From contig JAFDVR010000007.1 in the NCBI GenBank assembly GCA_018268855.1, positions 86,541 through 150,540 of the forward strand: 64,000 bases of DNA, read 5' to 3'. The position numbers and the translations under genes were made by a program. The notes under the pieces are model-generated. The model worked only from the letters and a program-made list of their open reading frames with translations, had not been told where the DNA came from and did not search any database. Positions 1-64,000 of the stretch are shown in pieces; position 1 is the stretch's first letter; every line of letters starts with the position of its first letter. Source of the DNA: Acidobacteriota bacterium. GTDB lineage: Bacteria; Acidobacteriota; Terriglobia; Terriglobales; Acidobacteriaceae.

Positions 1-59
1 TTCCGTGAGAACGGAAATGTGAAGAGCGGAAGTCTGTGTCCGTTGAACCGAGAGGAGAA

Positions 60-136
60 TGGTCGGGGCGGAGGGATTCGAACCCCCGGCCCTCTGCTCC
101 CAAAGCAGATGCGCTACCAGGCTGCGCTACGCCCCG
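60..136 (-). tRNA. tRNA-Pro (TGG anticodon)
   Basis: Read on the minus strand this folds as a complete cloverleaf. The 7-bp acceptor stem is CGGGGCG/CGCCCCG, the anticodon stem CTGCT/AGCAG encloses the loop TTTGGGA, which gives anticodon TGG, and the T arm carries GGTTCGAATCC. CCA is encoded at 62-60. No base-pair defect is visible. Confidence 0.96.
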
Positions 137-238
137 ACTCCATTCATTCTATCAAGCAGCACGAGACGCTGCCCGGATGTCCGTGACTGGATTAAAAGTG
201 ATAGGATTCGAAGCGGTCTTCAGGCGATTGTCTCTTGA

Positions 239-754
239 TTAGTGGCGCATCCCCATCGCAAAGAAATGTCCCATCAACCACGCCAGAACCGCCAACGGGA
301 CCGCCAGCAGTGCCATCATGCACAGCATCAGAATCACCAGAAAACCCCAATCGCGCCGCGTGCCACGCTGCCCAGCCTGGGACGCGCGCTCCAGCAACGC
401 AAAATTTTTGCGGTTTGCCTTCCATGCGATATCAAAGGCATCGCCAATCAAAGGAATGGCTCCAACCACCGTTTCAATCGCAATGTTGGCGATCATTCGT
501 AACAGAGTCACATTCGGCACGCCGCGCGTCCACGCTGCCAGCACAATAATCCACGATGCCATCGCACCCAGAATGTCGCCGATGCCGGGAATCAGCCCGA
601 CGATGCCGTCAAGGCCAAAACGGATATTCGTCCCAGGTATGCGGAGAAAATCATCAAGGATGTGCGAGAGATAGTTAAGCGACTCGTCCGTAAACAGCGA
701 TGAGCCACGTTGCGAACGAGGCCGCAGGATCTCGGGTTCAGACTTCTTTGCCAT
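239..754 (-). CDS. DUF4112 domain membrane protein
   Basis: A 171-residue protein of the DUF4112 family, which has no assigned function. The family signature is visible: a short charged N-terminus, the segment [19 protein letters not shown] (about residues 33-51), a glycine-rich hydrophobic hairpin [13 protein letters not shown], and a second similar segment [23 protein letters not shown]-terminal transmembrane helix (about 136-165) follows. The two IPGIGD-like repeats look like an internal duplication. The gene stands alone on the minus strand between the tRNA-Pro gene and the acyltransferase-like gene, 24 bp after that gene's stop codon, so it may be co-transcribed with it. The family call is secure from the motifs; role unknown. 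Confidence 0.85.
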
Positions 755-778
755 GCGTGTCTTTCAGTAGGATGCGCG

Positions 779-1981
779 TCAGATCTTCAGGAAGATGCGC
801 TTGCGATAAAACGGATACACAATCAGCCAGCACACCAACGTGAAGACCAGCGAATAGATAAGCGCGGCAAAGCCGGTGTGATGCACCACGCTGAACACCG
901 CGCGATAGAGCATCTTCTTCAGCGTATCTCCCGGCGCGGGATGAATGTTGTGCAGGATTGAATCGCCGAGTTCAGAAACCATGTACGCCAGAATCGCATT
1001 CGTCCCAAACACAAGCAGCGGCTTGTAGATCGTCGGATGCTCCGGCGCATCGGCGCGCGTGACATCTGCGCGGCCAATCCGGCGGACGTCGATGATGTAG
1101 ATGGCCAGCGCAAGCAGCAGCAAACTCCATCCACCGGCAAACAGTGCGAACGAACTTGTCCACAGCTTCTTATTGATGGGGAAGCTGAAATTCCACGCCG
1201 CACCGGCGCACACCATCAGCGTTCCGGCAATCGCAATGCCGGACATCTTTACTTCCATCGCGCGCTTCGTGCGCAGCCACAATCCTGTCAGCAAACCAAA
1301 GAGCGTTGTCGCAATAGAAGGAATCGTGGATAGCAGTCCCTCAGGATCGCGGACCTTCTCATACAGGTGCGACGCGCCAAAGATGTGGCGGTCGATGTAA
1401 GCCGTCAGGTTGCCATTCATGTCGTTGATTGGAATGTCATGTGTAGGCACACCGAATCCCGGCACGGGCACGAACCGCATCAAGGCCCAATAGCCCACCA
1501 GGCACGCAACGGCAATCACTACCTTGTCCTTCCACGTAGGCGAGATGAGATAAAGGGTTGCCACAATCAGGTAGCAAATTGCAATGCGCGGCAGCACGCC
1601 ATAGATACGCGCCGTATGGATATGGAAGAACGGAAAGTTGTTGACCACTAATCCAAACACAAACAGCAGCGCAGCCCGCCGCAACGTGTGCAGAAAGAGC
1701 GTCATGCTCGATTCGCCCTTGGCTTTACGCGCTGCGGTCGACAGCACCGTCGAGATGCCGACGAGAAAAAGAAATGTCGGGAACACCAGATCAGTCGGCG
1801 TAAAGCCGTTCCACTTTGCATGGGTCAACGGATGGAACGGCCCGCCGCCAGTCTGGTTGTTCACAAGAATCATGAAGCCGATGGTAAGACCGCGCAGCAC
1901 GTCGAGCGACAGCATGCGCTTCGGCTTGCTTATTGTCGTGCTGACTACGTCACTATCAATCGTGCGCGCGATCTCGCTCAT
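779..1981 (-). CDS. Heparan-alpha-glucosaminide N-acetyltransferase-like membrane protein (NagX/DUF5009 type)
   Basis: A 400-residue polytopic protein with roughly ten hydrophobic segments. The N-terminus has the family motif SLDVLRGLTIGFMILVNN followed by THAKWNGFTPTDLVFPTFLF. In the human lysosomal enzyme HGSNAT the equivalent KHASWNGLTVADLVFP segment carries the active-site histidine, matching His54 here. HGSNAT moves an acetyl group from acetyl-CoA across the membrane onto terminal alpha-glucosamine. The bacterial substrate is not established. The start codon lies 3 bp after the stop of the GH89 gene upstream, so the two are almost certainly co-translated. Activity on glucosamine ends is inferred from the family and this neighbour. 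Confidence 0.85.
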   Translation of the reverse strand: MSEIARTIDSDVVSTTISKPKRMLSLDVLRGLTIGFMILVNNQTGGGPFHPLTHAKWNGFTPTDLVFPTFLFLVGISTVLSTAARKAKGESSMTLFLHTLRRAALLFVFGLVVNNFPFFHIHTARIYGVLPRIAICYLIVATLYLISPTWKDKVVIAVACLVGYWALMRFVPVPGFGVPTHDIPINDMNGNLTAYIDRHIFGASHLYEKVRDPEGLLSTIPSIATTLFGLLTGLWLRTKRAMEVKMSGIAIAGTLMVCAGAAWNFSFPINKKLWTSSFALFAGGWSLLLLALAIYIIDVRRIGRADVTRADAPEHPTIYKPLLVFGTNAILAYMVSELGDSILHNIHPAPGDTLKKMLYRAVFSVVHHTGFAALIYSLVFTLVCWLIVYPFYRKRIFLKI

Positions 1982-1984
1982 CTC

Positions 1985-4201
1985 TTATTTACCTTCATCA
2001 TGGTTCACCATCTGGTCGATCTCCTTCGCGACGGCGTACGTATCGCCCACAGGCTGCGTGGTGTAATGCCTGGTGCTGCGATTGAACTTGTCGCCGAAGG
2101 CATACCAGTCAATCTTCTCCGGCGCCGAATTTGTCTCCAGCGCCTTGTCCAGAGAGTCAAAGAACATCTTCCAACGCGGCATGTAGTAGTCGCTCACCAG
2201 GCCACTCCAATCGCGGTTGGCATACTCGTGCAGGTCCTGCTCGCTGGCCTTGCGATGTCCCCACGTCGTCAGGATCGAGCGCGCGTCGTAGTTAATCTGT
2301 TCGCGATCGTGCTGCGACGTCGCCCACTCCGGCGTGTACTTCAGCCAGTTGCCCAGCAGAAAGTATTCATTCGTCGCAAGCAGCTTCTCTTCCACCTTCA
2401 TATCGCGCAGCCACTCCGCTGTGAGTGCGTCCATCGTAACCTTGTCCTTCTTGTCGAAGGTCTGCTTGATCAGCGGCAAGAGACGGCGCGACTCGTTCGT
2501 AATCACCTGACGCGCTACATCGGTTAGATCGTAACGGTAAGCCGCCGACTTGCGCAGCTCCGGCGCAACCTGCAACAACTCAGTGAGCGCAGGCTTCAGG
2601 TCGTCCGCCTTGTACTTCATCGCAAACGGCGCCCAGTGGCCGCCGCGGTTCGTGGTGAGGGATGGCTGTGCGTTGAAGAGCGAATCATGCGCCGCATCGC
2701 GCTCGCCGTGCTTGCGGTCCCCATTCGCGCGATGTCCGTAGGCTGTTTTCAAAATAATCTGCCATGCAGCCTTGGCATGAGCATCGTCCCCACCATAGCG
2801 CCGCTCAGCATATTCGTCCGTCCACGTCTGCAAATCGACAGGCTTATCGTGCCACGCCATCTCTGAATACAGGTCATAGGCGTACGGATTCGTATCGATT
2901 CCCTCCGTAAATAGCGCCGTGCCGGAGAGCTTCGAGTTCGGCTTCCCCGCATTCAGCGGCATGCGCACCGCGTAGTCATATAGAGGAGCGCCGAACGTGG
3001 TGCGTCCGCCAAACTCCCACAGGCCACCCCACAGCCAGCGCGCACCCTTGAACTCTGCATCGCGGTCCTCGCGCGGAATGCGGCCCTGCTCAATGTCCGC
3101 AATCAGGATCTTCGAGCGGTCCACACCGTCAATCAGTTCAGGTTTCGGATTGTCCTGCCAGGCCATCATGAACCACAGGGCTCCGGGGTGCGCCGCTTCC
3201 AGCGCATCCTGAATCTTCTTCGCGCCCTCTCCAATGGGAACGCCACCTGCGTCGCCGCCCTCCTGGAAGGTCTCCATGTCATAGATGGTGGTGGGCCCAA
3301 AGATCTCGTCCTGATATTTGTAGAACGAAGCCGCCAATTTCTTGAAAGCAGGATCACGAGGATCGAGCCATCCCGGACGGGTGAACCCATTCCAGTCCTT
3401 CGCCTGCACCACTACATGCGCGCCTAGAACAAACTTTGCAAAATCGTTCGGCACCACGCCGTAAAAACCCGGCAGCACTGGAGTGATGCCCAGCGACCGC
3501 AACATATCCACAATTTTTCTGGCGGACTGTGCGCGCTTCTGCATCAACTCCATCGAGATGGGCTCGATAAAACAGCACATATTGCCCATCAACTGCCAGT
3601 TCTGGTGTGCCGGGTGAGTGATCCAGTTGCGGATCGCCTCGTCCGTATAGCCGATATCGCGGAAGGCTTTGTACATCACCATGTCCGCGCCACGCTGAAT
3701 CAGGACAGCGTTAAAGCCAGACAGCGCAAGGATATCGATCTCATGTTGCCAGCGCGTCAGGTCCCAGTAGGGAGTGGAATAGCCATCGGTGTTCTCATTC
3801 AACGCATAGCGGAACGGATAGAGCGCAGGCTTCTCAATCGGCTCCGTCACCGCAGGCAGCATCATTCCCGGCTTGCCGAGGCGACTGCTGTTGGTGGAGA
3901 CGTTCAGGCGCGCGACGTATTTCAGATACCAGTTCACGCCATAGAGCAGCGTCGGTGTGGTGGCAGCTTCCACATGGATGTTGCCGCGCGTTCCGCTGAT
4001 GCGGAAGCCATCGGACTTGCCGGCGTACTCGCCCGCTTTGAGCGAGAGATGGAACTGGCTGGCGATGTTCGGCATCACGCGGCGAAGCACGCCCTGAGCG
4101 GCGGCGGTCTGTGAGGGCCGCGCTTTATGCGGGGTTGCAGCGATGGCGGAATAGGCAAACAGGACGAGCAGGGATACAACAGCGGACCTAACTATGCGCA
4201 T
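1985..4201 (-). CDS. Alpha-N-acetylglucosaminidase, GH89
   Basis: A 738-residue secreted enzyme with a Sec signal peptide (residues 1-22, cleavage after AIA). It has the three-part NAGLU layout: a small N-terminal alpha/beta domain, a TIM barrel starting around YPFRYALNENTDGYSTPYWDL, and a C-terminal helical domain. Glu314 in YDMETFQEGG and Glu433 in FTEGIDTNPYAYDLYSEMAW align by motif with the two catalytic glutamates of human NAGLU (NEM and PEGI motifs). GH89 enzymes release terminal alpha-linked GlcNAc from glycans such as heparan sulfate with retention. It is coupled to an HGSNAT-like gene downstream. A tRNA-His gene on the opposite strand begins 30 bp upstream of the start, so the promoter must be very close to or overlap it. 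Confidence 0.93.
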   Translation of the reverse strand: MRIVRSAVVSLLVLFAYSAIAATPHKARPSQTAAAQGVLRRVMPNIASQFHLSLKAGEYAGKSDGFRISGTRGNIHVEAATTPTLLYGVNWYLKYVARLNVSTNSSRLGKPGMMLPAVTEPIEKPALYPFRYALNENTDGYSTPYWDLTRWQHEIDILALSGFNAVLIQRGADMVMYKAFRDIGYTDEAIRNWITHPAHQNWQLMGNMCCFIEPISMELMQKRAQSARKIVDMLRSLGITPVLPGFYGVVPNDFAKFVLGAHVVVQAKDWNGFTRPGWLDPRDPAFKKLAASFYKYQDEIFGPTTIYDMETFQEGGDAGGVPIGEGAKKIQDALEAAHPGALWFMMAWQDNPKPELIDGVDRSKILIADIEQGRIPREDRDAEFKGARWLWGGLWEFGGRTTFGAPLYDYAVRMPLNAGKPNSKLSGTALFTEGIDTNPYAYDLYSEMAWHDKPVDLQTWTDEYAERRYGGDDAHAKAAWQIILKTAYGHRANGDRKHGERDAAHDSLFNAQPSLTTNRGGHWAPFAMKYKADDLKPALTELLQVAPELRKSAAYRYDLTDVARQVITNESRRLLPLIKQTFDKKDKVTMDALTAEWLRDMKVEEKLLATNEYFLLGNWLKYTPEWATSQHDREQINYDARSILTTWGHRKASEQDLHEYANRDWSGLVSDYYMPRWKMFFDSLDKALETNSAPEKIDWYAFGDKFNRSTRHYTTQPVGDTYAVAKEIDQMVNHDEGK

Positions 4202-4230
4202 GGATGCGATGCTACAATCTCTCTTAGTGC

Positions 4231-4307
4231 GGCGGCTATAGTTCAGGGGTTAGAACGCGGGATTGTGATTCCCGATGTCGAGGGTTCAAATCCCTCTAGC
4301 CGCCCCA
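4231..4307 (+). tRNA. tRNA-His (GTG anticodon)
   Basis: A full cloverleaf. The extra G at position -1 (4231) faces C73 (4304), the hallmark of tRNA-His. The acceptor stem is GCGGCTA/TAGCCGC, the anticodon loop TTGTGAT gives GTG, the T arm contains GGGTTCAAATCCC, and CCA is encoded at 4305-4307. Confidence 0.97.
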
Positions 4308-4341
4308 AACACCCCCTCAACTCTCACCAAAGAAGGCGCTG

Positions 4342-5085
4342 TTGCAGACCGCGAAGGCCAGCACACAGAAACTCTTTACCGGCACCTCCGGCTGGGCCTA
4401 TCCCACTTGGAAACCGGACTTCTACCCAAAGACCGTTCCCTCCAAAAAGTTCCTGGAATACTACGCGACCCAGCTAAATTCCGTGGAGGTGAACTACACC
4501 TTCCGCGCCCTGCCTACCGCACAGCAGCTTGAGAACTGGCTTTCCGCCACGCTGGAAGGGTTTCGCTTCTCCTTCAAAGCTCCACAAGCCATCACGCATT
4601 TCAAGCGGCTGAAAGACTGCGGTGACGCGGTCGCATTGTTTCTGGATGCGCTGATTCCAGTCCGCACTGCGAACCGAACGGGGGCAGTCTTGTTTCAGCT
4701 TCCGCCGAATTTCAAGGCCGATGCTGCACGGCTGCGTGATTTTCTGGCCCTGCCGGCATTCGATGGATCGCCGCAGATTGCCTTCGAATTCCGGCACGAA
4801 AGCTGGTTTTGTGAGGAGATTTACAGCATTTTGTCAGGAAAGAATGTCGCCGTTTGCATTGCTGAGAACGAGGACCTGGTGACGCCGGAGACGTTTACGG
4901 CGGACTTCAGTTGCTATCGCCTGCGGATGCCGGGCGGCTATAACGCCTCAGAAATCGCAACATTTGCGAAGAAATTTGCGGAAATGAGTAAACAACGCGA
5001 GATATACGTGTATTTCAAACACGAAGATGAGCCGACCGGCCCTCTGGCCGCAACGCGCATGTTGCAGGAGGCGCGGGCGCTTTGA
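4342..5085 (+). CDS. DUF72 family protein
   Basis: A 247-residue protein of the DUF72 (YecE-like) family, a TIM-barrel fold of unknown function. Visible markers are the N-terminal GTSGWAYPTWKPDFYP (residues 14-29), the EVNYTF segment, the FSFKAPQAITH strand, AFEFRHESW, and the terminal YFKHEDEPTGPLAA, where most relatives read YFNND. The start is TTG at 4342, preceded by an AAGAAGG ribosome-binding site eight bases upstream. The gene begins 34 bp after the tRNA-His and overlaps the next gene by four bases (TTGA), so the pair is translationally coupled. The function of the pair cannot be deduced. Confidence 0.85.
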   Translation: MQTAKASTQKLFTGTSGWAYPTWKPDFYPKTVPSKKFLEYYATQLNSVEVNYTFRALPTAQQLENWLSATLEGFRFSFKAPQAITHFKRLKDCGDAVALFLDALIPVRTANRTGAVLFQLPPNFKADAARLRDFLALPAFDGSPQIAFEFRHESWFCEEIYSILSGKNVAVCIAENEDLVTPETFTADFSCYRLRMPGGYNASEIATFAKKFAEMSKQREIYVYFKHEDEPTGPLAATRMLQEARAL

Positions 5086-6104
5086 CCAAGGATTTCAAGC
5101 CGCGCCGCTGGCTCTCCAACGGACACCTGCAGACCATCGTCGGCAACTTTCTACGCAGAGTAGATAAATTGCCTGCCGCAACGACAGAGTTTGTCCCCGT
5201 CCCGCTGCCGCCGGAGATGCACGAAGACCACGGGCACATGGCAGCCTTCCAGAGCCACATCGTCTGCCACTGCCATTGGCAGAAGGAAGACACACATCTG
5301 TGTCCAACAGTCGTGCTGGTGCATGGGCTGGAAGGTTCTTCCAACTCGCAGTACGTCATCGGCAATGCAAATAAATTATTTGCGGCGGGCTGCAATGTCG
5401 TCCGCATGAACATGCGCAACTGCGGATGGACGGACGCGCTGAGCGGAACGCTCTACCACTCGGGCATGAGTTGCGACGTGATCGCGCTGATGGAGTGGCT
5501 CATCGCGCGCGGCATGACATGGATCGCGCTCGCGGGCTACTCCATGGGCGGGAACCTGGTGTTGAAGGCGGTCGGCGAGCTTGGCACGTCTGCTCCGCCT
5601 CAGTTGAAGTCGGTGGTTGCTGTCTCTCCGCCGATGGATTTAGGACAGTCTGCCGATGCCCTTGGCGAGAAGAAAAACTGGATCTATCAGCGGCGATTTA
5701 TGAAGGCGCTCCGCATCCGGTACCGCCGCAAGCGCAACCTGTTTCCGGCTATCTTTCCGCACGTAAATATGGACGGCCTCAAGTCCGTACGCGAGTATGA
5801 CGAGCATGTAATGGCGCCGCAGAGCGGCTTCACCGGAGCAGACGACTACTACGCCCGCTCGGGCGCGTATCGCGTGATGGACCGCATCGCCGTGCCCACG
5901 CTCATCCTGCATGCATGGGACGATCCGTTCATCCGGCTCACGCCGCCGACGCGGGAGAAGCTGCTGAACAATCCGCATATCTTTCTACTGGAGCCGCAGC
6001 ACGGCGGCCACTGCGCGTTCCTCGCCGATCCCGATCCGGCACAAGACTACGACGGCTACTGGGCCGAGTATCTTCTGCGCAGCTTTGTGATGGAGCACGC
6101 CTGA
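5082..6104 (+). CDS. YheT-family alpha/beta hydrolase
   Basis: A 340-residue cytoplasmic alpha/beta hydrolase of the YheT/UPF0017 family, putative esterases of unknown physiological substrate. The N-terminal RRWLSNGHLQTI motif is characteristic. The nucleophile elbow GYSMGGN places the serine at residue 154, the acid is in WDDPFI and the base in HGGHCAF. The start is TTG overlapping the stop of the DUF72 gene, with AGGAG 11 bases upstream. The stop overlaps the start of the following gene (TGATG), making a three-gene unit. The catalytic triad is intact, so it should be an active hydrolase. Confidence 0.9.
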   Translation: MTKDFKPRRWLSNGHLQTIVGNFLRRVDKLPAATTEFVPVPLPPEMHEDHGHMAAFQSHIVCHCHWQKEDTHLCPTVVLVHGLEGSSNSQYVIGNANKLFAAGCNVVRMNMRNCGWTDALSGTLYHSGMSCDVIALMEWLIARGMTWIALAGYSMGGNLVLKAVGELGTSAPPQLKSVVAVSPPMDLGQSADALGEKKNWIYQRRFMKALRIRYRRKRNLFPAIFPHVNMDGLKSVREYDEHVMAPQSGFTGADDYYARSGAYRVMDRIAVPTLILHAWDDPFIRLTPPTREKLLNNPHIFLLEPQHGGHCAFLADPDPAQDYDGYWAEYLLRSFVMEHA

Positions 6105-6691
6105 TGCTAACGGAGTGGAGCGCAGAGTGCGGCGCCGACGATCCCGTGATCGAGGTGCCGTGGACCTCGCCCGATGGCGCGCTGCGGTGGACTGACCTGC
6201 GCACTGATCCGCATGCGGTGGATGAGATCACCGAAGCGGATGAGTATCCCGCGCTGCTGGCTGCACTCCGAGCACTGAATGCCTCGCGCTCACCTGTGTA
6301 TACCTCCAAATGCGATGTATGGGAGATGGATGCGGACGAGCTTGCGCATCTGCGCGCCGACCTGCTTCTGGAAGAAGACGTCGCCACAGCGGGCATCACC
6401 AGCTATATCGATATCGTGGTCGCCGACCGCACCACGTTCGCCTCGCGCCATCAGGCAGAGCAGTTGATGCACCGCATCGACCGCATGGCAGGCGAGCTGC
6501 CGCACTCTCTCGCCAAGCTGGAACTGGTGCTGCGTCCCGCAGTGGTGGACTTCGACGCGGTGCAGGAGGGATACGCCATCACGCTCTACGTGAAGGGCTG
6601 CGGCGTAGACATATTCGAAGCTAACGAGCGTTGGAGTGCCGCGTTACGCGACGTAGCACGGTTGATTCGCGGGATGCAGCCGCGCTCATAA
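6104..6691 (+). CDS. Conserved hypothetical protein in the YheT operon
   Basis: A 195-residue soluble protein that I do not recognise. The start is the ATG at 6104, which shares a base with the stop codon of the YheT gene. This fixes the frame and argues for translational coupling. The frame is open further upstream, but there it overlaps the YheT gene. The protein is acidic, with a region around residues 60-130 rich in Asp/Glu (EMDADELAHLRADLLLEEDV) and a mixed alpha/beta pattern with no signal peptide or membrane segment. No catalytic motif stands out. It ends 46 bp before the tRNA-Arg gene. Confidence 0.75.
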   Translation: MLTEWSAECGADDPVIEVPWTSPDGALRWTDLRTDPHAVDEITEADEYPALLAALRALNASRSPVYTSKCDVWEMDADELAHLRADLLLEEDVATAGITSYIDIVVADRTTFASRHQAEQLMHRIDRMAGELPHSLAKLELVLRPAVVDFDAVQEGYAITLYVKGCGVDIFEANERWSAALRDVARLIRGMQPRS

Positions 6692-6737
6692 CAAAGGGCT
6701 GCGTTATGGCCTCTCAGCGATAGAATGGCAGATAAGT

Positions 6738-6814
6738 GGACGCGTAGCTCAGCTGGATAGAGCATCTGCCTTCTAAGCAGAGGGTCGCAGGTTCGAGTCC
6801 TGCCGCGCCCACCA
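6738..6814 (+). tRNA. tRNA-Arg (TCT anticodon)
   Basis: A complete cloverleaf: D arm GCTC/GAGC, anticodon stem TCTGC/GCAGA around CTTCTAA (anticodon TCT), T arm GCAGG/CCTGC, and CCA encoded at 6812-6814. The acceptor stem reads GGACGCG against CGCGCCC, so position 3 is an A facing C70, a mismatch where relatives normally have G-C. Confidence 0.93.
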
Positions 6815-6819
6815 TACAT

Positions 6820-7311
6820 CTAAGCGGCCACGCGTTCTTCGTGAGCGCGCTCGCTGTTCCAATCGGTCATGCCGACAACGCCTGCTTCTGCGATCGAATT
6901 CATCTCAAACACCTTCGCAGCGGCAGTTCCCTGAAAACCAAAGATGCGCGGCACCATCCATGATGCGGAAGCAAAGGCCGTGTCCATCTTGCCATGCGTT
7001 TCAAAGGAGATAACAGGCTTGGCGCCGAGCTTATAGTCCGTAAGCAGGGACTGCACAAGGATAAAGCCGCTCGTCGCAAAGGCCGCAGCCGCAGCGCGTT
7101 TGTTCGATTTAAGACACAGCAGGCCTACCGTCGCAAAGAAGGCCACATGCGTGTAGTCGATGATGCCGTGCGTTGTGGGGCTGATGACCTTGGGCAGCTT
7201 GCTTTCCAAAACTTCCATACCGACCTGCATGAGAGCCATGACGATCTTCCTCGTTGATGATCTATGTTCCTTCAGAAGGATGGCAGAGCGGATATTCGCG
7301 TTGGACGCCAT
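6820..7311 (-). CDS. Small membrane protein of unknown function
   Basis: Up to 163 residues. Two starts are possible: ATG at 7311 (AAGGTG upstream) and ATG at 7239 (AGGAAG seven bases upstream), the latter giving a 139-residue protein beginning MALMQVGMEVLESK. The body has the segment SPTTHGIIDYTHVAFFATVGLL, a second hydrophobic stretch AAAAAFATSGFILVQSLL, then a soluble tail with VFEMNSIAEAGVVGMTDW. Two membrane helices are likely. I do not recognise the family. It lies between the tRNA-Arg and the exbD/tonB cassette, with 8 bp separating it from the exbD stop, so it may end that operon. Confidence 0.65.
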   Translation of the reverse strand: MASNANIRSAILLKEHRSSTRKIVMALMQVGMEVLESKLPKVISPTTHGIIDYTHVAFFATVGLLCLKSNKRAAAAAFATSGFILVQSLLTDYKLGAKPVISFETHGKMDTAFASASWMVPRIFGFQGTAAAKVFEMNSIAEAGVVGMTDWNSERAHEERVAA

Positions 7312-7319
7312 ATCGCACC

Positions 7320-7736
7320 TTATCCGCCTTGCTCCACCCGCGGCGTGATGATGCCGATATTGTCGATCCCGGCGGCGTGGGCGATGTCGATGACATCGAT
7401 CACTGTGGAGTAGCTAAGCGCGGCATCACCTCGCAGAAAGATTGTTTTGTCGTTGCGACGAATAAAAATGCCGGCGAGTTTGCCTTGCAGAGCATCGTGA
7501 GCGATGGGCTGCGTATTTATCGAATAAGTGACGCCGCCAGCGCCTGCGTGAAGCTCCACCACGACCGCTTCTGGTTCTATCTGTTGCTGCTCCGGCATTT
7601 TCGGCGGCTGCGGTACAAGCGTGTCCAGGCCGCGGGAGACGAGCGGCTGAATGACCATAAAAATAATGAGCAGCACCAACAAAACGTCGATCAGTGGAGT
7701 AACGTTGATGCTTCCTTTTCCTGCGGAGATAGCCAT
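7320..7736 (-). CDS. exbD: ExbD/TolR biopolymer transport protein
   Basis: A 138-residue ExbD-type protein. The start chosen is the ATG at 7736 (MAISAGKGSINVTPLID); the longer upstream extension is unlike the family. The single transmembrane helix PLIDVLLVLLIIFMVI has the conserved proton-handling Asp in its first third, and the periplasmic part ends with the typical IDNIGIITPRVEQGG. ExbD works with ExbB to energise TonB by proton-motive force. It follows a tonB-like gene by 58 bp but no exbB is nearby. It is closely similar to the ExbD at 60833-61267 (VTPLIDVLLVLLIIFMVIQP and RGLDTLVPQPPK shared), so this looks like a duplicated half-cassette that may borrow the distant ExbB. Confidence 0.92.
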   Translation of the reverse strand: MAISAGKGSINVTPLIDVLLVLLIIFMVIQPLVSRGLDTLVPQPPKMPEQQQIEPEAVVVELHAGAGGVTYSINTQPIAHDALQGKLAGIFIRRNDKTIFLRGDAALSYSTVIDVIDIAHAAGIDNIGIITPRVEQGG

Positions 7737-7794
7737 GACACACCTCTGCTTTCCCCGCGACAAGCGCTGTTCAGATGAGTGAGAAACGTTGTGG

Positions 7795-8514
7795 TTAGCT
7801 GCCGAGCGTAAAGTGAACGGTGATCGTGGTCTCCACGTCCACGGGTTCACCGTTCAGCAGATATGGCCGATAACGCCAGGTCTTTACCGCATCCACGGCG
7901 GCGGCACGCAGCATCTCCGGGCCGGAGACGACGCTAAGGCCTTCAATGGTCCCACTCTTTGAGATCAGCGCGTGCAGTTCCACCGTGCCACCCACGTGCG
8001 CGGCACGTGCAATGGCGGGATAGACCGGTGTGGTCCTGCTGATGTTCATCCCGGCAATCACTCCCGCAGAGACGCGCTGAACGGTTGGCTTTCTTGGGAC
8101 AACAGAGATAACTGGCAGCGATGGGCCAGTAGCGATGGCGATTGGCACATCGCTACCTAGCGTGCCGTTGCGTGCGCCCATCTGCACTCCGCCTGATATC
8201 TGTGGTGGGGCTTCGCGGGCAATGGGGTGAATGCCTTGCGGAATCTGCGCAGGCGCAACAAAGGGATTGGCGCCTGCAGAGGCGCGCGACACACGTACGG
8301 GCCGCGCGGGCTGTTTGGGTGGTGCTGCGTGCGGTAGCAGAGGCGGTTGCAGCATCGCGGTGACTTGCGAACGCGGCAGCGCTTCCGGATACAGCATTGG
8401 GATGAGGACCATTGCGGCGAGGATGGCCGCGTTGAAGGAGGTGGTCGCGAGCATCCAGTACCGTGAACGGGTCTGAATACGATTGGCGGAATCCACTAAC
8501 GCACTTTCAAACAT
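7795..8514 (-). CDS. TonB-family energy transducer
   Basis: A 239-residue TonB-like protein starting at ATG 8514 (MFESALVDSANRIQ). The N-terminal cytoplasmic stretch is followed by one membrane anchor (about 20-40, ending LIPMLYPEALP), a proline-rich linker less extreme than usual, and the C-terminal TonB domain with TPVYPAIARAAHVGGTVELHALIS and the terminal TWRYRPYLLNGEPVDVETTITVHF. It contacts outer-membrane receptors to transmit energy. The domain plan and many short segments match the TonB protein at 62754-63482, so the two are paralogues. It is followed by exbD and overlaps neither neighbour. Confidence 0.9.
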   Translation of the reverse strand: MFESALVDSANRIQTRSRYWMLATTSFNAAILAAMVLIPMLYPEALPRSQVTAMLQPPLLPHAAPPKQPARPVRVSRASAGANPFVAPAQIPQGIHPIAREAPPQISGGVQMGARNGTLGSDVPIAIATGPSLPVISVVPRKPTVQRVSAGVIAGMNISRTTPVYPAIARAAHVGGTVELHALISKSGTIEGLSVVSGPEMLRAAAVDAVKTWRYRPYLLNGEPVDVETTITVHFTLGS

Positions 8515-8587
8515 CACAACCTCGAATCTGCGAGAGACGAAGCTGCTTATAAAGACACGGTGCGGCGCGAATTTGTTCCCGCTATGT

Positions 8588-9868
8588 TTAGCCTTCCAAC
8601 ACAAAGTCGCCCGTGTGATCGGTCTTGTGTGGAACGAACTTAGTCTTCACACCGGTTGCGTGCCGCAGAGCTGCAAGAGCAAGAAAGCCGAGCGCCAGCG
8701 CGCAAACGCCATTCCATTGCCAGTGCGACCATGCGATCGCTGACCCTGCGGAACCAAGCGCAGCGCCGATGAAGTACATCACCATGTACACCGTATTCAA
8801 ACGGCTGCGCGCCTCAGGCCGGAGTGCAAAGATGCGTGTCTGGTTCGCAACCTGCGACATTTGTTGGCCAATATCGAGAACAATCACGCCGATAACCAGC
8901 GCCGCTATCGTCAGCGTGAGTGAAAGATGCATCCGCTCAGAGATCCACAGAAGCACAAACGCAGACGTCAACAGAGAGATGCCGATGGAGAGCACCCATC
9001 GCGGTCCTCTGCGGTCTGCCTGCTTGCCTGCGAGCGAGGCGATCAGCACACCGGCCACACCTACCAGACCGAAGCTGCCGGTCACGCCGGCGCCCAGGCC
9101 GTGGCGTCCAAGCAGAAAAGCGAGGGTGTTCCAGAAGCAGGAGAAGGCAGCAAACAGCAGCGCGCCTGTCGTTCCTGCTTCACGCAACAGCGGCTCTTCG
9201 CGAAAAACGGTCCAGAGGGACCGCATCGCTGTGGCATAACGCATCTTCTGTTTGGCAGGAAGCACGGGGAAGAAGTGTTTAAGCGCAGGCACAAAGGCTG
9301 CATTCATCACAGCCGCAAGCAGAAAGACAGCGCGCCATCCAGAGAAGATGTTAGGGTGGCCGCTCCAGCGCATAATGGCAAGCGCAGCATCATTGATCCA
9401 TCCAGCGAAGGTGCGTGCCAGCAGTACACCAAGCAGAAGGCCAGCCATGGCAATGCCCACTGCGGTCCCGCTCTTTCCCTTGGGAGCAAGATCGGGAGCA
9501 ATGGGCAGCGATACGTGCGTGACCGCCGCAAATGCTCCGGCCATGCACGAAGCTGCAAGCAGGATGGAAAAGGTAGGCGCCAGCGCAACAAGAACAAGCG
9601 CGATGGAAACAAACCCAAAGAGCCGCATCATCAGTCCGCGGCGCTCGCGGAGATCGCCCAGTGGAACGAAGAAAAGCAGGCCGAGTGAGTAGCCAACCTG
9701 TGTAGCAACAGCCACGAGCCCCGCGTGTCCGGCATCCAGATGAAATGTGTGGCCTATTTCCAGCAGCAGCGGCTGGTTGTAGTACATCGTGGAGACTCCC
9801 ACGCCGCATGCAAGACCAAGGAAAGGCAGGATGGATTTCTTAGGAGACGAGTGGGTAGTGGAAGCCAT
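8588..9868 (-). CDS. MFS transporter (12-helix, efflux-like)
   Basis: A 426-residue major facilitator superfamily permease. Early helices carry GVGVSTMYYNQPLLLEIG, then the loop 2-3 signature GDLRERRGLMMRL, and a large charged central loop (about 205-235) separates two six-helix halves. The N-terminal YYNQPLL motif is common in the YnfM/AraJ-like efflux branch, so a drug or sugar exporter is the likeliest role; the substrate cannot be read. It ends 73 bp upstream of the tonB-like gene start on the same strand and begins 21 bp after the GH2 gene stop, so it could be part of the GH2 transcript. Confidence 0.9.
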   Translation of the reverse strand: MASTTHSSPKKSILPFLGLACGVGVSTMYYNQPLLLEIGHTFHLDAGHAGLVAVATQVGYSLGLLFFVPLGDLRERRGLMMRLFGFVSIALVLVALAPTFSILLAASCMAGAFAAVTHVSLPIAPDLAPKGKSGTAVGIAMAGLLLGVLLARTFAGWINDAALAIMRWSGHPNIFSGWRAVFLLAAVMNAAFVPALKHFFPVLPAKQKMRYATAMRSLWTVFREEPLLREAGTTGALLFAAFSCFWNTLAFLLGRHGLGAGVTGSFGLVGVAGVLIASLAGKQADRRGPRWVLSIGISLLTSAFVLLWISERMHLSLTLTIAALVIGVIVLDIGQQMSQVANQTRIFALRPEARSRLNTVYMVMYFIGAALGSAGSAIAWSHWQWNGVCALALGFLALAALRHATGVKTKFVPHKTDHTGDFVLEG

Positions 9869-9889
9869 GCTCTCCTAAGTGTATCGACA

Positions 9890-12376
9890 TCAGAGGTGTG
9901 CCTCCTGAGGGGCGCTATGCGGCTTACTTGTTCTCTTAGCAGGCCGCGCACTCACCATGGCCGATCCAGATTGCAACCCTTCGGCGGAAGCCTGCACGTG
10001 GATCTCTCCAGCGCTTCTTGAAGCACGCACTACCGCGATGCACATGCCGCTGAACGCAGCGATGCTGCTGCCCTGAAAGCTCTCGTGCGACATGGTATCT
10101 CCGTTGTCTACCGCAACCAGACGGCCTGCACCTTGTACGGAGAAATGAATGCGGTGGTTTGCATCGGGAGCCATGATGCCTGCTTCGTCTGTAACCGCGG
10201 CTTGCAGATAGACGACATCTTTTCCATCCGCGGTGATGGAGACGCGCTCGACCCTGAGCGCGATCTTCGCCGGCTTTCCTGCCGTCTTCACCTCGGTGTT
10301 GCAGACTTCTTTACCTCCTCGGAAACCAATCGCACGCAGTGTGCCCGGCGCGTAGTTCACCTCCCATTCAAGATGGAGCGGACCATTGGACGTCATCGTC
10401 TTTCTGCCAACGGAGCGGTCGTTGAGGAAGAGTTCGACCGCATCGCAGTTGGTAAAGCTCCACACGCGAATTACCCGACCGGTCTTCTCCGGCCACGTCC
10501 AGTGCGGCAGCAGATGGACCATCGGTTTCTGCGACCACTGACTTTGATAGAAGAAGTACGCGTCCTTGGGCAGGCCGCACATGTCGATGATGCCCGCTTC
10601 GCTGCTGCGCAACGGCCAGCGCGCATCTTGCTTGAGCGCGGGGATGTGGAAGGCGATGTGGCGCGTGGGTTCGCCGAGATAGTCGAACGATATCCAGCGG
10701 AACTCTCCGGCGAAAAACGGCCGGTCTTTCGTCTTGCGCCACGATTGCTCATAGTTCATCTCCACAAAGGCTTCTGGAAAGGACGAGCAATGTTCGGGCG
10801 TGGAGATGTAGACGCCGCGTGTCTGCGCGGTGTGCGGCACTTCGCTTCCGTACATCTTGCGCGCGGGATACTTTGCGTGGTCGGAGTCGTAGTAGTTGCT
10901 GGAGCCGCCGCCACCGTTGTAGCCCACCACATCGAGCACTTCGGCAAATCCGCTTGCGTTGGCGTGCGTGATGAAGTTGCACCCAGCAGTCACGGGGCGC
11001 GTGGGGTCGGTGTCGCGCGTGATCTTTGCAAGAAATTTGCAGTCTGCCACGCCGTTGGGCTTGCCCTTGTCGGGGATCTCGTTGCCGATGCTCCAAAGAA
11101 TGATCGACGGATGATTGCGGTCGCGCAGAATCATGTCGCGCAGGTCGCGCTCGGCCCATTCCTTGAAGTAGAGGTTGTAGCCGAAGTCCACGCCCTGTTT
11201 GGGCGCGGACCAGATATCGAACGCCTCGTCGATCACGAGGAAGCCCATGCGGTCGCAGAGATCGAGCAACTGCGGCGCGGGTGGATTGTGTGCCATGCGG
11301 ATGCCGTTGCAGCCCGCTGCTTTGAGCAGATGCAGACGGCGCTCTGCTGCGGCCCGGGAGAAAGCGGCACCCAGAGCACCGAGGTCGTGATGCATGTTCA
11401 CGCCCTTCAGCTTCACGTTTTTTCCGTTGAGAAAGAAGCCACGGTCCGCGTCGAAGTGGAAGGTGCGGATGCCGAACGGTGTGTCGTAGCTGTCGATCAG
11501 TTTGCCGTCGCGATAGAGTGTGGTGCGGGCGACGTACATGTTGGGTTCTTCAACGGACCACAGCTTTGCGTTGGCGATGGGGATCTCCTGCTGCACGGTC
11601 TGGGCCGTTCCCGCAAGATCGCACTTTGATTCGGCATGGGCCACGCTGCGGCCGGCATCGTCGAATACGGTGTTGCGGACGAGCACAGTGCCTTTCTCCG
11701 CATGGGTGTTGCGCAACTGCACTGCGACACGGACAGCGGCGTTTGTGCCTTTGACGGATTGCGTGGTCACAGCCGTTCCCCAGTGTTCCACGCAGACCGG
11801 CCCTGCGATGTTGAGCCAGACGTGCCGGTAGATGCCGGAACCGGTGTAGTACCGCGAGTTTGGCTGCTGTGAATTGTCCACACGCACGGCGAGGATGTCC
11901 GGCTTGCCATCGGTGCGCAGATGCGGCGTGAGGTCGTATTCGAATGAGCTGTAACCGTATGGTCTGCGGCCAAGATGATGACCGTTGATCCACACGTCGC
12001 TGTTCATGTACACGCCGTCGAACTCGACGCGCGCCTGCCGCGTGCCAGCCTGCGGAACATGCAGCGCCTTGCGATACCAGCCGATGCCGGTGGGCAGATA
12101 TCCGATGCGGTGTCCGCCGGGATTGTCCATCGCAAACGGGCCAAGGATGCTCCAGTCGTGCGGAACATCGACCGGTGTCCATGCCTTGTCGTCGAACGCG
12201 GGCGACTCTGCTCCGTTCGCATCGCCGCGATGGAAGAGCCAGTTGCTATCCATCGATAGACGGAGACGCGAGGAGCCGTTCGCCGGCACGACACCTTCCG
12301 CAATCGCGAGTGGAGCGGCGAGTTTGGTCAGCATGGCTGACTTGGAGGCGGACAACAGAAATTCTCTGCGCTTCAT
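9890..12376 (-). CDS. Tat-exported GH2 glycoside hydrolase (beta-galactosidase-like)
   Basis: An 828-residue secreted enzyme with a Tat signal (MKRREFLLSASKS). Domains in order: jelly-roll sugar-binding domain (about 45-190), immunoglobulin-like sandwich (195-300), TIM barrel (305-600), then C-terminal domains of the DUF4982 type. The GH2 signature NMHHDLGALGAAF is at about 328-340. Glu433 in WSIGNEIP is the acid/base and Glu512 in MYGSEV the likely nucleophile. GH2 members cleave beta-galactosides, beta-glucuronides and related sugars; substrate not determinable. It is the third gene of a minus-strand unit behind two Tat-exported TIM-barrel proteins, whose promoter region contains the ATCGAT operator, which links it by inference to the sulfonate regulon. 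Confidence 0.92.
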   Translation of the reverse strand: MKRREFLLSASKSAMLTKLAAPLAIAEGVVPANGSSRLRLSMDSNWLFHRGDANGAESPAFDDKAWTPVDVPHDWSILGPFAMDNPGGHRIGYLPTGIGWYRKALHVPQAGTRQARVEFDGVYMNSDVWINGHHLGRRPYGYSSFEYDLTPHLRTDGKPDILAVRVDNSQQPNSRYYTGSGIYRHVWLNIAGPVCVEHWGTAVTTQSVKGTNAAVRVAVQLRNTHAEKGTVLVRNTVFDDAGRSVAHAESKCDLAGTAQTVQQEIPIANAKLWSVEEPNMYVARTTLYRDGKLIDSYDTPFGIRTFHFDADRGFFLNGKNVKLKGVNMHHDLGALGAAFSRAAAERRLHLLKAAGCNGIRMAHNPPAPQLLDLCDRMGFLVIDEAFDIWSAPKQGVDFGYNLYFKEWAERDLRDMILRDRNHPSIILWSIGNEIPDKGKPNGVADCKFLAKITRDTDPTRPVTAGCNFITHANASGFAEVLDVVGYNGGGGSSNYYDSDHAKYPARKMYGSEVPHTAQTRGVYISTPEHCSSFPEAFVEMNYEQSWRKTKDRPFFAGEFRWISFDYLGEPTRHIAFHIPALKQDARWPLRSSEAGIIDMCGLPKDAYFFYQSQWSQKPMVHLLPHWTWPEKTGRVIRVWSFTNCDAVELFLNDRSVGRKTMTSNGPLHLEWEVNYAPGTLRAIGFRGGKEVCNTEVKTAGKPAKIALRVERVSITADGKDVVYLQAAVTDEAGIMAPDANHRIHFSVQGAGRLVAVDNGDTMSHESFQGSSIAAFSGMCIAVVRASRSAGEIHVQASAEGLQSGSAMVSARPAKRTSKPHSAPQEAHL

Positions 12377-12403
12377 ACAGTAAAGCTCCGTTTGGATAGA
12401 AAT

Positions 12404-13270
12404 TCAGAATGCCGCGGGCGAATTACTGCTCAACGTGCGGCGGACAAATGCGATGTTTGCTTCGGTGTCGCGGACGCAGGCTTCGGTGTCTGCATGGCGC
12501 GTTTCAAAGACGTGCCATCCACGAAAACCAACCTGCTGGAGACGGCGGCATGCCACAGCCCAATCCACCTTTGCGGGCTTCTGGTCGAGCCGTGGGTTCT
12601 CATTCTTGAGATGACACTGCACAATGTCGGCGCCGAGAATGCCGATGCCAGCAATGGCCTGTCCCGGGTGGTCCGTCTCCACGTTGGTAGCGTCGAAGTA
12701 CGTCTTTACCGAAGAGTGAGCAATCAGGTGGATGAGCTTGCGGTCATCTGCGGGCGCCAGCGATGTTTCCAGCCCCAGCACAACGCCGGAACCGCGCGCC
12801 TGCTCGCCCATCTTCTGGAAGAGGCTGACGAGAGGCGCGTAGGACTTTTCATCCTGCATGTCCGGGCAGTTCTTCTTGTAGAGAGCGACCAGAATGACGC
12901 TCGCGCCAATCCACTCCGCCGCGCGGACCGATCCTGCGATGGCGCGTTCTGCAATGGGCCGGTCGTAGACCGACTCCCCCGGCTTCCAGATGCCCGCGAG
13001 TGATGGCACCTCTACCGCCCAGCGGTTCGCTCCGCGCTTGTATTGCAGGGCGGTCTCGCGCTGGGTGAGGTCCTGTCCCTTCCACATCACCTGCAACTCA
13101 ACGCCGGACAAGCCGCGAATCCGCCGCGCCAGCGCGAAGACCTCTTCACCGGGATGAACGCCCATGTTGGCCTGCCGGTGCCCGAATTTGAGCGGCAGTT
13201 CGGGCAGCGTACCTGCGAAGGTCGTGGCTGAGAGTGCCAGTGATCCGCCTAGAAAGGTGCGACGGTCCAC
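12404..13270 (-). CDS. Tat-exported xylose isomerase-like TIM-barrel protein (1)
   Basis: A 288-residue sugar phosphate isomerase/epimerase-family (AP endonuclease 2 fold) protein with a Tat leader (MDRRTFLGGSLALSATTFAG). Barrel strands include SVILVALY, GVVLGLETS and KTYFDATNVETDH, then IVQCHLKNENPRLDQ. The acidic and histidine residues at strand ends would form the divalent metal site. Such exported members occur with Gfo/Idh/MocA oxidoreductases and are thought to act on keto-sugars or glycosides, not on sugar phosphates. It sits 27 bp upstream of the GH2 gene and 3 bp after the second TIM-barrel gene, in one operon. Reaction unknown. Confidence 0.85.
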   Translation of the reverse strand: MDRRTFLGGSLALSATTFAGTLPELPLKFGHRQANMGVHPGEEVFALARRIRGLSGVELQVMWKGQDLTQRETALQYKRGANRWAVEVPSLAGIWKPGESVYDRPIAERAIAGSVRAAEWIGASVILVALYKKNCPDMQDEKSYAPLVSLFQKMGEQARGSGVVLGLETSLAPADDRKLIHLIAHSSVKTYFDATNVETDHPGQAIAGIGILGADIVQCHLKNENPRLDQKPAKVDWAVACRRLQQVGFRGWHVFETRHADTEACVRDTEANIAFVRRTLSSNSPAAF

Positions 13271-13273
13271 GCA

Positions 13274-14140
13274 CTACACTCCAAAAATTTTGCGGATGTA
13301 GGCGCGGTCCGGCCCCACGGCAGCAGTGTCGCCGCGCTTCGGATTGCCTTCTTCATCGATCAGCCATCCGGACCAGCCGGTGCGATGAATGGCGGCGGCA
13401 AGCGCTTCGAACCCAAAATCCCCTTCGCCAAGCGGCACCTGTTCGGTATGGTTCTTGAAGGTCTTGAGATGGACGCCGACGATGCGGTGCGAATGCTTCA
13501 GCATGAACTTGGATGGATCGCCGCCGCCCTGATATCCGTGGCCCGCGTCCATCAAAAAGCTCACCAGCTCCGGATTGCTGCGCTCGGCGATGCCGTTCAT
13601 CTCCGCGTTGTTGTTGGCGAACTCCGGCTGATGGTTGTGATACGCCAATCGCATGCCGCCTTTGTTACAGACCTTTCCATACTCCTCCAGCTTGGCCACC
13701 TTGGCGCGAAGGGCGTCATCGGTGAACTTGCCGTCGGGCGCCAGGCCGCTGGAGCTGAGCACAACGTAGTGCGCGCCGAGTTTGGAAGCGCCTTGAACGA
13801 GCGCGTCCAGAAATCCCGCCTTGTCCAGCTCGCCGGTAGACGTGTGTACGCCGATAAAGTCCATGCCGGTGGCTGCGATGCGTTTGCGGGCTTCGGCGGT
13901 GTTGTTGAACTGGTCGCGCACAAAGCGGTTATTGCACTCAAAGCCGTGATAGTCCATCTGCCTTGCCTCGCCCAGCACCCTTATCAGCTCATCGAAGCTC
14001 GGCGGCTTCATCACCCAGCCGTTGGTCTGGCAGCCGACGCGCAGCTTACCTTTCGCCGCAGGTGCGGCAAAGCTTGCTGAAGCGGCAGCGGCTGTGGCAG
14101 TGGCGAGGAATGTGCGGCGGGTAAGCGTAGCGGCCTGCAT
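13274..14140 (-). CDS. Tat-exported xylose isomerase-like TIM-barrel protein (2)
   Basis: A 288-residue protein starting ATG 14140 behind AGGAGCTAACG. A Tat signal is present (LTRRTFLATATAAAASA). Strand motifs RLAYHNHQPEF and SFLMDAGHGYQGGGDP supply probable metal ligands, and the C-terminus has WSGWLIDEEGNPKRG. It is clearly paralogous to the exported TIM protein at 32561-33460 (AYHNHWPEF, DAGHAYRGG) and less so to its operon neighbour. It is the first gene of the TIM-TIM-GH2 unit, divergent from the aldolase gene with the operator region 14229-14259 between them. Epimerase, isomerase or lyase activity on an exported sugar is plausible; the exact reaction is not visible. Confidence 0.86.
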   Translation of the reverse strand: MQAATLTRRTFLATATAAAASASFAAPAAKGKLRVGCQTNGWVMKPPSFDELIRVLGEARQMDYHGFECNNRFVRDQFNNTAEARKRIAATGMDFIGVHTSTGELDKAGFLDALVQGASKLGAHYVVLSSSGLAPDGKFTDDALRAKVAKLEEYGKVCNKGGMRLAYHNHQPEFANNNAEMNGIAERSNPELVSFLMDAGHGYQGGGDPSKFMLKHSHRIVGVHLKTFKNHTEQVPLGEGDFGFEALAAAIHRTGWSGWLIDEEGNPKRGDTAAVGPDRAYIRKIFGV

Positions 14141-14228
14141 CGTTAGCTCCTATGTTTGGGCGCGGAAGTGCGCGGGGAAATTGGACGCCCAGAACCTTAC
14201 CGCAGAGAAAACGTGAGTGGCAAGTAAA

Positions 14229-14283
14229 ATCGATAGCAATCATTAGTAATCGATTGACAGTCCTGTTTCTGGCTTCGTATATT
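14229..14283 (+). promoter_or_regulatory. Promoter with two ATCGAT operator sites, aldolase/MFS unit
   Basis: A TTGACA (14254-14259), 18-bp spacer and TATATT (14278-14283) form a near-consensus sigma-70 promoter for the aldolase gene. Two ATCGAT centres at 14229-14234 and 14249-14254 lie 20 bp apart, two helical turns. The second, inside TAATCGATTGA, overlaps the -35 box, as expected for repression. The same centre occurs in the GntR gene start and at 32356 and 32477/32487. The region also faces the divergent TIM/GH2 unit. GntR binding is inferred. Confidence 0.7.
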
Positions 14284-14333
14284 GGCTCGCAATCCAGAAG
14301 AGAAGCCGAACCCGCAGTTCGCGAGGAGGGGAG

Positions 14334-15335
14334 ATGTCTGCTCTAACGCCCGGCAAAGTTGCCGGACTGAATGCTGTTGCCGACGAACGGGGCGTGATCG
14401 CCGCCGTTGCCATGGATCAGCGAGGTTATTTGAAGCAGATGTTCGTGCGCGAACTGGGGCACGATCCGTCCGACGCGCAGATGTCGGAGTTCAAGGAAGT
14501 GGTGGCGCGTAATCTGACGCGGCATTGCTCCTCCATCCTGCTGGATGTGGAGTATGGGCTGAACGCCACGCGCGAGATCAACGGCAAGGGCCTGCTGCTG
14601 GCGTATGAAAAGGCGGGTTACAGCCCCGACAAGCCGGAGAAGCTGCCGACCGCGACCGAGGGTTGGTCAGCGCTGCGAATCAAGGAAGCGGGCGCGAACG
14701 CGGTGAAGATCCTCGTCTTCTATAACCCGTTTGAAAAAGAATGGGTGAACAACCAGAAGAAGGCATGGGTGGAACGCATCGGTGCGGAGTGCCGCGCGGT
14801 GGATATTCCACTGTTTCTGGAGTTTCTTGGATACGATGTGCACGGCGTGGGCGAAGGCAGCGCAGAGTACGCGAAGCTCAAGCCGGAGATTGTGATTCGT
14901 TCGATCGAGGAGTTTACGAAGGAGCGTTACGGCGCTGACGTGCTGAAGCTGGAAGTTCCGATCCAGATGAACTATGTGGAGGGCGCGAGTTGCTGCAAGG
15001 AACAGCCGGTTTATACGCATGAGGAAGCGATCCAACTCTTCCACAAGGCTGCGAATACAACCGATCTTCCTATCGTGTATCTTTCCGCTGGAGTCACGAG
15101 TGAAGTTTTTGTAGAGACGCTACAAATGGCTGCCGATAGTGGAGTAGCTTTCCACGGCATTCTGGGCGGAAGGGCCATCTGGCAGGACGGTGTTCCGATC
15201 TACGTGAAGAGCGGCGTGGGCGCGCTGGAAGAGTGGATGCGCACTACTGGCGCGCAGAACGTAGAAGACGTAAAGAAGGTGCTGCAGAAAGCGCGCTCGT
15301 GGAAAGAGGCGCGCAGCATGCAGGGACGGGTTTAG
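14334..15335 (+). CDS. LacD-family class I aldolase (candidate sulfofructose-1-phosphate aldolase)
   Basis: A 333-residue aldolase of the tagatose-1,6-bisphosphate aldolase (LacD) family, in the length range of known members. Early MDQRGYLKQMF, the strand SILLDVEYGL, KILVFYNPFE and the Schiff-base strand DVLKLEVPIQM put the catalytic lysine at residue 205, the same number as in characterised LacD. LacD cleaves tagatose- or fructose-1,6-bisphosphate; the E. coli sulfoglycolysis aldolase YihT is from the same family and yields DHAP plus 3-sulfolactaldehyde. There is no lacC or galactose-6-phosphate isomerase nearby, but a PfkA-type kinase and a sulfolactate pathway share its operator. I therefore infer a sulfonated substrate. 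The GAGGAGGGGAG ribosome-binding site is strong. Confidence 0.9.
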   Translation: MSALTPGKVAGLNAVADERGVIAAVAMDQRGYLKQMFVRELGHDPSDAQMSEFKEVVARNLTRHCSSILLDVEYGLNATREINGKGLLLAYEKAGYSPDKPEKLPTATEGWSALRIKEAGANAVKILVFYNPFEKEWVNNQKKAWVERIGAECRAVDIPLFLEFLGYDVHGVGEGSAEYAKLKPEIVIRSIEEFTKERYGADVLKLEVPIQMNYVEGASCCKEQPVYTHEEAIQLFHKAANTTDLPIVYLSAGVTSEVFVETLQMAADSGVAFHGILGGRAIWQDGVPIYVKSGVGALEEWMRTTGAQNVEDVKKVLQKARSWKEARSMQGRV

Positions 15336-15390
15336 CAACAAGCGCGGTGCGCTGCCTGGCAGCGGCAACTTTTTCTCTCAAGGAATGGAT

Positions 15391-16659
15391 ATGCTCGACG
15401 TGCAAACTCCTGTCCAGTCAGAGATGAAGGCCGCGCCCTGGCCGAGCAACCGCAAGCGATGGACGATTGTCGGTCTGCTGTTCACCATCACCGTCATCAA
15501 TCTGATCGACCGGCAGACATTGTCTGTGCTGGCGCCTATTCTTCGGGAAAATTTTCACCTCAGCAATGTGCAGTATGGGCGCATTGTGTCCGCGCTGCAG
15601 TTTGGCATGATGGCAGGCGAGCTGCCGCTCGGCCATCTGATGGACCGCTTCGGCGCGCGCATTGGACTTTCCTTCGCGGTGATGTGGTGGTCCGCCGCAA
15701 CTGCCGCGCAAGCCGCGGCGCGCAGTGGAGGCATGTTCGGCTTTATCCGCTTCTGGATGGGAACAGGAGAGTGCGGCAACTTTTCCGGTGGTGTGAAGAC
15801 GATCGGGCGGCTCTTCTCGCAGCGGGACCGTACGCTTGCCATCGGCATCTTCAATAGCGGCAGTGTGGTGGGATCCACGCTGGCGCCGCCGCTGATCGTT
15901 TATCTGCTGCATCGATACGGCTTTCACGCGGCTTTCCTGGTACCTGCGACATTAGGCCTGCTGTGGGTCCCTGTGTGGTGGTTTGCTTACGGGCGCGAGC
16001 ACAGGCCGGAGCATGTCAGGCGTACGGAAGAGGTATCGGCGCGCACGATGCTGCACGATCCAAATACGTGGGCGCTTATGCTTTGTCGTGGTTTTATCGG
16101 TCCTGTAATGCAGTTTTACTGGTACTGGACGCCGAGTTATCTAGCCAGCGTGCATCATGCTTCCATGCTCCAAATCGGCATGCTGGCATGGATACCATTT
16201 CTATTTGGAGATATAGGTGGCGTCTTTGGAGGATGGTCCGCAGGCAAGTTGCAGCGCCGCGGCATGACCGTTCCCAAGATGCGCAAGCTGCTGATGTTCA
16301 GCAGCAGCCTGGTGTGCCTCACCAGCGCGCTGGTGCCCATGATCTCCGAGGCAGGCATTGCCATGCTGGTGATTGGCATTGCGGTGGGCGCGGACAATTT
16401 TCTGTCCGCGAATATGTTCGCTGCCATCACCGATCTGTTCGAGGACAAGAAGGTGGGCCGCGCATCCGCGTTCATGGGCGTGGCGAGCGGATTGAGCGGT
16501 CTGCTGTTTCCGCTGATTACGGGGCGTCTGGTGGACAAGATTTCGTATACGCCGGTATTTCTGATCGTCGGCCTGATGCCGCTGGTGGGAACTACGTTTC
16601 TGTTCCTGTTCGGACGCCGGTACAAAACCATGCCGCATCCGCACTGGTCGTCCCACTAA
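15391..16659 (+). CDS. MFS anion:cation symporter family transporter (hexuronate ExuT-like)
   Basis: A 12-helix permease of the anion:cation symporter branch. I choose ATG 15391 (MLDVQTPVQS) because AAGGA sits six bases upstream; the ATG at 15385 abuts it. Helix 1 has the ExuT-type segment INLIDRQTLSVLAPIL, loop 2-3 has GHLMDRFGARIG, and the motif FWMGTGECGNFSGGVKTIGRLF is typical of ExuT/GudP permeases for sugar acids. It follows the aldolase by 55 bp under the same promoter. A sugar-acid-type transporter fits uptake of an anionic sugar such as sulfoquinovose; hexuronate is the conservative alternative. It also has a GC-rich hairpin directly after its stop codon (about 16662-16690). Confidence 0.88.
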   Translation: MLDVQTPVQSEMKAAPWPSNRKRWTIVGLLFTITVINLIDRQTLSVLAPILRENFHLSNVQYGRIVSALQFGMMAGELPLGHLMDRFGARIGLSFAVMWWSAATAAQAAARSGGMFGFIRFWMGTGECGNFSGGVKTIGRLFSQRDRTLAIGIFNSGSVVGSTLAPPLIVYLLHRYGFHAAFLVPATLGLLWVPVWWFAYGREHRPEHVRRTEEVSARTMLHDPNTWALMLCRGFIGPVMQFYWYWTPSYLASVHHASMLQIGMLAWIPFLFGDIGGVFGGWSAGKLQRRGMTVPKMRKLLMFSSSLVCLTSALVPMISEAGIAMLVIGIAVGADNFLSANMFAAITDLFEDKKVGRASAFMGVASGLSGLLFPLITGRLVDKISYTPVFLIVGLMPLVGTTFLFLFGRRYKTMPHPHWSSH

Positions 16660-17160
16660 ACCGGGTACCCCCTCCCCCCTGGGGGTGTGGCTCTAAGTGC
16701 ATTGCTTGCTGAAGATACGAGATCAGGTGCTTGTAAAGTCCTCTGTCTATGGGGGTTAGAGGCAAAATCCTGTTTCCATGGCACTTAGCTCGCCAGTTCA
16801 GAAACGTCGAAGAAAGTTCCCTATTATCCAGATTACAAGAGTGGGAAGGATAATCCGGCAAAGCCAATGCCCTTTCGATTCAGGCAGTTGCCGGGAGAGG
16901 TGGCTTGACAAAGATTGGGGCGGGGACATTCCGTGACGATGATGGCAGATAATCCAACAGAATGTAGGACGAGTGGATGCATTCGCCTCGCGAGCAGAAA
17001 AGCAGGTCTCTCCATTCGCGCTTCGCGCTCGATAATGACGGAGTAAGGTGAATGCGTTCAATCGAAATAACGGTGTGGGTGCATGTCCGATCGAAATGAT
17101 GATCTGGGTGGGCGCGCTTGATCGAGATAACGGGTTTTCTTTAGCAGAAATAGTTCAGAC
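16660..17160. other. Non-coding interval with degenerate repeats
   Basis: No convincing gene. After a C/G-rich hairpin (CCCCCTCCCCCCTGGGGG, about 16668-16685) the sequence holds a dispersed-repeat fragment at about 16980-17045 (AAAGCAGGTCTCTCCATTCG followed by CTCGATAATGACGG). Three loose repeats with the core ATCGAAATAACG start near 17061, 17090 and 17121. Short frames here have no family features. Confidence 0.6.
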
Positions 17161-17167
17161 AAAGAGA

Positions 17168-17193
17168 AGAGCTCCCGGTTAGCCGGGAGCTCT
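17168..17193. terminator. Bidirectional-looking terminator
   Basis: An 11-bp perfect stem (AGAGCTCCCGG/CCGGGAGCTCT) with a TTAG loop, followed by TTTCTT on the plus side and TTCTCTTT on the minus side. It lies 23 bp after the stop of the receptor gene 17216-20596, which it should terminate. Confidence 0.85.
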
Positions 17194-17215
17194 TTCTTAG
17201 TGGTGATGAATGCAG

Positions 17216-20200
17216 TTAGAACTCGAGTTTGAGTGCGAGTTGCAGCTGACGGGGAGCGTCCGAACTTGTGATCTTGCCGAAGTTAGCGGCGTTGATGCTG
17301 CCGTTCGGATTACCGAGGTTGGTGTTGTTCATTAGATTGAATGCTTCAGCGCGGAAGAGCAGGTTCATACGTTCGTAGATCTCAAAACGTTTGAATGCCG
17401 ATGCATCCGTACGTATCGTACCTGGCCCGATGAGCGGGTTGCGCGGACTCGTGCCATAGAGCTGGCGAACTCCGTTAACCATGGTGGTCGGCACGTTTTG
17501 AAATGCTGCGGTGTTGAAGTATTGATTGATCTTCTCCAGTTTGGACCGGCTATTCAGCAGATGCGGATTACCCACCAGATTTGGACGATCTGAACCAGAC
17601 AATCCATCTAGATTCGAATCGGTGGCAGACAGCACATTGAACGGTTGGCCGCTTGCGAGTGTCTGGATGGCATTGATTTGCCATCCGCTCAGGATTTCCT
17701 TGCCAAAGAGACCCCATTTTTTTACAGAAGGTAACTGATACAACACGGAGGCTACAAACTTCTGCGGCAGATGATAGTTTGAGAGGCCCTTATCAAGCGA
17801 GGCATCGTAGTTGTTGACGAGGTTCCAGGTGGTGGCGCTGCCCGGATCGCCTGAAGCGATATCGAGCGCCTTGGACCACGTATACGCAGCCTGCACGGCA
17901 AAGTTATGCAACATGCGGCGCGTGGCCGTGAGTTGCAAGCCGTTGTAGGAGGAGTTGCTAATGGGATCCAGCATGGCAATGTTCGAGGTATAGCCGTATG
18001 CTGTGCTTGCATTCATCGTGTTATATGGACGGCGCGATGCAACATTTGCTGACGCCGTCGATGAACATGGCGTAGTTGAGGTACCCGGGCAGAAGCCAGG
18101 GATGTAGACCGGGGCGTTCTGATCGCGATTCAAATAGAACCGACGACCGAGCGTACCTACATATGCCATGCGAGTGCTCCAGTTGGCACCGTACTGCTGT
18201 TCCAATGTGAGGTTGAACTGTTGTACGTACGGCACAGCCGACGTGTTCGGACGAATGCCTGCAAACTGGGCGCTTTTATTGAACTTTGCGTTGGCCGGAT
18301 CGGGTACATAAGGGTATGGGCTACCTGTTGGAAAGGCTGCTTGCCCCGCATAAGGGTTGGCATAGGAAGTGGTGTTGGTAACCGAAACAGCGAGAGCAAA
18401 AGGCTGCCCTTCGAGATTGCCAACGAAGGGTTCCTGACTAAACGAGTAGAAGACGCCGTAGCCGCCGCGCAGGGCCGTACGTCCAGTCCCGAAGATGTCC
18501 CACGCAAAACCTATGCGCGGAGCGAACTTCAAATAAGACGGGCTAATAAGACCCTCGGGAACGCCGGGATCACCTTCAAAGACAAGGCCTGTAGGAGCTG
18601 TTGGGAACCGCGTGGACTGTTTACCAGGAATAAAGGTGCCAAAATTCTTCTGTCCGACGAACGGATAGAAGACTTCCCATCGCACGCCGCCATTCACAGT
18701 AAACCGACGGGAGACACGCCAAGTATCGTGCACGAATAACGACGGATCATTGAAGTGCAGACGATGCAGCGACCCATTATTCTGCTGGAAGTTATTTGCC
18801 CGCCCCAGCAGAAAGTCGGCAAATGCATTTCCATTAGCGGCTGAGCCATTTCCAGTTTGCGCGCCGGTAAAGCTGGCGGTTGACTGGGAAAGAAATGCGG
18901 CCGTCTCCTGATATTTATTGAAGATGAATGATCCGCCGAATTTCAATCCATGATTTCCAAGCGTCCAGTTGACGGTATCCTGAAGCCCTGTTGAAAGCTG
19001 AGAGGTATTATTTGGACGTCCACCACCGCCAGAGAAATATCCGGTAATACTGAACTGCGGCTGGGTCTGGAGCGCGCCACCATAAGGAAACGCAAAGCCA
19101 AGATCGGACAGTAAGGGCGTGCTGTAGATGTTCTGCAGGATGCTTTTGTTCAACGTGTAGAAAACCGTTGCTGTGTTCACCATGGTTGGACTAATGGTCC
19201 ATGTTTCACCCAAGATGTAGTTCGTTTGACCAGCATATGTCGATGCCCCAGCAAAGTTCAGTAACTGATTGGAGTTTTGCGTGCGGTTATAACCAGTGCC
19301 TTGTGAGTTGAAGTAAGTAAATCGAATTTGATTAGCTTGATTCCATTGATAATCCAGCCGTCCTGTGCCTTGGTTTGCAATAGTAGGACTTGGGGCTGTT
19401 TGCTGGGCGGGGGCAGTCCCATTTGGATCCGTGGGATGTGGCACATAGGCGAGGATTGCCTTGGCAGCTGGATCGATGGCATTCGGGCAAATCTTAGGTG
19501 CGGTCGCAGTTCCACAATTCGTGCCCGGAGGCAAAAATTTTGGAATCTTCGTGCTTGTAGAGAAATCTCCTGCTCTCTCCGCCTCTGTGGGCACAACCAT
19601 TGCGGACGAGGTGATCACGGTCTGCTGATGAATGCGGATTCCCTGGTAGTTGCCGAAGGCGAAGAGCTTGTCCTTCAACAGAGGTCCGCCAAGACCACCT
19701 CCGAAGACGTTGTAGATATATTGCACCGGCGCTCCAGGTGCCTGGAAATAAGGTTTGCCATTTAGAACCTGATTGCGCAGATAGTCATATGCCGAACCGT
19801 GGATTTTATTGGTACCTGATCGTGTGACTGTGTTGACGACAGCTCCGGGATAACGGCCGAACTCCGCATCGTAGTTGCTGGTGATGATGCGGAACTCTGC
19901 CAGAGCATCGGGAGCGGGAGCGACGTTGCCGCCGCCGCGGTAAAACTCTGTATTGAACGCGCCGTCGAGATAAAAGGTATTGAAGTTCGGTCGTGTGCCG
20001 TTGGTAGAAAACTGGGTTCCGCTGGTATCACCGATTTGCGCAGAGGCGTTGTAGTTGGTGACGCCAGGTACCAGCGTCACCAGATCATATGCATTACGGC
20101 CAATCAGCGGAAGATCAACGATGCGTTTCTGATCGATCGTCTGTGCCAGTTGCGATTCGCGCGTATCTACGAGGGCCGCCGTAGCGTCGACGCTCACCTC

Positions 20201-20596
20201 CGTACTTACCTCGCCTGGTTTCATCGAAAAGCTGGCGTTCACGTTCTGGTTGGCAGAGAGGCGGAGATCGTTCTGCGTCATGGTCTGAAAGCCCGCCATC
20301 GTCGCTGTGGCCTTGTAGGTGCCAGGATTGACTACGGGAAATACGAAGGTGCCAGAGTTGTCGGTTTTGGCGGTCAGCGTGTCATTGGTTCCGACGTTGA
20401 CGATGGTGACGGTTGCACCTGGAATGGATGCGCCGGTGGGGTCGGTAATGGTGCCGTATATGGAACCGGTTACAGATTGGGCATGCAGAACCGTGGCGCC
20501 GCAGAGCGTGAGTGCTACCAGAAGCGCGATGGCAAATCTGCCAGAGAGCAGATGCCGGACCGCCGTGGTTCCAGATTTTCTAAGTGTGTGATCCAT
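17216..20596 (-). CDS. Oar-like TonB-dependent receptor
   Basis: A 1126-residue outer-membrane receptor. Signal peptide at about 15-40 (ALTLCGATVLHAQ). A carboxypeptidase-regulatory-like domain follows (GTITDPTGASIPGATVTIVN, about 45-125), then a plug domain with RIVDLPLIGRNAYDLVTLVPG and a long beta-barrel ending in the aromatic-terminated strand LQLALKLEF. Acidobacteria carry many such receptors for complex nutrients and sugars. The GGAGG ribosome-binding site is 10 bases upstream. It has its own promoter with a 20-bp palindrome near 20808. Its position beside the transporter and sulfonate genes makes it a candidate route for sulfonated glycosides across the outer membrane, but nothing in the protein shows the ligand. 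Confidence 0.9.
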   Translation of the reverse strand: MDHTLRKSGTTAVRHLLSGRFAIALLVALTLCGATVLHAQSVTGSIYGTITDPTGASIPGATVTIVNVGTNDTLTAKTDNSGTFVFPVVNPGTYKATATMAGFQTMTQNDLRLSANQNVNASFSMKPGEVSTEVSVDATAALVDTRESQLAQTIDQKRIVDLPLIGRNAYDLVTLVPGVTNYNASAQIGDTSGTQFSTNGTRPNFNTFYLDGAFNTEFYRGGGNVAPAPDALAEFRIITSNYDAEFGRYPGAVVNTVTRSGTNKIHGSAYDYLRNQVLNGKPYFQAPGAPVQYIYNVFGGGLGGPLLKDKLFAFGNYQGIRIHQQTVITSSAMVVPTEAERAGDFSTSTKIPKFLPPGTNCGTATAPKICPNAIDPAAKAILAYVPHPTDPNGTAPAQQTAPSPTIANQGTGRLDYQWNQANQIRFTYFNSQGTGYNRTQNSNQLLNFAGASTYAGQTNYILGETWTISPTMVNTATVFYTLNKSILQNIYSTPLLSDLGFAFPYGGALQTQPQFSITGYFSGGGGRPNNTSQLSTGLQDTVNWTLGNHGLKFGGSFIFNKYQETAAFLSQSTASFTGAQTGNGSAANGNAFADFLLGRANNFQQNNGSLHRLHFNDPSLFVHDTWRVSRRFTVNGGVRWEVFYPFVGQKNFGTFIPGKQSTRFPTAPTGLVFEGDPGVPEGLISPSYLKFAPRIGFAWDIFGTGRTALRGGYGVFYSFSQEPFVGNLEGQPFALAVSVTNTTSYANPYAGQAAFPTGSPYPYVPDPANAKFNKSAQFAGIRPNTSAVPYVQQFNLTLEQQYGANWSTRMAYVGTLGRRFYLNRDQNAPVYIPGFCPGTSTTPCSSTASANVASRRPYNTMNASTAYGYTSNIAMLDPISNSSYNGLQLTATRRMLHNFAVQAAYTWSKALDIASGDPGSATTWNLVNNYDASLDKGLSNYHLPQKFVASVLYQLPSVKKWGLFGKEILSGWQINAIQTLASGQPFNVLSATDSNLDGLSGSDRPNLVGNPHLLNSRSKLEKINQYFNTAAFQNVPTTMVNGVRQLYGTSPRNPLIGPGTIRTDASAFKRFEIYERMNLLFRAEAFNLMNNTNLGNPNGSINAANFGKITSSDAPRQLQLALKLEF

Positions 20597-20780
20597 TTCG
20601 AGGTGCCTCCTCCGAAATTCATTTCGATACGCTTTATGGGCGTTTTTGCTACTTTTTTCTCACTACAGCTTCCTGCTGCCAGAAGCCCCATCGTTACGCC
20701 GGTACATTGCAGACCACACCTGGGGCCACGCTCAACTCAGACCAGAGCCACCAGTAGAAACCGGTTTCGATTGTTGCGGG

Positions 20781-20827
20781 AGTATAGGCAGATGTGAAAA
20801 ACGTTGTCAATCTATTTCAATAGATTG
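20781..20827 (-). promoter_or_regulatory. Receptor promoter with 20-bp palindromic operator
   Basis: On the minus strand TTGACA (20810-20805), an 18-bp spacer and TATACT (20786-20781) form a strong promoter about 180 bp upstream of the receptor start. Its -35 box overlaps the perfect inverted repeat CAATCTATTTCAATAGATTG at 20808-20827 (9-bp arms, 2-bp centre). The repeat is a likely operator; its core differs from the ATCGAT sites of the neighbouring regulon. Confidence 0.7.
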
Positions 20828-21000
20828 AATATGATTCATCATTGCCTCACTGGGGATACAAGTACAAAGCACAAGCGCATGCCCGGGGCTGGAGCCCATG
20901 ATTTGCTACGTCGCGCTGCGCGCGATGATGTGAATTTTCGATCCAGTGGTCGCTGGGCTGAAGCCCAGCCCTTTCAAAGCAGGCCAAGTATGGATTCCAT
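20828..21000. repeat. Intergenic palindromic repeat fragment
   Basis: Between the receptor promoter and the lysR stop there is no gene. Two short hairpins with related arms, GGGCTGGAGCCC (20886-20897) and GCTGGGCTGAAGCCCAGC (20952-20969), flank a GC-rich palindrome GCGCTGCGCGC. This layout resembles dispersed REP-like elements. Confidence 0.5.
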
Positions 21001-21010
21001 GGGAAATTAC

Positions 21011-21907
21011 CTAGCGCGGAAGGACGGCCTGAGTCAGAAACTGATGGAAAGCCCCCGCGTTTCCGTGCGGAGCGGGGCCGGCGGGACAGGCCACCATGAA
21101 GGTGCGCGAGAGCGCCAGGCCGGAGACGCGGCTGAGCGCAATGGTGCCGAGCTTCAACTGATTTTTAGCAGCCAGTTGCGAGACGAAGGCGACACCGAGA
21201 CCGGCAGCGACGGCGCTCATAAGGCTTTCCGTGGAGTCGAAGGTCATGGCGACGTGCATGGTGTGGAGGTTTACGCCTGCCTGCCTGAGGGCCTGTTCCA
21301 CCACGCGGCGTGAGCCGGAGCCGTGTTCGCGCGTGAGCAGAGGGGCTTCGCGGAATGTGGCGAGATCAATGGTTTTTTTTGCCCAGGGATGGCGCGGAGG
21401 GACGATGAGGACCATTTCGTCTTCCATGAAGGGTGTTGTCTTTACGTCTGCGCGCAGGGGTGGGCCTTCGATGAGCGCCAGTTGGATTTTATGTTCGGCG
21501 AGCATGTCGAGCATCTCGTCGGTATTGCCGCTGTGGATCTGCATGGAGACGCGCGGGTGCTCCTTGAGAAACCCGGCGACGATGCGCGGCAGGAGATATT
21601 GCGCGATGGTCTGCGAGGCTCCAATGGAAAGCTCTCCGCCATGCGCTCCGCCGATGGCAGCGAGCGCTTCCACGGCTTCGTCCACGGTGCGCTTCAACTG
21701 CTCCGCATAACCGAGCAGCACCACGCCATGCTGCGTGAGCGCGACGCGGCCTTTGCTGCGGTCGAAGAGAGGCGCGCCGACCTCTTCTTCCAGCGCCTTG
21801 ATCTGCTGCGTAATGGCAGGCTGCGTGAGGAAGAGTTCTTCCGAGGCCATGCGAAAGTTCAGATGTTTCGCCACGGCGCGAAACACTTTGAGACGCGCGT
21901 TCTCCAT
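21011..21907 (-). CDS. LysR-family regulator (CysL/YeiE-like)
   Basis: A 298-residue LysR-type transcription factor, starting at ATG 21907 (MENARLKVFRAVAKHLNF); the longer frame from 21931 begins with TTG and lacks a ribosome-binding site. The helix-turn-helix is ASEELFLTQPAITQQIKALEEEVG, and the C-terminal effector domain has the family strands LSIGASQTIAQYLLP and SLMSAVAAGLGVAFVSQL. It is divergent from a UPF0324/YeiH-type membrane protein with a 93-bp intergenic region. Regulators of the CysL/YeiE type commonly pair with this exporter family, and YeiE has been linked to sulfite. Sensing of sulfite released by the sulfo-lyase is my inference. Confidence 0.88.
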   Translation of the reverse strand: MENARLKVFRAVAKHLNFRMASEELFLTQPAITQQIKALEEEVGAPLFDRSKGRVALTQHGVVLLGYAEQLKRTVDEAVEALAAIGGAHGGELSIGASQTIAQYLLPRIVAGFLKEHPRVSMQIHSGNTDEMLDMLAEHKIQLALIEGPPLRADVKTTPFMEDEMVLIVPPRHPWAKKTIDLATFREAPLLTREHGSGSRRVVEQALRQAGVNLHTMHVAMTFDSTESLMSAVAAGLGVAFVSQLAAKNQLKLGTIALSRVSGLALSRTFMVACPAGPAPHGNAGAFHQFLTQAVLPR

Positions 21908-22000
21908 CAACAGCACACTTTCCGCGAACAAAAGATTTGATTATCTGCCATAACAATTTCCGCTTGGACGCAGCCTTTGGGTATAGCACACCATAAGGCT

Positions 22001-22987
22001 ATGGAGATATGTGCCGCGCTGCCGAAACCGAGATTGATGGACGAAAAGACGGTGTTCTTTCTCGGATTTCTGCTGACGGCAAGCGGTGTTGTATCGCCTC
22101 CGCTGGCGCTTCTGGGCGGCATTGTGTTCGCGTTTTTCTTTGCGCATCCTTTTGCGAAAGAGAGCAGTTGCCTTTCCCGATTGCTGCTGCAGGTTGCGGT
22201 GGTGTGTCTTGGGTTCGGCATGAACATCCATGAGGTGATGCGGGCGGGGCGTTCAGGATTTTTGTACACGGCGGTGAGCATCGTATCGAGCCTTTCCGTG
22301 GGCCTGCTGATTGGACGGATTGCGGCGGTTACGGGCAAAGCATCGCTGCTGATCTCTGCCGGTACGGCGATTTGCGGAGGGAGCGCGATTGCCGCGGTGG
22401 CGCCCGTGGTGGACGCGAATGAAGAAGAGATTAGCGTGTCGATGGGCACGGTCTTTATTTTGAACTCGCTTGCGCTGTTTCTCTTTCCTGCGATTGGCGC
22501 GGCGCTGCATCTTACGCAGGGGCAGTTTGGGTTGTGGTCGGCGCTGGCGATCCACGATACAAGCTCCGTAGTGGGCGCAACGGCGAAGTATGGGGCGCAG
22601 GCGCTTTCTGTTGGAACGACGGTGAAGCTGGCGCGGGCGCTGTGGATTATCCCGGTGACGCTTGTGGCAGCGGCGTATTCCGCGAGGCTGTGTCCGCGGG
22701 CCGAAGGCCAGCCCCGGGCGAAGATCAAGCTGCCGTGGTTCATCCTCTTTTTCTGCATGGCTGCGGCGCTGAATACGTGGATGCCGCATTTTGCCCCTGC
22801 GTATGGAGTGTTGAGTTATCTAGGGAAAGCCGGCCTGTGCGTGACCCTCTTTTTGATTGGCACATCGCTGTCGCGCACAGCATTGCGGAAAGTTGGCATG
22901 AGGCCTCTGTTGCAGGGAGTGGTGCTCTGGATTCTGGTGGCAGGCATTTCGCTGGTGCTGGTCCAGCGGGGAACGATTGCGATTTAG
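22001..22987 (+). CDS. UPF0324/YeiH-family putative sulfate/sulfite exporter
   Basis: A membrane protein of about 328 residues with some ten transmembrane helices, of the YeiH/UPF0324 putative sulfate exporter family. Family segments seen are LLLQVAVVCLGFGMNIHEVM, SAGTAICGGSAIAAVAPVVDA (the GTAICGGSAIAA motif is diagnostic) and SALAIHDTSSVVGATAKYG. The start is taken as ATG 22001; a downstream ATG at 22037 is also possible. It lies divergent from a LysR gene and converges with the GntR gene, overlapping its end by four bases. Exporters are needed where sulfonates are desulfonated because sulfite is toxic, and the SuyAB pair lies in the adjacent operon. Substrate is inferred. Confidence 0.85.
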   Translation: MEICAALPKPRLMDEKTVFFLGFLLTASGVVSPPLALLGGIVFAFFFAHPFAKESSCLSRLLLQVAVVCLGFGMNIHEVMRAGRSGFLYTAVSIVSSLSVGLLIGRIAAVTGKASLLISAGTAICGGSAIAAVAPVVDANEEEISVSMGTVFILNSLALFLFPAIGAALHLTQGQFGLWSALAIHDTSSVVGATAKYGAQALSVGTTVKLARALWIIPVTLVAAAYSARLCPRAEGQPRAKIKLPWFILFFCMAAALNTWMPHFAPAYGVLSYLGKAGLCVTLFLIGTSLSRTALRKVGMRPLLQGVVLWILVAGISLVLVQRGTIAI

Positions 22988-23718
22988 AGGACCCATTGCG
23001 GGGCGTACTGGCCTTGACGGGCCTGCGCTTCAATCATCTGGCGCGCTCCCATAACGTGCGCGCGGGCCTGACGCTCGGCTTCGTCGGCGAAGTTGTGCTC
23101 GATGGCTTCGATGATGCGAAGGTGCTCGGCGTGGATGACGGCAGGCTGGCGGAAGGCGCGCACCGTCATACCCAGCGCGCGATACGTGTGCGACAGCTTG
23201 ACCAGCGTGCTGTTCCGTGAGAGATCGGTGATGTGCATGTGGAACTCGCGGTCGAGCTTTGCGGTTTCCTTGTTGTTTTCATCCTGCGCAAGTTCGTAGA
23301 TTTTGTCGGCCATTTTGCGGAGTTCGACGATGTCGGCACGTCCGGCATTGCCGCATGCGAGGCGGGCGGCGAGGCCTTCCATCATTTCGCGCACCATGTA
23401 GGCTTCGCAGATGCGCTGTGCATCGAGGGTGTCCACAAAGACGCCGAGGTGGTCGACCGACTGCACCAGGCCGAGCCACTGCAGCTCCAGCAGCGATTCG
23501 CGCACGGTGCCTTGTGCTACGCCGAGTTCGCGCGCGAGACTTTGCTGGCTCAGCCGCTCACCGGGCTTGGTCTCTCCCGAGAGTATTCTGCGCTGGATCT
23601 CATCGCGTACGTGGTGCCGCGCCACTTTTGCCTTGACTGTCTTCAACTCTGCGCCGCTCCGTTCCTCCGCAATCGTGGATAGCCCGATTGTAGCAATCGA
23701 TTGCAATTCATTCTGCAT
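22984..23718 (-). CDS. GntR-family regulator (FCD domain)
   Basis: A transcription factor of up to 244 residues. The winged helix (about 35-95) contains IQRRILSGETKPGERLSQQSLARELGVAQGTVRESLLELQWLGLV. The C-terminal FCD ligand-binding domain has LDREFHMHITDLSRN and HLRIIEAIE, giving probable metal-binding Asp/His residues. It is last in the sulfonate operon. The ATG at 23718 has no clear ribosome-binding site, and a perfect palindrome GCAATCGATTGC falls in its first codons. A TTG at 23646, behind GGAGGAACGGAGC, would give about 220 residues and leave the palindrome in the leader. It is the obvious candidate to bind the ATCGAT sites. Confidence 0.92.
   Translation of the reverse strand: MQNELQSIATIGLSTIAEERSGAELKTVKAKVARHHVRDEIQRRILSGETKPGERLSQQSLARELGVAQGTVRESLLELQWLGLVQSVDHLGVFVDTLDAQRICEAYMVREMMEGLAARLACGNAGRADIVELRKMADKIYELAQDENNKETAKLDREFHMHITDLSRNSTLVKLSHTYRALGMTVRAFRQPAVIHAEHLRIIEAIEHNFADEAERQARAHVMGARQMIEAQARQGQYAPQWVL
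23690..23707. promoter_or_regulatory. Perfect ATCGAT-centred palindrome at gntR start
   Basis: GCAATCGATTGC (23693-23704) is a perfect 12-bp palindrome inside the first codons of the longest gntR frame. The same centre recurs at 14229, 14249, 32356, 32477 and 32487, each at a promoter. Autoregulation by the GntR protein is the simplest reading. Confidence 0.65.
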
Positions 23719-23746
23719 TGCGTTTACAGCCGTGGCCGTTCAACAA

Positions 23747-24748
23747 CTATTTTGCCCAGGCCAGCCCGTCGGCAAACCGGCCTGCAGCAAAGATACTGTC
23801 CACCTTCCATGTGGTGAGGTCGATGACAGCCACCTTGCCGGTGTTATTGCAGGAGACGTACGCTATGCGGCCGTCTGGACGGACCAGGACCTCCTGCGGC
23901 GAGGCGGGCACGTCGATGGTGCGCGTAACCTTTCTCTGCTTCAGATCGACCACGGCAATCTGGTTCTTCGATGGGATGGCCACGAGGAGCATGCCGCCAT
24001 CGAGTGTGGAATCCGTGCCATAGCCGGAGCCCGGCAGATCGATCCATCCCTGCACGCTCTTTTTGGCCGCGTCGATCACGGCGAGACGAGGCGAGGTCTG
24101 GTCGGAGGTGAAGACCAGTTTGTTGTCGCGCGAGACGGAGATGCGTTGGATCTTTTCCGCTACGGGAACGACGGCCAGCATCTTGCGCCTGACCATGTCG
24201 AGCACTGAGACGGTGCCTGGGCCGACGTTGGCGGTGTAGCCCCACCGTCCGTCGCTGGAGAGCGCCAGCATGTGCGACTCCTCTTGCCCGGTTGGGACAG
24301 AGCCGACGATCTTCAGGGTCTTTGCGTCAAGAACAGCGACGCTCTTGTCGAGTTCGGTGGTGACATAGAGCAGGTTGCGCTGCGCATCGAGCACGGGCTG
24401 GTGCGGACGAACGCCGTGGCCGAAGTCCACGTGGCGGACGATGGTGCGGGAAGGCAGATCGATGACCAGCATCTCGTGCCCATCGATGCCGGGTTTGCCG
24501 ACACCTGTGCTGCCATATATAGGCAGGTAGGCGGTGTGGGAGTCAGATGAGACGGCAATCTCATGTCCGTGAACGCCGGGCGTATGTTCATCGATGGCCG
24601 CAATCTGCTTGCCCGTATGCGGATCGATGAGGCTGACGTCGGCATCGTGCTGATTGACGACGAGCAGCGTCTGCGCAGAGGCAGAGATGCAGAAAGCAGC
24701 ACACAGCAGCGGCAACGATACGATGGAGAACTTCCGCACCAGCATCAC
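23747..24748 (-). CDS. Secreted YVTN-type beta-propeller protein
   Basis: A 333-residue protein with a Sec signal peptide (residues 1-25, ending ISASA). About seven blades follow, marked by repeats such as LLVVNQHDADVSLIDPHTGK, LLYVTTELDKSVAVLDAKT, WGYTANVGPGTVSVLDM and IAYVSCNNTGKVAVIDL. The YVTN family fold occurs in lactonases, surface antigens and binding proteins; no catalytic set is visible. It lies 34 bp downstream of the D-2-hydroxyacid dehydrogenase gene and upstream of gntR inside the sulfonate operon. A periplasmic binding or lactonase role on the incoming sugar is possible but not shown. Confidence 0.82.
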   Translation of the reverse strand: MMLVRKFSIVSLPLLCAAFCISASAQTLLVVNQHDADVSLIDPHTGKQIAAIDEHTPGVHGHEIAVSSDSHTAYLPIYGSTGVGKPGIDGHEMLVIDLPSRTIVRHVDFGHGVRPHQPVLDAQRNLLYVTTELDKSVAVLDAKTLKIVGSVPTGQEESHMLALSSDGRWGYTANVGPGTVSVLDMVRRKMLAVVPVAEKIQRISVSRDNKLVFTSDQTSPRLAVIDAAKKSVQGWIDLPGSGYGTDSTLDGGMLLVAIPSKNQIAVVDLKQRKVTRTIDVPASPQEVLVRPDGRIAYVSCNNTGKVAVIDLTTWKVDSIFAAGRFADGLAWAK

Positions 24749-24782
24749 TCCTCCTGCACGTTCTTTTATGAGGTGAACGGAA

Positions 24783-25736
24783 TCATACCCGGTTCACCGC
24801 ATTTAACGCAGGCTTCCCTTCCAACACACGCGCCACATCTTCACAAACAGCCACGGTCACGCGGTCCTGCGCCTCGCGTGTGAGCGCGCCCACATGCGGC
24901 ATCAGCAACACGTTTGGCAGCTTCTCCAACTCACTGGTGACGGGCGGCTCCACGGCGCGTACATCCAGCGCCGCACCGGCGATGGTCTTCGATTGGAGCG
25001 CGTGGAGCAGGGCGTCTTCATCTACCACTTCGCCCCGCGAGGTGTTGATGAAGGTAGCGTTCGGCTTCATGCGTGCGAAGCAGTCTGCGTTGAGCAGCTT
25101 CGCTGTCTGCGGCGTGGAGGGCAGATGGCACGACACCACATCGGAACGCGAAAGCAACTCCTCCAGCGAGACAAGTTCTGCATTCAATTCGAAAAGATGG
25201 ATATTGTCGCGGCTGATGAACGGGTCATACGCCAGCACCTTCATGCCAAAGGCCTGCGCGCGCCGCGCGGTAAGAAACCCGATCTTGCCCGCACCAACGA
25301 TGCCAAGCGTCTTGCCGTAAAGCTCCGTACCGAGAAAGCGCATGCGGTTCCAGTTGCCGGCCTTCGTGTCCGCATCGCCCGCGGGCAGAAAACGAGCGAG
25401 CGAGAGCATCATGCCCAGCGCAAGTTCGGCCACGCTGATCGCGTTCTGGTCGGGCGTGGAGGTGATGAGCACGCCAGCTTTTGTTGCTGCGGCAACATCT
25501 ACGTTGTCCAACCCGACACCAGCGCGGCCCACCACGATGAGCTTCTTGCAGGCAGCGAGCAACTCCGCATTCATCTGCGTCTGGTTGCGGATGATGAGAG
25601 CGCGCGCCTCGCTGGCCTGCTTCGCCAGTTCCGCGGCATCACGCCAGAGGTCGGGCTGTATCGAAACGTCGAACTGTTTGGCGAGCGCGTCAACCGCCGC
25701 TCCGCGAATGTTTTCTGTAATCAGAATGTCTGGCAT
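24783..25736 (-). CDS. D-2-hydroxyacid dehydrogenase (candidate (S)-sulfolactate dehydrogenase, SlcC-type)
   Basis: A 317-residue NAD-dependent D-isomer-specific 2-hydroxyacid dehydrogenase. The Rossmann motif GIVGAGKIG (145-153) is followed by Asp171 in AYDPF, which favours NAD. Catalytic residues are Arg234 (NTSRGEVVDE), Glu263 (RAVEPP) and His281 (MPHVGA). No regulatory ACT domain is present, which argues against phosphoglycerate dehydrogenase. In Chromohalobacter a member of this family, SlcC, oxidises (S)-sulfolactate to sulfopyruvate and works with ComC to invert the centre for SuyAB. Here the gene lies 2 bp downstream of a ComC-type gene and after suyAB-like genes, the same partner set. 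Family certain, substrate inferred. Confidence 0.9.
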   Translation of the reverse strand: MPDILITENIRGAAVDALAKQFDVSIQPDLWRDAAELAKQASEARALIIRNQTQMNAELLAACKKLIVVGRAGVGLDNVDVAAATKAGVLITSTPDQNAISVAELALGMMLSLARFLPAGDADTKAGNWNRMRFLGTELYGKTLGIVGAGKIGFLTARRAQAFGMKVLAYDPFISRDNIHLFELNAELVSLEELLSRSDVVSCHLPSTPQTAKLLNADCFARMKPNATFINTSRGEVVDEDALLHALQSKTIAGAALDVRAVEPPVTSELEKLPNVLLMPHVGALTREAQDRVTVAVCEDVARVLEGKPALNAVNRV

Positions 25737-25738
25737 CG

Positions 25739-26797
25739 CTATGCACTCACCTCTGCCGTGGCAAACGGCACATCGAACCGCTCACACCACTCCCGCAACT
25801 CCGCGAGCGTCTCTTCTCCAACAGTGATGCCACGTTCGCGATTGAGTTTCGCAGTGTGCGCCGAGCGTTCACCGGGAATAAGAATCTCTTCCACACCGGG
25901 TCTGCGCTTACCGCCCTTCAGTTGATCGATGGTGGTATCCATGCGCTGTTTGAATTCGTTCACATCCATGAAGGCCGCGATGTTGAAGAGGCAGAAGAAG
26001 TGTCCCACATCCTGCCTGCGGTCAAGATTTTTGTACATCGATCCGATGTTTGAACCGATCGCAGCGCCGGAGAGCACGCCGCTGAAGGTCTCCACCATGA
26101 GCGCGAGCGCGTAGCCTTTGTGGCCCGCCATGGTCAGCACGGTGCCCAGCAGCGCCTCCTGCGCGTCCGTTGTGGGATCGCCGTTGCGGTCCAGCGCCCA
26201 GCCTTCTGGAATGGGCTGCTTTTTTTTGTTCGCGGCGATGATGTTTCCGCGCGCCACGATGGAGGTAGCAAGATCGATCTTTACGTGGAAGCCCTTGTTC
26301 GTTGGAAACGAAGCCGCAATCGGATTCGTCCCAAAGAACGCATCCACGCCGCCCGCGGGCGACATCGCCGGTTCGCAGTTGGTCATCGCCAGCAGGACCA
26401 TGTCTTCATCCGCCGCGCGATTGCAGAAGTACGACAGCGCGCCGAAGTGCTGCGAGTTGCGGATGGTGGCCGCGGCCACGCCGTTCGCGCGCGCCAACGG
26501 CATCATCTTCTCCAGCGCCTTCATCGCCTGCACCTGGCCCAGGCCGTTGCCGGCATCGAGCGCCAGCACGCTGCCGCCATCGCGATCCACACTGAGCTCA
26601 GCAGCAGGGTTAATCAAGCCCTTCTCGATGCGTTGCAGATAGATGTTGAGGCGCGAGATGCCATGGGTCGACGTGCCGTGCACATCGGCGTCCACGAGCG
26701 AGCGCGCAAAGATACGCGCATCGCTCGCAGACACACCGGCCTTCTCAGCAAGTTGTGCTGCAAGACCGGTCAGATACTCAGGACTGAATCGAACCAT
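25739..26797 (-). CDS. Ldh-family oxidoreductase (candidate (R)-sulfolactate dehydrogenase, ComC-type)
   Basis: A 352-residue NAD(P)-dependent dehydrogenase of the malate/L-lactate (LDH2/MDH2) family. I choose ATG 26797, 11 bases after AAGGAG; the GTG at 26809 abuts it. Family motifs are DADVHGTSTHGISRLNIYLQ, the catalytic NSQHFGALSYF, FFGTNPIAASFPT and GHKGYALALMVETFSGVLSG. ComC members interconvert sulfopyruvate and (R)-3-sulfolactate; others act on malate, ureidoglycolate or sugar ketones. It lies between the sulfo-lyase large subunit and the D-2-hydroxyacid dehydrogenase. The pair of opposite-stereochemistry dehydrogenases beside SuyAB is the basis for the sulfolactate call. Confidence 0.9.
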   Translation of the reverse strand: MVRFSPEYLTGLAAQLAEKAGVSASDARIFARSLVDADVHGTSTHGISRLNIYLQRIEKGLINPAAELSVDRDGGSVLALDAGNGLGQVQAMKALEKMMPLARANGVAAATIRNSQHFGALSYFCNRAADEDMVLLAMTNCEPAMSPAGGVDAFFGTNPIAASFPTNKGFHVKIDLATSIVARGNIIAANKKKQPIPEGWALDRNGDPTTDAQEALLGTVLTMAGHKGYALALMVETFSGVLSGAAIGSNIGSMYKNLDRRQDVGHFFCLFNIAAFMDVNEFKQRMDTTIDQLKGGKRRPGVEEILIPGERSAHTAKLNRERGITVGEETLAELREWCERFDVPFATAEVSA

Positions 26798-26812
26798 GGA
26801 ACCCGCCACTCC

Positions 26813-27976
26813 TTATGCGCTGCGATACAGCTTGGTCATCACAAACTCGCGATGGCCGAGGGCCTCCGCTGCCGTTAGGCGTCCGTTGGCGGTGCGCACC
26901 ACCATGTCCAGAAGCGCGTCACCGGCCTCGTCGATGGTCATCTCGCCCTGCAAGATCTTCGACACATCCACATCGATGTGTTCGGACATCGTCGCCACCG
27001 TCTTCGGATTGCCGGAGAGCTTGATGACTGGTTCAATCGGATTGCCGATGACGTTGCCCTGTCCTGTGGGGAAGAGATGAATCACCGCTCCAGATGCGGC
27101 CCACAGTGTAACTGCTTCTGCCGCAGCACTGGAGGTATCCATAAACCAAAGGCCCGGCTTGGTGGGCGCAACCGCAGGAGGAAGGCAGCCGACGAACTTC
27201 GTCTTCTTGCCCAGCTTCTCCACGTTGCCCAGCGCCTTCTCTTCAATCGTCGTCAGGCCGCCGGCGATGTTGCCCTTCGTCGGTTGCGACTCAGACAGAT
27301 CGTTCTTCTTCTGATCGAAGACGAGTTTTGTGTAGTCCTCAAATGCTGCGAAAAAGTCTTTGCGCACCTGCTCGTCCGCAGCCTTTGCGGCCACAATGTG
27401 TTCCGCGCCGGTGAGTTCGCTCGTTTCGCCAAAGGAGGCCGTGCCGCCCATTGCGCAGTGCTTGTCGATCACGTTGCCCACGGTGGGGCAGCTTGCCAGT
27501 CCGGTCGTCGTGTCGCTCTCGCCGCACTTCACGCTGATATACAGCTCATGCAGATCGCACTCGGTGCGCTGCAACTCCGACGCCCACTGCACAAACTCCT
27601 TCGCCTTGTATGAAGCATCGGCGATGGTCCGGATGTCGCCCTTGCCTTCAATGGAGAAGCCCGCGACGGGCTTGCCTGTTTTGGCAATGCCATCCACGAT
27701 GCGCTTCGTCCATCCCGCTTCAATGCCGATCACGATTACAGCGGCAACATTGGGGTTGGAGCCCGTGCCGATCATCGTGCGGAAGTGCAACTCCAGATCT
27801 TCGCCAAACTGCAAACGTCCATACGCGTGCGGCAGCGCGAGCGTGCCTTTGATGTTGTTGCCCACCGCCTCGCAGGCAGCGTTGGAGATATCGTCCACCG
27901 GCAGAATGATGACATGGTTGCGCACGCCTACGCGCCCGTTTTCGCGCCTGTAGCCAAGAACCTTGCGCTGTGCCAT
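26813..27976 (-). CDS. suyB: UxaA-family lyase large subunit, SuyB-like ((2R)-sulfolactate sulfo-lyase)
   Basis: A 387-residue protein starting at ATG 27976 ([20 protein letters not shown]). The frame stays open upstream, but that extension overlaps suyA in another frame and has no domain. It belongs to the altronate/galactarate dehydratase C-terminal family but lacks the N-terminal SAF domain, which is a separate gene, as in SuyA plus SuyB. Where UxaA has SHTYGCSQLG this protein has [13 protein letters not shown], without the cysteine. [20 protein letters not shown] and the ending [13 protein letters not shown] also match my recollection of SuyB. SuyAB splits (R)-sulfolactate into pyruvate and sulfite. 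Altronate or galactarate dehydratase is the alternative. Confidence 0.82.
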
Positions 27977-28257
27977 TATGCCCACCTCGTCGTCTTCAGA
28001 TTGTGTGTGTGAACGTGGTGCCCAGCTTTGACCGGCTGCACGATCGTGCCGATCGGGCAAGCATACTTGGTCACCACATCGCCCACGGCAAAGTCCTTCA
28101 GCGCCAGCTTGTGGCCCAGCGGAATCGCCTCTTCCGACTTCGCCTTCAGCGAAGAGTTGTCGGACAGAATGCGGCCTGTGCAATCGATGCCCGGCTCCAA
28201 ATCCACCACGGCAACGCCAACGTTGTCCTCTGGATCGTGTACTAAAAAATGAATCAT
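27976..28257 (-). CDS. suyA: SAF-domain small subunit, SuyA-like
   Basis: A 93-residue SAF-domain protein, about 10 kDa, the size of the small subunit of (2R)-sulfolactate sulfo-lyase. It has the pattern [18 protein letters not shown], then [25 protein letters not shown] and the ending [14 protein letters not shown]. The HN(L/V)KTxRW tail is, from memory, typical of SuyA, whereas E. coli UxaA continues from HAHNTRTNL into its large domain. The stop TAA overlaps the start of the large subunit (TAATG). It lies 39 bp downstream of the aldehyde dehydrogenase. Confidence 0.82.
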
Positions 28258-28296
28258 CGTTCGTCCCTTTCCAAAATTCGTCGTTACTGCACCCGC

Positions 28297-29739
28297 CTAT
28301 ATCGCTCCGAGGGAGACGTGCTTTGTCTCAAGAAATGCGTCGAGTCCTTCGTATCCAAGCTCGCGTCCCCAGCCGCTTTCCTTTACGCCGCCAAAGGGAG
28401 CCGTGCTCGTAGTGGGCGCGCCGTCGTTGATACCAATCGTGCCTGCCTCCATCTGTTCGCTGAGGCGGAAGATGCGGGCCATATCACGCGTCATCGCATA
28501 GGCGCTCAGGCCATACTCCGATGCGTTCGCGCGCCGGATGCCTTCCTCTTCCGTCTCAAAGCTCCCAAGCGGCGCAATGGGCGCGAAGGTCTCTTCGCAC
28601 ATGCAGGCTGCGGAGTCGCACACGTTCTCCAGCACCGTGGGCTGCAGAAAAAATCCGGCGGAATCCTTCACGCGTTCGCCACCGGCAAGCACGCGCGCGC
28701 CTTTCGATACGGCATCGTGAATCTGCGCAAGCGCACCGTCGAGTGCGGTCTGGTTCACCACCGGGCCAACATCCATGCCGGGCTGAAGTCCATCGCCTGT
28801 CTTCAACTTCGCAACGGCGGCGCAGAAGCGCTCGACGAACTCTTTGTAGATGCCCTTCTGCACGTAGATGCGATTCGCGGCGATGCATGACTGGCCGGTG
28901 TTGCGGAACTTCGCGATGATCGTCTCGCGCACGGCAACATCCAGATCGCAGTCATCGAATACGAGCACAGGTGCGAGGCCGCCGAGTTCGAGGCAGAGCG
29001 GCTTGATCTTGTCCGCCGCCGCGCGAATGAGCGACTGGCCCACGCGCGTCGATCCGGTAAAGCTAATCTTGCGGCAGATGGGATTGCCCACGAACTCGTT
29101 TGAGATCATTGCAGCATCGCCGATGACAAGCTGAAACACTCCCGCAGGAACACCTGCGGCCTGCATACATTCAGCAAGCAGCACGCAGGAGATCGGCGTC
29201 TGGCTCGCGGGCTTCAGCACTACCGGACATCCCGCGGCCAGGGCTGGAGCGGCCTTGCGGACGGAGAGAACAAGCGGAAAGTTCCACGGCGCAATCGCAC
29301 CCACAACACCAATGGGGGTCTTCACCACCAGATTGCGTTTGCCGTTGACCTGCGGCGGAATCACGCGGCCATACACGCGGCGCGCTTCTTCGGCGAACCA
29401 GCGCAGATGGTCCTCCGACATGTTTACTTCGCCTTCGCTCTGCGCGAGTGGCTTGCCGTTCTCCAGCGTGATGGCGCGCGCGATCTCGGCTTTGCGGCGT
29501 ACCAGTTCGTCCGCAACGCGATGCAGAAACGCGCCTCGCTCTTTCGCCGATTTTGCCCGCCACTCATGGAACGCAGCGGCAGCGTTGTCCATCGCGCGCT
29601 TCAGCATTGCGGCGTCGATCTTCGACACTTCGGCAAACGGCTGCGCGGTTGCAGGATTTACTACCTGCATCGTGTCTTCCGTGTAGACCCATTCGCCCCC
29701 GATGTATGAGCCGTAGTTGCGGGCTGCGTTCTCCGCCAT
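28297..29739 (-). CDS. NAD(P)-dependent aldehyde dehydrogenase (candidate sulfolactaldehyde dehydrogenase)
   Basis: A 480-residue soluble aldehyde dehydrogenase in the succinate-semialdehyde dehydrogenase (GabD) group. Motifs: [21 protein letters not shown] (cofactor region), [13 protein letters not shown], catalytic Glu251 in LELGGLAP and nucleophile Cys285 in [14 protein letters not shown]. The sulfolactaldehyde dehydrogenase of the Pseudomonas sulfo-Entner-Doudoroff pathway is also GabD-like. Placed between an isomerase/kinase pair and suyAB, it would oxidise 3-sulfolactaldehyde from the aldolase to (S)-sulfolactate. AGGAGAAGGC precedes the start. Oxidation of succinate or 2-oxoglutarate semialdehyde is the fallback. 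Confidence 0.92.
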
Positions 29740-29768
29740 GCCTTCTCCTCAATGCCCCTGCACGTCTT

Positions 29769-31121
29769 TCAGCCGTGCCAATCCAGTTTCAACAGGCGCG
29801 CGAACCGCTGCAGCACGTCTGCGTTGCGCCCGTAGTGCAGTGTTACGTGGTGCGGCAGGCCCGCGTGCAGCAGCCGCTCAAATCGTGCGTATACATCGCC
29901 ACCGTCTACCTGCACCAGCAGACTGTTGCCGCTCACGTGGCGGCGCGGCGGAATCGCATCGCCTTCCAACGCGGCGAGGTGGTAGCGGTTGTCGCAGCGC
30001 CACAACCGCGAAATAGTCACAGGCGATCCCGTCTGCAACTCGCCGTCTACAACAGAAGGACGTGCGCCGTTGAAGTGCTCGCCCAGCGACGGCCCCTGCT
30101 CGCAACCCACGGCGTTGCACATATCCAGCGGCGCCATGCCCGGATGCCAGAAGAACGCCGTCTCATCGTCGTGCTCCAGCCAGTCCGTAAGAAATCCAAT
30201 GCCAATGCCGAGCAGGCTTGTCACCAGCCCCGAGAGCGCGCCGTCCACATCGCCTTCAATCGAAACAGGCGTGCCTTCTGCGGTCAGTCGCGAGACAGCA
30301 AGATACGGCCAGTGGCCGAGCATGTTTGGCAGCTCAGGCCAGCATTGCAGCGCAAGTCCTTGCAGGCTCATCTCCGCCATCAGGTCTTTCATGGCGAGAT
30401 AGAAGCGCGAGTTCATCTCCAGCATCTCGTCGGGCGCGGCATCTTTTCCGCCGGTGATGGGCAGCTTGAGCGCGCGGGCGATCTTGAGGTCTTCCGCTAC
30501 GCGGTCTTCCGCAATCTCGCGTACGCGATCGATGAACTGCGGCAAGCTGAGTGAGTGCATCTGCAAGCCGAAGGTCTGGCGGATAAGGAATGGGTCGGCG
30601 GCGAGATCGATGAAGCCGGGCACGTGCGTTCCGATCACGCCGAGCTTTGCACGGCGCAGGCGCTGCACCGTGGCGCAGAGGGCGACGGCGCGCTTCAATG
30701 AATCGGCAATCTCCTCCGGTGCTCCATAGACAAACTCAAACGGCCGCTGCGCCTGCCGGTAGATCGATGCCCACAGATGCTGGCCGACCAGAGCGCAGGA
30801 GCTTACTTTGCCGTCGCCGGGCCGTTCGGGCGTGCCCCACAGGATGACGGGATCGCTCCAGCGCTGGCTCACCGTAAAGGCGAACTGCCCGTCAGCGATG
30901 GAGGGTTGAATCACTACCAGAGCGTTGCACTGTGCGGCTTCGATCTCGTCCATCGCGGTGTTCACCGTCTGATCGTCGTTCACGATGCGGTCCGCGCCGA
31001 TGCATTGGAAGCCGCAGCCTTTCATCGCTGCAATGGCGCGCTCGCGAATCTCGCGGCTCCACTCCTGATCGAACCCTGGACGTTTGCGGCTGAAGATCAG
31101 CACGCCCACTTTCATCGTCAT
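29769..31121 (-). CDS. L-fucose/L-arabinose isomerase-fold sugar isomerase (candidate sulfoquinovose isomerase)
   Basis: A 450-residue protein of the L-fucose isomerase-like family. The N-terminal alpha/beta domain holds VGVLIFSRKRPGFDQE and the loop NALVVIQPSIADGQ. The C-terminal part has the metal-site segments LQCWPELPNMLGHWPYLAVS, IEGDVDGALSG and FFWHPGMAPLDMCN, with Glu, Asp and His as likely ligands. The start ATGA overlaps the stop of the kinase gene, so the two are translationally coupled. In sulfo-EMP2 and sulfo-transaldolase pathways, isomerases of this fold (SqvD-type, from memory) convert sulfoquinovose to sulfofructose. Coupling to a fructose-6-phosphate-kinase homologue supports an aldose-to-ketose step, not a fucose pathway. 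Confidence 0.85.
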   Translation of the reverse strand: MTMKVGVLIFSRKRPGFDQEWSREIRERAIAAMKGCGFQCIGADRIVNDDQTVNTAMDEIEAAQCNALVVIQPSIADGQFAFTVSQRWSDPVILWGTPERPGDGKVSSCALVGQHLWASIYRQAQRPFEFVYGAPEEIADSLKRAVALCATVQRLRRAKLGVIGTHVPGFIDLAADPFLIRQTFGLQMHSLSLPQFIDRVREIAEDRVAEDLKIARALKLPITGGKDAAPDEMLEMNSRFYLAMKDLMAEMSLQGLALQCWPELPNMLGHWPYLAVSRLTAEGTPVSIEGDVDGALSGLVTSLLGIGIGFLTDWLEHDDETAFFWHPGMAPLDMCNAVGCEQGPSLGEHFNGARPSVVDGELQTGSPVTISRLWRCDNRYHLAALEGDAIPPRRHVSGNSLLVQVDGGDVYARFERLLHAGLPHHVTLHYGRNADVLQRFARLLKLDWHG

Positions 31122-32323
31122 TGCACACCCACTTTCGATTGCACGCCTGGAAATCCAGAAATAAATGGCGTGAGTTCGCCGATGAGCGGCGAAAGATATT
31201 CGCGAAATCTGTCATTGACCGCCAGAGGCCCATCGCTGAGCCACTCCGCTGGTATCGGATGCTCGTGCCCGGCGACAGCTTCCAGATCGACAAGACCCGT
31301 TCCGGCGCCGCCCGACTCGTCCAGAGGAAGCAGAGTCACCATCTTGTCGGTTTCGCCGCGCGCGAGCGACTGCACAGCCGCGCGGCCAACAGCCTCGGCG
31401 TCGGCGAGATCTTGTCTGGAGACGAGCGCGACGGAGCAGCGGCCAAGCAGTCCCGGCTTTTCGCTGCGGCAGCGGATGCCGAGGTTTTCCGCCACGAAAT
31501 CGGCAAGATGCTGGCCGACGCCGCTGGTCATGGGACGCTTGAGGGGATCGGCCTGCGCCGCCGAAACGGTCTCAAACACCAGTTTGCCCGCGGCATCGCG
31601 AATGCCTTCTGAGACCACAACCACGGCCCAGCCGTGCTTTCCGACTATCCGGTCCAGGTCGCCTAGAAACGCAGATCGGTCAAAGGGGAGCTCCGGCACA
31701 TAGACAAGGTGAGGAGCATCGCCGCTGTCGGCAATCGCAAGCGTGGACGCGGCGGCGAGCCAGCCAACATTGCGCCCCATCGTTTCCAGTACCGTGACCG
31801 GCTGCGGAAGCGAGCGAAGATCGGCCCCCAGCTCGCGGGTGGCCTGCGCGATGTAGCGGGCCGCGCTCGCGTATCCGGGGCAACGGTCCGTTTCGGCAAT
31901 ATCGTTGTCCACCGTCTTCGGAACGCCGATGGCCTGAATGTCCATGCCGGCGGCTCGGCAGTAGGTGGTGACGATCTGCGCGCCGCGCATGGTGCCGTTG
32001 CCGCCCATGAAGAGGAGATAACGGACGTCCAGTTGCTTCAGGGTATGGACGATGCGCTCCATCTCCTCGTCCGAGGGTTTGTGGCGGGAGGAGCCGAGGG
32101 CCGCTCCGGGACTGTTCCGCAGCAGGTTGAGCTGGTGAGTGTCGAGACCGGTCAGGTCGGCTATGTCATTTTCCACCAGACCTTTTACCCCAAACCGCGC
32201 ACCAAAGATGCTGCCGATGACGGTGTGCCTGCGGGCCTCCTGGAGCGCGGCGCTCAGGCTTGCGTTGAAGACCGCAGTCGGTCCTCCGCCCTGGATCACC
32301 ATCAGGTTTGCGGATGCAGGCAT
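31118..32323 (-). CDS. 6-phosphofructokinase-family kinase (candidate sulfofructose 1-kinase)
   Basis: A 401-residue PfkA-superfamily kinase, longer than the roughly 320-residue bacterial PfkA. The phosphate-donor loop is QGGGPTAVFN (11-20) and GGNGT (107-111); the catalytic loop is PKTVDND (135-141), and MGRNVGWLA is at 182-190. Gly110 is the ATP-type residue, whereas Lys136 in PKT is typical of PPi-dependent enzymes, so the donor is ambiguous. PFK phosphorylates C1 of fructose-6-phosphate; sulfofructose carries a sulfonate where that phosphate sits, so this family is chemically suited to make sulfofructose-1-phosphate. It is the first gene of the sulfonate operon, translationally coupled to the isomerase. 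A second housekeeping PFK elsewhere cannot be excluded. Confidence 0.92.
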   Translation of the reverse strand: MPASANLMVIQGGGPTAVFNASLSAALQEARRHTVIGSIFGARFGVKGLVENDIADLTGLDTHQLNLLRNSPGAALGSSRHKPSDEEMERIVHTLKQLDVRYLLFMGGNGTMRGAQIVTTYCRAAGMDIQAIGVPKTVDNDIAETDRCPGYASAARYIAQATRELGADLRSLPQPVTVLETMGRNVGWLAAASTLAIADSGDAPHLVYVPELPFDRSAFLGDLDRIVGKHGWAVVVVSEGIRDAAGKLVFETVSAAQADPLKRPMTSGVGQHLADFVAENLGIRCRSEKPGLLGRCSVALVSRQDLADAEAVGRAAVQSLARGETDKMVTLLPLDESGGAGTGLVDLEAVAGHEHPIPAEWLSDGPLAVNDRFREYLSPLIGELTPFISGFPGVQSKVGVQ

Positions 32324-32349
32324 AGGTACTCTCTCTGTAGAGTCCGCAG

Positions 32350-32377
32350 CCTATAATCGATTGTGAATGATTGTCAA
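32350..32377 (-). promoter_or_regulatory. Sulfonate operon promoter with ATCGAT operator
   Basis: On the minus strand TTGACA (32377-32372), a 16-bp spacer and TATAGG (32355-32350) lie 27 bp upstream of the kinase gene start. The spacer holds ATCGAT at 32356-32361, directly next to the -10 box, so a bound regulator would block RNA polymerase. Confidence 0.65.
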
Positions 32378-32473
32378 TGAGGCGGTGCTCCAATCCAATG
32401 CAGAGTGCGTATTAAAGTATTGATTTAATAAAGAATTGGCGATTATTTTGAGTTCATCGAGCTTAGGTCGTGA

Positions 32474-32521
32474 GCAATCGATTAGCATCGATTGACATCT
32501 CTCCGGCGCGCTGCCTATAGT
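32474..32521 (+). promoter_or_regulatory. Promoter with two ATCGAT operators, TIM/oxidoreductase unit
   Basis: TTGACA (32492-32497), an 18-bp spacer and TATAGT (32516-32521) precede the TIM-barrel gene. ATCGAT centres at 32477-32482 and 32487-32492 are exactly 10 bp apart, one helical turn, and the second overlaps the -35 box. The layout repeats that at 14229-14283. Confidence 0.7.
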
Positions 32522-32560
32522 TCTCCAGGAACAAATTGAGGGCGTGGAGGTATGGCGCGC

Positions 32561-33460
32561 ATGGCGATGGTGAGCCGCAGAGAAATGGTGCAGGGCCTGG
32601 CCGCGATGGCTGCATACGGTGCAGCTTCAGCAAAAGGCATTGCTGCGCCGGCGGGAGGGCACCCGGGTATCCGTTTTGGAGTGCAGTTGAATGCTTTTCC
32701 CATCAATCCGGAGAAGTTCGAAACGTTTCTGGATACCCTGGCCGAGGTGAAGCGGATTGGCTATCAGGGTTTTGAAAGCAGTTTCCGAAATGTGATGCCG
32801 CAATTCGGCTCCCCCGCAATGGCACGCCGCAAGATTGAGGCAAGCGGGCTGACATTTGTGGGCGTCCATATCTTTCTGCCGAATGAGAAATATGACCCTG
32901 TGACCAAATTTGCGCCGAAGGAGCTTTACCAGAAGGTCGCCCGCGGAGGAGCTTCGCTGGGTGCGAAGTATCTCATCGTGAGTGGATTACCGGTTGCGAA
33001 CGAGCGTGAACTGAAGCAAAAGATTGATGGATTGAACGAGGCGGGGCGGTTTGCGAAGTCGGCAGGCATCCGGCTGGCGTATCACAATCATTGGCCGGAG
33101 TTTCAATCGAAGGTGGGGCCAAAGGGCGAGATTGAGGCCCTCTATACGGAGACCGATCCGTCCGTAGTTTCGTTTGTGCTGGATGCGGGACACGCCTATC
33201 GCGGAGGGGCCGATGTGCCTGCCTTTATCCGGAAACATTCAAAACGTATCGTCGCATTTCACTTTCGCGATTACCGCAACGGGCGCCTGGTATCGCTGGG
33301 GCAGGGCACGTTTCCTATCCGGCAGGTTGCGGAGACGATTAAACAGATTGGATGGAAGGGCTGGGTCGAGAACGAAGAGGAGCGCGAAGATCTTTCCAAA
33401 ACCGGAGCCCAGGTAATTGAACCAGCTTACAAAGCCTTGAAGGAGGCCTTCTCTCGATGA
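32561..33460 (+). CDS. Tat-exported xylose isomerase-like TIM-barrel protein (3)
   Basis: A 299-residue protein starting at ATG 32561, ten bases after GGAGG; the ATG at 32552 is only one base from it. The Tat motif is SRREMVQGLAAMAAYG. The barrel has the strands GIRFGVQLNAFPIN, YQGFESSF, RLAYHNHWPEF, SFVLDAGHAYRGG and RIVAFHFRDYRNG, giving a probable metal site of Glu, His and Asp residues. It is paralogous to the protein at 13274-14140. It overlaps the oxidoreductase gene by four bases and shares the operator-bearing promoter divergent from the sulfonate operon. It probably acts on a keto-glycoside intermediate in the periplasm; the reaction is not established. Confidence 0.86.
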   Translation: MAMVSRREMVQGLAAMAAYGAASAKGIAAPAGGHPGIRFGVQLNAFPINPEKFETFLDTLAEVKRIGYQGFESSFRNVMPQFGSPAMARRKIEASGLTFVGVHIFLPNEKYDPVTKFAPKELYQKVARGGASLGAKYLIVSGLPVANERELKQKIDGLNEAGRFAKSAGIRLAYHNHWPEFQSKVGPKGEIEALYTETDPSVVSFVLDAGHAYRGGADVPAFIRKHSKRIVAFHFRDYRNGRLVSLGQGTFPIRQVAETIKQIGWKGWVENEEEREDLSKTGAQVIEPAYKALKEAFSR

Positions 33461-34656
33461 ACCGCCGTGAATTTCTCCAGGCAGGGGCTGCCGTGGCAGC
33501 CACCAGTGGAATGACTGCCCGTTCCTACGCCGCGATTGTGGGTGCGAACAGCCGTGTGCAACTCGGCATTGCCGGACTGGGACGCAGAGCTGTGGTGGTG
33601 ATGCGCGGCGGATTTACCAAAGATGCGCGCGTGCAGGTTGCCGGACTTTCGGACGTGTATGACAAACAGGCGCAGGACTTTCAGAAGAAGTTCAACCTGG
33701 CGAGCGTACCCGTAGATGTGGACTACCGGCGTCTGATCGATCGCAAGAATATCGATGCAGTCTTTATTGCAACACCCGATCATCTGCATGTGCAGATGGC
33801 GCACGACACGCTCGCGGCGGGCAAGCATACCTATCTGGAGAAGCCGACGCTGCATCGCTGGCACGAGCGCGAGACGCTGGTGAAGGCCGCCGCCGATCAT
33901 CCAAAACAGGTTTTGATGTGCGGCATGCAACAGCGCAGCGGAGCGCATTACAAGCGCATCAAGCAGGAGTATTTCGATACCGGAAAACTCGGCGATGTGG
34001 TGCTGGTGCGCGCCATCTGGAACAACTTTTCATGGCAGCGCAGAGTGATTCCGAATGAGCCGAAACCTGCGGGATTGAACTGGGACCTCTTCCTCGGGCC
34101 GGCACCCAAGGTGCCATATGAGACGGCACGTTATTCCTCGTGGCGCTCATATCACGACTACGGCAATGGTGTGCTTGCGGACATTCTGACGCACTGGGTG
34201 GATGTTGCGCAGTGGATGCTGAACGACGATAAGCCGCAGCAGGCCGCAGCATTGGGCGGTGACTACCAGTTGCACGATGGCCGCGATAATCCGGACACGG
34301 TGAGCGCCATTATTAAGTACGGGAAGTGGAACCTCAACTTTGAATCCTCTGTGCTTTCGATCCGCGATCAAAAGCCACCTTCGGTTTTCTTTGAGGGGAC
34401 TGAGGGAACCCTTGATGTGACGCGCGGTGGATTTACCTTTTCACCGAATAAAGGTGAGGAAACCACGTTCAAGTCTGGCGAAGATCTGGAGCAGGCGCAT
34501 GTAAAGAACTTTATCGATGCAGTGACTACGGGGAGCAGCCTGAACGCGCCGTTGTCTGTGGGGTTGGCGGCGACGGTTCCGGTGGAGATGGCGCTGGCTT
34601 CGTATTGGGGGAAGAAGATCGCTACGCCGAAGGATTTGGATGGGACGAACGTTTGA
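33457..34656 (+). CDS. Tat-exported Gfo/Idh/MocA-family oxidoreductase (candidate NAD-dependent glycosidase)
   Basis: A 399-residue NAD(P)-binding protein with a Tat signal (MNRREFLQAGAAVAATSG), meaning it is folded with cofactor before export. The Rossmann motif is GIAGLG (37-42), the signature EKP is at 128-130, and the C-terminal substrate domain has DILTHWVDVAQWML with a likely catalytic histidine. Some members are glycosidases that use NAD as a catalytic cofactor through a 3-keto intermediate (GH109, and the NAD-dependent sulfoquinovosidases of GH188). Given its regulation with the sulfonate operon, cleavage of sulfoquinovosyl glycosides is an attractive guess. A 3-keto-sugar dehydrogenase is the conservative one. 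Confidence 0.9.
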   Translation: MNRREFLQAGAAVAATSGMTARSYAAIVGANSRVQLGIAGLGRRAVVVMRGGFTKDARVQVAGLSDVYDKQAQDFQKKFNLASVPVDVDYRRLIDRKNIDAVFIATPDHLHVQMAHDTLAAGKHTYLEKPTLHRWHERETLVKAAADHPKQVLMCGMQQRSGAHYKRIKQEYFDTGKLGDVVLVRAIWNNFSWQRRVIPNEPKPAGLNWDLFLGPAPKVPYETARYSSWRSYHDYGNGVLADILTHWVDVAQWMLNDDKPQQAAALGGDYQLHDGRDNPDTVSAIIKYGKWNLNFESSVLSIRDQKPPSVFFEGTEGTLDVTRGGFTFSPNKGEETTFKSGEDLEQAHVKNFIDAVTTGSSLNAPLSVGLAATVPVEMALASYWGKKIATPKDLDGTNV

Positions 34657-34982
34657 GATGCTGCGCGCACAGCGCTCCTGCGCGGAGGGCGAATGGCTTT
34701 GGGTGGCGCTTCCGTTGGGCGCGATGGATGTTCGCGTTGCGAACATCGGCAAAAGCGGATTCCTCACTGCGTTCGGAATGACAATGCCATAGCGGGTTCG
34801 AATGGGCGAGCCACAGCGGACGAAAGGCAGGTCTTTCCACTGCGGGCGCAAAGAACCCGTCCTTCGGTCGAGATGACGATGTGGGGTGTTGAGTCGATTG
34901 CCTCGCAAGCAGAACCCACCCATGCGCAAAAAACGCGCATGGATGGGGCACCCCTGACCGAAGCACCCTTCTACCAATTGCT
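34657..34982. repeat. Non-coding region with dispersed intergenic repeats
   Basis: No gene. It contains AGCGGATTCCTCACTGCGTT (about 34751-34770) followed by CGGAATGACA, and AGGCAGGTCTTTCCACTGCG followed shortly by TCGGTCGAGATGACG (about 34826-34878). Related text occurs at about 16998-17042 and 49065-49127. Read on the minus strand the first part gives the peptide string CHSERSEESAF, which I associate with dispersed repeats and not with proteins. Confidence 0.6.
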
Positions 34983-36125
34983 CTAGCGCAGGAGGAGGCC
35001 GGCGCTGGTGTATTCGCAGTCGGCGCGGCGGGTTTTGATTTGAGGGAGATCCGGTGTTGCGGTGATCAGTTCAATTTTGCCGTTGCGCAGGATAGAGGTG
35101 TCTTCCACCTTTGCACCCTGGATGGTCGGGTTCCATGCAAAGGCCTGGAGCGGCTGGACGGTTTCCTGTCCGCCGGGGCGCGCGACCCACTCGCGTTCTA
35201 GATAGCCAGTAGGACCTCCCTGATGATGCATGCGCTCTTCGCCGGGATAGCCAAGTTCCGCGTAACTGTCGCAGGCGACGGTGAAGAGATGATCGGCGGT
35301 TGTACCTTCACGCGTGGCATGCAGCAGTTGTGCGTTGACCTGAGCTACAGCGGCGAATTTCTCTTTTAACTCAGAGGGCACGGCACCGAAGTGGACGAAG
35401 CGCGTGATGGCAACGGTCAGTCCCCATTGGCGGGCGCAGAGACCGATCATGCCGAAGTTGCGCAGTTCTCCTTCGCGCGGAACAGGATGGCGATAGCTGC
35501 GCGCTCGCTCGTCCGTTGCAATGAGATAGACGCTGGGCAAGACGCCACGTGCGATGAGGCGTTCTGCAAGCATGGCCTGGATCTGCCGTTCGCGCATGCC
35601 GGGCTGCACGTCCAGAATGACCGAGCTTACTTGTTCGGCGACTGTCTTTCCAAGTTGGCGATAGCGGTCCAGTTCAAATTCGGTGAGGTTCTGGCGTACT
35701 TCAAAAAGCGACAGCCCCGGTGAGGAGCCGAAGGGCATGTCCGCGCCAAGCTCATTTTCTCCCACGAGCGATCGCACGGCGGCGGCAAGGTCGTTCGCAT
35801 ACCAAGCCGAGATGACCGGTTCGAACCCAAGCGCGGCAAACTCTTCGGTTTGCAGACGCGCTTCTTCATTGTTGGTGGTGAGATAAAAGGCGCGGTCGGG
35901 CGTGATGAGCAGATGCGCCGCGCCCACTTCGCGCAGAACACCGATGCGGACATCGACACCGCCGGTAGCCCAGGCGATGTTCTCGTGGCGCGAGAGCAGA
36001 AGAGCGTGTAGTTGGCGGCCTTCCATCCACGCACGCAGGCGGCGGAGCTTTTCAGCAATTTCAGGCGCGCGCTGTGCGGGCATGTTGATGGCATTGTCGG
36101 CGAGAGAAACGTTAGATGTCGGCAC
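34983..36125 (-). CDS. M24-family (Xaa-Pro dipeptidase-like) protein with degenerate metal site
   Basis: A 380-residue protein with the creatinase-like N-terminal domain (about 20-150) and the pita-bread M24 fold. Active M24 peptidases bind two metals through Asp, Asp, His, Glu, Glu. Here the region of the two aspartates reads IGLCARQWGLTVAITRFVHFG, with neither Asp. The His survives in MHHQGGPTGY, the fourth ligand motif (normally EPG) reads AFAWNPTIQG, and only the last Glu (KVEDTSIL) is conserved. Metal-dependent proline peptidase activity is therefore unlikely; creatinase-type metal-free chemistry or a binding role is possible. It stands alone between the repeat region and the globin gene. 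Confidence 0.85.
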   Translation of the reverse strand: MPTSNVSLADNAINMPAQRAPEIAEKLRRLRAWMEGRQLHALLLSRHENIAWATGGVDVRIGVLREVGAAHLLITPDRAFYLTTNNEEARLQTEEFAALGFEPVISAWYANDLAAAVRSLVGENELGADMPFGSSPGLSLFEVRQNLTEFELDRYRQLGKTVAEQVSSVILDVQPGMRERQIQAMLAERLIARGVLPSVYLIATDERARSYRHPVPREGELRNFGMIGLCARQWGLTVAITRFVHFGAVPSELKEKFAAVAQVNAQLLHATREGTTADHLFTVACDSYAELGYPGEERMHHQGGPTGYLEREWVARPGGQETVQPLQAFAWNPTIQGAKVEDTSILRNGKIELITATPDLPQIKTRRADCEYTSAGLLLR

Positions 36126-36285
36126 GGGAGCATTTTACTGCTGAATTTCCCTTATTCCTCAGTAGCTTTCCAAACGCATCCGGTCCTTTCTCCGTTGCAG
36201 AATCTTCCTCGCTTCGACATTCATCCAAAAGAGCAGAGTATCCTTTAATACGTGTGCGGCATTCGCGCCATGCAGGAGGCTAACC

Positions 36286-36666
36286 ATGACATCTGCAACT
36301 CCCTTCACAGCGCATGAAATCTCTGAACTGGTCGATCGCTTTTACGCAAAGGTGCGGCTTGATGATGAGATCGGTCCTATCTTTAACGAGACAGTGGAAA
36401 GCTGGCCTGCGCATCTGGCCCTCTTGAAGGACTTCTGGACAACGGTGTTGACCGGCGAGCGAAAGTACAAGGGCAATCCCATGGTGGCCCACTTCCCGTT
36501 AAAGCTGGCTCCGCAGCACTTTCAGCGCTGGCTTTCGCTGTTTGAGGAGACTGCCGGGGAAGTGATGACCTCGGAGCACGCAAGCATTGTGCTGCAGAGA
36601 GCAGAACAGATTGCTGCAAATATTGAGCGCATGCGCACGATGTATGGTGCGCCCACTCCAGCTTAG
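36286..36666 (+). CDS. Group III truncated hemoglobin
   Basis: A 126-residue two-over-two globin of group III (TrHb3). Typical sequence: ISELVDRFYAKVRLDDEIGPIF at the N-terminus, WPAHLALLKDFWTTVLTGERKYKGNPMVAHF in the centre, with the proximal histidine most likely in APQHFQRWLSLFEETAG. AGGAGG lies six bases before the ATG. TrHb3 proteins are heme proteins thought to handle NO or reactive oxygen; their exact role is poorly defined. The gene is monocistronic here, between the M24 gene (divergent) and the receptor trio. Confidence 0.93.
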   Translation: MTSATPFTAHEISELVDRFYAKVRLDDEIGPIFNETVESWPAHLALLKDFWTTVLTGERKYKGNPMVAHFPLKLAPQHFQRWLSLFEETAGEVMTSEHASIVLQRAEQIAANIERMRTMYGAPTPA

Positions 36667-36862
36667 TTCTGTTTGCAAATCATTAAATATCTTCGGGCAA
36701 CCCTGCGATAGAACTGTGCGTCTTCCGTATCACGGGCGAAATTTGCAACGAAGACAAGTTCGCACGATGCTGGATTTGCTGCTTTGCCCTGTACCGATTA
36801 ACTCCCCAACATACCTATATTGAGTGGCTGCTGCTAAGATTCTCCGGTAGGCCGGGTGGTAG

Positions 36863-38860
36863 ATGTTTTTCTCGCTGTATCCAAAAAAAAGATTTCCCTT
36901 TTCCCATCCAGCCTGTCTGGCCATGGTTTTGTTCTCATGCTCTGCGGTGGCGCGCACCATCGATGCCAATGATCAATCCATCAAAACGCTGAGCCTGGAA
37001 GAGCTTGGCAAGATTGAAGTCACCACACAGAACAAAGAGCCAGAACAAGTGTGGAGCACGCCGGCCGCAATCTCGGTCCTTACTCAAGAGGACATTCGCC
37101 GCATCGGCGCCACCAATATTCCAGAACTCATCCGGATGCTGCCCGGCGTCTTTGTAGGCACGGTGAACTCGAACCAGTGGGCCGTGGGCGTGCGGGGTTT
37201 CACCAGTAATTTTTCCAAATCGCTGCTTGTGCTGATTGATGGCCGCAGCGTTTATACGCCTTTGTTTGGCGGTGTGTACTGGCATGTGCAGGACCTGGTG
37301 ATTGAGGACATCGATCGCATTGAGGTGATTCGCGGACCGGGCGGCACCATCTGGGGCCAGAACGCGGTAAACGGTGTAATCAACATCATCACGAAGAAAG
37401 CGAACAAGACGCAGGGCGTGATGACCAGCCAGGTGGCGGCCAATCTGGAACGCTATAACGGATCGCTGCGCATCGGCGGCAAAGCGGGCGAGCACTTTCA
37501 TTATCGTCTCTTCGGTAAAGGGTTTCTGCGCGACCACGAAATCCATCCCGACGGCGATAACTATGACGAGTGGCACATGATGCGTGCGGGCTTCCGCACG
37601 GACTACACGCCGAACGAGCACGACTCCTTTACGTTGCAGGGTGACATTTATCACGGCACCACGCCCCGGCGTGTGGGTGTAACCGATACTGAAGACCCAG
37701 TAAGCGGCGGCGATATTCTGGCGCGCTTCTCACACGATTTCAGTAAGGGTTCCAACGTATTTGTGCAGGGATACATCGATCGCACAACGCGAGGCGGCAT
37801 TGTGGGCGGCGTGTATCAGAACACCTTCGATATCGACGGCATTCTGAAGTGGCACGCCAACGATCGCAACACGGTGCTGGTAGGCGCTGGATATCGCAAT
37901 AATCCCACTGTGTTCCGTCCGCACGAACCCGGCGTTACCTTTTTGCCCACCGATCAAAACTATCTGTTGTACCGCACATTTATTCAGGATGAAATTGCGC
38001 TGATGCCGGACCGGCTTACGTTTACCGCAGGCATGAAGGCAGAGCACAATCCGTTCACCGGTTGGGAGCTGCAGCCAAGCGGCCGCCTGCTCTTCCGCGC
38101 CAGTGAACACCAGAGCTACTGGGCTTCGGTTTCGCGTGCTGTGCGAATTCCATCGCAGCTTGAAGAGAACTTCCGGCTCACTGCCATGCTCTCGCCTACA
38201 CTCGAATTTCTGGTGGGAGGCAACAAGCACTTTGAATCGGAGACGCTGCTCGGCTATGAGGCAGGCTATCGTCAACTCCTCACCAGCAACTTCTATATCG
38301 ATGTCGCCGGATATTTCAATCAATACAAGAGACTTCAAGGATTTCTTCCTATGACGCTTGGGGTGGATGATGAAGTCTCTCCGCCGATCGCGGCTTATAA
38401 GATCCTGTATGGCAATACGACAGAGGGTTCGACGCGCGGGATTGAATTTGCGCCGGACTGGAAGGTCAACTCGCGGTGGCGCCTGAACGGTTCGTATTCG
38501 TTGCTGCGCTTCAATCTGCGCGCACGCGATGGTTACAGCGATCCTGCCGCCATCAGAGGTTATGTAGGATCCAGTCCTCTGAACCAGTTTTCTGTGCAAT
38601 CGCGCATCGATCTGTGGCGCAGCTTCGAGTTCGATCAGACGCTACGCCACGTTGGCTCGCTGCCTGCGCAAAATGTGCCCAGCTACACCACGTCTGACCT
38701 GCGGATGGGCTGGCACCATGGTAGCTTCGATATCTCCGTGAACGGGCGCGATCTGCTTGATAACGGCCACAAGGAGTTCGGTGCAGGCGACGACCTGGTG
38801 CCGACACTTGGCGTACGACGCAGCATCTTTGGAAAGATCGTATGGACGTCCAAACCATAG
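36863..38860 (+). CDS. TonB-dependent receptor (siderophore/vitamin type)
   Basis: A 665-residue outer-membrane receptor of the classical BtuB/FepA size, unlike the giant Oar-like ones in this window. Signal peptide near 1-30 (ending AVAR). The plug domain has LSLEELGKIEVTTQNKEP, AAISVLTQEDIRRIGATN, IPELIRMLPGVFVG, DGRSVYTPLFGGVYW and IEVIRGPGGTIWGQNAVNGVINII. The C-terminus ends with a Phe-containing strand (SIFGKIVWTSKP). It overlaps the following yfiR-like gene by 19 bp, and that overlaps a histidine kinase, so the three form one operon, a combination also seen in other bacteria. Ligand not visible. Confidence 0.93.
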   Translation: MFFSLYPKKRFPFSHPACLAMVLFSCSAVARTIDANDQSIKTLSLEELGKIEVTTQNKEPEQVWSTPAAISVLTQEDIRRIGATNIPELIRMLPGVFVGTVNSNQWAVGVRGFTSNFSKSLLVLIDGRSVYTPLFGGVYWHVQDLVIEDIDRIEVIRGPGGTIWGQNAVNGVINIITKKANKTQGVMTSQVAANLERYNGSLRIGGKAGEHFHYRLFGKGFLRDHEIHPDGDNYDEWHMMRAGFRTDYTPNEHDSFTLQGDIYHGTTPRRVGVTDTEDPVSGGDILARFSHDFSKGSNVFVQGYIDRTTRGGIVGGVYQNTFDIDGILKWHANDRNTVLVGAGYRNNPTVFRPHEPGVTFLPTDQNYLLYRTFIQDEIALMPDRLTFTAGMKAEHNPFTGWELQPSGRLLFRASEHQSYWASVSRAVRIPSQLEENFRLTAMLSPTLEFLVGGNKHFESETLLGYEAGYRQLLTSNFYIDVAGYFNQYKRLQGFLPMTLGVDDEVSPPIAAYKILYGNTTEGSTRGIEFAPDWKVNSRWRLNGSYSLLRFNLRARDGYSDPAAIRGYVGSSPLNQFSVQSRIDLWRSFEFDQTLRHVGSLPAQNVPSYTTSDLRMGWHHGSFDISVNGRDLLDNGHKEFGAGDDLVPTLGVRRSIFGKIVWTSKP

Positions 38861-39441
38861 GGGGGCGCAAAGGACGCGTCCGGCGGTTGTTCCGCGGCCT
38901 GGTATGCCTGACGGCGACTACTCTGTTCGCGCAGCCGCCTTTGCCACACGAAGGCAAGCCCACTGAATACGAGGTGAAGGCGGCCTATCTTTTCAATTTC
39001 GCGAAGTTCACCCGCTATCCCAGTTCCACAGAGTTCCCACATCATGCCAGCTTCGATTTTTGCGTGCTTGGACGCAATGACTTCAATGGCCGGTTGGAGG
39101 CACTCACAGCGAATGAGCAACTCAACGGCATGCCTGAGCGCGCAATCAGAATCGCCAGCGGTACAGCCGCGCGCAGTTGCGGCATTGTCTTTATCAGTGA
39201 GTCGGAATCGCCGCGTGTACAACAGATTCTGAATGAGCTGGCCGGCGCGCCTGTGCTTACCGTCAGCGATATGCCCCACTTCCTCGAACATGGCGGCATG
39301 ATCGAGTTCCAGACATCGTCGAAACATGTGCGTTTTGCAGTGAACCTGGACGCCGTTACGCGCGCCAATCTCGCGCTCAGTTCGGAGCTGCTCAAGGTGG
39401 CAGTCCACGTCAACGGAACGCCGAAGCGAGGTGTGCAATGA
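38842..39441 (+). CDS. YfiR-family (DUF4154) periplasmic protein
   Basis: A 199-residue protein with an N-terminal signal region (LFRGLVCLTATTLFAQ) and the DUF4154 signature YEVKAAYLFNFAKFTRYP (about 42-59), then FDFCVLGRNDF, SCGIVFISESE and GGMIEFQTSSKHVRFAVNLDA. In Pseudomonas YfiR is a periplasmic repressor that binds the CHASE8 sensor domain of the cyclase YfiN. Here the next gene, overlapping by four bases, encodes a CHASE8-type sensor with a histidine kinase output, so YfiR would hold that kinase in check. It also overlaps the receptor gene upstream by 19 bp. Confidence 0.9.
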   Translation: MDVQTIGGRKGRVRRLFRGLVCLTATTLFAQPPLPHEGKPTEYEVKAAYLFNFAKFTRYPSSTEFPHHASFDFCVLGRNDFNGRLEALTANEQLNGMPERAIRIASGTAARSCGIVFISESESPRVQQILNELAGAPVLTVSDMPHFLEHGGMIEFQTSSKHVRFAVNLDAVTRANLALSSELLKVAVHVNGTPKRGVQ

Positions 39442-40931
39442 TGCGCCTCTTCGGCAATCTGACGTCTATCGCCGGACGCCTCAAGCTGATGAACGTGCTT
39501 GTGAGTGGAAGCGCGCTTCTGCTGGCTTTTGCTTCCTTCCTGGCGTATGACATGCTGGCATTTCAGCGCGACCTGATCCATACATTGCGCACGGATGCGC
39601 AGCTCATCGGCGCAAACACGGTAACGGCCCTGCTGTTTGACGATCGCCAGGCTGCCACCCAAACGCTGGAAGCCTTGCAGGGATCACCGGAGGTGGTTGC
39701 GGCGGAGCTCCTCAGCAAAGACGGCGAGGCCTTTGCCACTTATACATCTCCTACGCAAATAGGCACGCTTACGACTCGTCCACTAGCCGCCGACACCAAT
39801 GCTGCGCATTGGAAGGTCAACGGCGACATTCTTTATGGAAGCCGGATCCTCTTAAAGAACGAACAGGTAGGCACGCTCTATATTCTTGCGCGTCCGCAGG
39901 CGCTCGGACAACGCACCTTCCACTATGCGCTTATTGCCGCTATCGTTCTGCTCGCCTGCATGGGGTTCGCGCTTTTGTTCACCACAAAGTTGCGTCACGC
40001 GCTCACCGATCCGCTGGTCGGCCTGGCAGACACTGCGCAGGTGGTACGAGAAAACAAAGACTACTCCGTGCGCGCAAAGGTATCGCAGGCGCATGACGAG
40101 CTGACGTTGCTGGTGCGGTCGTTCAATGAGATGCTCGACGATATTCAGCAGCGCGACAAGGAACTTGAGCAGTCGCGGCATGTACTGGAAGAGCGCGTGC
40201 AACAGCGCACAGCTGAGTTGAGCGAGGCAAACAAGGAGCTTGAAGCATTCTCCTATACCGTTGCGCACGATCTTCGTGGACCACTCGACAGCATTCTGAA
40301 CCTCGGATATCTGCTTGCCGATGAGATTGACGGAAAGAACCCTGAAGCCGCAGAGCATCTGCACGAGATCAGCAGCAGCGCGAAGAAGATGTCCAATCTC
40401 ATTCAGGACCTTCTGAATCTTTCACGCTCCAGCCGGCAGCCTTCGCAGCGGGAGATGATCGATCTCAGCAGTATGGCGAGAGGCATTCTTCAGGACCTGC
40501 AACGTGCCGAGCCCGAACGCAATGTCCAAGTCACCATTGCTCCGGGTGCCACCGTGCTGGCGGACGAGCGGCTGATGTGTATAGCCATGGAAAACCTGCT
40601 TGGCAATGCGTGGAAGTACACGTCCAGGCTTGGAGAGGCAAAGATTGAGTTTGGCATGAAAGAGAGTGGCGGGGAAACCATCTACTTTGTGCGCGACAAC
40701 GGAGCCGGCTTTGATCCGAAGTACATCGACCGTCTCTTTCAGCCCTTCCAGCGCCTGCATGTGCAGAACGAATTCCCGGGCACGGGCGTAGGGCTGGCTA
40801 CGGTAAGCCGCATCATCGCACGCCATGGCGGACGCATCTGGGCCGAGAGTGGAGTAGGCAAGGGCGCGACCTTCTACTTCACGCTGCCTTATCGCAAAGG
40901 CGATCGAGCCACCATCCGGCGTAGCGTGTAG
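39438..40931 (+). CDS. CHASE8-HAMP sensor histidine kinase
   Basis: A 497-residue membrane kinase. Helix 1 (about 17-38) and helix 2 (about 158-178) bracket a CHASE8 periplasmic sensor (TLRTDAQLIGANTVTALLFDD). HAMP (about 179-240), a coiled coil, HisKA with the phospho-acceptor His in SYTVAHDLRGPLDSI, and HATPase_c with the N box NLLGNAWKYTS and G boxes VRDNGAGFD and GTGVGLATVSRI follow. No response regulator is adjacent. The partner YfiR-like protein overlaps by four bases. Usually YfiR with CHASE8 feeds a GGDEF cyclase, so here the same input is wired to phosphotransfer. Confidence 0.93.
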   Translation: MMRLFGNLTSIAGRLKLMNVLVSGSALLLAFASFLAYDMLAFQRDLIHTLRTDAQLIGANTVTALLFDDRQAATQTLEALQGSPEVVAAELLSKDGEAFATYTSPTQIGTLTTRPLAADTNAAHWKVNGDILYGSRILLKNEQVGTLYILARPQALGQRTFHYALIAAIVLLACMGFALLFTTKLRHALTDPLVGLADTAQVVRENKDYSVRAKVSQAHDELTLLVRSFNEMLDDIQQRDKELEQSRHVLEERVQQRTAELSEANKELEAFSYTVAHDLRGPLDSILNLGYLLADEIDGKNPEAAEHLHEISSSAKKMSNLIQDLLNLSRSSRQPSQREMIDLSSMARGILQDLQRAEPERNVQVTIAPGATVLADERLMCIAMENLLGNAWKYTSRLGEAKIEFGMKESGGETIYFVRDNGAGFDPKYIDRLFQPFQRLHVQNEFPGTGVGLATVSRIIARHGGRIWAESGVGKGATFYFTLPYRKGDRATIRRSV

Positions 40932-40976
40932 CAAATACCTCTCAAAACGATTGCCCGCTTCTTATCGCAGGAGCGG

Positions 40977-41378
40977 CTACTTCTCTGGCAATGCGCAGGA
41001 TGATGCTTCCCCAGGAATGCGGGGGCCAAACCCTGCTGCGTCCAGGACTGCCTGAATGAGTTGCCGCAAGCCTGGCAGACGCATGACCGCACCCAGCAGC
41101 GCATACCCTGGATGGATATGCTCGAACGCACGCGCTACAGCGCCAACGCCCTCATCCATGAATGCGCCGTCGCTGGAAACATAGCGGATGCGCTTGATCG
41201 ATCCATACGGCAGCGTCTCCGCAGCTACAATCTGCAATCCCACTGGATGATGCCGCTCAAACCACGCACGCACCTTGCTGCACGGTCCGCATGTAAATGC
41301 AATGTACAGAGTTGCGGGAGCCGCTGTGTCCCCATGCCGTCTGGGAAGCCATCTTCGAAGTTTTCCCTGGTGTGGCAT
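40977..41378 (-). CDS. DCC-like thiol-disulfide protein (DUF393-like)
   Basis: A 133-residue protein starting at ATG 41378 behind GGGAGCGTTGC; the longer frame runs into the terminator of the next gene. It has a CxxC motif in IAFTCGPCSKVRAWFERHHP (Cys33 and Cys36 from the chosen start), then IRYVSSDG, EGVGAVARAFEHIHPGYALLG and PGLRQLIQAVLDAAG. The order CxxC, acidic stretch and a helical GxxAxxxxF segment ending near the C-terminus is that of DCC-family proteins, but the usual YDGxC start is replaced by FTCGPC. A redox role is likely; partner unknown. It is convergent with the kinase gene. Confidence 0.65.
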   Translation of the reverse strand: MPHQGKLRRWLPRRHGDTAAPATLYIAFTCGPCSKVRAWFERHHPVGLQIVAAETLPYGSIKRIRYVSSDGAFMDEGVGAVARAFEHIHPGYALLGAVMRLPGLRQLIQAVLDAAGFGPRIPGEASSCALPEK

Positions 41379-41490
41379 GCAACGCTCCCGGGATATCTCC
41401 CAATAATTGGATGTTGGAGATGCAGAGAAAGACTGCGCTTCTTTCGTCCACCAAAAGCGGATGGGGCCATTTTCATCTGCGATAAACGCA

Positions 41491-41520
41491 GAACGGCCCT
41501 GCGAAGATGCAGGGCCGTTC
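41491..41520 (-). terminator. Terminator after secreted protein gene
   Basis: Perfect 12-bp stem (GAACGGCCCTGC/GCAGGGCCGTTC) around GAAGAT, 19 bp after the stop of the gene ending at 41540. Confidence 0.8.
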
Positions 41521-41539
41521 CGGGATTTCCAACCGGTCA

Positions 41540-42826
41540 CTAATCCAGAGCAGTGGCATCTGCATAGATCAGCACGCGGCCATGCGTGGCTGGGTTCGTG
41601 GAACTTCCATCACCTTCTGTAATTACCCACAGATGGTTCGAAGAAGAAGACGTGGAGTACATGCCCTCTGGATGATACGGAGCGAGAGAATCGGTGTACT
41701 TGAAGGTCTTGGTCGTTCCTGTCGGGGACGCTTTATAGATTTGTCCTGAGCCGTATGTACCTGAGAGAAAGTAACTGTCCGCTGTAGCTCCGCTTACATT
41801 GTCCGCAGCCACACCCTGAATGTTGCTTTCGTTCATGAAATACACCTTGTGCGGTGAAACATAACCTGCAGCATCGGTTGCAAGTTTATGCGTGCTGGCA
41901 AGCGGCCACTGGTACAGCCGGCCATTCAGTCCGTTGGCATCTCCACCCGCCCCCGCGCAGGTCTCGGTGGTGGTGTTGCAGTATTCACCGGAAACCACAA
42001 AGTCTGTGGTCTGACGCGAGTCATTCCCAGCCCATGAAAAATGCGGCTTGCAGGCGGCAGGAATCGTGGTGCCATCTTCCTTCGCAGAAGGCATGGTATA
42101 CGCGCTTACCTGCGGAAGCATGTATCCATAGCCGTCGGCGCACCACTGCCCGCTGACCAGCCCAAACTTGCCCGAACCATCCGAGTTCCTGCACAAAACA
42201 GAGTCCCCATCGACATTGCGGATATTGTTCAGGTCAAAGACGCGGAATCCATGGCTCGTATCCACGATGTACAGATAGGTGCCAACAATCGCCACACCGC
42301 CTACGTGAATATTTACGGAGGTATAAGTGCCCACTCCCGTGGGCTGCACCAGAATGATGCTGCGATACTTTGCCGTCGTGAGGTCTGTCGTATCCACAAT
42401 CGAGATACGCGAGCCGTTGTTGTAGCTATAAGCATCTGTATTCCAGTGCCAGGTGGCCACCACAAACGGTGTGCTGCCGCTTTGACCGTGGGTCATACCC
42501 TGAGGGATCCAGGCGTCTGTGGCCATGTCTCCATCGCTCCAGCGGATGCCGTTTGAATAACCCACCATGGGCGGATGATTGCTCGAAGTCAACTCAACTG
42601 CGTTCGTGTTCAGGTCCGTCAGCACACCGGCGAGCGTCTGCGGTGTGCCTACATTTGCCATGTCGGTGGTGTAAGCCGACCATGTGTTCGCGTCTTTCAA
42701 CTGCAGACACGACTGGTCAGTAGAACTGGCAACCAGTTTTCCACCCCGGGTATGCTGCGCTATCGCAGCTCCCGTGGTACCCAGCGTAAAAAGTAGCAGC
42801 CAAGCACTTAATCCGTTCGGTTTCAT
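41540..42826 (-). CDS. Secreted protein of unknown family (paralogue A)
   Basis: A 428-residue exported protein starting at ATG 42826 (MKPNGLSAW), with a Sec signal peptide ending TGAAIAQ. I do not recognise the family. It has repeating short beta-rich segments (SISIVDTTD-like, LYIVDTSHGFRVFD) that suggest a propeller. Several cysteines could form disulfides, in CLQLKDANTW, VLCRNSDGS, QWCADGYGYM, AACKPHF and EYCNTTTETCAG. Near-identical segments recur in the upstream neighbour (RWSD.DMAT.AWIPQG, YGYMLPQVSAYTMPS, LNGRLYQWPL), so the two arose by duplication. Expression starts from a promoter 175 bp upstream followed by a structured leader. Confidence 0.8.
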   Translation of the reverse strand: MKPNGLSAWLLLFTLGTTGAAIAQHTRGGKLVASSTDQSCLQLKDANTWSAYTTDMANVGTPQTLAGVLTDLNTNAVELTSSNHPPMVGYSNGIRWSDGDMATDAWIPQGMTHGQSGSTPFVVATWHWNTDAYSYNNGSRISIVDTTDLTTAKYRSIILVQPTGVGTYTSVNIHVGGVAIVGTYLYIVDTSHGFRVFDLNNIRNVDGDSVLCRNSDGSGKFGLVSGQWCADGYGYMLPQVSAYTMPSAKEDGTTIPAACKPHFSWAGNDSRQTTDFVVSGEYCNTTTETCAGAGGDANGLNGRLYQWPLASTHKLATDAAGYVSPHKVYFMNESNIQGVAADNVSGATADSYFLSGTYGSGQIYKASPTGTTKTFKYTDSLAPYHPEGMYSTSSSSNHLWVITEGDGSSTNPATHGRVLIYADATALD

Positions 42827-42872
42827 CGGTCTTCTCTCTTTCGTCGTTCGGGGATATACGTAGATAGAGAAA

Positions 42873-42947
42873 GAGCCACTCAAACTTGCGGCATCCTGCA
42901 TCGGGGTGAGCGTTCTGCAGGGTGTGAGCGAAAAGTTTGAGTGGCTC
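42873..42947 (-). promoter_or_regulatory. Structured 5' leader element (attenuator-like), paralogue A
   Basis: A 15-bp perfect long-range inverted repeat (GAGCCACTCAAACTT/AAGTTTGAGTGGCTC) encloses 45 nt with an inner 9-bp pairing (CACCCTGCA/TGCAGGATG, one G-T). TTTCTCT follows the distal arm in the direction of transcription. It starts 29 bp after the -10 box of the promoter at 42977-43006 and ends 46 bp before the start codon. It could be an attenuator in the leader or the terminator of the upstream gene. Confidence 0.65.
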
Positions 42948-42976
42948 GTCTATCGGTCTCTGCCACGCAGTCAGCC

Positions 42977-43006
42977 AAAGTACGCAGCCCGACGTATCCG
43001 AGTCAA
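42977..43006 (-). promoter_or_regulatory. Promoter of paralogue A
   Basis: TTGACT (43006-43001), 18-bp spacer, TACTTT (42982-42977). The spacing matches three other leader-bearing promoters in this window. Confidence 0.55.
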
Positions 43007-43098
43007 GAACGAAAGCGAGCTTGCGCGAATCCGCGTTGCACAGATGGATAACGGCTAAAGTAATGCATTCGTATTTTTCATCGAAGTCACCGATAACG

Positions 43099-44448
43099 CT
43101 AGTACAGCGAACTCTGGTCCACCTGGATCAGTACTCTTCCTCCGGTTTTCGGGTCAGGATTCTGAGTTGCGCTGGTGACCTGCTGACCTTCGGTGAGTAT
43201 CCATAGCCGTCCGTCAGCGGTAGCGTGGAGACCTTCCACATGCCATGGCACCTGGGACGAAGAATAGCTCCACGTCTTCGTGGCTGCCGTGGGAGTAGAT
43301 TTGAAAACCGCGCCGTTGTAGCGTGTAGCGCCAAGATAGTAGGAGTCCGTCTCGTTGCCCGGCCTGGTCACGGGAGCAACGCCCTGGATGTTGCGCACGT
43401 TCATGAAATAGACGCGCGTAGGGCTGACATACAGGCTTGAAGTGATGAGCTTGTTATGGGCGCCAAGCGGCCATTGATACAGCCGCCCATTCAGCCCGGT
43501 AGTATCGCCTTCGCATGTCTGATCGGTGTTGTTGCAATACTCACCGGAAAGTATCTGAGGCGTTGCAGGCCTGGCATCTAATCCCGCAAACGAGAACTTC
43601 GGTTTGCATGTGCTTGTGATGGCTGTGCCATCGCTCTTTGTGGAAGGCATGGTGTACGCACTTACCTGAGGCAGCATGTAGCCATATCCCGCCGCACACC
43701 ATGCTCCACTCTTCTGGCCGAAGTAGCCCGAGTCATTGCTATTTTTGCAAAGCACGTCATCGCCGGTGATTTTGCGCATCTGCGACATATCAAAGACGCG
43801 GAAGCCATTACTGGTATCCGCAACGTAGAGATAGTTTCCCGCGATCGCCACGCCGCCTACATGAATGTTGACAGACTGATACGTTCCGGTGCCCGTTGGA
43901 TCGACCAGAATCACGTTGCGGTATTTCGCCGTGGCGGGATTGCTCATGTCCACAATGGACACGCGCGAGCCATCGTTATATCCGTAGTAGTCGTTGTTGA
44001 AATGCCAGCTTGCCACGGCATACGGCGCGCCGCCGTTTACACCGAAGGCAACGCCCTGCGGAATCCACGCATTCGTTGCCATATCGGTGTCGGACCACCG
44101 AATGCCGTCCAGATATCCCACCGCTGACGGGCGCGTTGTGCTGGTCAACTGAACAACGCTGTTATCCAAATCGCTGAAGAGCTGCGTGAGGTTCGTGACT
44201 GTCCCCACGCCAGACAAGTACGCCAGTTTCGTCGTCCATGTGTCCGCATCTTTCAGTTGAAGGCATGCCTGATCGGCAGCACTGACGTCCATGTGGGCAA
44301 ACTCGGTATGGATGACGGGTGTGACCACAGGTGGCGTGACCGGACCGCTGCCGGAACCATTTCCAGGCGAAGCATTCTGTTGACCGCCACCGCATCCGGC
44401 AAACGCGCCGGCAATCATCAATATCCATGCAGTACTGCGCTTTTTCAT
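43099..44448 (-). CDS. Secreted lipoprotein of unknown family (paralogue B)
   Basis: A 449-residue protein starting at ATG 44448 (MKKRSTAWILMIAGAF). The signal ends in a lipobox, AGAFAGC, so it should be lipid-anchored, unlike paralogue A. A short Gly/Ser/Pro linker follows, then the same body: CLQLKDADTW, GYLDGIRWSDTDMAT, SVNIHVGGVAIAGNYLYVAD, GYGYMLPQVSAYTMPS, EYCNNTDQTCEG and LNGRLYQWPLG. Conserved cysteine positions again suggest disulfides. It lies 90 bp downstream of the phospholipase C gene with a strong hairpin between, so its expression may depend on read-through or a promoter I could not place. Function unknown. Confidence 0.8.
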   Translation of the reverse strand: MKKRSTAWILMIAGAFAGCGGGQQNASPGNGSGSGPVTPPVVTPVIHTEFAHMDVSAADQACLQLKDADTWTTKLAYLSGVGTVTNLTQLFSDLDNSVVQLTSTTRPSAVGYLDGIRWSDTDMATNAWIPQGVAFGVNGGAPYAVASWHFNNDYYGYNDGSRVSIVDMSNPATAKYRNVILVDPTGTGTYQSVNIHVGGVAIAGNYLYVADTSNGFRVFDMSQMRKITGDDVLCKNSNDSGYFGQKSGAWCAAGYGYMLPQVSAYTMPSTKSDGTAITSTCKPKFSFAGLDARPATPQILSGEYCNNTDQTCEGDTTGLNGRLYQWPLGAHNKLITSSLYVSPTRVYFMNVRNIQGVAPVTRPGNETDSYYLGATRYNGAVFKSTPTAATKTWSYSSSQVPWHVEGLHATADGRLWILTEGQQVTSATQNPDPKTGGRVLIQVDQSSLY

Positions 44449-44481
44449 CAGAGTCTCATCCATTTCATGCAGATATTGCGG

Positions 44482-44519
44482 AGACAAATGGGCCGCGAAT
44501 GTTCGCGGCCCATTTGTCT
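44482..44519 (-). terminator. Strong hairpin after phospholipase gene
   Basis: A 17-bp perfect stem (AGACAAATGGGCCGCGA/TCGCGGCCCATTTGTCT) with an ATGT loop, 19 bp after the phospholipase stop. The following T-run is short. Confidence 0.75.
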
Positions 44520-44538
44520 GTTGTGGATTGATCCGGAC

Positions 44539-47076
44539 CTAAACCATGCGGCCCATCAACGGATCGGTAAAGCTGGACTTGCCCGTCTCCACGCGGCCTG
44601 CGAAGCGTTGCGTTGCAGACGATCCCTCGGCCTTTACGGTGAAATCGTACCAGCCGTGGCTTGAGGCAAGATCCAGCAACACCTTTTCGCTGCCGCCTGC
44701 GGGAATCTCTTTCACTTTCGTTCCGGTTTTGTAAGAGTGATCGGCGATCTGCACCTTCATGGGAGAAGATGCCGGATTTTTCAGCAGCACTTCGACATTA
44801 CCGGTAAGTGCGCTCTTTTTCTTCTCGTACATCACCTGTACGATAGGCTGCGCGGCTTTGGCGTCCCCTTTGAAGGAGCGATAGAAGCCGTTCGGGGCAT
44901 GCACATCGATATCGTATTCGCCGTTATCAAACATGGAGATGGGGAAGGCGATCGGAAGCGTATCACCTGCCTTGACGGCATAGGTTGCGACAAACATATT
45001 CACCTTTCCACCAATGGCTTTGGCGTTCGATTCCGGTTTGGTGTTGTGCAGATAAACATTGAACGGTGAACCGGCAGAGATGTCCCCATGTATCTCGTTG
45101 CCCGCTTTCATATGCACTTGAACAACACCTTTTTCGCCGGCGACGACTGCATTTGCATACAGTTCATAAGGAAGCGCATTCGAAGGACGGATGCCCTTCT
45201 CCTGGCCTGAATCGAAGTTCGCATTGCGATACGCTTCGTTCATGCTGGCGACTTCGGCGGGTGTGAGCGCCTTGAAACCGGTCGGAAGCTGCTTATCCTT
45301 TGCCCGCTCAATCGATTCGCAGAACTCGTCGCGGTTCAGAAATGGCAGCGTGGGCTTCTTTCCATCGTAAGGACGGAACGCAGAAACAAGATTGCCTGAC
45401 ACAACGCGGCGCCAATCGGAGATCTGTGGCTCATGCAGCTTCTTGCCTTTCTTTGCGAAGAAATGCTCCATAAACTGCAGGTTCGAGGTGTGATCGCAGA
45501 GCTGTGAATTGACCCAGCCGCCGCGGCTCCATGGCGAGGCAACGATCATCGGTACGCGATAGCCCATACCGATAGGTCCGGAGCGTGCCTGCTTTGCTGG
45601 CACCTCATGATCGATCTCATCCTGCGCGTAGGTGTAATCCAGCGCGGTGCTGATACCGGAAGATGCCTTGCCCGTGGCGGGGTTCTTTGGATCGGCGGCG
45701 ACAAACGATGGACAATGATCGTAATATCCGTCGTTCTCGTCGTAGGTGAGAATGAAGATGGTCTTCTTCCATACCTCGGGGTTGCTGGTGAGGATATCCA
45801 TCACCTCCGAGACATACCATGCGCCATACCAGGGCGACGTAGGATGGTCGGAGAACTTTTCCGGTGCGCCGAGCCATGAAACCTGTGGCAACTTGTTGTT
45901 CTTCACGTCTTCACGGAACTGGTAAAAAACATCGCCTTTGGGCACATGCATCTGTTTCTTCTTGCCGTCTTCTTCAAAAGAAACAGTGGTAAGCGAGCGG
46001 TAGTCCTTATCGCCTGAGTTGATTACAAAAGCGCGTTCGTGCAATTCGCGCTGCTCTGGCGTGAGCGCGCTGAGGCCTTTGGGCACCTCTTCAAGACACT
46101 CCTTCAGCTTGGCAATGCGTGGCCGGAGAAACTCCATCCGCCGGTTGATCTTTGCCAGCTTGTCGCCAGCCGCATTCACCTTGTCCTGCTGCAGCTTGTC
46201 GTACTCAGTCTCTTCAGACTGCAATGTGGCGCGGATGCGGCCTTCCACGGTAGGCGCGAGCCATACCTTGTATGGTTCGAAAAACTCGAAGATGTTAAGG
46301 CCAAAGTTGGAGAGCCACTGGTGCTGCTCCTTGGTCATGCCGCTCTCGCGGGTGAGATCGTTCTGGTAATACTTCCAGGTCACACCGGCTTGTTGTAGCC
46401 GCTGGCCCCAGGTCGTCCATGTCATCGGACGCCCGGCGCCGTCGATCTGATCGTTGCGCATGAAGACTTCCGAGGTCGGTTTTTGCTCGTTACGGATCGT
46501 GCCCGACCAGAACATGCAGCGGTTCGGCGTGGTGCTGCTCATCACGCCGCAGTAGTGCTGGTCCATCACGGTAAAGGCATCGGCCAACGCGTAGTAGAAC
46601 GGCAGATCGGCGCGCGTGTAATGGCCCATGGTGAGTGGAATTTTCGAGTACACCACATGGCCCGAACGCTTTGCATCCACCCAGCCGTTGTGATGGCCGT
46701 GGTTCCAGGCATCCACCTGGCTGTGGCGCGTGTGCGGAATCGAACCCATCCACGTCACCTTGGTGTCCTTGATGTCGAGACGCCACGGCGCATAGGTCTC
46801 GCCCGAAACACTGCTCTGCAGGAAAACTGAGTTGCCGTTCGCCGTCCGAATGGAGCGCGGATCATTAAAGCCACGCACGCCTTGCAGCGTTCCCAGCGCA
46901 TGATCGAAGGACCGGTTCTCCTGCATGAGAATGACAATGTGTTCCGCATCCAGATAAGTCGATCCCGGCTCTGGATCGATCGCGAAGGCACGCTGGATGG
47001 ATTCGGGAATTGCGCCGGATGCGCCGGCGCCTGCGAGCATGCTCGCCCGCTTCAAAAAGTCTCGTCTCGTTTGCAT
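44539..47076 (-). CDS. Tat-exported phosphocholine-type phospholipase C
   Basis: An 845-residue enzyme of the bacterial non-hemolytic/hemolytic phospholipase C (acid phosphatase-like, AcpA) superfamily. Tat signal MQTRRDFLKRASMLAGAG. The metal/nucleophile motif HIVILMQENRSFDHALGTLQG is near residue 50, followed by PNRCMFWSGT, HQWLSNFGLN, FILTYDENDGYYDH, GMGYRVPMIVASPWSRGGWV and DHTSNLQFMEHFF. The C-terminus has two beta-sandwich repeats of the family (about 640-840). These enzymes cleave phosphatidylcholine or sphingomyelin to diacylglycerol and phosphocholine. Upstream lies glpD, which could use glycerol-3-phosphate from further lipid breakdown; the secreted paralogues follow. Confidence 0.92.
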   Translation of the reverse strand: MQTRRDFLKRASMLAGAGASGAIPESIQRAFAIDPEPGSTYLDAEHIVILMQENRSFDHALGTLQGVRGFNDPRSIRTANGNSVFLQSSVSGETYAPWRLDIKDTKVTWMGSIPHTRHSQVDAWNHGHHNGWVDAKRSGHVVYSKIPLTMGHYTRADLPFYYALADAFTVMDQHYCGVMSSTTPNRCMFWSGTIRNEQKPTSEVFMRNDQIDGAGRPMTWTTWGQRLQQAGVTWKYYQNDLTRESGMTKEQHQWLSNFGLNIFEFFEPYKVWLAPTVEGRIRATLQSEETEYDKLQQDKVNAAGDKLAKINRRMEFLRPRIAKLKECLEEVPKGLSALTPEQRELHERAFVINSGDKDYRSLTTVSFEEDGKKKQMHVPKGDVFYQFREDVKNNKLPQVSWLGAPEKFSDHPTSPWYGAWYVSEVMDILTSNPEVWKKTIFILTYDENDGYYDHCPSFVAADPKNPATGKASSGISTALDYTYAQDEIDHEVPAKQARSGPIGMGYRVPMIVASPWSRGGWVNSQLCDHTSNLQFMEHFFAKKGKKLHEPQISDWRRVVSGNLVSAFRPYDGKKPTLPFLNRDEFCESIERAKDKQLPTGFKALTPAEVASMNEAYRNANFDSGQEKGIRPSNALPYELYANAVVAGEKGVVQVHMKAGNEIHGDISAGSPFNVYLHNTKPESNAKAIGGKVNMFVATYAVKAGDTLPIAFPISMFDNGEYDIDVHAPNGFYRSFKGDAKAAQPIVQVMYEKKKSALTGNVEVLLKNPASSPMKVQIADHSYKTGTKVKEIPAGGSEKVLLDLASSHGWYDFTVKAEGSSATQRFAGRVETGKSSFTDPLMGRMV

Positions 47077-47161
47077 AGCAATTCTCCTGCAAGGTGAGGG
47101 CGCGATCGAGGCACGCGTTAATTTAGGGGTATGTCTGTGAAGACGTTCTTGTAAACAGAAA

Positions 47162-47190
47162 GTTGCCGCACATCACAGAAATGCGGCAAC
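47162..47190 (-). terminator. glpD terminator
   Basis: Stem GTTGCCGCA/TGCGGCAAC with an 11-nt loop, followed on the minus strand by TTTCTGTTT, 33 bp after the glpD stop. Confidence 0.8.
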
Positions 47191-47223
47191 AGTTCCGCTC
47201 AAAAACAGCGAAATACCCTGCTA

Positions 47224-48807
47224 TCAGCCCTGAAAACGATAGCCCGCCGCCACTGCCTGGAATGCGGTGGCATCCGACTGTTGTTCCGCTTCGCTGCGGC
47301 CAAGTTCACGACCGAGCAGACGCGCGACCTCTGGCGCTGCTTCGGAGGCCGCTGCTGAATCGAGAAAGAGAGCACGCGTACGCCGCGCCAGCACATCTTC
47401 CGTCGTGCGCGCCTTCTCATATCGCGCCGCCCACACCACCTCCCGACGGCGGTACGGCAGACGGGGGTGGATGCGATCGTCAAGCCCCGGTTCGGATGCG
47501 CCCAACGCACGGACAGCAGCAAGATCGGAACCGTACACCTTCTCCGAGTCGTCCGCACCACTCAGCGATGCTTCCGTAGCCCAGCCATGCAGCTTGAGGC
47601 CGACAGTAACCGAAGGAGCTGACTTGATGCCTGCGCTCGCTGCGGCCTTGTTGATGGTGTCTTCACCCATCTTGCGATACGTCGTCCACTTGCCGCCGGT
47701 AAGCGTGACGAGACCGGTCCTGGAGATAAGCACGCGGTGGTCGCGCGAGAGCTTCGACGTTGCGCCGGAGGCATTGCCGTCGCGCACCAGAGGACGCAGG
47801 CCCGACCACATGCTCAGCACGTCGCTTCCAGTCACGCGGCGGCCCATGTACTTCTGAATATGATCGACGAGGAACTCCTGCTCGCCCTGCGTTGCATGCG
47901 GCTCACGCGAAGCCTCGGGCACCGCAACATCGGTAGTACCGACAACAAGTTTCTCGTGCCATGGAATCGCGAAGAGCACGCGTCCATCGGCAGTCTTGGG
48001 AATCATGAGCGCGTCGGTGCTGGGCAGGAACTCTGTTGGCAATACAAAGTGTGTGCCCTGCGAGATCGACAACACCGGCGCTTCGCTCGGATTGTCCATG
48101 TGCAGCATCGTCTCAGTAAAGGCGCCGGTCGCGTTGATGACGACCTTCGCTTTCGCGACGTAATGCTGTTTCGTCTCCGTATCTTCCAGTTCCACACCGG
48201 CTACTTTGCCGTTCTCGTCGATCAGCTTCACGGCAGCTACTCGGTTGAGCGCGATGCCGCCGTTGTCTTCAAACGTGCGCATCAGCGCAACGGCGTAACG
48301 CGAGTCGTCAAACTGGCCGTCCCAATACTGGATGCCACCCTTGAGGCCTTCGGTCTTGACCGTGGGCAGGCGGCGTGTCGCTTCTTTTTTTGAGAGCATC
48401 TCCGATTTGCCGAACGAGAGTTTGCCGGAGAGAAGTTCATACGCCTTGAGACCCACGCCGTAGTACGGCATGCCGGTCCACTCATAAATAGGCACAACGA
48501 AGGACAACCGATGCACAAGATGCGGCGCATTCTGCAACATGTATCCGCGCTCGCGCAGAGCATCGAGCACCAGCGTGACGTTCATCTGTTCCAGATAACG
48601 GACGCCGCCATGCACCAGTTTGGTACTGCGGCTTGATGTGCCCTTGGCAAAATCGTCGCGCTCAACGAGAAGAGTGCGATAGCCACGTGTCGCCGCTTCC
48701 ACTGCTGCTCCCAGACCGCTGGCGCCGCCGCCCATAATCAAAACATCCCACTGCCCCGCTTCGATCTCGCGCAGATGCGCCGCCCGCTGCCCTTGTGGAT
48801 CACTCAT
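47224..48807 (-). CDS. glpD: Glycerol-3-phosphate dehydrogenase, FAD-dependent
   Basis: A 527-residue GlpD starting at ATG 48807 (MSDPQGQRAAHLREIEAGQ). The FAD-binding Rossmann motif is MGGGASGLGAAVEAATRG, followed by the family signature SSRSTKLVHGGVRYLEQ. Later, GLRPLVRDG and RDHRVLISRTGLVTLTGGKWTTYRKM lead into the C-terminal cap domain. GlpD oxidises sn-glycerol-3-phosphate to DHAP at the membrane, passing electrons to quinone. Its leader (48842-48929) holds a long-range inverted repeat, and a GlpP-type antiterminator is encoded at 56655-57266, together suggesting the antitermination control known for glpD in Bacillus. Confidence 0.95.
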   Translation of the reverse strand: MSDPQGQRAAHLREIEAGQWDVLIMGGGASGLGAAVEAATRGYRTLLVERDDFAKGTSSRSTKLVHGGVRYLEQMNVTLVLDALRERGYMLQNAPHLVHRLSFVVPIYEWTGMPYYGVGLKAYELLSGKLSFGKSEMLSKKEATRRLPTVKTEGLKGGIQYWDGQFDDSRYAVALMRTFEDNGGIALNRVAAVKLIDENGKVAGVELEDTETKQHYVAKAKVVINATGAFTETMLHMDNPSEAPVLSISQGTHFVLPTEFLPSTDALMIPKTADGRVLFAIPWHEKLVVGTTDVAVPEASREPHATQGEQEFLVDHIQKYMGRRVTGSDVLSMWSGLRPLVRDGNASGATSKLSRDHRVLISRTGLVTLTGGKWTTYRKMGEDTINKAAASAGIKSAPSVTVGLKLHGWATEASLSGADDSEKVYGSDLAAVRALGASEPGLDDRIHPRLPYRRREVVWAARYEKARTTEDVLARRTRALFLDSAAASEAAPEVARLLGRELGRSEAEQQSDATAFQAVAAGYRFQG

Positions 48808-48841
48808 TCCTGCGTACTCTCTCCCTGCGCACCAATGGTAA

Positions 48842-48929
48842 AGCCGTCCCCAATGCGTAGAACGCCGTCTTTTCCAGCAGGATGGACGTCCTGCAAGAAA
48901 GCTACGGTTTCCAGGAATTGGGGACGGCT
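48842..48929 (-). promoter_or_regulatory. Structured glpD leader with upstream promoter
   Basis: Promoter TTGACA (48987-48982), 18-bp spacer, TAACGT (48963-48958). After 28 bp comes a 13-bp inverted repeat (AGCCGTCCCCAAT/ATTGGGGACGGCT) spanning 88 nt. An inner 6-bp hairpin GCAGGA/TCCTGC sits at 48877-48894, and TTTACC follows the distal arm. This is a plausible GlpP-controlled attenuator. Confidence 0.65.
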
Positions 48930-48989
48930 CTCTCTTGGACAAAATGCCGTTTCCAGCACGTTATCAATGCGCTTTCACGCATGTCAAAC

Positions 48990-49135
48990 TCCTGCGGTGC
49001 TGCGCGCATGGCGAATCGCTTCGCTTAGCGCTCCCGTTGGTCGCAGTGGAGAGTGTTGCTGTGTTTGGAAGAAAGCAGATCTCTTCGCTGCGGGCGCAAA
49101 AGGCGCATCCGCCGGGTTCGAGATGACGGCGTTTT
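48990..49135. repeat. Dispersed intergenic repeat fragment
   Basis: Between the glpD promoter and the receptor terminator there is no gene. GAAAGCAGATCTCTTCGCTG, then CGGGCGCAAAAGGCGC and GGGTTCGAGATGACGG (about 49064-49128), match the repeat fragments near 34830 and 16995. Confidence 0.55.
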
Positions 49136-49145
49136 TCTATAAAAG

Positions 49146-49179
49146 CAAGAGGCGCCGTCGTAATGGACGGCGCCTCTTG
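49146..49179 (-). terminator. Receptor gene terminator
   Basis: 14-bp stem (CAAGAGGCGCCGTC/GACGGCGCCTCTTG) with a GTAATG loop, 21 bp after the stop of the receptor gene ending at 49200. Confidence 0.8.
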
Positions 49180-49199
49180 GTTTATCGCGGGAACAGATG

Positions 49200-52100
49200 C
49201 TAGAAGAGTATCTTCAGAGCGAACTGTCCTATACGGCCCGGTCCATAGGTGTCGGTGATGACGCCGAAGGACGAACCGCAGCAGGTGGTTCCCGGTGGCT
49301 GGAAGTTGGTCTTGTTCAGCACGTTGTAGAACTGACCGCGGAACTGCGCAGAGACGCCTTCCAGTGGCAGTTTGAACGTTTTGTTCAGAGCAAGATCCAA
49401 TTGATGCAGCGGATCGGCGCGGAACATGCCGTTCGGCGCATTGCCGAAAGGAGTGTCCGGATAGCCAGCAGGCGCAGCAGAATTGGGAGCCAGCGTAGCG
49501 GTCAGGAACGGTGTGCAACCGATGGAAGTTGCGAGCGTGTTATTGCAGAACGCATAGTCCGGACGTCCCGGAACATGCAGACGTTGCGGCTTCGTTCCAG
49601 GAACCACCCATGGGCGGTAATACAATAAGCCGCTGTACGCCGCGCCGAGTGTAGACACCTGGTTATTAGCGGATGCGCTGTACGTTGGCGAAATGGATGC
49701 ACCCGAGCGATCAGTATTGATCGCGCTGAGCTGCCATCCACCGAGCACTGCATCGGTAAAGCTGTTCGCGTGGCCGAGGAAGCGCTTGCCCTTACCCACA
49801 GGGAGGGTCCACACCACACTCAGCACGTTGACCAGCGGACGATCATTCTCTGACGGGCCGTAGTCCTTGCTGGGGTTGTAGAGATCCATCGGTGCCGGCG
49901 AGTGGCCCCACTTGTACTCGAGATTCGCCGACGCCGTATCGAAGGTGCGCGACCATGTGAACGAGTTGAGAACAGTGAGACCAAAAAAGTGCCTCTGTTC
50001 AAAACGGGTCTGCAGGCCATTGTAGTTTCCGCCGCCTGCATTCAGTGTGTAGCTGATGTCCTGCAGCGTGGAAATGGGACGCTTGAACTTTTTGTCAGCT
50101 CCACGACCCAGTGCTGGATTGGCCTGGTTATAGTTGCTCACCACCTGCATTTTTACGCTGTGGTTGCCCACGTAGGAGATGTCGACGATGCGGTTCTTGC
50201 CAAGCTGCTGCTGTACACCCACATACCAGCTCTCCACGTATGGGTCACGATAGTTGCGTGGCACATACGTGATCTGGCTGCGGGAGATGTCATAGGTGGA
50301 AGGATCGATAAAGCCTGCTGGGAAGCCCTGATCGATCGTACGGAAATTGCCCGTCGGCACCTGGTTGTTGTAGCTGTGCGCCGGTACCTGGTTCTGCACC
50401 GTGGCCACGTTCTGCGGGCCGTTGATCGCCAGCACGTCTGCTTCCGCATTGCGTGTGAAGTGGACGTAGCTGATGCCAAAGGCCGCATGGACTACTGTCT
50501 TCTGAGAAGGCGAATAGGCGAGACCCACGCGCGGCATGAAGTTGTTCAGATCGGGATCGATGAGCGTGTGCTCATAGAGGCTGCCGTTCTTGGCTTTAAT
50601 CATCTGCAGCGTAGTGGGCGTGGTGGCCGGATCGAAGTTGGTCTGGTTGTTGTCCTTCTCCCAGAAATGTCCACCGTACTCATAACGCACACCGGCGTTG
50701 ATGGTCAGCTTAGGAAGAATCTTCCAATCGTCCTGAATGAACGCATACTGCGCGTTTGCACGCACATGGACAACGAGGAAGGTAGTGAGTTCCAGCTTGC
50801 TGGGCGCGCCGAAGAAGAAGTCTCCAAGCGTATAGCGGCTAAAGCTGCCTGCGTAGGTCATGCGTCCGAAGAGCGGGTTAGTATCCGCAATCGTCTCGCG
50901 TAGGTGCTGAAACTCATAACCAACTTTCAGGTTATGACGCCCGCGCGGGAAGGAATAGGTGATCTTCGGATTGAGCAGAGACGGATACTGCCACTGCGGG
51001 TTCGTCGCCTGACGACCGAAGGTGGTGTAGCCACTCAACACCTGGCTGACAAGACCGCAGCAGATGCGCGGATCAGTCGGCGTGCCGGGTATGCCAAAGG
51101 TGCGTGGATCGCCAATCGCGGGCGTGTACTTGCCGCCCTTGGTGAAGGAGAAGCCAAGGCGCGCTTCGAGCAAATCGGAAGCTCCGATCTGACGCGTGAG
51201 GCCAAGCGCCACCTGCTGATTGATGATGCGCTGCTTACCGTTGGAAGCACCATCAAGCGGTTCCGGAAGCGTTGGGCCATCGTTGGCATATTCCTTCGAC
51301 TGGCTCAAACGAAGGAAGCTCGACGTGCGTGGGTTCCACTGACCATCAAGACGTACATCGTACTTGTCGAGAAAATCGGTGAAACGCTGCAGCGACGAAT
51401 AGTTGTCGGTAGCGGTGGTCGCTGGAACGCCAGGCGTATTTGGCAGTGGAAAACTCTGCACGATAGCCTTGGCAATCGGCGAGAGAATTGCCGGAGGAAG
51501 CGGTTGATTTGCCGCGTAAGTTAGCCCCGTAAATGGATCCACAACCTTGGTGGAAGCGGAATCGACTGCTGTGGGGCTGACAATGTACTGGCGATCAGTC
51601 AAACGGAATACGTTTGAACGGGCAACACGGGTACGAACCTGGCGAAACCCTTCGTAATCGACAAAGTAGAAGAACTTGTCGCGTTTGATCGGACCGCCTA
51701 TGTTCATACCGAACTGATTTCGGATGAGGGTCGGTTTACCGGTTGGCGATGCGAAGTAGCCTACGGCATTGAGCACGGTATTACGGAGGTATTCGTATAC
51801 TTCGCCATGGATACGGTTGGTGCCTGATTTGAAGGCGGTGTTGATGGTACCACCAGAGGAACGGCCATACTCCGCGCTTTGGTTATTGGTTACAACCGAG
51901 AACTGCGCCACGGAGTTCTGTGAGGGCGAGATGACCTGGTTAGAGAAGCCCTGGTTGGATACGCCGTGCGCGTTGTTGTCCATACCGTCGAGCAAGTAGT
52001 CGTTGTACATCGAACGCTGACCGTTGATGTTGTACGACGCGTCGCGCACGAGGCTGGCGCCGTTGTCATTAATGCCCAGCGGAGCGGGTGTGACGCCGGT

Positions 52101-52580
52101 GGAGAGCGATACGAGATCGGTATAGTTGAGCGTGGGAAGCGGGAAGGCTTCGATCTGCTCGTTGGTGATGATGGTCTGCTTCTGGCTGGATTCCGTCTCG
52201 AGGGTGAGGTCGTTTGCCATAACGGTCACGCTCTCTGTGGAGCCGCCGGTGGCAAGGCTGAGATCGACGCGCTGTGTGGTGCCGATCACGATAGTCACGT
52301 TTTCCGCCGTGGCAGTATTGAAACCTGCCTTGGCGATCTGGACGCGATACTTGCCGACGCGCAGAGTGGGGACCTGGTAGTCGCCATTGCCGTCGGTGGT
52401 ACGCGTGAGGGCCACGCCAGTCGCCACGTTCGTCACGGTGACGGTGGCTCCTGGAATGACCGCGCCGGTGGTATCCGTGGCCTTACCCACGATCGTTCCG
52501 GTTTCAAATTGGGCATAGCACTGCGGTGCAATCAGCCCTATGGCTAACAGCAGCGCGGTGAAGAGACTTCTGATGCGCAT
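49200..52580 (-). CDS. Oar-like TonB-dependent receptor (tandem copy 1)
   Basis: A 1126-residue outer-membrane receptor. Signal peptide residues 1-23 (APQCYAQ), carboxypeptidase-regulatory-like domain (GKATDTTGAVIPGATVTVTN to about 110), plug with EAFPLPTLNYTDLVSLSTG and DGMDNNAHGVSNQGF, then a long barrel finishing in RIGQFALKILF. It is strongly similar over its length to the neighbouring receptor at 52846-56331 (DGMDNNAHG.SNQGFSNQVI, PTLIRNQFG, SFTKGGK), so the two are a tandem duplication. It has its own promoter and structured leader. Ligand unknown; the neighbours (phospholipase, glpD) hint at lipid-derived nutrients but do not prove it. Confidence 0.92.
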   Translation of the reverse strand: MRIRSLFTALLLAIGLIAPQCYAQFETGTIVGKATDTTGAVIPGATVTVTNVATGVALTRTTDGNGDYQVPTLRVGKYRVQIAKAGFNTATAENVTIVIGTTQRVDLSLATGGSTESVTVMANDLTLETESSQKQTIITNEQIEAFPLPTLNYTDLVSLSTGVTPAPLGINDNGASLVRDASYNINGQRSMYNDYLLDGMDNNAHGVSNQGFSNQVISPSQNSVAQFSVVTNNQSAEYGRSSGGTINTAFKSGTNRIHGEVYEYLRNTVLNAVGYFASPTGKPTLIRNQFGMNIGGPIKRDKFFYFVDYEGFRQVRTRVARSNVFRLTDRQYIVSPTAVDSASTKVVDPFTGLTYAANQPLPPAILSPIAKAIVQSFPLPNTPGVPATTATDNYSSLQRFTDFLDKYDVRLDGQWNPRTSSFLRLSQSKEYANDGPTLPEPLDGASNGKQRIINQQVALGLTRQIGASDLLEARLGFSFTKGGKYTPAIGDPRTFGIPGTPTDPRICCGLVSQVLSGYTTFGRQATNPQWQYPSLLNPKITYSFPRGRHNLKVGYEFQHLRETIADTNPLFGRMTYAGSFSRYTLGDFFFGAPSKLELTTFLVVHVRANAQYAFIQDDWKILPKLTINAGVRYEYGGHFWEKDNNQTNFDPATTPTTLQMIKAKNGSLYEHTLIDPDLNNFMPRVGLAYSPSQKTVVHAAFGISYVHFTRNAEADVLAINGPQNVATVQNQVPAHSYNNQVPTGNFRTIDQGFPAGFIDPSTYDISRSQITYVPRNYRDPYVESWYVGVQQQLGKNRIVDISYVGNHSVKMQVVSNYNQANPALGRGADKKFKRPISTLQDISYTLNAGGGNYNGLQTRFEQRHFFGLTVLNSFTWSRTFDTASANLEYKWGHSPAPMDLYNPSKDYGPSENDRPLVNVLSVVWTLPVGKGKRFLGHANSFTDAVLGGWQLSAINTDRSGASISPTYSASANNQVSTLGAAYSGLLYYRPWVVPGTKPQRLHVPGRPDYAFCNNTLATSIGCTPFLTATLAPNSAAPAGYPDTPFGNAPNGMFRADPLHQLDLALNKTFKLPLEGVSAQFRGQFYNVLNKTNFQPPGTTCCGSSFGVITDTYGPGRIGQFALKILF

Positions 52581-52634
52581 GGCGACTCCTTAAGATTCCG
52601 TCCGGGCAAGTGCACGGGCAGGAAGGCAAATGCA

Positions 52635-52708
52635 GAAAGCCGCCCCACAAATAGCACATGCGCCGCAAGTAATTCGCGGCAGGAGGGCTTTTTTGTAGGG
52701 CGGCTTTC
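52635..52708 (-). promoter_or_regulatory. Structured leader of receptor copy 1, with promoter
   Basis: Promoter TTGACA (52762-52757), 18-bp spacer, TAATGT (52738-52733). After 24 bp an arm GAAAGCCGCCC (plus TACA) pairs with GGGCGGCTTTC (plus TGTG) across 44 nt: 15 pairs with one wobble. An inner hairpin GCCGC/GCGGC is at 52662-52680. The distal arm is followed by TGCATTT. The same GAAAGCCGCCC arm occurs in the leader of copy 2. Confidence 0.7.
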
Positions 52709-52796
52709 TCTTGGACTTTTGCCGCAATTTGAACATTAGGTGGACGGAAGGGGGATTGTCAATGGGAAATATAACCCGATTGGTTCGGTCTTGAAA

Positions 52797-52830
52797 TGCG
52801 AAAGCCACGGCAGGAGCCGTGGCTTTCGCA
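52797..52830 (-). terminator. Terminator of receptor copy 2
   Basis: 15-bp perfect stem (TGCGAAAGCCACGGC/GCCGTGGCTTTCGCA) with an AGGA loop, 16 bp after the stop of the gene ending at 52846. Confidence 0.8.
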
Positions 52831-52845
52831 TACATCGTGTGTTGG

Positions 52846-55800
52846 CTAGAAGAGCAGCTTGAGAGCACCCTGCCCTTCGCGGGCAGCGTAGGTGCTGTTG
52901 ATGCGTCCGAAAGAGGCAGCGCAGCAGCTCATACCTGGATTGGTGAAGTTGGTCTTGTTCAGCACGTTGTAATACGACGCACGGAACTGGATCTTGAGCT
53001 TCTCCCAGGGAAGGCTGAACGTCTTGTTGAGGGTTACATCCAGGGTATTGCGTGACGGTCCGCGAAGGAAACCGTTGGGCACAGTGCCGCGTGGATCGTT
53101 ATAACTTGGATCGGTGCTGGCCACCGGTACGCCCTGTGGAGCGTTTTTCGGAATCTGATCCGCATCTGTCGCAGGGCGAGTCGGATGCACATTGAACTGA
53201 ACATTGCAACCTGAATAAAGCACGTTGGTGTCACTTTGAGTTCCCGTGTTGCAGAAAATTCTGTCGGGGAAATACGGCTGGTAGACGCGCTTTTTCGCGA
53301 CTCTCCGGCCATGAGGAGTGTTTTCGAGGAAGTATGGGCGGTACTGTACGTTTCCAGTGTCGGAGAGCAGAGGCAGAGGGGCACCACCCAGGTTCGAGTT
53401 TGGAGAAAGTGCCGCGCCATCATAGTAGGTGTTGATGGCTGAAAGGGTCCATCCACCGATAGCGGCATCCAGCCAGTGATTGGCGTGCTTGAACAAGGCC
53501 TTTCCACGTCCGATTGGTAGCCTCCAGACCAGGCTGGCTACATCGACGATGGGACGATCGAAGTTTCCTGCGCCATAATCCTTTGATTGCGGAGCATAGA
53601 TGTCCGTAGATGAGGCCGAGTGGCCATAGGATGACTCCAGCGGACCGGAGACGTTCTCAAATTCACGCGACCAAGTGAACGAATTCAGGAAGGTCACGCC
53701 GTAGAAGTTACGCTGCTCAAAGCGGGCCTGCAGGCCATTATAGTTGCCCAGACCGTTGTTGTAGCTCATGACCACATCGCCGATGTTCTGGTACGGCCGC
53801 TTCCAACGGCCTTTGTTCCGTCCTCCGGTTTCCTGGCCCAGGTCAGGATTGCGCTGGTTGAAGATAGCGACCTGTTGCAGCTTGAGGCTGTGGTTGCCCA
53901 CATAAGCGATATCGACTACACGGTTTTTGCCAACGCTCGCCTGGAAACCCAGATACCAGCTCTGGACATACGGATCTTTGTAGTCGCGCGGCACGTATGC
54001 CAACTGCGAGGTGAACAGGTCGAAGTTCTCTGGAGCAGCCATGCCGATGGGGTAGCCCTGATCCAGCGAACTATAGGAGGGGCTCGGGACCAGGCCCTGG
54101 TCCCTTAGCGTTGACGTAAAGTACCGCGGCACCTGCAACAGTACACGCTGGTTCACTTGAGGACCGTTGACTGCAAGATTATCCACTTCACCCGAACGGG
54201 TGTAGTGCACATAACCGATACCGTAACCACCGTGAATGACCAGTTTACTGATCGGCGCAAACGAAAGACCGATGCGGGGCATGAAATCGTTGTAGTCGGG
54301 ATCGATCAACTGGCGATCATAGGCGCTGCCGTTCTTGGCCCGAAGGACCTGGCCAGTAATTGGCGTGTTGATTGGATCGTAGTTGGTAAGACGATTGTCT
54401 TTCTCGTAAAAGTGCGATGTGTACTCGTAGCGGACACCGAGATTCAGGGTCAGCTTGGGAAGGATCTTCCAATCGTCCTGGAAGAACGCCGCGTGACCGC
54501 CCTGGCGGATATGGGCGATATAGAAAGTAGACATATCGAGCTCGCTGGGAGCGCCGAAGAAAAAGTCCGAATACACATTGTAGCTATACGATCCGCCGAA
54601 GGTCATCGAGCCATAGATTGGGTTGACGTCCTGAACGCTCTGCCGGAGATAGCCCATCTCATAGCCGACCTTCAGATTGTGATGACCGAGCAGCCATGAG
54701 TACGTGACCTTCGGATTGAGGAAGAAAGGATACTGCCACTGCGGGTTGGTCGCCTGACGTCCGTAGGTGCAGCAGCCGGTGATGGATATCGTGGTCAAGC
54801 CGCCCCAGACGCGAGGATCCGTCGGAAGGCCCTTGATACCGAAGGTGCGAGGATCTCCCAGACCATAAGGGTTTTTTCCGCCCTTGGTGAAGGAAACGCC
54901 GAGACGGGCTTCGAGCAACTGGGAGGCACCGATCTGACGGGTAAGGCCAAGAGCCACCTGTTGATTGATTACGCGGAGGTAGCCGTTCTTCGCGCCCTCA
55001 ATCGGCGGAGGAAGTGATGGGCCATCCAGCGCATGCTCCTTCGACTGGCTCACACGGAGGAAGCTCGACATACGCGGCGTCCACTGCGCGTCGAGACGAA
55101 TGTCTTCCTTGTCCAGGCTGTTGACGAACCGCTGCGTGTAAACGTAGTTCACCGACACCGAGTTATAGCCGTTGACAAAATTGTTGGGTAAGGGAATCTG
55201 ATCCATAATCGCGGACGCAATCGGAGAAACAACAGACCGCGGCAACGGGCGTTGCGATGGATACTCCGCACCGGTGAATGGATTGATCACATGCGTGTTG
55301 ACGCTTGTGTTCGGGCTGGTAATGAACTGGTGATGGGCCGCGGTGAGCGTGTTCGCCTGGTTCACGACATTACGCACCTGACGGTAGCCTTCATAGTCGC
55401 CGAAGATAAAGAACTTGTCATGCTTGATGGGGCCGCCGATCTGACCGCCGAACTGATTGCGAATAAGAGTAACCTTGTTACCGGCATCGGCACCGGCAGC
55501 CGGCTTGAACCAGCCATTTGCGTTCAAAAACGTATTGCGGTAGTACTCATATGCCTGCCCGTGAATCTTGTTCGTGCCCTGCTTGAAAGCGGTATTGATC
55601 GTGCCGCCTGCCGAACGGCCATACTCAGCACTTGGCAGCGTGGTCACGATCGAGAACTGCGAGATCGAGCTGTACGGCGGATTGATGACCTGGTTGGAGA
55701 AGCCCTGGTTCGACGTGCCGTGCGCATTATTGTCCATACCATCCAACAGATAGTTGTTGAAGGTGGAGCGCTGACCGTTGATGTTGAAAGAGCCTTCACG

Positions 55801-56331
55801 CGTCATGCTTGTAGTGCCAAGATCTTCACTGGCAGGAGCAGACTGCGCGCCCGCCGATAGCGTCACCAAATCGCTGTAGTTCAGATTAATAATCGGGAAG
55901 TTCTCAATCTGCTCAGTCGTGATGATCTGCTGCTTCTGCGAGGTTTCCGTTTCGAGCACCAGGTCACTGGCCTCAACCGTGACAGTATCAGCCGCATGGC
56001 CAACACCCATCGTCAGATTGATACGCTGGTTGGTGCCGATGGCGAGGTTCACGTTTTCCGTGATCGCCGTGTCAAAGCCTTCCTTGGTCGCCACAACGCG
56101 ATATACGCCATTACGCAAAGCTGGGACGTTGTACTCGCCCGCATCGTTCGTCTGACGGGTGATCGCCACGCCTGTTTCTGTATTGGTTACGGTAACCGTC
56201 GCGCCTGGAATGACAGCTCCGGTCGAGTCGGTCACTTTACCGAGCAGCGAAGCTGTTTCGAACTGGGCATAGACCCCTCTGGCGCCTAACGTAAGCAGCG
56301 CAACCAGAAGAAGCAGTTTCATGAATCGCAT
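52846..56331 (-). CDS. Oar-like TonB-dependent receptor (tandem copy 2)
   Basis: A 1161-residue receptor starting at ATG 56331 (MRFMKLLLLVALLTLG), 11 bases after GGAGG; the open frame upstream covers the leader and is not coding. Signal peptide ends GVYAQ. The regulatory domain GKVTDSTGAVIPGATVTVTN, plug (ENFPIINLNYSDLVTLSAG, DGMDNNAHGTSNQGF) and barrel ending QGALKLLF follow the same plan as copy 1. Differences concentrate in the barrel C-terminal third, as expected for ligand divergence. Own promoter and structured leader. Confidence 0.92.
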   Translation of the reverse strand: MRFMKLLLLVALLTLGARGVYAQFETASLLGKVTDSTGAVIPGATVTVTNTETGVAITRQTNDAGEYNVPALRNGVYRVVATKEGFDTAITENVNLAIGTNQRINLTMGVGHAADTVTVEASDLVLETETSQKQQIITTEQIENFPIINLNYSDLVTLSAGAQSAPASEDLGTTSMTREGSFNINGQRSTFNNYLLDGMDNNAHGTSNQGFSNQVINPPYSSISQFSIVTTLPSAEYGRSAGGTINTAFKQGTNKIHGQAYEYYRNTFLNANGWFKPAAGADAGNKVTLIRNQFGGQIGGPIKHDKFFIFGDYEGYRQVRNVVNQANTLTAAHHQFITSPNTSVNTHVINPFTGAEYPSQRPLPRSVVSPIASAIMDQIPLPNNFVNGYNSVSVNYVYTQRFVNSLDKEDIRLDAQWTPRMSSFLRVSQSKEHALDGPSLPPPIEGAKNGYLRVINQQVALGLTRQIGASQLLEARLGVSFTKGGKNPYGLGDPRTFGIKGLPTDPRVWGGLTTISITGCCTYGRQATNPQWQYPFFLNPKVTYSWLLGHHNLKVGYEMGYLRQSVQDVNPIYGSMTFGGSYSYNVYSDFFFGAPSELDMSTFYIAHIRQGGHAAFFQDDWKILPKLTLNLGVRYEYTSHFYEKDNRLTNYDPINTPITGQVLRAKNGSAYDRQLIDPDYNDFMPRIGLSFAPISKLVIHGGYGIGYVHYTRSGEVDNLAVNGPQVNQRVLLQVPRYFTSTLRDQGLVPSPSYSSLDQGYPIGMAAPENFDLFTSQLAYVPRDYKDPYVQSWYLGFQASVGKNRVVDIAYVGNHSLKLQQVAIFNQRNPDLGQETGGRNKGRWKRPYQNIGDVVMSYNNGLGNYNGLQARFEQRNFYGVTFLNSFTWSREFENVSGPLESSYGHSASSTDIYAPQSKDYGAGNFDRPIVDVASLVWRLPIGRGKALFKHANHWLDAAIGGWTLSAINTYYDGAALSPNSNLGGAPLPLLSDTGNVQYRPYFLENTPHGRRVAKKRVYQPYFPDRIFCNTGTQSDTNVLYSGCNVQFNVHPTRPATDADQIPKNAPQGVPVASTDPSYNDPRGTVPNGFLRGPSRNTLDVTLNKTFSLPWEKLKIQFRASYYNVLNKTNFTNPGMSCCAASFGRINSTYAAREGQGALKLLF

Positions 56332-56415
56332 GTCGGGTCTGACCTCCAAAGTCTTGGTGCAAATGGATCGTTTTTGCAAGCGCAGAGCGAGCTTTCGCAC
56401 GTTCCTGCGATGCAA

Positions 56416-56505
56416 AAAGCCGCCCGTAACCTGAGCGCCAACTGTCTCTGATTCGGCGTCGAAGCGCAGAACGTACAGCTGTGCTCTCAGATTAGGGGCG
56501 GCTTT
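56416..56505 (-). promoter_or_regulatory. Structured leader of receptor copy 2, with promoter
   Basis: Promoter TTGACA (56561-56556), 18-bp spacer, TACTGT (56537-56532). After 26 bp the arm AAAGCCGCCC pairs with GGGCGGCTTT across 70 nt, extended inward by 3 and then 5 pairs (CTGAG/CTCAG) past two mismatches. The distal arm ends in a run of five T followed by GC, making a terminator-like structure about 85 bp before the start codon. The rest of the 56332-56654 gap shows no gene. Confidence 0.7.
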
Positions 56506-56654
56506 CTCTATATTCTGTACCGCGCGAAAGAACAGTAGCAACCGCGAGTAAATGTTGTCAACCAAACTCTTTTGTGTGGACCGGAAATAGCATCCAGCCA
56601 TGCGCAGGAAACGGCAAATTCAAACGAAATGGCTTGAATTTCCCCGTAAATAGA

Positions 56655-57266
56655 CTAAAGCACCCAAAGGCTGGGATCACTGAGCGAAACAGCATCCACG
56701 CCGGCTTTAACCAGGACCTCCACCTGCTGGAGATCGCTCAGCAGCCCGCCAGCGATCACATGCAGGGCCGGATGGCTCGAGCGGATACGTTCAATAACCA
56801 GAGGAGCGGCAACGGCTGGCAGAAGCTCGATAGCATCCGGCTGGAAGTGTGCAAGGAAGCGGCGGCCAGCTTCCACAGCGGCGGAATCGATCGTGAAGGT
56901 GCGCAGCACAGAGATAAGCCCGTTGGCCCGGGCGGCCCGTAGCGTCTCGTGGTGCGTGGAAATGATGCCTGCAGCCCCGCACAGGGACAGGTATTCCACA
57001 GCGGCAGCATCGCGCGAGAGGCCCTGTAATAGATCGGCATTGACCAGTGGCAGCTTGCCCGCATCGCGTACGGCCTTGATCATGCGGCCAAGATTGACTG
57101 GATTTCCAAATAGCAGATAGATGATGCGCACCGGAGATTTAAGTGCGGCATTGAGGGTATCTTCACTGCGCACAGCCGCGATAATCCGCGAATGGCTCAT
57201 AATTTCGACCCACTGGGCCTTATCACGCGGCTCGGCGTACTCTTTTTTTTCTTTGTCGCGGCTCAT
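56655..57266 (-). CDS. glpP: Glycerol-3-phosphate-responsive antiterminator
   Basis: A 203-residue GlpP-family protein with a charged N-terminal extension of about 20 residues. The TIM-like core has SRIIAAVRSEDTLNAALKS, IIYLLFGNPVNLGRMIKAV, HETLRAARANGLISVLRTFTIDSAAVE, AIELLPAVAAPLV and HVIAGGLLSDLQQVEVLVKAGVDAVSLSDPSLW, all diagnostic. In Bacillus, GlpP with glycerol-3-phosphate binds the leader of glpD mRNA and prevents early termination. The matching glpD lies 8 kb away on the same strand, with a candidate leader hairpin. Distance argues for action in trans. Confidence 0.93.
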   Translation of the reverse strand: MSRDKEKKEYAEPRDKAQWVEIMSHSRIIAAVRSEDTLNAALKSPVRIIYLLFGNPVNLGRMIKAVRDAGKLPLVNADLLQGLSRDAAAVEYLSLCGAAGIISTHHETLRAARANGLISVLRTFTIDSAAVEAGRRFLAHFQPDAIELLPAVAAPLVIERIRSSHPALHVIAGGLLSDLQQVEVLVKAGVDAVSLSDPSLWVL

Positions 57267-57424
57267 GAATGGTTCTATACACCATACTCCTCCTGAGCTC
57301 CCAGGCGGGTGGATAGCGCTTCACGTGGTGCCTATACGAGGGCCATCCCATAAAGCCTTGGAATCCACAAACCCAAAACTCCGGCATGAAAGGCGTTATC
57401 CTCTAGGGCAAAGGAAAAACGAAG

Positions 57425-58909
57425 ATGTTGTTGGCTGTAGCTGCTCTTTCCGCAATCAATTTTGTTTGTCTGGTGTTGTTGCTCATGCGCCGTTCAGTCG
57501 GTTCTGCTGTTGATCCGCGACTGGCGCAGTTGCCAGATGCGATGGTGCAGATGCAGGCGCGCATAGAAGCGCTGGATGGCACTCTGCGCAACAGCATTGG
57601 CGATCTGCGCCGCGAACAGGCACATGCATCCGAACAGGCCCGCGAAGCTGCCAGCCGCTCCGCACAGCAACTGCGCGAAGAAGTGCTGGGAAACATTACT
57701 AACCTCGGCAATACGCTGCGCACCGGTTTTGATGGATTCCGTTCCGATAATTCAAAGGCTGGCGAGACGCTGCGCACAACCGTGGACAATCAGCTTGCCG
57801 CACTCGGTCAGCGCCTCAGCAGCTTCATCAGCGAGGTGAACGCGCAGCAAGTCAAGGCGCAGGAGACGCTGCACTCGCGATTGAACGAATTAGGTGAAAA
57901 GCAGAACGTGCGTCTGGACCAGCTCGGCGTGCAGCAGCGCGATGCGCTCGATCGACTCAACCAGCAAAACGCCGCCAAGCTGGAAGAAATGCGCGTCACA
58001 GTGGATGAAAAGCTGCACGCCACACTCGAAACAAGGCTTACGCAAAGCTTCGGCACTGTCTCCGATCAGTTACAGAAGGTGTCCACTGGCTTGGGCGAAA
58101 TGAAAGATATCGCTACCAGTGTGGGCGATCTGAAGAAAGTATTCTCCAACGTGAAATCACGCGGCATCGTCGGCGAGTTCCAGCTCGGTATGCAGTTGGA
58201 GCAGATGTTCTCGCCCGAGCAATATGTGAAGAATGCGCGCATCAAGCAGGGCTCCCTGGAAACCGTGGAATATGCGCTGAAGTTCCCCAACGGTGAACCC
58301 GACGGCGTGCTGCTGCCTATCGACGCGAAGTTTCCACGCGAAGACTGGGAGCGCCTGGAGAGCGCCTATGAGAGCGGCTCGGCTGAGGACATTGCAAAGG
58401 CAGGCGCTGCGTTTGAACGCACCATCCGCGCCGAAGGCAAACGTATTTGCGAAAAGTACATTGAAGAGCCTACAACGCTGCCGCACGCAATTATGTTTCT
58501 GCCAACGGAAGCGCTCTACGCAGAAGTGGTCCGTCGTCCAGGACTGCAATCGGAAGTGCAGCAGAAGTGCCGCGTCACCATTGCCGGTCCATCCACCTTT
58601 ATGGCCATCCTTACCAGCTTCCAGATGGGTTTCCATACCATCGCACTGGAAAAGAAAGGCAATGAAGTATGGAAAGTGCTGGCGAACGTAAAGACGGAAT
58701 TCGGCAAGTTTGAGACGCTGATGACAAAGGTCGAAGACAACGTCGGCAAAGTACAGAAGAGCCTCTCCGACATCGGCGTACGCACACGCGCGATCAATCG
58801 CAATCTCCGCAATGTGACAGAGCTGCCAAGCGGTGAGAGCACATCGCCACTTGCAGCACTGGAGGAGTTCGCAAATGTTGCGCCGCTGCTGGCAGCAAGT
58901 GAGGAGTAG
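57425..58909 (+). CDS. rmuC: RmuC-family DNA recombination protein
   Basis: A 494-residue protein with an N-terminal membrane helix (residues 1-21), a long coiled coil (about 35-215, many Gln/Glu/Arg heptads) and the RmuC nuclease-like domain. The latter has KSRGIVGEFQLGMQLEQM, NGEPDGVLLPIDAKFPREDW (acidic DAK motif of the restriction-endonuclease fold), FLPTEALYAEVV and VTIAGPSTFMAILTSFQMGFH. RmuC limits DNA inversions and rearrangements. The length and architecture are normal. Monocistronic, divergent from glpP. Confidence 0.95.
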   Translation: MLLAVAALSAINFVCLVLLLMRRSVGSAVDPRLAQLPDAMVQMQARIEALDGTLRNSIGDLRREQAHASEQAREAASRSAQQLREEVLGNITNLGNTLRTGFDGFRSDNSKAGETLRTTVDNQLAALGQRLSSFISEVNAQQVKAQETLHSRLNELGEKQNVRLDQLGVQQRDALDRLNQQNAAKLEEMRVTVDEKLHATLETRLTQSFGTVSDQLQKVSTGLGEMKDIATSVGDLKKVFSNVKSRGIVGEFQLGMQLEQMFSPEQYVKNARIKQGSLETVEYALKFPNGEPDGVLLPIDAKFPREDWERLESAYESGSAEDIAKAGAAFERTIRAEGKRICEKYIEEPTTLPHAIMFLPTEALYAEVVRRPGLQSEVQQKCRVTIAGPSTFMAILTSFQMGFHTIALEKKGNEVWKVLANVKTEFGKFETLMTKVEDNVGKVQKSLSDIGVRTRAINRNLRNVTELPSGESTSPLAALEEFANVAPLLAASEE

Positions 58910-59065
58910 ACGAGCAGAGCAATGGGCTCGCCTAAACAAGTGGGCCCATCTCAAATATTCGTCAATCTACCATCGCAATTACTTGAAAACATGAAACGAC
59001 GTCGTGGAATGCCATTTCTCGCTACTACATTGCTGTGTTCCCAGCACGGAACGCATACCCTGGCT

Positions 59066-59452
59066 CTAGTGAGCGTGCGCTTCGAGCCAGGTTGCAAGCG
59101 AGGCTTCAGACTCGTGCCCTGCAGCCAACCCGTAAAACACTTTGTACATTTCAATCTGCGGTGCACGCACGATAATTCCATTGATGCGGAGAAAACCGAT
59201 ACAAATAGCAAGAGCTGTTCGCTTATTTCCGTCGACGAAGGGGTGATTCTTCGCGATGCCATATCCGTAAGCGGCTGCGAGTTGAAAGATGGTTGGTGTC
59301 TCTTCAGAGTAAGCAGAGATGTTTCGCGCGCGGTGCAACGCGGAATCGAGAAGAGCCCCATCGCGTACACCGGCAGAGCCTCCGTGTTCGGCTAACAGCT
59401 CCAGATGTGCGCGGCGGACCACTTCTTCTTCGATCCAGATAGGTTCACTCAC
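59066..59452 (-). CDS. Doc (death-on-curing) family toxin
   Basis: A 128-residue Fic/Doc-fold protein starting with GTG 59452, whose G-T-G overlaps the antitoxin stop (GTGA). The active-site motif HPFVDGNKR (residues 70-78) is intact, with His70, Asp74 and Asn76. GVRDGALLDSALHRA near the N-terminus matches the Doc family. Doc phosphorylates and inactivates EF-Tu. Coupled to an AbrB/MazE-type antitoxin rather than to a Phd-type one. All catalytic residues being present suggests a working toxin. Confidence 0.93.
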   Translation of the reverse strand: MSEPIWIEEEVVRRAHLELLAEHGGSAGVRDGALLDSALHRARNISAYSEETPTIFQLAAAYGYGIAKNHPFVDGNKRTALAICIGFLRINGIIVRAPQIEMYKVFYGLAAGHESEASLATWLEAHAH

Positions 59453-59679
59453 TTTGCCAGTTCGCGAAGCGCCTCGCGATTTTCACGCATGACTTCTCGG
59501 ACTGCACTCATCTGTTGAGCAATCTTTTCTTCATAGACGGAAGCCTGAAATCCGCTTGGTGTATCCGTCAAAAAGAGGGCGTCTCCCTTATCGACGCGTA
59601 GCTTTGCGAGCAATTCCTTCGGAAGAATGATGCCTACAGAATTGCCGACCGTTGTTAGCTTCACTGTAGTAGTAGCCAT
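59449..59679 (-). CDS. AbrB/MazE-type antitoxin
   Basis: A 76-residue protein starting at ATG 59679 behind GGAGGAGAT; the frame from 59706 would cover the operator. The swapped-hairpin DNA-binding domain is TVKLTTVGNSVGIILPKELLAKLRVDKGD, and the charged C-terminus would wrap the toxin. It overlaps the Doc gene and should repress the pair through the palindrome at 59697-59714. Confidence 0.92.
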   Translation of the reverse strand: MATTTVKLTTVGNSVGIILPKELLAKLRVDKGDALFLTDTPSGFQASVYEEKIAQQMSAVREVMRENREALRELAK

Positions 59680-59696
59680 ATCTCCTCCACGCCAAA

Positions 59697-59714
59697 TTAT
59701 AACCAATGTTATAA
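59697..59714. promoter_or_regulatory. Toxin-antitoxin operator palindrome
   Basis: TTATAAC-CAAT-GTTATAA is a perfect inverted repeat with 7-bp arms. The minus-strand -10 box TATAAT (59701-59696) lies partly inside it, so binding by the AbrB-like antitoxin would shut the operon. Confidence 0.75.
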
Positions 59715-59731
59715 ATAAATTTCACCAGAAA

Positions 59732-59757
59732 AATGGCCTCTCCGAAGAGAGGCCATT
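59732..59757 (-). terminator. Terminator of TPR lipoprotein gene
   Basis: 11-bp stem (AATGGCCTCTC/GAGAGGCCATT) with a CGAA loop, 19 bp after the stop at 59777, followed by TTTTCTGG on the minus strand. Confidence 0.85.
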
Positions 59758-59776
59758 CATTATTGAGAGCGAAGAC

Positions 59777-60595
59777 TTATTGCGTGACCACGCCGTGGCT
59801 GGCCTTCTCTTCTTTCTTCTTCTCGTTCGCCTTGCGAGCGCCCATCGATTTCTGGCTCCACTCATCCGCCTTGGCAATCGATTCCTTGCGAGCTGCGTCG
59901 TTGCCACAGGCAAAGTCGGCCTGACGGCGATACACGAGGTTCAAATAAGACATCGCATCGTCATAGTTCGGATTGATGTCGATGGCTTTCTGAAGGTGCA
60001 TCAGACCATCGTTTACGATGTCCGTGTTTAGCTCCTTGATCTTCGCGCAGGTAGCTTTGCTCATGCCTGGGTTACCATCGCCCTTGTCGGTTTTGCCGTC
60101 CTTGGCAAGTTCTTCGGTGGCATTTTTATAAGCCTCTGCCCAATCGATTACGCCGATGGTGTAGTGCGCTTCGGCATCGGTAGGATCGAGAGCGATCACT
60201 TTGAGCTCGTATTCCTTGGCTTCTTTGATCATCTTGATATTGCGATAGATGGAAGCAATCTGTTGCAGAGCGACCTTGTCTTTCGGATCTTTCGCGAGCA
60301 CTTCCTTGAAACCCGCAATCGCCTTGTTGGCAAGTTCCATGTTGTGCGCATCGGTCATCTGCGGAACGACCTGGTAGGCATATGCTGTCGCAAGATAGAG
60401 CTTGGCCTGGTCGTAGCTGGGATCGAGGTTGATGGCCTTCTGAAAGTAGTTTTCAGCTACTTCATATTGATTGTTTTTGAACGCCTGGATACCGCGGTTC
60501 AGCGCATCGCGCGACTTGAGCCGGTTGCATCCCGTGAGCGGCAACATCATGAGCAGGACAGCGGCCGTGGCAGCAAAGCGGATGTTAAGTTTCAT
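59777..60595 (-). CDS. TPR-repeat lipoprotein
   Basis: A 272-residue lipoprotein starting at ATG 60595 (MKLNIRFAATAAVLLMMLPLTGC), lipobox LTGC. At least four tetratricopeptide units follow: NRGIQAFKNNQYEVAENYFQKAI, GFKEVLAKDPKDKVALQQIASIY, AKEYELKVIALDPTDAEAHYTIG and LMHLQKAIDINPNYDDAMSYLNLVY. The C-terminus is lysine-rich. TPRs mediate protein contacts, and such lipoproteins often serve envelope assembly. It sits downstream of the tonB-exb operon, separated by a terminator, so co-regulation is not implied. Specific partner unknown. Confidence 0.9.
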   Translation of the reverse strand: MKLNIRFAATAAVLLMMLPLTGCNRLKSRDALNRGIQAFKNNQYEVAENYFQKAINLDPSYDQAKLYLATAYAYQVVPQMTDAHNMELANKAIAGFKEVLAKDPKDKVALQQIASIYRNIKMIKEAKEYELKVIALDPTDAEAHYTIGVIDWAEAYKNATEELAKDGKTDKGDGNPGMSKATCAKIKELNTDIVNDGLMHLQKAIDINPNYDDAMSYLNLVYRRQADFACGNDAARKESIAKADEWSQKSMGARKANEKKKEEKASHGVVTQ

Positions 60596-60792
60596 TGAGC
60601 GAGTCGACTCCTTCAAAGGCCGCATTCCAATGGAAGAAATGATCTTAGAACTTCAAAGACAGCGGTCCAGATGTGAAAACGATTGTAAAGGGTTAGCTGA
60701 GCCTCTGAGAAGAGCCGACCCGGCTAAATGTCCTATTGGGAGAATTAAAAGTTTTGCTGCACAAAATAATATGCGGTTTAGAGGCAAACAAG

Positions 60793-60817
60793 CGGGCCGG
60801 GAGATGCCCCCGGCCCG
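60793..60817 (-). terminator. Terminator of tonB-exb operon
   Basis: 9-bp G/C stem (CGGGCCGGG/CCCGGCCCG) with a 7-nt loop, 16 bp after the stop of the last exbD; the minus side continues CTTGTTTGCC. The rest of the 60596-60832 gap holds no gene. Confidence 0.75.
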
Positions 60818-60832
60818 TTCCGTGATTGCCTG

Positions 60833-61267
60833 TTACTGACCCTGTTCGACACGCGGCGTGATAATGCCGATATTGTCGACGCCCGCCTGGTGCCCAAAAT
60901 CGATCACCTCAACGACACGGCCAAAATCCAGGTCTTTATCGCCCTTGACGAACATTACTTTGTCGTTGCGGGTTTCAAAGATCGACAGCAGCTTGGGCTC
61001 GATGTCCTGTTTGGCGAAGGGAGTGTTGTTGATCATGTAGACCGGCTGTCCGCCCGAAAGGGCGATCTGCACCACAATCGTGCGATCATCCGGCTTCATG
61101 TCCTTCTGGTTTTCCTTCGGGGGCTGAGGAACGAGGGTGTCCAGACCGCGAACGACGTTGGGCTGGATGACCATGAAAATGATCAGCAGCACCAGAAGCA
61201 CGTCGATGAGGGGTGTGACGTTGATGTTGGCGTTTGCTCCGCCACCGCCACCTGCTGACATACCCAT
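60833..61267 (-). CDS. exbD: ExbD/TolR protein (second exbD of operon)
   Basis: A 144-residue ExbD with a Gly-rich N-terminus (MSAGGGGGANANINVTPLID), one membrane helix with the conserved Asp, and the periplasmic ending NIGIITPRVEQGQ. It is last in tonB-exbB-exbD-exbD. It is more like the lone ExbD at 7320-7736 than its operon neighbour, so that pair was probably duplicated from this gene. Confidence 0.94.
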   Translation of the reverse strand: MGMSAGGGGGANANINVTPLIDVLLVLLIIFMVIQPNVVRGLDTLVPQPPKENQKDMKPDDRTIVVQIALSGGQPVYMINNTPFAKQDIEPKLLSIFETRNDKVMFVKGDKDLDFGRVVEVIDFGHQAGVDNIGIITPRVEQGQ

Positions 61268-61328
61268 GATGAATCTCCTTTTGCGCTGCGTCCCGGTTGC
61301 GGGGAGCGCTTGAAAAATCTTGTTGGAA

Positions 61329-61751
61329 CTACTCGTGCTTTTCGGTCAACATGCCGAGCTGGCTCACACCACCTGCACGCAGACCGTCGATCGCGTCCAT
61401 CACCTTGCCATAGTTGGCACGGTTATCTCCGCGGAGGTAAACCTCTTTATCACCTGTCTTGGCGTCAAGCAGAGCCGCGACCTTGGGGCCGAGGCTGTCG
61501 TTGGAGACCATGTCGCCACCGAGGAAGGTCTTGCCGTCGCGCGTGACTGCCACCACGATGGAGTCTTCTTTATTGGCGTTTTCCTTGATCACAGCAGCCT
61601 GGGCCGTCGGCAGATCGACGTTAACCTTGTTGTTCACCATCGGCGTGACGACCATGAAGATAATCAGGAGCACCAGCATCACATCCACCATGGGCGTGAC
61701 GTTGATGTCTGAATTTACCTTTTTGCCCTCATCGCGCTTTGAGATTGCCAT
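61329..61751 (-). CDS. exbD: ExbD/TolR protein (first exbD of operon)
   Basis: A 140-residue ExbD. N-terminus SDINVTPMVDVMLVLLIIFMVV holds the transmembrane helix with the proton-path Asp, and the periplasmic domain contains VYLRGDNRANYGKVMDAIDGL. It lies 122 bp downstream of exbB and 61 bp upstream of the second exbD. Two divergent ExbD copies per operon may form a heteromeric motor with ExbB. Confidence 0.94.
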   Translation of the reverse strand: MAISKRDEGKKVNSDINVTPMVDVMLVLLIIFMVVTPMVNNKVNVDLPTAQAAVIKENANKEDSIVVAVTRDGKTFLGGDMVSNDSLGPKVAALLDAKTGDKEVYLRGDNRANYGKVMDAIDGLRAGGVSQLGMLTEKHE

Positions 61752-61873
61752 TGTTCAAACTCCGAGTCCGGTTTCTGTAAATAACTTCCGCGCAGGGCGT
61801 TCAGGAGGTGGGCCTGGATGCTGCCTGTTTAGGCGGCATCCAGACCCTTATCGTGAAACTCGCGCGTGGGGGT

Positions 61874-62620
61874 TTAGCGGTGCGACTGCTTAATGAAGTA
61901 GTCGACGAGCTCGGAGGAGGAGTTGTCCATCTCCACGTCGAACGCTTCCACCTTGTTGGTGAAGTAGTTGAAGCACATAACGGCCGGGATAGCCACGAGC
62001 AGACCGAACGCGGTCGTCACCAGAGCTTCCGAAATACCGCCGGCCACAGCGCCGATACCGGTCGACTTCTGCGTAGCGATGGTCTGGAAGGCATGGAGAA
62101 TACCGATAACCGTGCCGAAGAGGCCGATGAACGGAGCGGTGGAACCAATGGTGGCCAGCGATCCGAGGCCGCGCTTCAGCTTGGCATGAACGATCGCCTC
62201 AGAACGCTCAAGAGCGCGCTTGGACGACTCAATCTGCTCTTCGGTGATAGCGCCGCCGGAACCGTAGGAGCGGAACTCCTGCAGGCCAGCCTGCACAACC
62301 TCAGCGAGGTGCGACTTCTTGGAGCGGTCGGCAACCTTGATCGCCTCGTCCAGACGGCCGTCCTTGAGGGCGCCTGCAACCTTGGGAGCGAATTCACGCG
62401 ACTGCTTGCGAGCGGCCGAGAAGTAAAGGGCGCGGTCGATCATAACGGCCAGCGACCAGATGGACATGATGAACAGGATGATCACGACAACAATGTCGAT
62501 CCAGCCCATGTGCTTCAACATGTCCATTACGGAAAAGCCGACTGTTTCGCCGCCGTTGTCCTGCAGCAGCAGGGCGAAAGTCGAAGGATGTGCGAGGTTT
62601 GCAATGTGAGCGAGAATCAC
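61874..62620 (-). CDS. exbB: ExbB/TolQ/MotA proton channel protein
   Basis: A 248-residue inner-membrane protein with three helices: about 38-60 (IDIVVVIILFIMSIWSLAV), about 160-185 (LATIGSTAPFIGLFGTVIGI) and about 200-225 (ALVTTAFGLLVAIPAVMCFNYF). The TAPFIGLFGTVIGI and ALVTTAFGLLVAIPA segments are the ExbB/TolQ signature. It forms the stator-like pore that energises TonB through the two ExbD proteins. It is the only exbB in this window, so the distant exbD/tonB pair may share it. Confidence 0.95.
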   Translation of the reverse strand: MILAHIANLAHPSTFALLLQDNGGETVGFSVMDMLKHMGWIDIVVVIILFIMSIWSLAVMIDRALYFSAARKQSREFAPKVAGALKDGRLDEAIKVADRSKKSHLAEVVQAGLQEFRSYGSGGAITEEQIESSKRALERSEAIVHAKLKRGLGSLATIGSTAPFIGLFGTVIGILHAFQTIATQKSTGIGAVAGGISEALVTTAFGLLVAIPAVMCFNYFTNKVEAFDVEMDNSSSELVDYFIKQSHR

Positions 62621-62753
62621 GGAAAAGGTTCCTCCTGGGGACTTCTTTTTAGTGCTTAGAGTAGTTGATGGATTGGAGGCTCCGGCATCCCCTGTTCAAG
62701 GAGAACGCCGGAACCTAAGTTGTAGGACGAAGCTCGCCGACAAACGGTGTCAG

Positions 62754-63482
62754 TTAGCCGCCGATATTGAAGTTTACGGTGATGGTGGTGTCCACTTCCG
62801 TGGGTTCACCGTTCAGAAGATAGGGCTTGTAGCGCCACTGCTTCACGGCGTCCACAGCGTTGGCGCGCAGCATCTCAGGACCGGAAACAACTGTCAGGTT
62901 CTGAATGGTGCCCGACTTGGAAATGATGGCGTGCAGCACCACCGCACCGGAGACATGCGCCGCGCGAGCGATCGGCGGATAGATAGGCGTTGTCTTATTG
63001 ATAATCTGACCAGCCATCACACCACCCGACACGCGGGTCGGTCCCTTGGGCGGAGCCACCTTCACCTGGGGCGTAGGTGCGGTGCCAAGTCCGAGGCCAC
63101 CCATCACGCCGCCGCTGCTGCCAGAACCAGAGCCCATGCCCATACCGGCCACACCGGCCACCTGTTGCGGCGGTGGCGGCTCTTCCTTCACCATCTTGAT
63201 CTCTTTCGGGATCTTCGGCACTGTCATGGGATCCATGACAGCCACCTGCTTGATCACCTTAATGACCTGCGCCGGTGGCGGAGGCGGCGGAGGAGGAGGC
63301 GGGGGAGGAGGCGCTGTAAGCGTCGCAGTGAGCGAGTTCTTGGGCAGCGCTTCCGGATAAAGCAGCGGGATGAGAATCATCGTTGCCACAACAGCAGCAT
63401 TGAAGCTGAAGGTGGCAATCATCCACCACTTGGACTTTGTCTTGATCTTGCCGCTTGACTCTACGAGCGAATCTTCAAACAT
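62754..63482 (-). CDS. tonB: TonB energy transducer
   Basis: A 242-residue TonB with a short cytoplasmic N-terminus (MFEDSLVESSGKIKTKSKWW), a membrane helix (about 21-40), LLYPEALPKNSL and an uninterrupted run of about fourteen prolines (encoded near 63265-63310). Then comes a Gly/Ser/Met-rich spacer and the C-terminal domain with TPIYPPIARAAHVSGAVVLHAIISKSG, ending VDTTITVNFNIGG. It is the first gene of the operon and should energise the three large receptors. The proline run would span the periplasm. Confidence 0.94.
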   Translation of the reverse strand: MFEDSLVESSGKIKTKSKWWMIATFSFNAAVVATMILIPLLYPEALPKNSLTATLTAPPPPPPPPPPPPPAQVIKVIKQVAVMDPMTVPKIPKEIKMVKEEPPPPQQVAGVAGMGMGSGSGSSGGVMGGLGLGTAPTPQVKVAPPKGPTRVSGGVMAGQIINKTTPIYPPIARAAHVSGAVVLHAIISKSGTIQNLTVVSGPEMLRANAVDAVKQWRYKPYLLNGEPTEVDTTITVNFNIGG

Positions 63483-63952
63483 GGTTCAACCCCAACTTCC
63501 CGAGAGGTAAATCTTGCAAGCATAGACACCGCAGGTCCAGGATTTGTTCCCGGATATTTCTGAGGTGTCTATGGCTTATTTATGCAGAACTTTCCGCACC
63601 AGAAAACGCTTTCTCTTGGCGCGTGGAGTAGTTCTACACAACACGAACAAGAGTTGGCAAATCGACACCGGTAACGGAGGGGATGCAATCCGGCAGAGCG
63701 CACAATGTTTGGTGCAAACAAGAGAATCGTGCTTGAAAAAATCGCCTTCGATGTCTCCGGTGCGGCACCGTGTGCGGACGTGCAAACCCATCACCTTTGT
63801 GGTTCGCGACATGCATGTCTTCACGCTCGGCTAGACATGCAGATCATCGCGTCGGCTTCGCCCACTACACTGGACCGGAGGGAGCAGGGGCCTTTAGAGG
63901 TTGCTGAAAAAGGGTTGAGATTTAAACAGATTTCTTTGCTAAGAGAGTAAGT
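63483..63952. other. Non-coding interval before edge element
   Basis: This holds the tonB promoter region on the minus strand and a 5' region for the plus-strand partial gene. No complete gene is convincing. The stretch GGTTGCTGAAAAAGGG (63899-63914) just before the partial frame resembles insertion-sequence ends, but the opposite end is outside the window. Confidence 0.45.
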
Positions 63953-64000
63953 ATGCGAGGCAGAGATCAGGTTCAGGTGGAGATGTTTGCGGTGGGGACG
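63953..64000 (+). CDS. Partial CDS, probable transposase N-terminus
   Basis: Only 16 codons are inside the window: MRGRDQVQVEMFAVGT. The opening MRG/K-x-x-x-x-Q-x-x-(L/M)F resembles IS4/IS5/IS1182-type transposases, and an IS-end-like sequence lies 39 bp upstream. The rest is beyond the edge, so identity is tentative. Confidence 0.4.
   Translation, partial: MRGRDQVQVEMFAVGT

What the first reader, a model, noticed from the sequence alone, without database searches (positions are those of the whole stretch)
14229..34656. Candidate complete sulfoquinovose-to-pyruvate pathway with desulfonation in an acidobacterium-like genome
The window shows, in one putative regulon: PfkA-family kinase, FucI/AraA-fold isomerase, LacD-family aldolase with Lys205, GabD-like aldehyde dehydrogenase, SuyA- and SuyB-like subunits, two 2-hydroxyacid dehydrogenases of opposite families (Ldh/ComC and SlcC type), an ExuT-like symporter, and a YeiH-type exporter. 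Established knowledge: sulfo-EMP pathways use isomerase, kinase, YihT/LacD-type aldolase; SlcC plus ComC invert sulfolactate; SuyAB releases sulfite. Inference: here one organism performs the whole route, which usually is split between partners, and uses a PfkA-type kinase for the phosphorylation step. I know of no described acidobacterial example.
Basis: partly seen in the sequence, partly recalled or inferred. Interest (0 to 1): 0.95.

Follow-up and report, generated by a model that had tools for sequence, protein, structure and literature searches.

The report
One-operon sulfosugar mineralisation in Acidobacteria
A soil acidobacterium carries a nine-gene run, plus neighbouring genes that share its DNA control site, whose enzymes are predicted to take the plant sulfosugar sulfoquinovose all the way to central-metabolism carbon and sulfite inside one cell, a job usually thought to be split between two kinds of bacteria.

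Summary
The genes are all there. A minus-strand run (32323 to 22984) encodes a PfkA-family kinase, a FucI/AraA-fold isomerase, a GabD-type aldehyde dehydrogenase, SuyA, SuyB, ComC- and SlcC-like dehydrogenases, a propeller protein and a GntR regulator. Beside it lie a LacD-type aldolase with an MFS transporter, a SusC-like receptor and a secreted TIM-barrel/Gfo pair. (2) SuyB falls with sulfolactate lyases, away from altronate/galactarate dehydratases. (3) Of 397 genomes of the order, 32 carry the isomerase and 31 of those also SuyB. (4) The kinase clade has a rebuilt C6-phosphate pocket. Best reading: a hybrid sulfo-EMP route (SqvD-like isomerase, SqiK-like kinase, class I aldolase) continued by SlcC/ComC/SuyAB to sulfite. 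Corrections: PfkA-family sulfofructose kinases (SqiK) are known; SuyAB/ComC/SlcC were already reported in acidobacterial MAGs; extended routes are described for Thermotogae and Chloroflexi. No known sulfoquinovosidase was found. All substrates are inferred. New variant of a known kind.

The parts
9890..12376 (-). GH2 glycoside hydrolase with a signal-like N-terminus; possible member of the regulon through the divergent palindrome
   Evidence: PF02836 105 bits, PF18565 113 bits; same-strand run with the two genes above it
12404..13270 (-). TIM-barrel (AP_endonuc_2) protein; possible member of the regulon
   Evidence: PF01261 34 bits
13274..14140 (-). TIM-barrel (AP_endonuc_2) protein with signal-like N-terminus; starts about 97 bp from the palindrome at 14237
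   Evidence: PF01261 82 bits; best solved relatives 3cny, 8tct, 4kw2, 8tcs, 8tcd
14237..14256 (.). operator-like palindrome, CAATC..T....A..GATTG, between the aldolase unit and the divergent TIM-barrel/GH2 unit
   Evidence: 0 mismatches; one of only three exact copies in the genome
14334..15335 (+). class I LacD-type aldolase, predicted sulfofructose-1-phosphate aldolase; Schiff-base lysine Lys205
   Evidence: PF01791 125 bits, NF009498 399 bits over cut-off; homologue in 13 of 29 acidobacterial loci
15385..16659 (+). MFS transporter, predicted sulfosugar or sulfonate symporter
   Evidence: PF07690 177 bits; TIGR00893 180 bits, below cut-off
17216..20596 (-). SusC/TonB-dependent-type outer membrane protein, predicted sulfosugar (glycoside) uptake
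   Evidence: PF25183 690 bits, CarboxypepD_reg 74 bits; palindrome about 210 bp upstream
20808..20827 (.). palindrome copy upstream of the outer membrane receptor
   Evidence: 0 mismatches
21011..21907 (-). LysR-family regulator divergent from the exporter, predicted sulfite/sulfonate sensor
   Evidence: PF03466 177 bits, HTH_1 74 bits
22001..22987 (+). YeiH-type predicted sulfite/sulfate exporter
   Evidence: PF03601 171 bits over cut-off; TIGR00698 102 bits below cut-off
22984..23718 (-). GntR/FCD regulator, last gene of the operon; candidate binder of the palindrome
   Evidence: PF07729, PF00392; homologue in 19 of 29 acidobacterial loci
23747..24748 (-). YncE-like beta-propeller protein, role unknown
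   Evidence: gap of 28 bp to GntR and 34 bp to the SlcC-like gene
24783..25736 (-). SlcC-like D-2-hydroxyacid dehydrogenase, predicted (S)-sulfolactate dehydrogenase
   Evidence: PF02826 214 bits; 44% identical to the hydroxyacid dehydrogenase near SuyAB in Rhodococcus koreensis
25739..26809 (-). ComC-like Ldh_2, predicted (R)-sulfolactate dehydrogenase
   Evidence: PF02615 387 bits; best NCBIfam model NF040650 L-sulfolactate dehydrogenase, 274 bits, below cut-off 500
26813..27976 (-). SuyB, large subunit of predicted (R)-sulfolactate sulfo-lyase
   Evidence: PF04295 113 bits, PF20629 282 bits; SuyB clade in tree
27976..28257 (-). SuyA, small SAF-domain subunit (93 aa)
   Evidence: PF08666 22.6 bits, cut-off 21; 45-49% identical to the small subunits beside three proteobacterial SuyB
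28297..29739 (-). GabD-type aldehyde dehydrogenase, predicted sulfolactaldehyde dehydrogenase; Arg161, Arg279, Cys285, Trp152-Asn-Phe
   Evidence: PF00171 548 bits; motifs align with those around RlGabD Arg171/Arg289/Cys295, but E. coli SSADH has them too
29769..31121 (-). SqvD/SftI-like isomerase, predicted sulfoquinovose-to-sulfofructose isomerase; candidate metal ligands Glu289, Asp313, His424
   Evidence: NF048012 175 bits; fold; the three residues invariant in 17 of 17 aligned rows
31118..32323 (-). PF00365 kinase, predicted ATP-dependent sulfofructose 1-kinase; the only PF00365 match in the genome
32354..32373 (.). palindrome copy (one mismatch) upstream of the nine-gene operon
32475..32494 (.). 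palindrome copy upstream of the TIM-barrel/Gfo pair
   Evidence: 0 mismatches
32552..33460 (+). TIM-barrel (AP_endonuc_2) protein with an N-terminal signal-like stretch; candidate keto-glycoside lyase
   Evidence: PF01261 87 bits; best solved relatives 8tcd, 3cny, 8tcs, 8tct
33457..34656 (+). Gfo/Idh/MocA oxidoreductase with a Tat-like signal, candidate glycoside 3-dehydrogenase
   Evidence: PF01408 63 bits; PF10518 TAT_signal 21.6 bits, cut-off 22.7; NF058561 glycoside 3-dehydrogenase 125 bits, cut-off 750; best solved relatives 8tdf, 8tdh

Best explanation
This is a gene set, tied together by one operon layout and one shared operator-like palindrome, that likely lets a single acidobacterium degrade sulfoquinovose completely to central-metabolism carbon and sulfite by a hybrid sulfo-EMP pathway followed by sulfolactate desulfonation. 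Predicted steps: the outer membrane receptor and MFS protein would take the sugar in; the FucI/AraA-fold isomerase would turn sulfoquinovose into sulfofructose; the PfkA-family kinase would phosphorylate C1 with ATP; the LacD-type class I aldolase would split sulfofructose-1-phosphate into DHAP and (S)-sulfolactaldehyde; the GabD-type dehydrogenase would oxidise that to (S)-sulfolactate; the SlcC-like and ComC-like enzymes would invert it through sulfopyruvate to (R)-sulfolactate; SuyAB would release sulfite and pyruvate; the YeiH-type protein, next to its LysR regulator, would export sulfite or sulfate. Shown by sequence: the genes, their families, the layout, the palindrome, the co-occurrence and the SuyB clade. 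Inferred: every substrate, the transport roles, the regulator that binds the palindrome. Known pieces are SqvD/SqiK, GabD-type SLADH and SlcC/ComC/SuyAB; new is their union with a LacD-type aldolase in Acidobacteriaceae.
For: Families and models of each product. Palindrome: three exact copies in 3.52 Mb, all here, reversed-pattern control 0, plus a one-mismatch copy before the operon; 28 copies with at most one mismatch in 453 kb of 29 acidobacterial loci against a mean of 0.2 in plainly base-shuffled sequence, found in 16 of the 29 loci. Order PFK-ISO-(GntR)-ALDH-SuyA-SuyB-ComC-SlcC: 19 of 29 loci hold all seven enzyme genes; eight of the other ten end at a contig end inside or next to the run. 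The same run, with an exact palindrome copy before the kinase, is in G129 (L195), whose contig length equals that of Edaphobacter acidisoli (P0036). Of 397 genomes of the order 38 have SuyB and 32 the isomerase; 31 have both, on one contig in 27 of the 31, within 4.2 kb in 25, the window's genome included. SuyB clade 100/99 apart from UxaA/GarD. Kinase: in 34 of 34 rows grouped by hand as the clade (two rows are one gene) Gly stands at E. coli position 104, Pro for Arg162 and Leu for His249, while Asp127, Arg243 and Arg252 stay; the 30 best-scoring PF00365 loci of relatives have Asp, Arg and His in 30 of 30. Eight more loci, all Planctomycetota or Verrucomicrobiota, hold isomerase, dehydrogenase, SuyAB, ComC and SlcC without this kinase; a transaldolase-family gene recurs in 14 of the 30 other loci.
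Against: Isomerase, ComC-like and YeiH-like proteins score well below their curated cut-offs. Four genomes of the same genus have a kinase of the same clade (about 50% identical) without isomerase (E 1e-60) or SuyB (E 1e-80), and the two surroundings read (L175, L178) show no link to sulfonates, so the rebuilt pocket is no proof of a sulfosugar. Gly at position 104 also occurs in four acidobacterial PFK rows outside the clade (L185, L186, L191, L192). LacD-type aldolases are widespread (299 of 397 genomes at E 1e-80). 13 of 29 loci show no copy of the palindrome (some lack the upstream stretch). No YihQ-, YihR-, YihS-, YihU- or YihV-like gene was found by BLASTP in the 59 loci (the window itself was not in that database). 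The aldehyde dehydrogenase cannot be told from a succinate-semialdehyde dehydrogenase by the known residues. 0 of 17 other genomes of the genus carry SuyB or the isomerase at those limits. The window's YeiH and, but for one locus, LysR have no counterpart within the 29 loci. No expression or activity data.
Confidence: 0.75

Rival explanations
1. The sugar is another C6-sulfonate, above all sulfofucose (6-deoxy-6-sulfo-D-galactose): isomerised to sulfotagatose, phosphorylated, and cut by a tagatose-bisphosphate-type aldolase to the same sulfolactaldehyde, with the same lower pathway.
For: The aldolase's best models are tagatose-1,6-bisphosphate aldolases; an alpha-galactosidase-type (Melibiase_2) gene family lies within the fetched flanks of the isomerase in 8 of 59 loci; an EMP-like sulfofucose route was considered, and not supported by the data, for Paracoccus.
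Against: The isomerase's best curated model is sulfoquinovose isomerase. LacD-type enzymes split both fructose and tagatose bisphosphates (recalled). PMC12421959 calls sulfofucose documented in only two reports, while sulfoquinovose is made at about 10 billion tons a year (PMC10755693 abstract). No Melibiase match among the window proteins scanned.
Confidence: 0.12
2. Two separate functions share the place: a sulfolactate-mineralising block (SlcC, ComC, SuyAB) and a sugar block (isomerase, kinase, aldolase) for a non-sulfonated sugar phosphate.
For: Seven of 38 SuyB genomes lack the isomerase; kinase-clade members occur without SuyB in four congeners.
Against: The genes are one run with overlaps or gaps of at most 39 bp; 31 of 32 isomerase genomes have SuyB; the same isomerase family sits with SuyAB in Planctomycetota and Verrucomicrobiota beside a different C-C cleaving enzyme.
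Confidence: 0.08
3. The kinase is a pyrophosphate-dependent phosphofructokinase doing ordinary glycolysis, as its automatic family name says; it is the only PF00365 protein of the genome.
For: NF010675 (diphosphate-fructose-6-phosphate phosphotransferase) 408 bits, over its cut-off of 273; nearest solved relatives 3k2q/3hno are PPi-PFKs; single copy.
Against: Gly in place of the PPi-type Asp, loss of the Arg162 and His249 equivalents, operon and palindrome with SuyAB. Ten of 18 congeners searched have no PF00365 gene at all, so the genus does not need one.
Confidence: 0.05

Closest known systems
Sulfo-EMP2 pathway (SqvD, SqiK, SqiA; Bacillus urumqiensis, Megamonas rupellensis), from passages of PMC9594981 and PMC12890257
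   Same: FucI-family isomerase, PfkA-family (PF00365) kinase, same intermediates, GabD/SlaB-type oxidation
   Different: Class I LacD-type aldolase (PF01791) instead of class II SqiA (PF01116); acidobacterial; no SqvB (PF16161) or GH31 match among the window proteins scanned; continues to sulfite
Sulfo-EMP pathway (YihS, YihV, YihT)
   Same: Class I aldolase of PF01791
   Different: Isomerase and kinase belong to other families; no YihS/YihV hit in 59 loci; the aldolase matches YihT at only 36 bits
Extended sulfo-TAL pathway with SuyAB (Thermotogae, Chloroflexi), PMC9594981 section 11
   Same: Sulfoglycolysis plus SuyAB in one cluster
   Different: Transaldolase there, kinase plus aldolase here
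Tandem sulfofucolytic-sulfolactate sulfolyase pathway, Paracoccus wurundjeri, PMC12421959
   Same: SlcC/ComC/SuyAB lower half in the same organism
   Different: Entner-Doudoroff-like upper half; other sugar
suyAB, comC, slcC of peatland acidobacterial MAG SbA5, PMC6018796
   Same: Homologous lower half (SuyB 85% identical); same gene order in L048
   Different: The paper holds no mention of sulfoquinovose (0 occurrences); the kinase and isomerase next to those genes are seen

Membership tests
SuyAB (R)-sulfolactate sulfo-lyase | SuyB groups with sulfolactate-linked SuyB, apart from altronate/galactarate dehydratases | tested here: met
   100/99 support, branch 3.49; 68% identical to SuyB beside hpsN/hpsO. 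The tool warns of long outgroup branches
SuyAB (R)-sulfolactate sulfo-lyase | Separate small SAF-domain subunit directly upstream | tested here: met
SuyAB (R)-sulfolactate sulfo-lyase | Releases sulfite from (R)-sulfolactate | not testable with these tools
   needs enzyme assay
Sulfo-EMP2 | SqvD-type FucI-family isomerase | tested here: inconclusive
   NF048012 175 bits full length, cut-off 700 not reached; fold AraA/FucI
Sulfo-EMP2 | PF00365 kinase next to the isomerase | tested here: met
   a direct comparison with B. urumqiensis SqiK was not made, its sequence was not among the hits seen
Sulfo-EMP2 | Class II aldolase SqiA (PF01116) in the cluster | tested here: not met
   the aldolase is PF01791
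Sulfo-EMP (E. coli type) | YihS and YihV homologues | tested here: not met
   window isomerase and kinase belong to other families; no BLASTP hit at E 1e-3 in 59 related loci
Sulfolactaldehyde dehydrogenase (GabD/SlaB) | PF00171 with the two proposed sulfonate arginines | tested here: inconclusive
   Arg161 and Arg279 present, but also in succinate-semialdehyde dehydrogenase
SlcC/ComC sulfolactate inversion pair | Two dehydrogenases of PF02826 and PF02615 beside SuyAB | tested here: met
   40-44% and 33-35% identical to the pair near SuyAB in Sinorhizobium mexicanum and Rhodococcus koreensis
Sulfoquinovosidase GH31 or GH188 | A member in the regulon | tested here: inconclusive
   GH31: matches only on other contigs of the genome, distant from YihQ (25% over 377 residues; 33% over 102), none in the 59 loci. 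GH188: its 8QC entries are not among the best 60 of 66 PDB matches of the Gfo protein

The most novel reading that the evidence does not exclude
Acidobacteriaceae run a complete, single-cell sulfoquinovose mineralisation regulon with its own entry chemistry: secreted TIM-barrel proteins and a Gfo dehydrogenase, under the same palindrome, free sulfoquinovose from sulfolipid glycosides by 3-oxidation and beta-elimination instead of a GH31 or GH188 sulfoquinovosidase; and in peat MAG SbA5 the sulfite made from the sugar feeds the cell's own sulfite respiration, so one plant lipid would supply carbon and electron acceptor to one bacterium.
Probability: 0.2. Interest if true: 0.78.

Novelty: new variant of a known kind. 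Interest (0 to 1): 0.57.

Why it matters
[quoted passage not shown] If the route works, sulfite would be released in the primary degrader and not in a partner, and the suyAB/comC/slcC genes once reported in the sulfite-reducing peat MAG SbA5 would gain an upstream sugar source. The kinase clade gives a testable sequence signature (Gly, Pro and Leu at E. coli PfkA positions 104, 162 and 249; EKPGLxxR) for finding such clusters, and Edaphobacter acidisoli appears to be a named species with the whole run.

Tried and rejected
PPi-dependent kinase: the family name suggests it, but all 34 clade rows carry the ATP-type glycine. The meaning of residues 104, 124, 127, 162, 243, 249, 252 in E. coli PfkA, and of the FucI metal ligands, is recalled and comes from no call. 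Eight intermediate rows were looked at apart: Gly in four, Asp in four; Pro for Arg162 in seven.

Aldolase specificity sites: only three other LacD rows were at hand, one of them (L079, 50% identical) from a sulfo-cluster locus itself; three positions differed (114, 151, 201), too few rows to use. The aldolase near the run in Edaphobacter acidisoli is only 47% identical, so the aldolase is less uniform than the other enzymes.

GH27-like (Melibiase_2) genes near the isomerase, 8 of 59 loci: kept only as part of the sulfofucose rival.

Sulfite oxidation: two PF00174 matches elsewhere in the genome, one clear, not identified further; sulfite fate left open.

Gfo protein as GH188: not supported by the PDB list. 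The 3-oxidation/elimination idea rests on the nearest solved relatives and recalled work on Bacteroides glycoside 3-dehydrogenases; a literature search for that work found nothing useful. Only 4 of 29 acidobacterial loci have the Gfo homologue and 8 of 29 an AP2 hit, five of these eight only at 25-32% identity.

The 29 'acidobacterial' loci are those with an isomerase at least 54% identical; seven more distant loci titled Acidobacteria or Terriglobia (37-43%) were counted with the 30 others. Two of the 29, L032 and L043, lack SuyB although about 10 kb downstream is held; their match coordinates equal those of G416 and G121, where SuyB lies on another contig and 17.7 kb away.

Full report
What is there. 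On the minus strand, nine genes run from 32323 to 22984: PF00365 kinase, isomerase, aldehyde dehydrogenase, SuyA, SuyB, ComC-like, SlcC-like, a propeller protein and a GntR regulator. Neighbouring frames overlap by up to four bases or leave gaps of at most 39 bp, so they look like one transcription unit (inference). On the plus strand lie the LacD-type aldolase and an MFS transporter (14334-16659); on the minus strand a SusC/TonB-dependent-type receptor (17216-20596); then a LysR gene divergent from a YeiH-type exporter; and beyond the kinase, divergent from it, a TIM-barrel protein and a Gfo/Idh/MocA oxidoreductase with a Tat-like signal (32552-34656).

One regulon. Reading the intergenic stretches showed a palindrome, CAATCNNTNNNNANNGATTG. 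It occurs at 14237-14256, 20808-20827 and 32475-32494 without mismatch, and with one mismatch at 32354-32373; shuffled windows gave a mean of 0.18 matches with one mismatch allowed, none of 100 reaching four. In the whole 3.52-Mb genome the exact pattern has three sites, all these; the reversed control pattern has none. Across 29 related acidobacterial loci there are 28 copies with at most one mismatch in 453 kb, against 0.2 in base-shuffled sequence; they fall in 16 of the 29 loci, in nine of them within 450 bp upstream of the kinase and in six upstream of an aldolase gene; two of the 28 lie just inside an aldolase gene. The site at 14237 also lies about 97 bp from the start of a divergent run of two TIM-barrel genes and a GH2 gene (14140 to 9890; an MFS and a TonB gene follow), which may therefore be under it too. 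Which regulator binds the palindrome is not known; the GntR protein is the candidate.

Organism. The genome is 3.52 Mb in 20 contigs, 99.98% complete. The few named isomerase relatives are Acidobacteriaceae. A congener's contig (G007:C1, 2,052,489 bp) has the length of the contig behind the protein named Terriglobus sp. RCC_193 (P0149), so the window most likely comes from the genus Terriglobus (inference).

Upper pathway. The isomerase's best curated model is sulfoquinovose isomerase (NF048012, 175 bits, cut-off 700; L-arabinose isomerase follows at 23 bits). Its predicted fold is that of AraA/FucI, and Glu289, Asp313 and His424 are invariant in 17 of 17 aligned rows. The kinase belongs to a clade in which 34 of 34 rows (grouped by hand; two rows are one gene) have Gly at E. 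coli PfkA position 104, Pro for Arg162 and Leu for His249; the 30 best-scoring PF00365 loci of relatives have Asp, Arg and His there. By recalled knowledge of PFK these are the phosphoryl-donor switch and two C6-phosphate contacts, so an ATP-dependent enzyme with an altered C6 pocket is the natural reading. It is the genome's only PF00365 match. Against over-reading: four congeners carry a kinase of this clade without isomerase or SuyB, and Gly104 also occurs in four acidobacterial PFK rows outside the clade. The aldolase is class I, LacD type, with Lys205; the genome has four PF01791 matches, and two genes match the aldolase at E 1e-80, the window's own included.

Lower pathway. The aldehyde dehydrogenase keeps both arginines proposed to bind sulfonate in RlGabD (PMC10599462, passages), but so does E. 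coli SSADH. SlcC- and ComC-like enzymes sit next to SuyAB, as the (S)-to-(R) inversion requires (PMC9594981). SuyB groups with SuyB of Cupriavidus pinatubonensis that neighbours hpsN and hpsO; outgroups are UxaA, GarD, and Metabacillus and Haladaptatus proteins. Paracoccus versutus has an annotated putative sulfate exporter next to SuyAB, about 28% identical to the window's over 223 residues.

Distribution. A scan of one genome per species for the isomerase gave 59 loci. Of 29 close acidobacterial ones, 28 have the kinase, 23 the dehydrogenase, 21 SuyA and SuyB, 20 ComC and SlcC, 19 GntR, 13 the aldolase, 11 the MFS, and 19 all seven operon enzymes. One is MAG SbA5 (L048), for which suyAB, comC and slcC and a capability for sulfite reduction were reported (PMC6018796, passages); kinase, isomerase, dehydrogenase, aldolase and MFS lie in the same 21 kb. 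G129, whose contig length equals that of Edaphobacter acidisoli (3,211,950 bp), has kinase, isomerase, GntR, dehydrogenase, SuyA, SuyB, ComC and SlcC in one run, 62 to 93% identical, with exact palindromes near the kinase and near the MFS/aldolase. In 397 genomes of the order, SuyB (E 1e-80) is in 38 and the isomerase (E 1e-60) in 32; 31 have both, one (67% complete) only the isomerase, seven only SuyB; 27 of 31 have both on one contig, 25 within 4.2 kb. None of 17 other genomes of the genus has either, so the cluster is patchy: gained or lost. Planctomycetota and Verrucomicrobiota carry the isomerase with SuyAB, ComC, SlcC and the dehydrogenase but without this kinase (eight loci); a transaldolase-family gene is found in 14 and a class II aldolase in 17 of the 30 other loci, which resembles the extended sulfo-TAL route.

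Literature. Sulfo-EMP2 and the PF00365 kinase SqiK: PMC9594981, passages and section 11. Hybrid sulfo-EMP1/2 combinations are said to occur in Proteobacteria and Actinobacteria: PMC12890257, passages. Coexistence of sulfosugar cleavage and desulfonation in one bacterium is called unusual: PMC12421959, discussion part 1. Searches listed no paper on this route in Acidobacteria; some searches showed only part of what matched (30 of 36, 20 of 21, 20 of 5,184, 15 of 381). I saw passages, and for two papers one section each, of eleven papers. The original ACS Catalysis report of sulfo-EMP2 was not read.

Entry step. No GH31 or GH188 sulfoquinovosidase was found in the regulon. The TIM-barrel/Gfo pair has as nearest solved relatives sugar phosphate isomerase-like proteins and dehydrogenases whose entries run in one series (8tc and 8td; 8tdi is named glucuronide-3-dehydrogenase), and a further TIM-barrel protein on the other side of the 14237 site has relatives in the same series. 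That suggests, but does not show, glycoside opening by 3-oxidation and elimination; this is the basis of the novel case.

Verdict. It is a new variant of a known kind of pathway, in a phylum where my searches showed no report of it.

Noticed in passing
L093 (Candidatus Chlorohelix allophototropha plasmid NZ_CP128401.1, 66362-87687): An isomerase (NF048012, 343 bits) beside a PF00365 kinase, a succinate-semialdehyde-type dehydrogenase, a phosphoglycerate dehydrogenase-type gene, a nitrite/sulfite reductase and siroheme genes: a candidate sulfosugar cluster on a plasmid with its own sulfite reduction.
   Followed up: partly
L101 (Zymomonas mobilis ZM4 plasmid pZZM402, 1-9436): Isomerase (NF048012, 288 bits) with class II aldolase, aldose epimerase, Gfo/Idh/MocA oxidoreductase, MFS and TonB receptor, no kinase listed in the stretch: possible uncharacterised sulfosugar cluster.
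   Followed up: no
L064, L069, L074, L076, L077, L078, L083, L085: Planctomycetota/Verrucomicrobiota loci with SuyAB, ComC, SlcC, dehydrogenase and isomerase; in L077 a 221-aa gene of the transaldolase cluster sits between SlcC and the dehydrogenase. Looks like extended sulfo-TAL in further phyla.
   Followed up: partly
L175-L178 (four genomes of the window's genus): Kinases of the sulfo-cluster clade without isomerase or SuyB; neighbours read are a SIS-domain and a GDP-mannose dehydratase-type gene (L175) and a transglutaminase-like and an amidohydrolase gene (L178). Substrate unknown.
   Followed up: partly
window 34983-36125: An M24 metallopeptidase-family gene whose homologue recurs in five of the 29 acidobacterial loci and in Edaphobacter acidisoli (L195); in L035 and L195 a palindrome copy lies upstream of that homologue.
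   Followed up: partly
L179 (G041:C5:113000-119500): A kinase of the intermediate type (GGND) next to a Cgl0159-like gene and a transporter-like frame, on the contig that also holds SuyB about 13 kb and an isomerase about 25 kb away.
   Followed up: no
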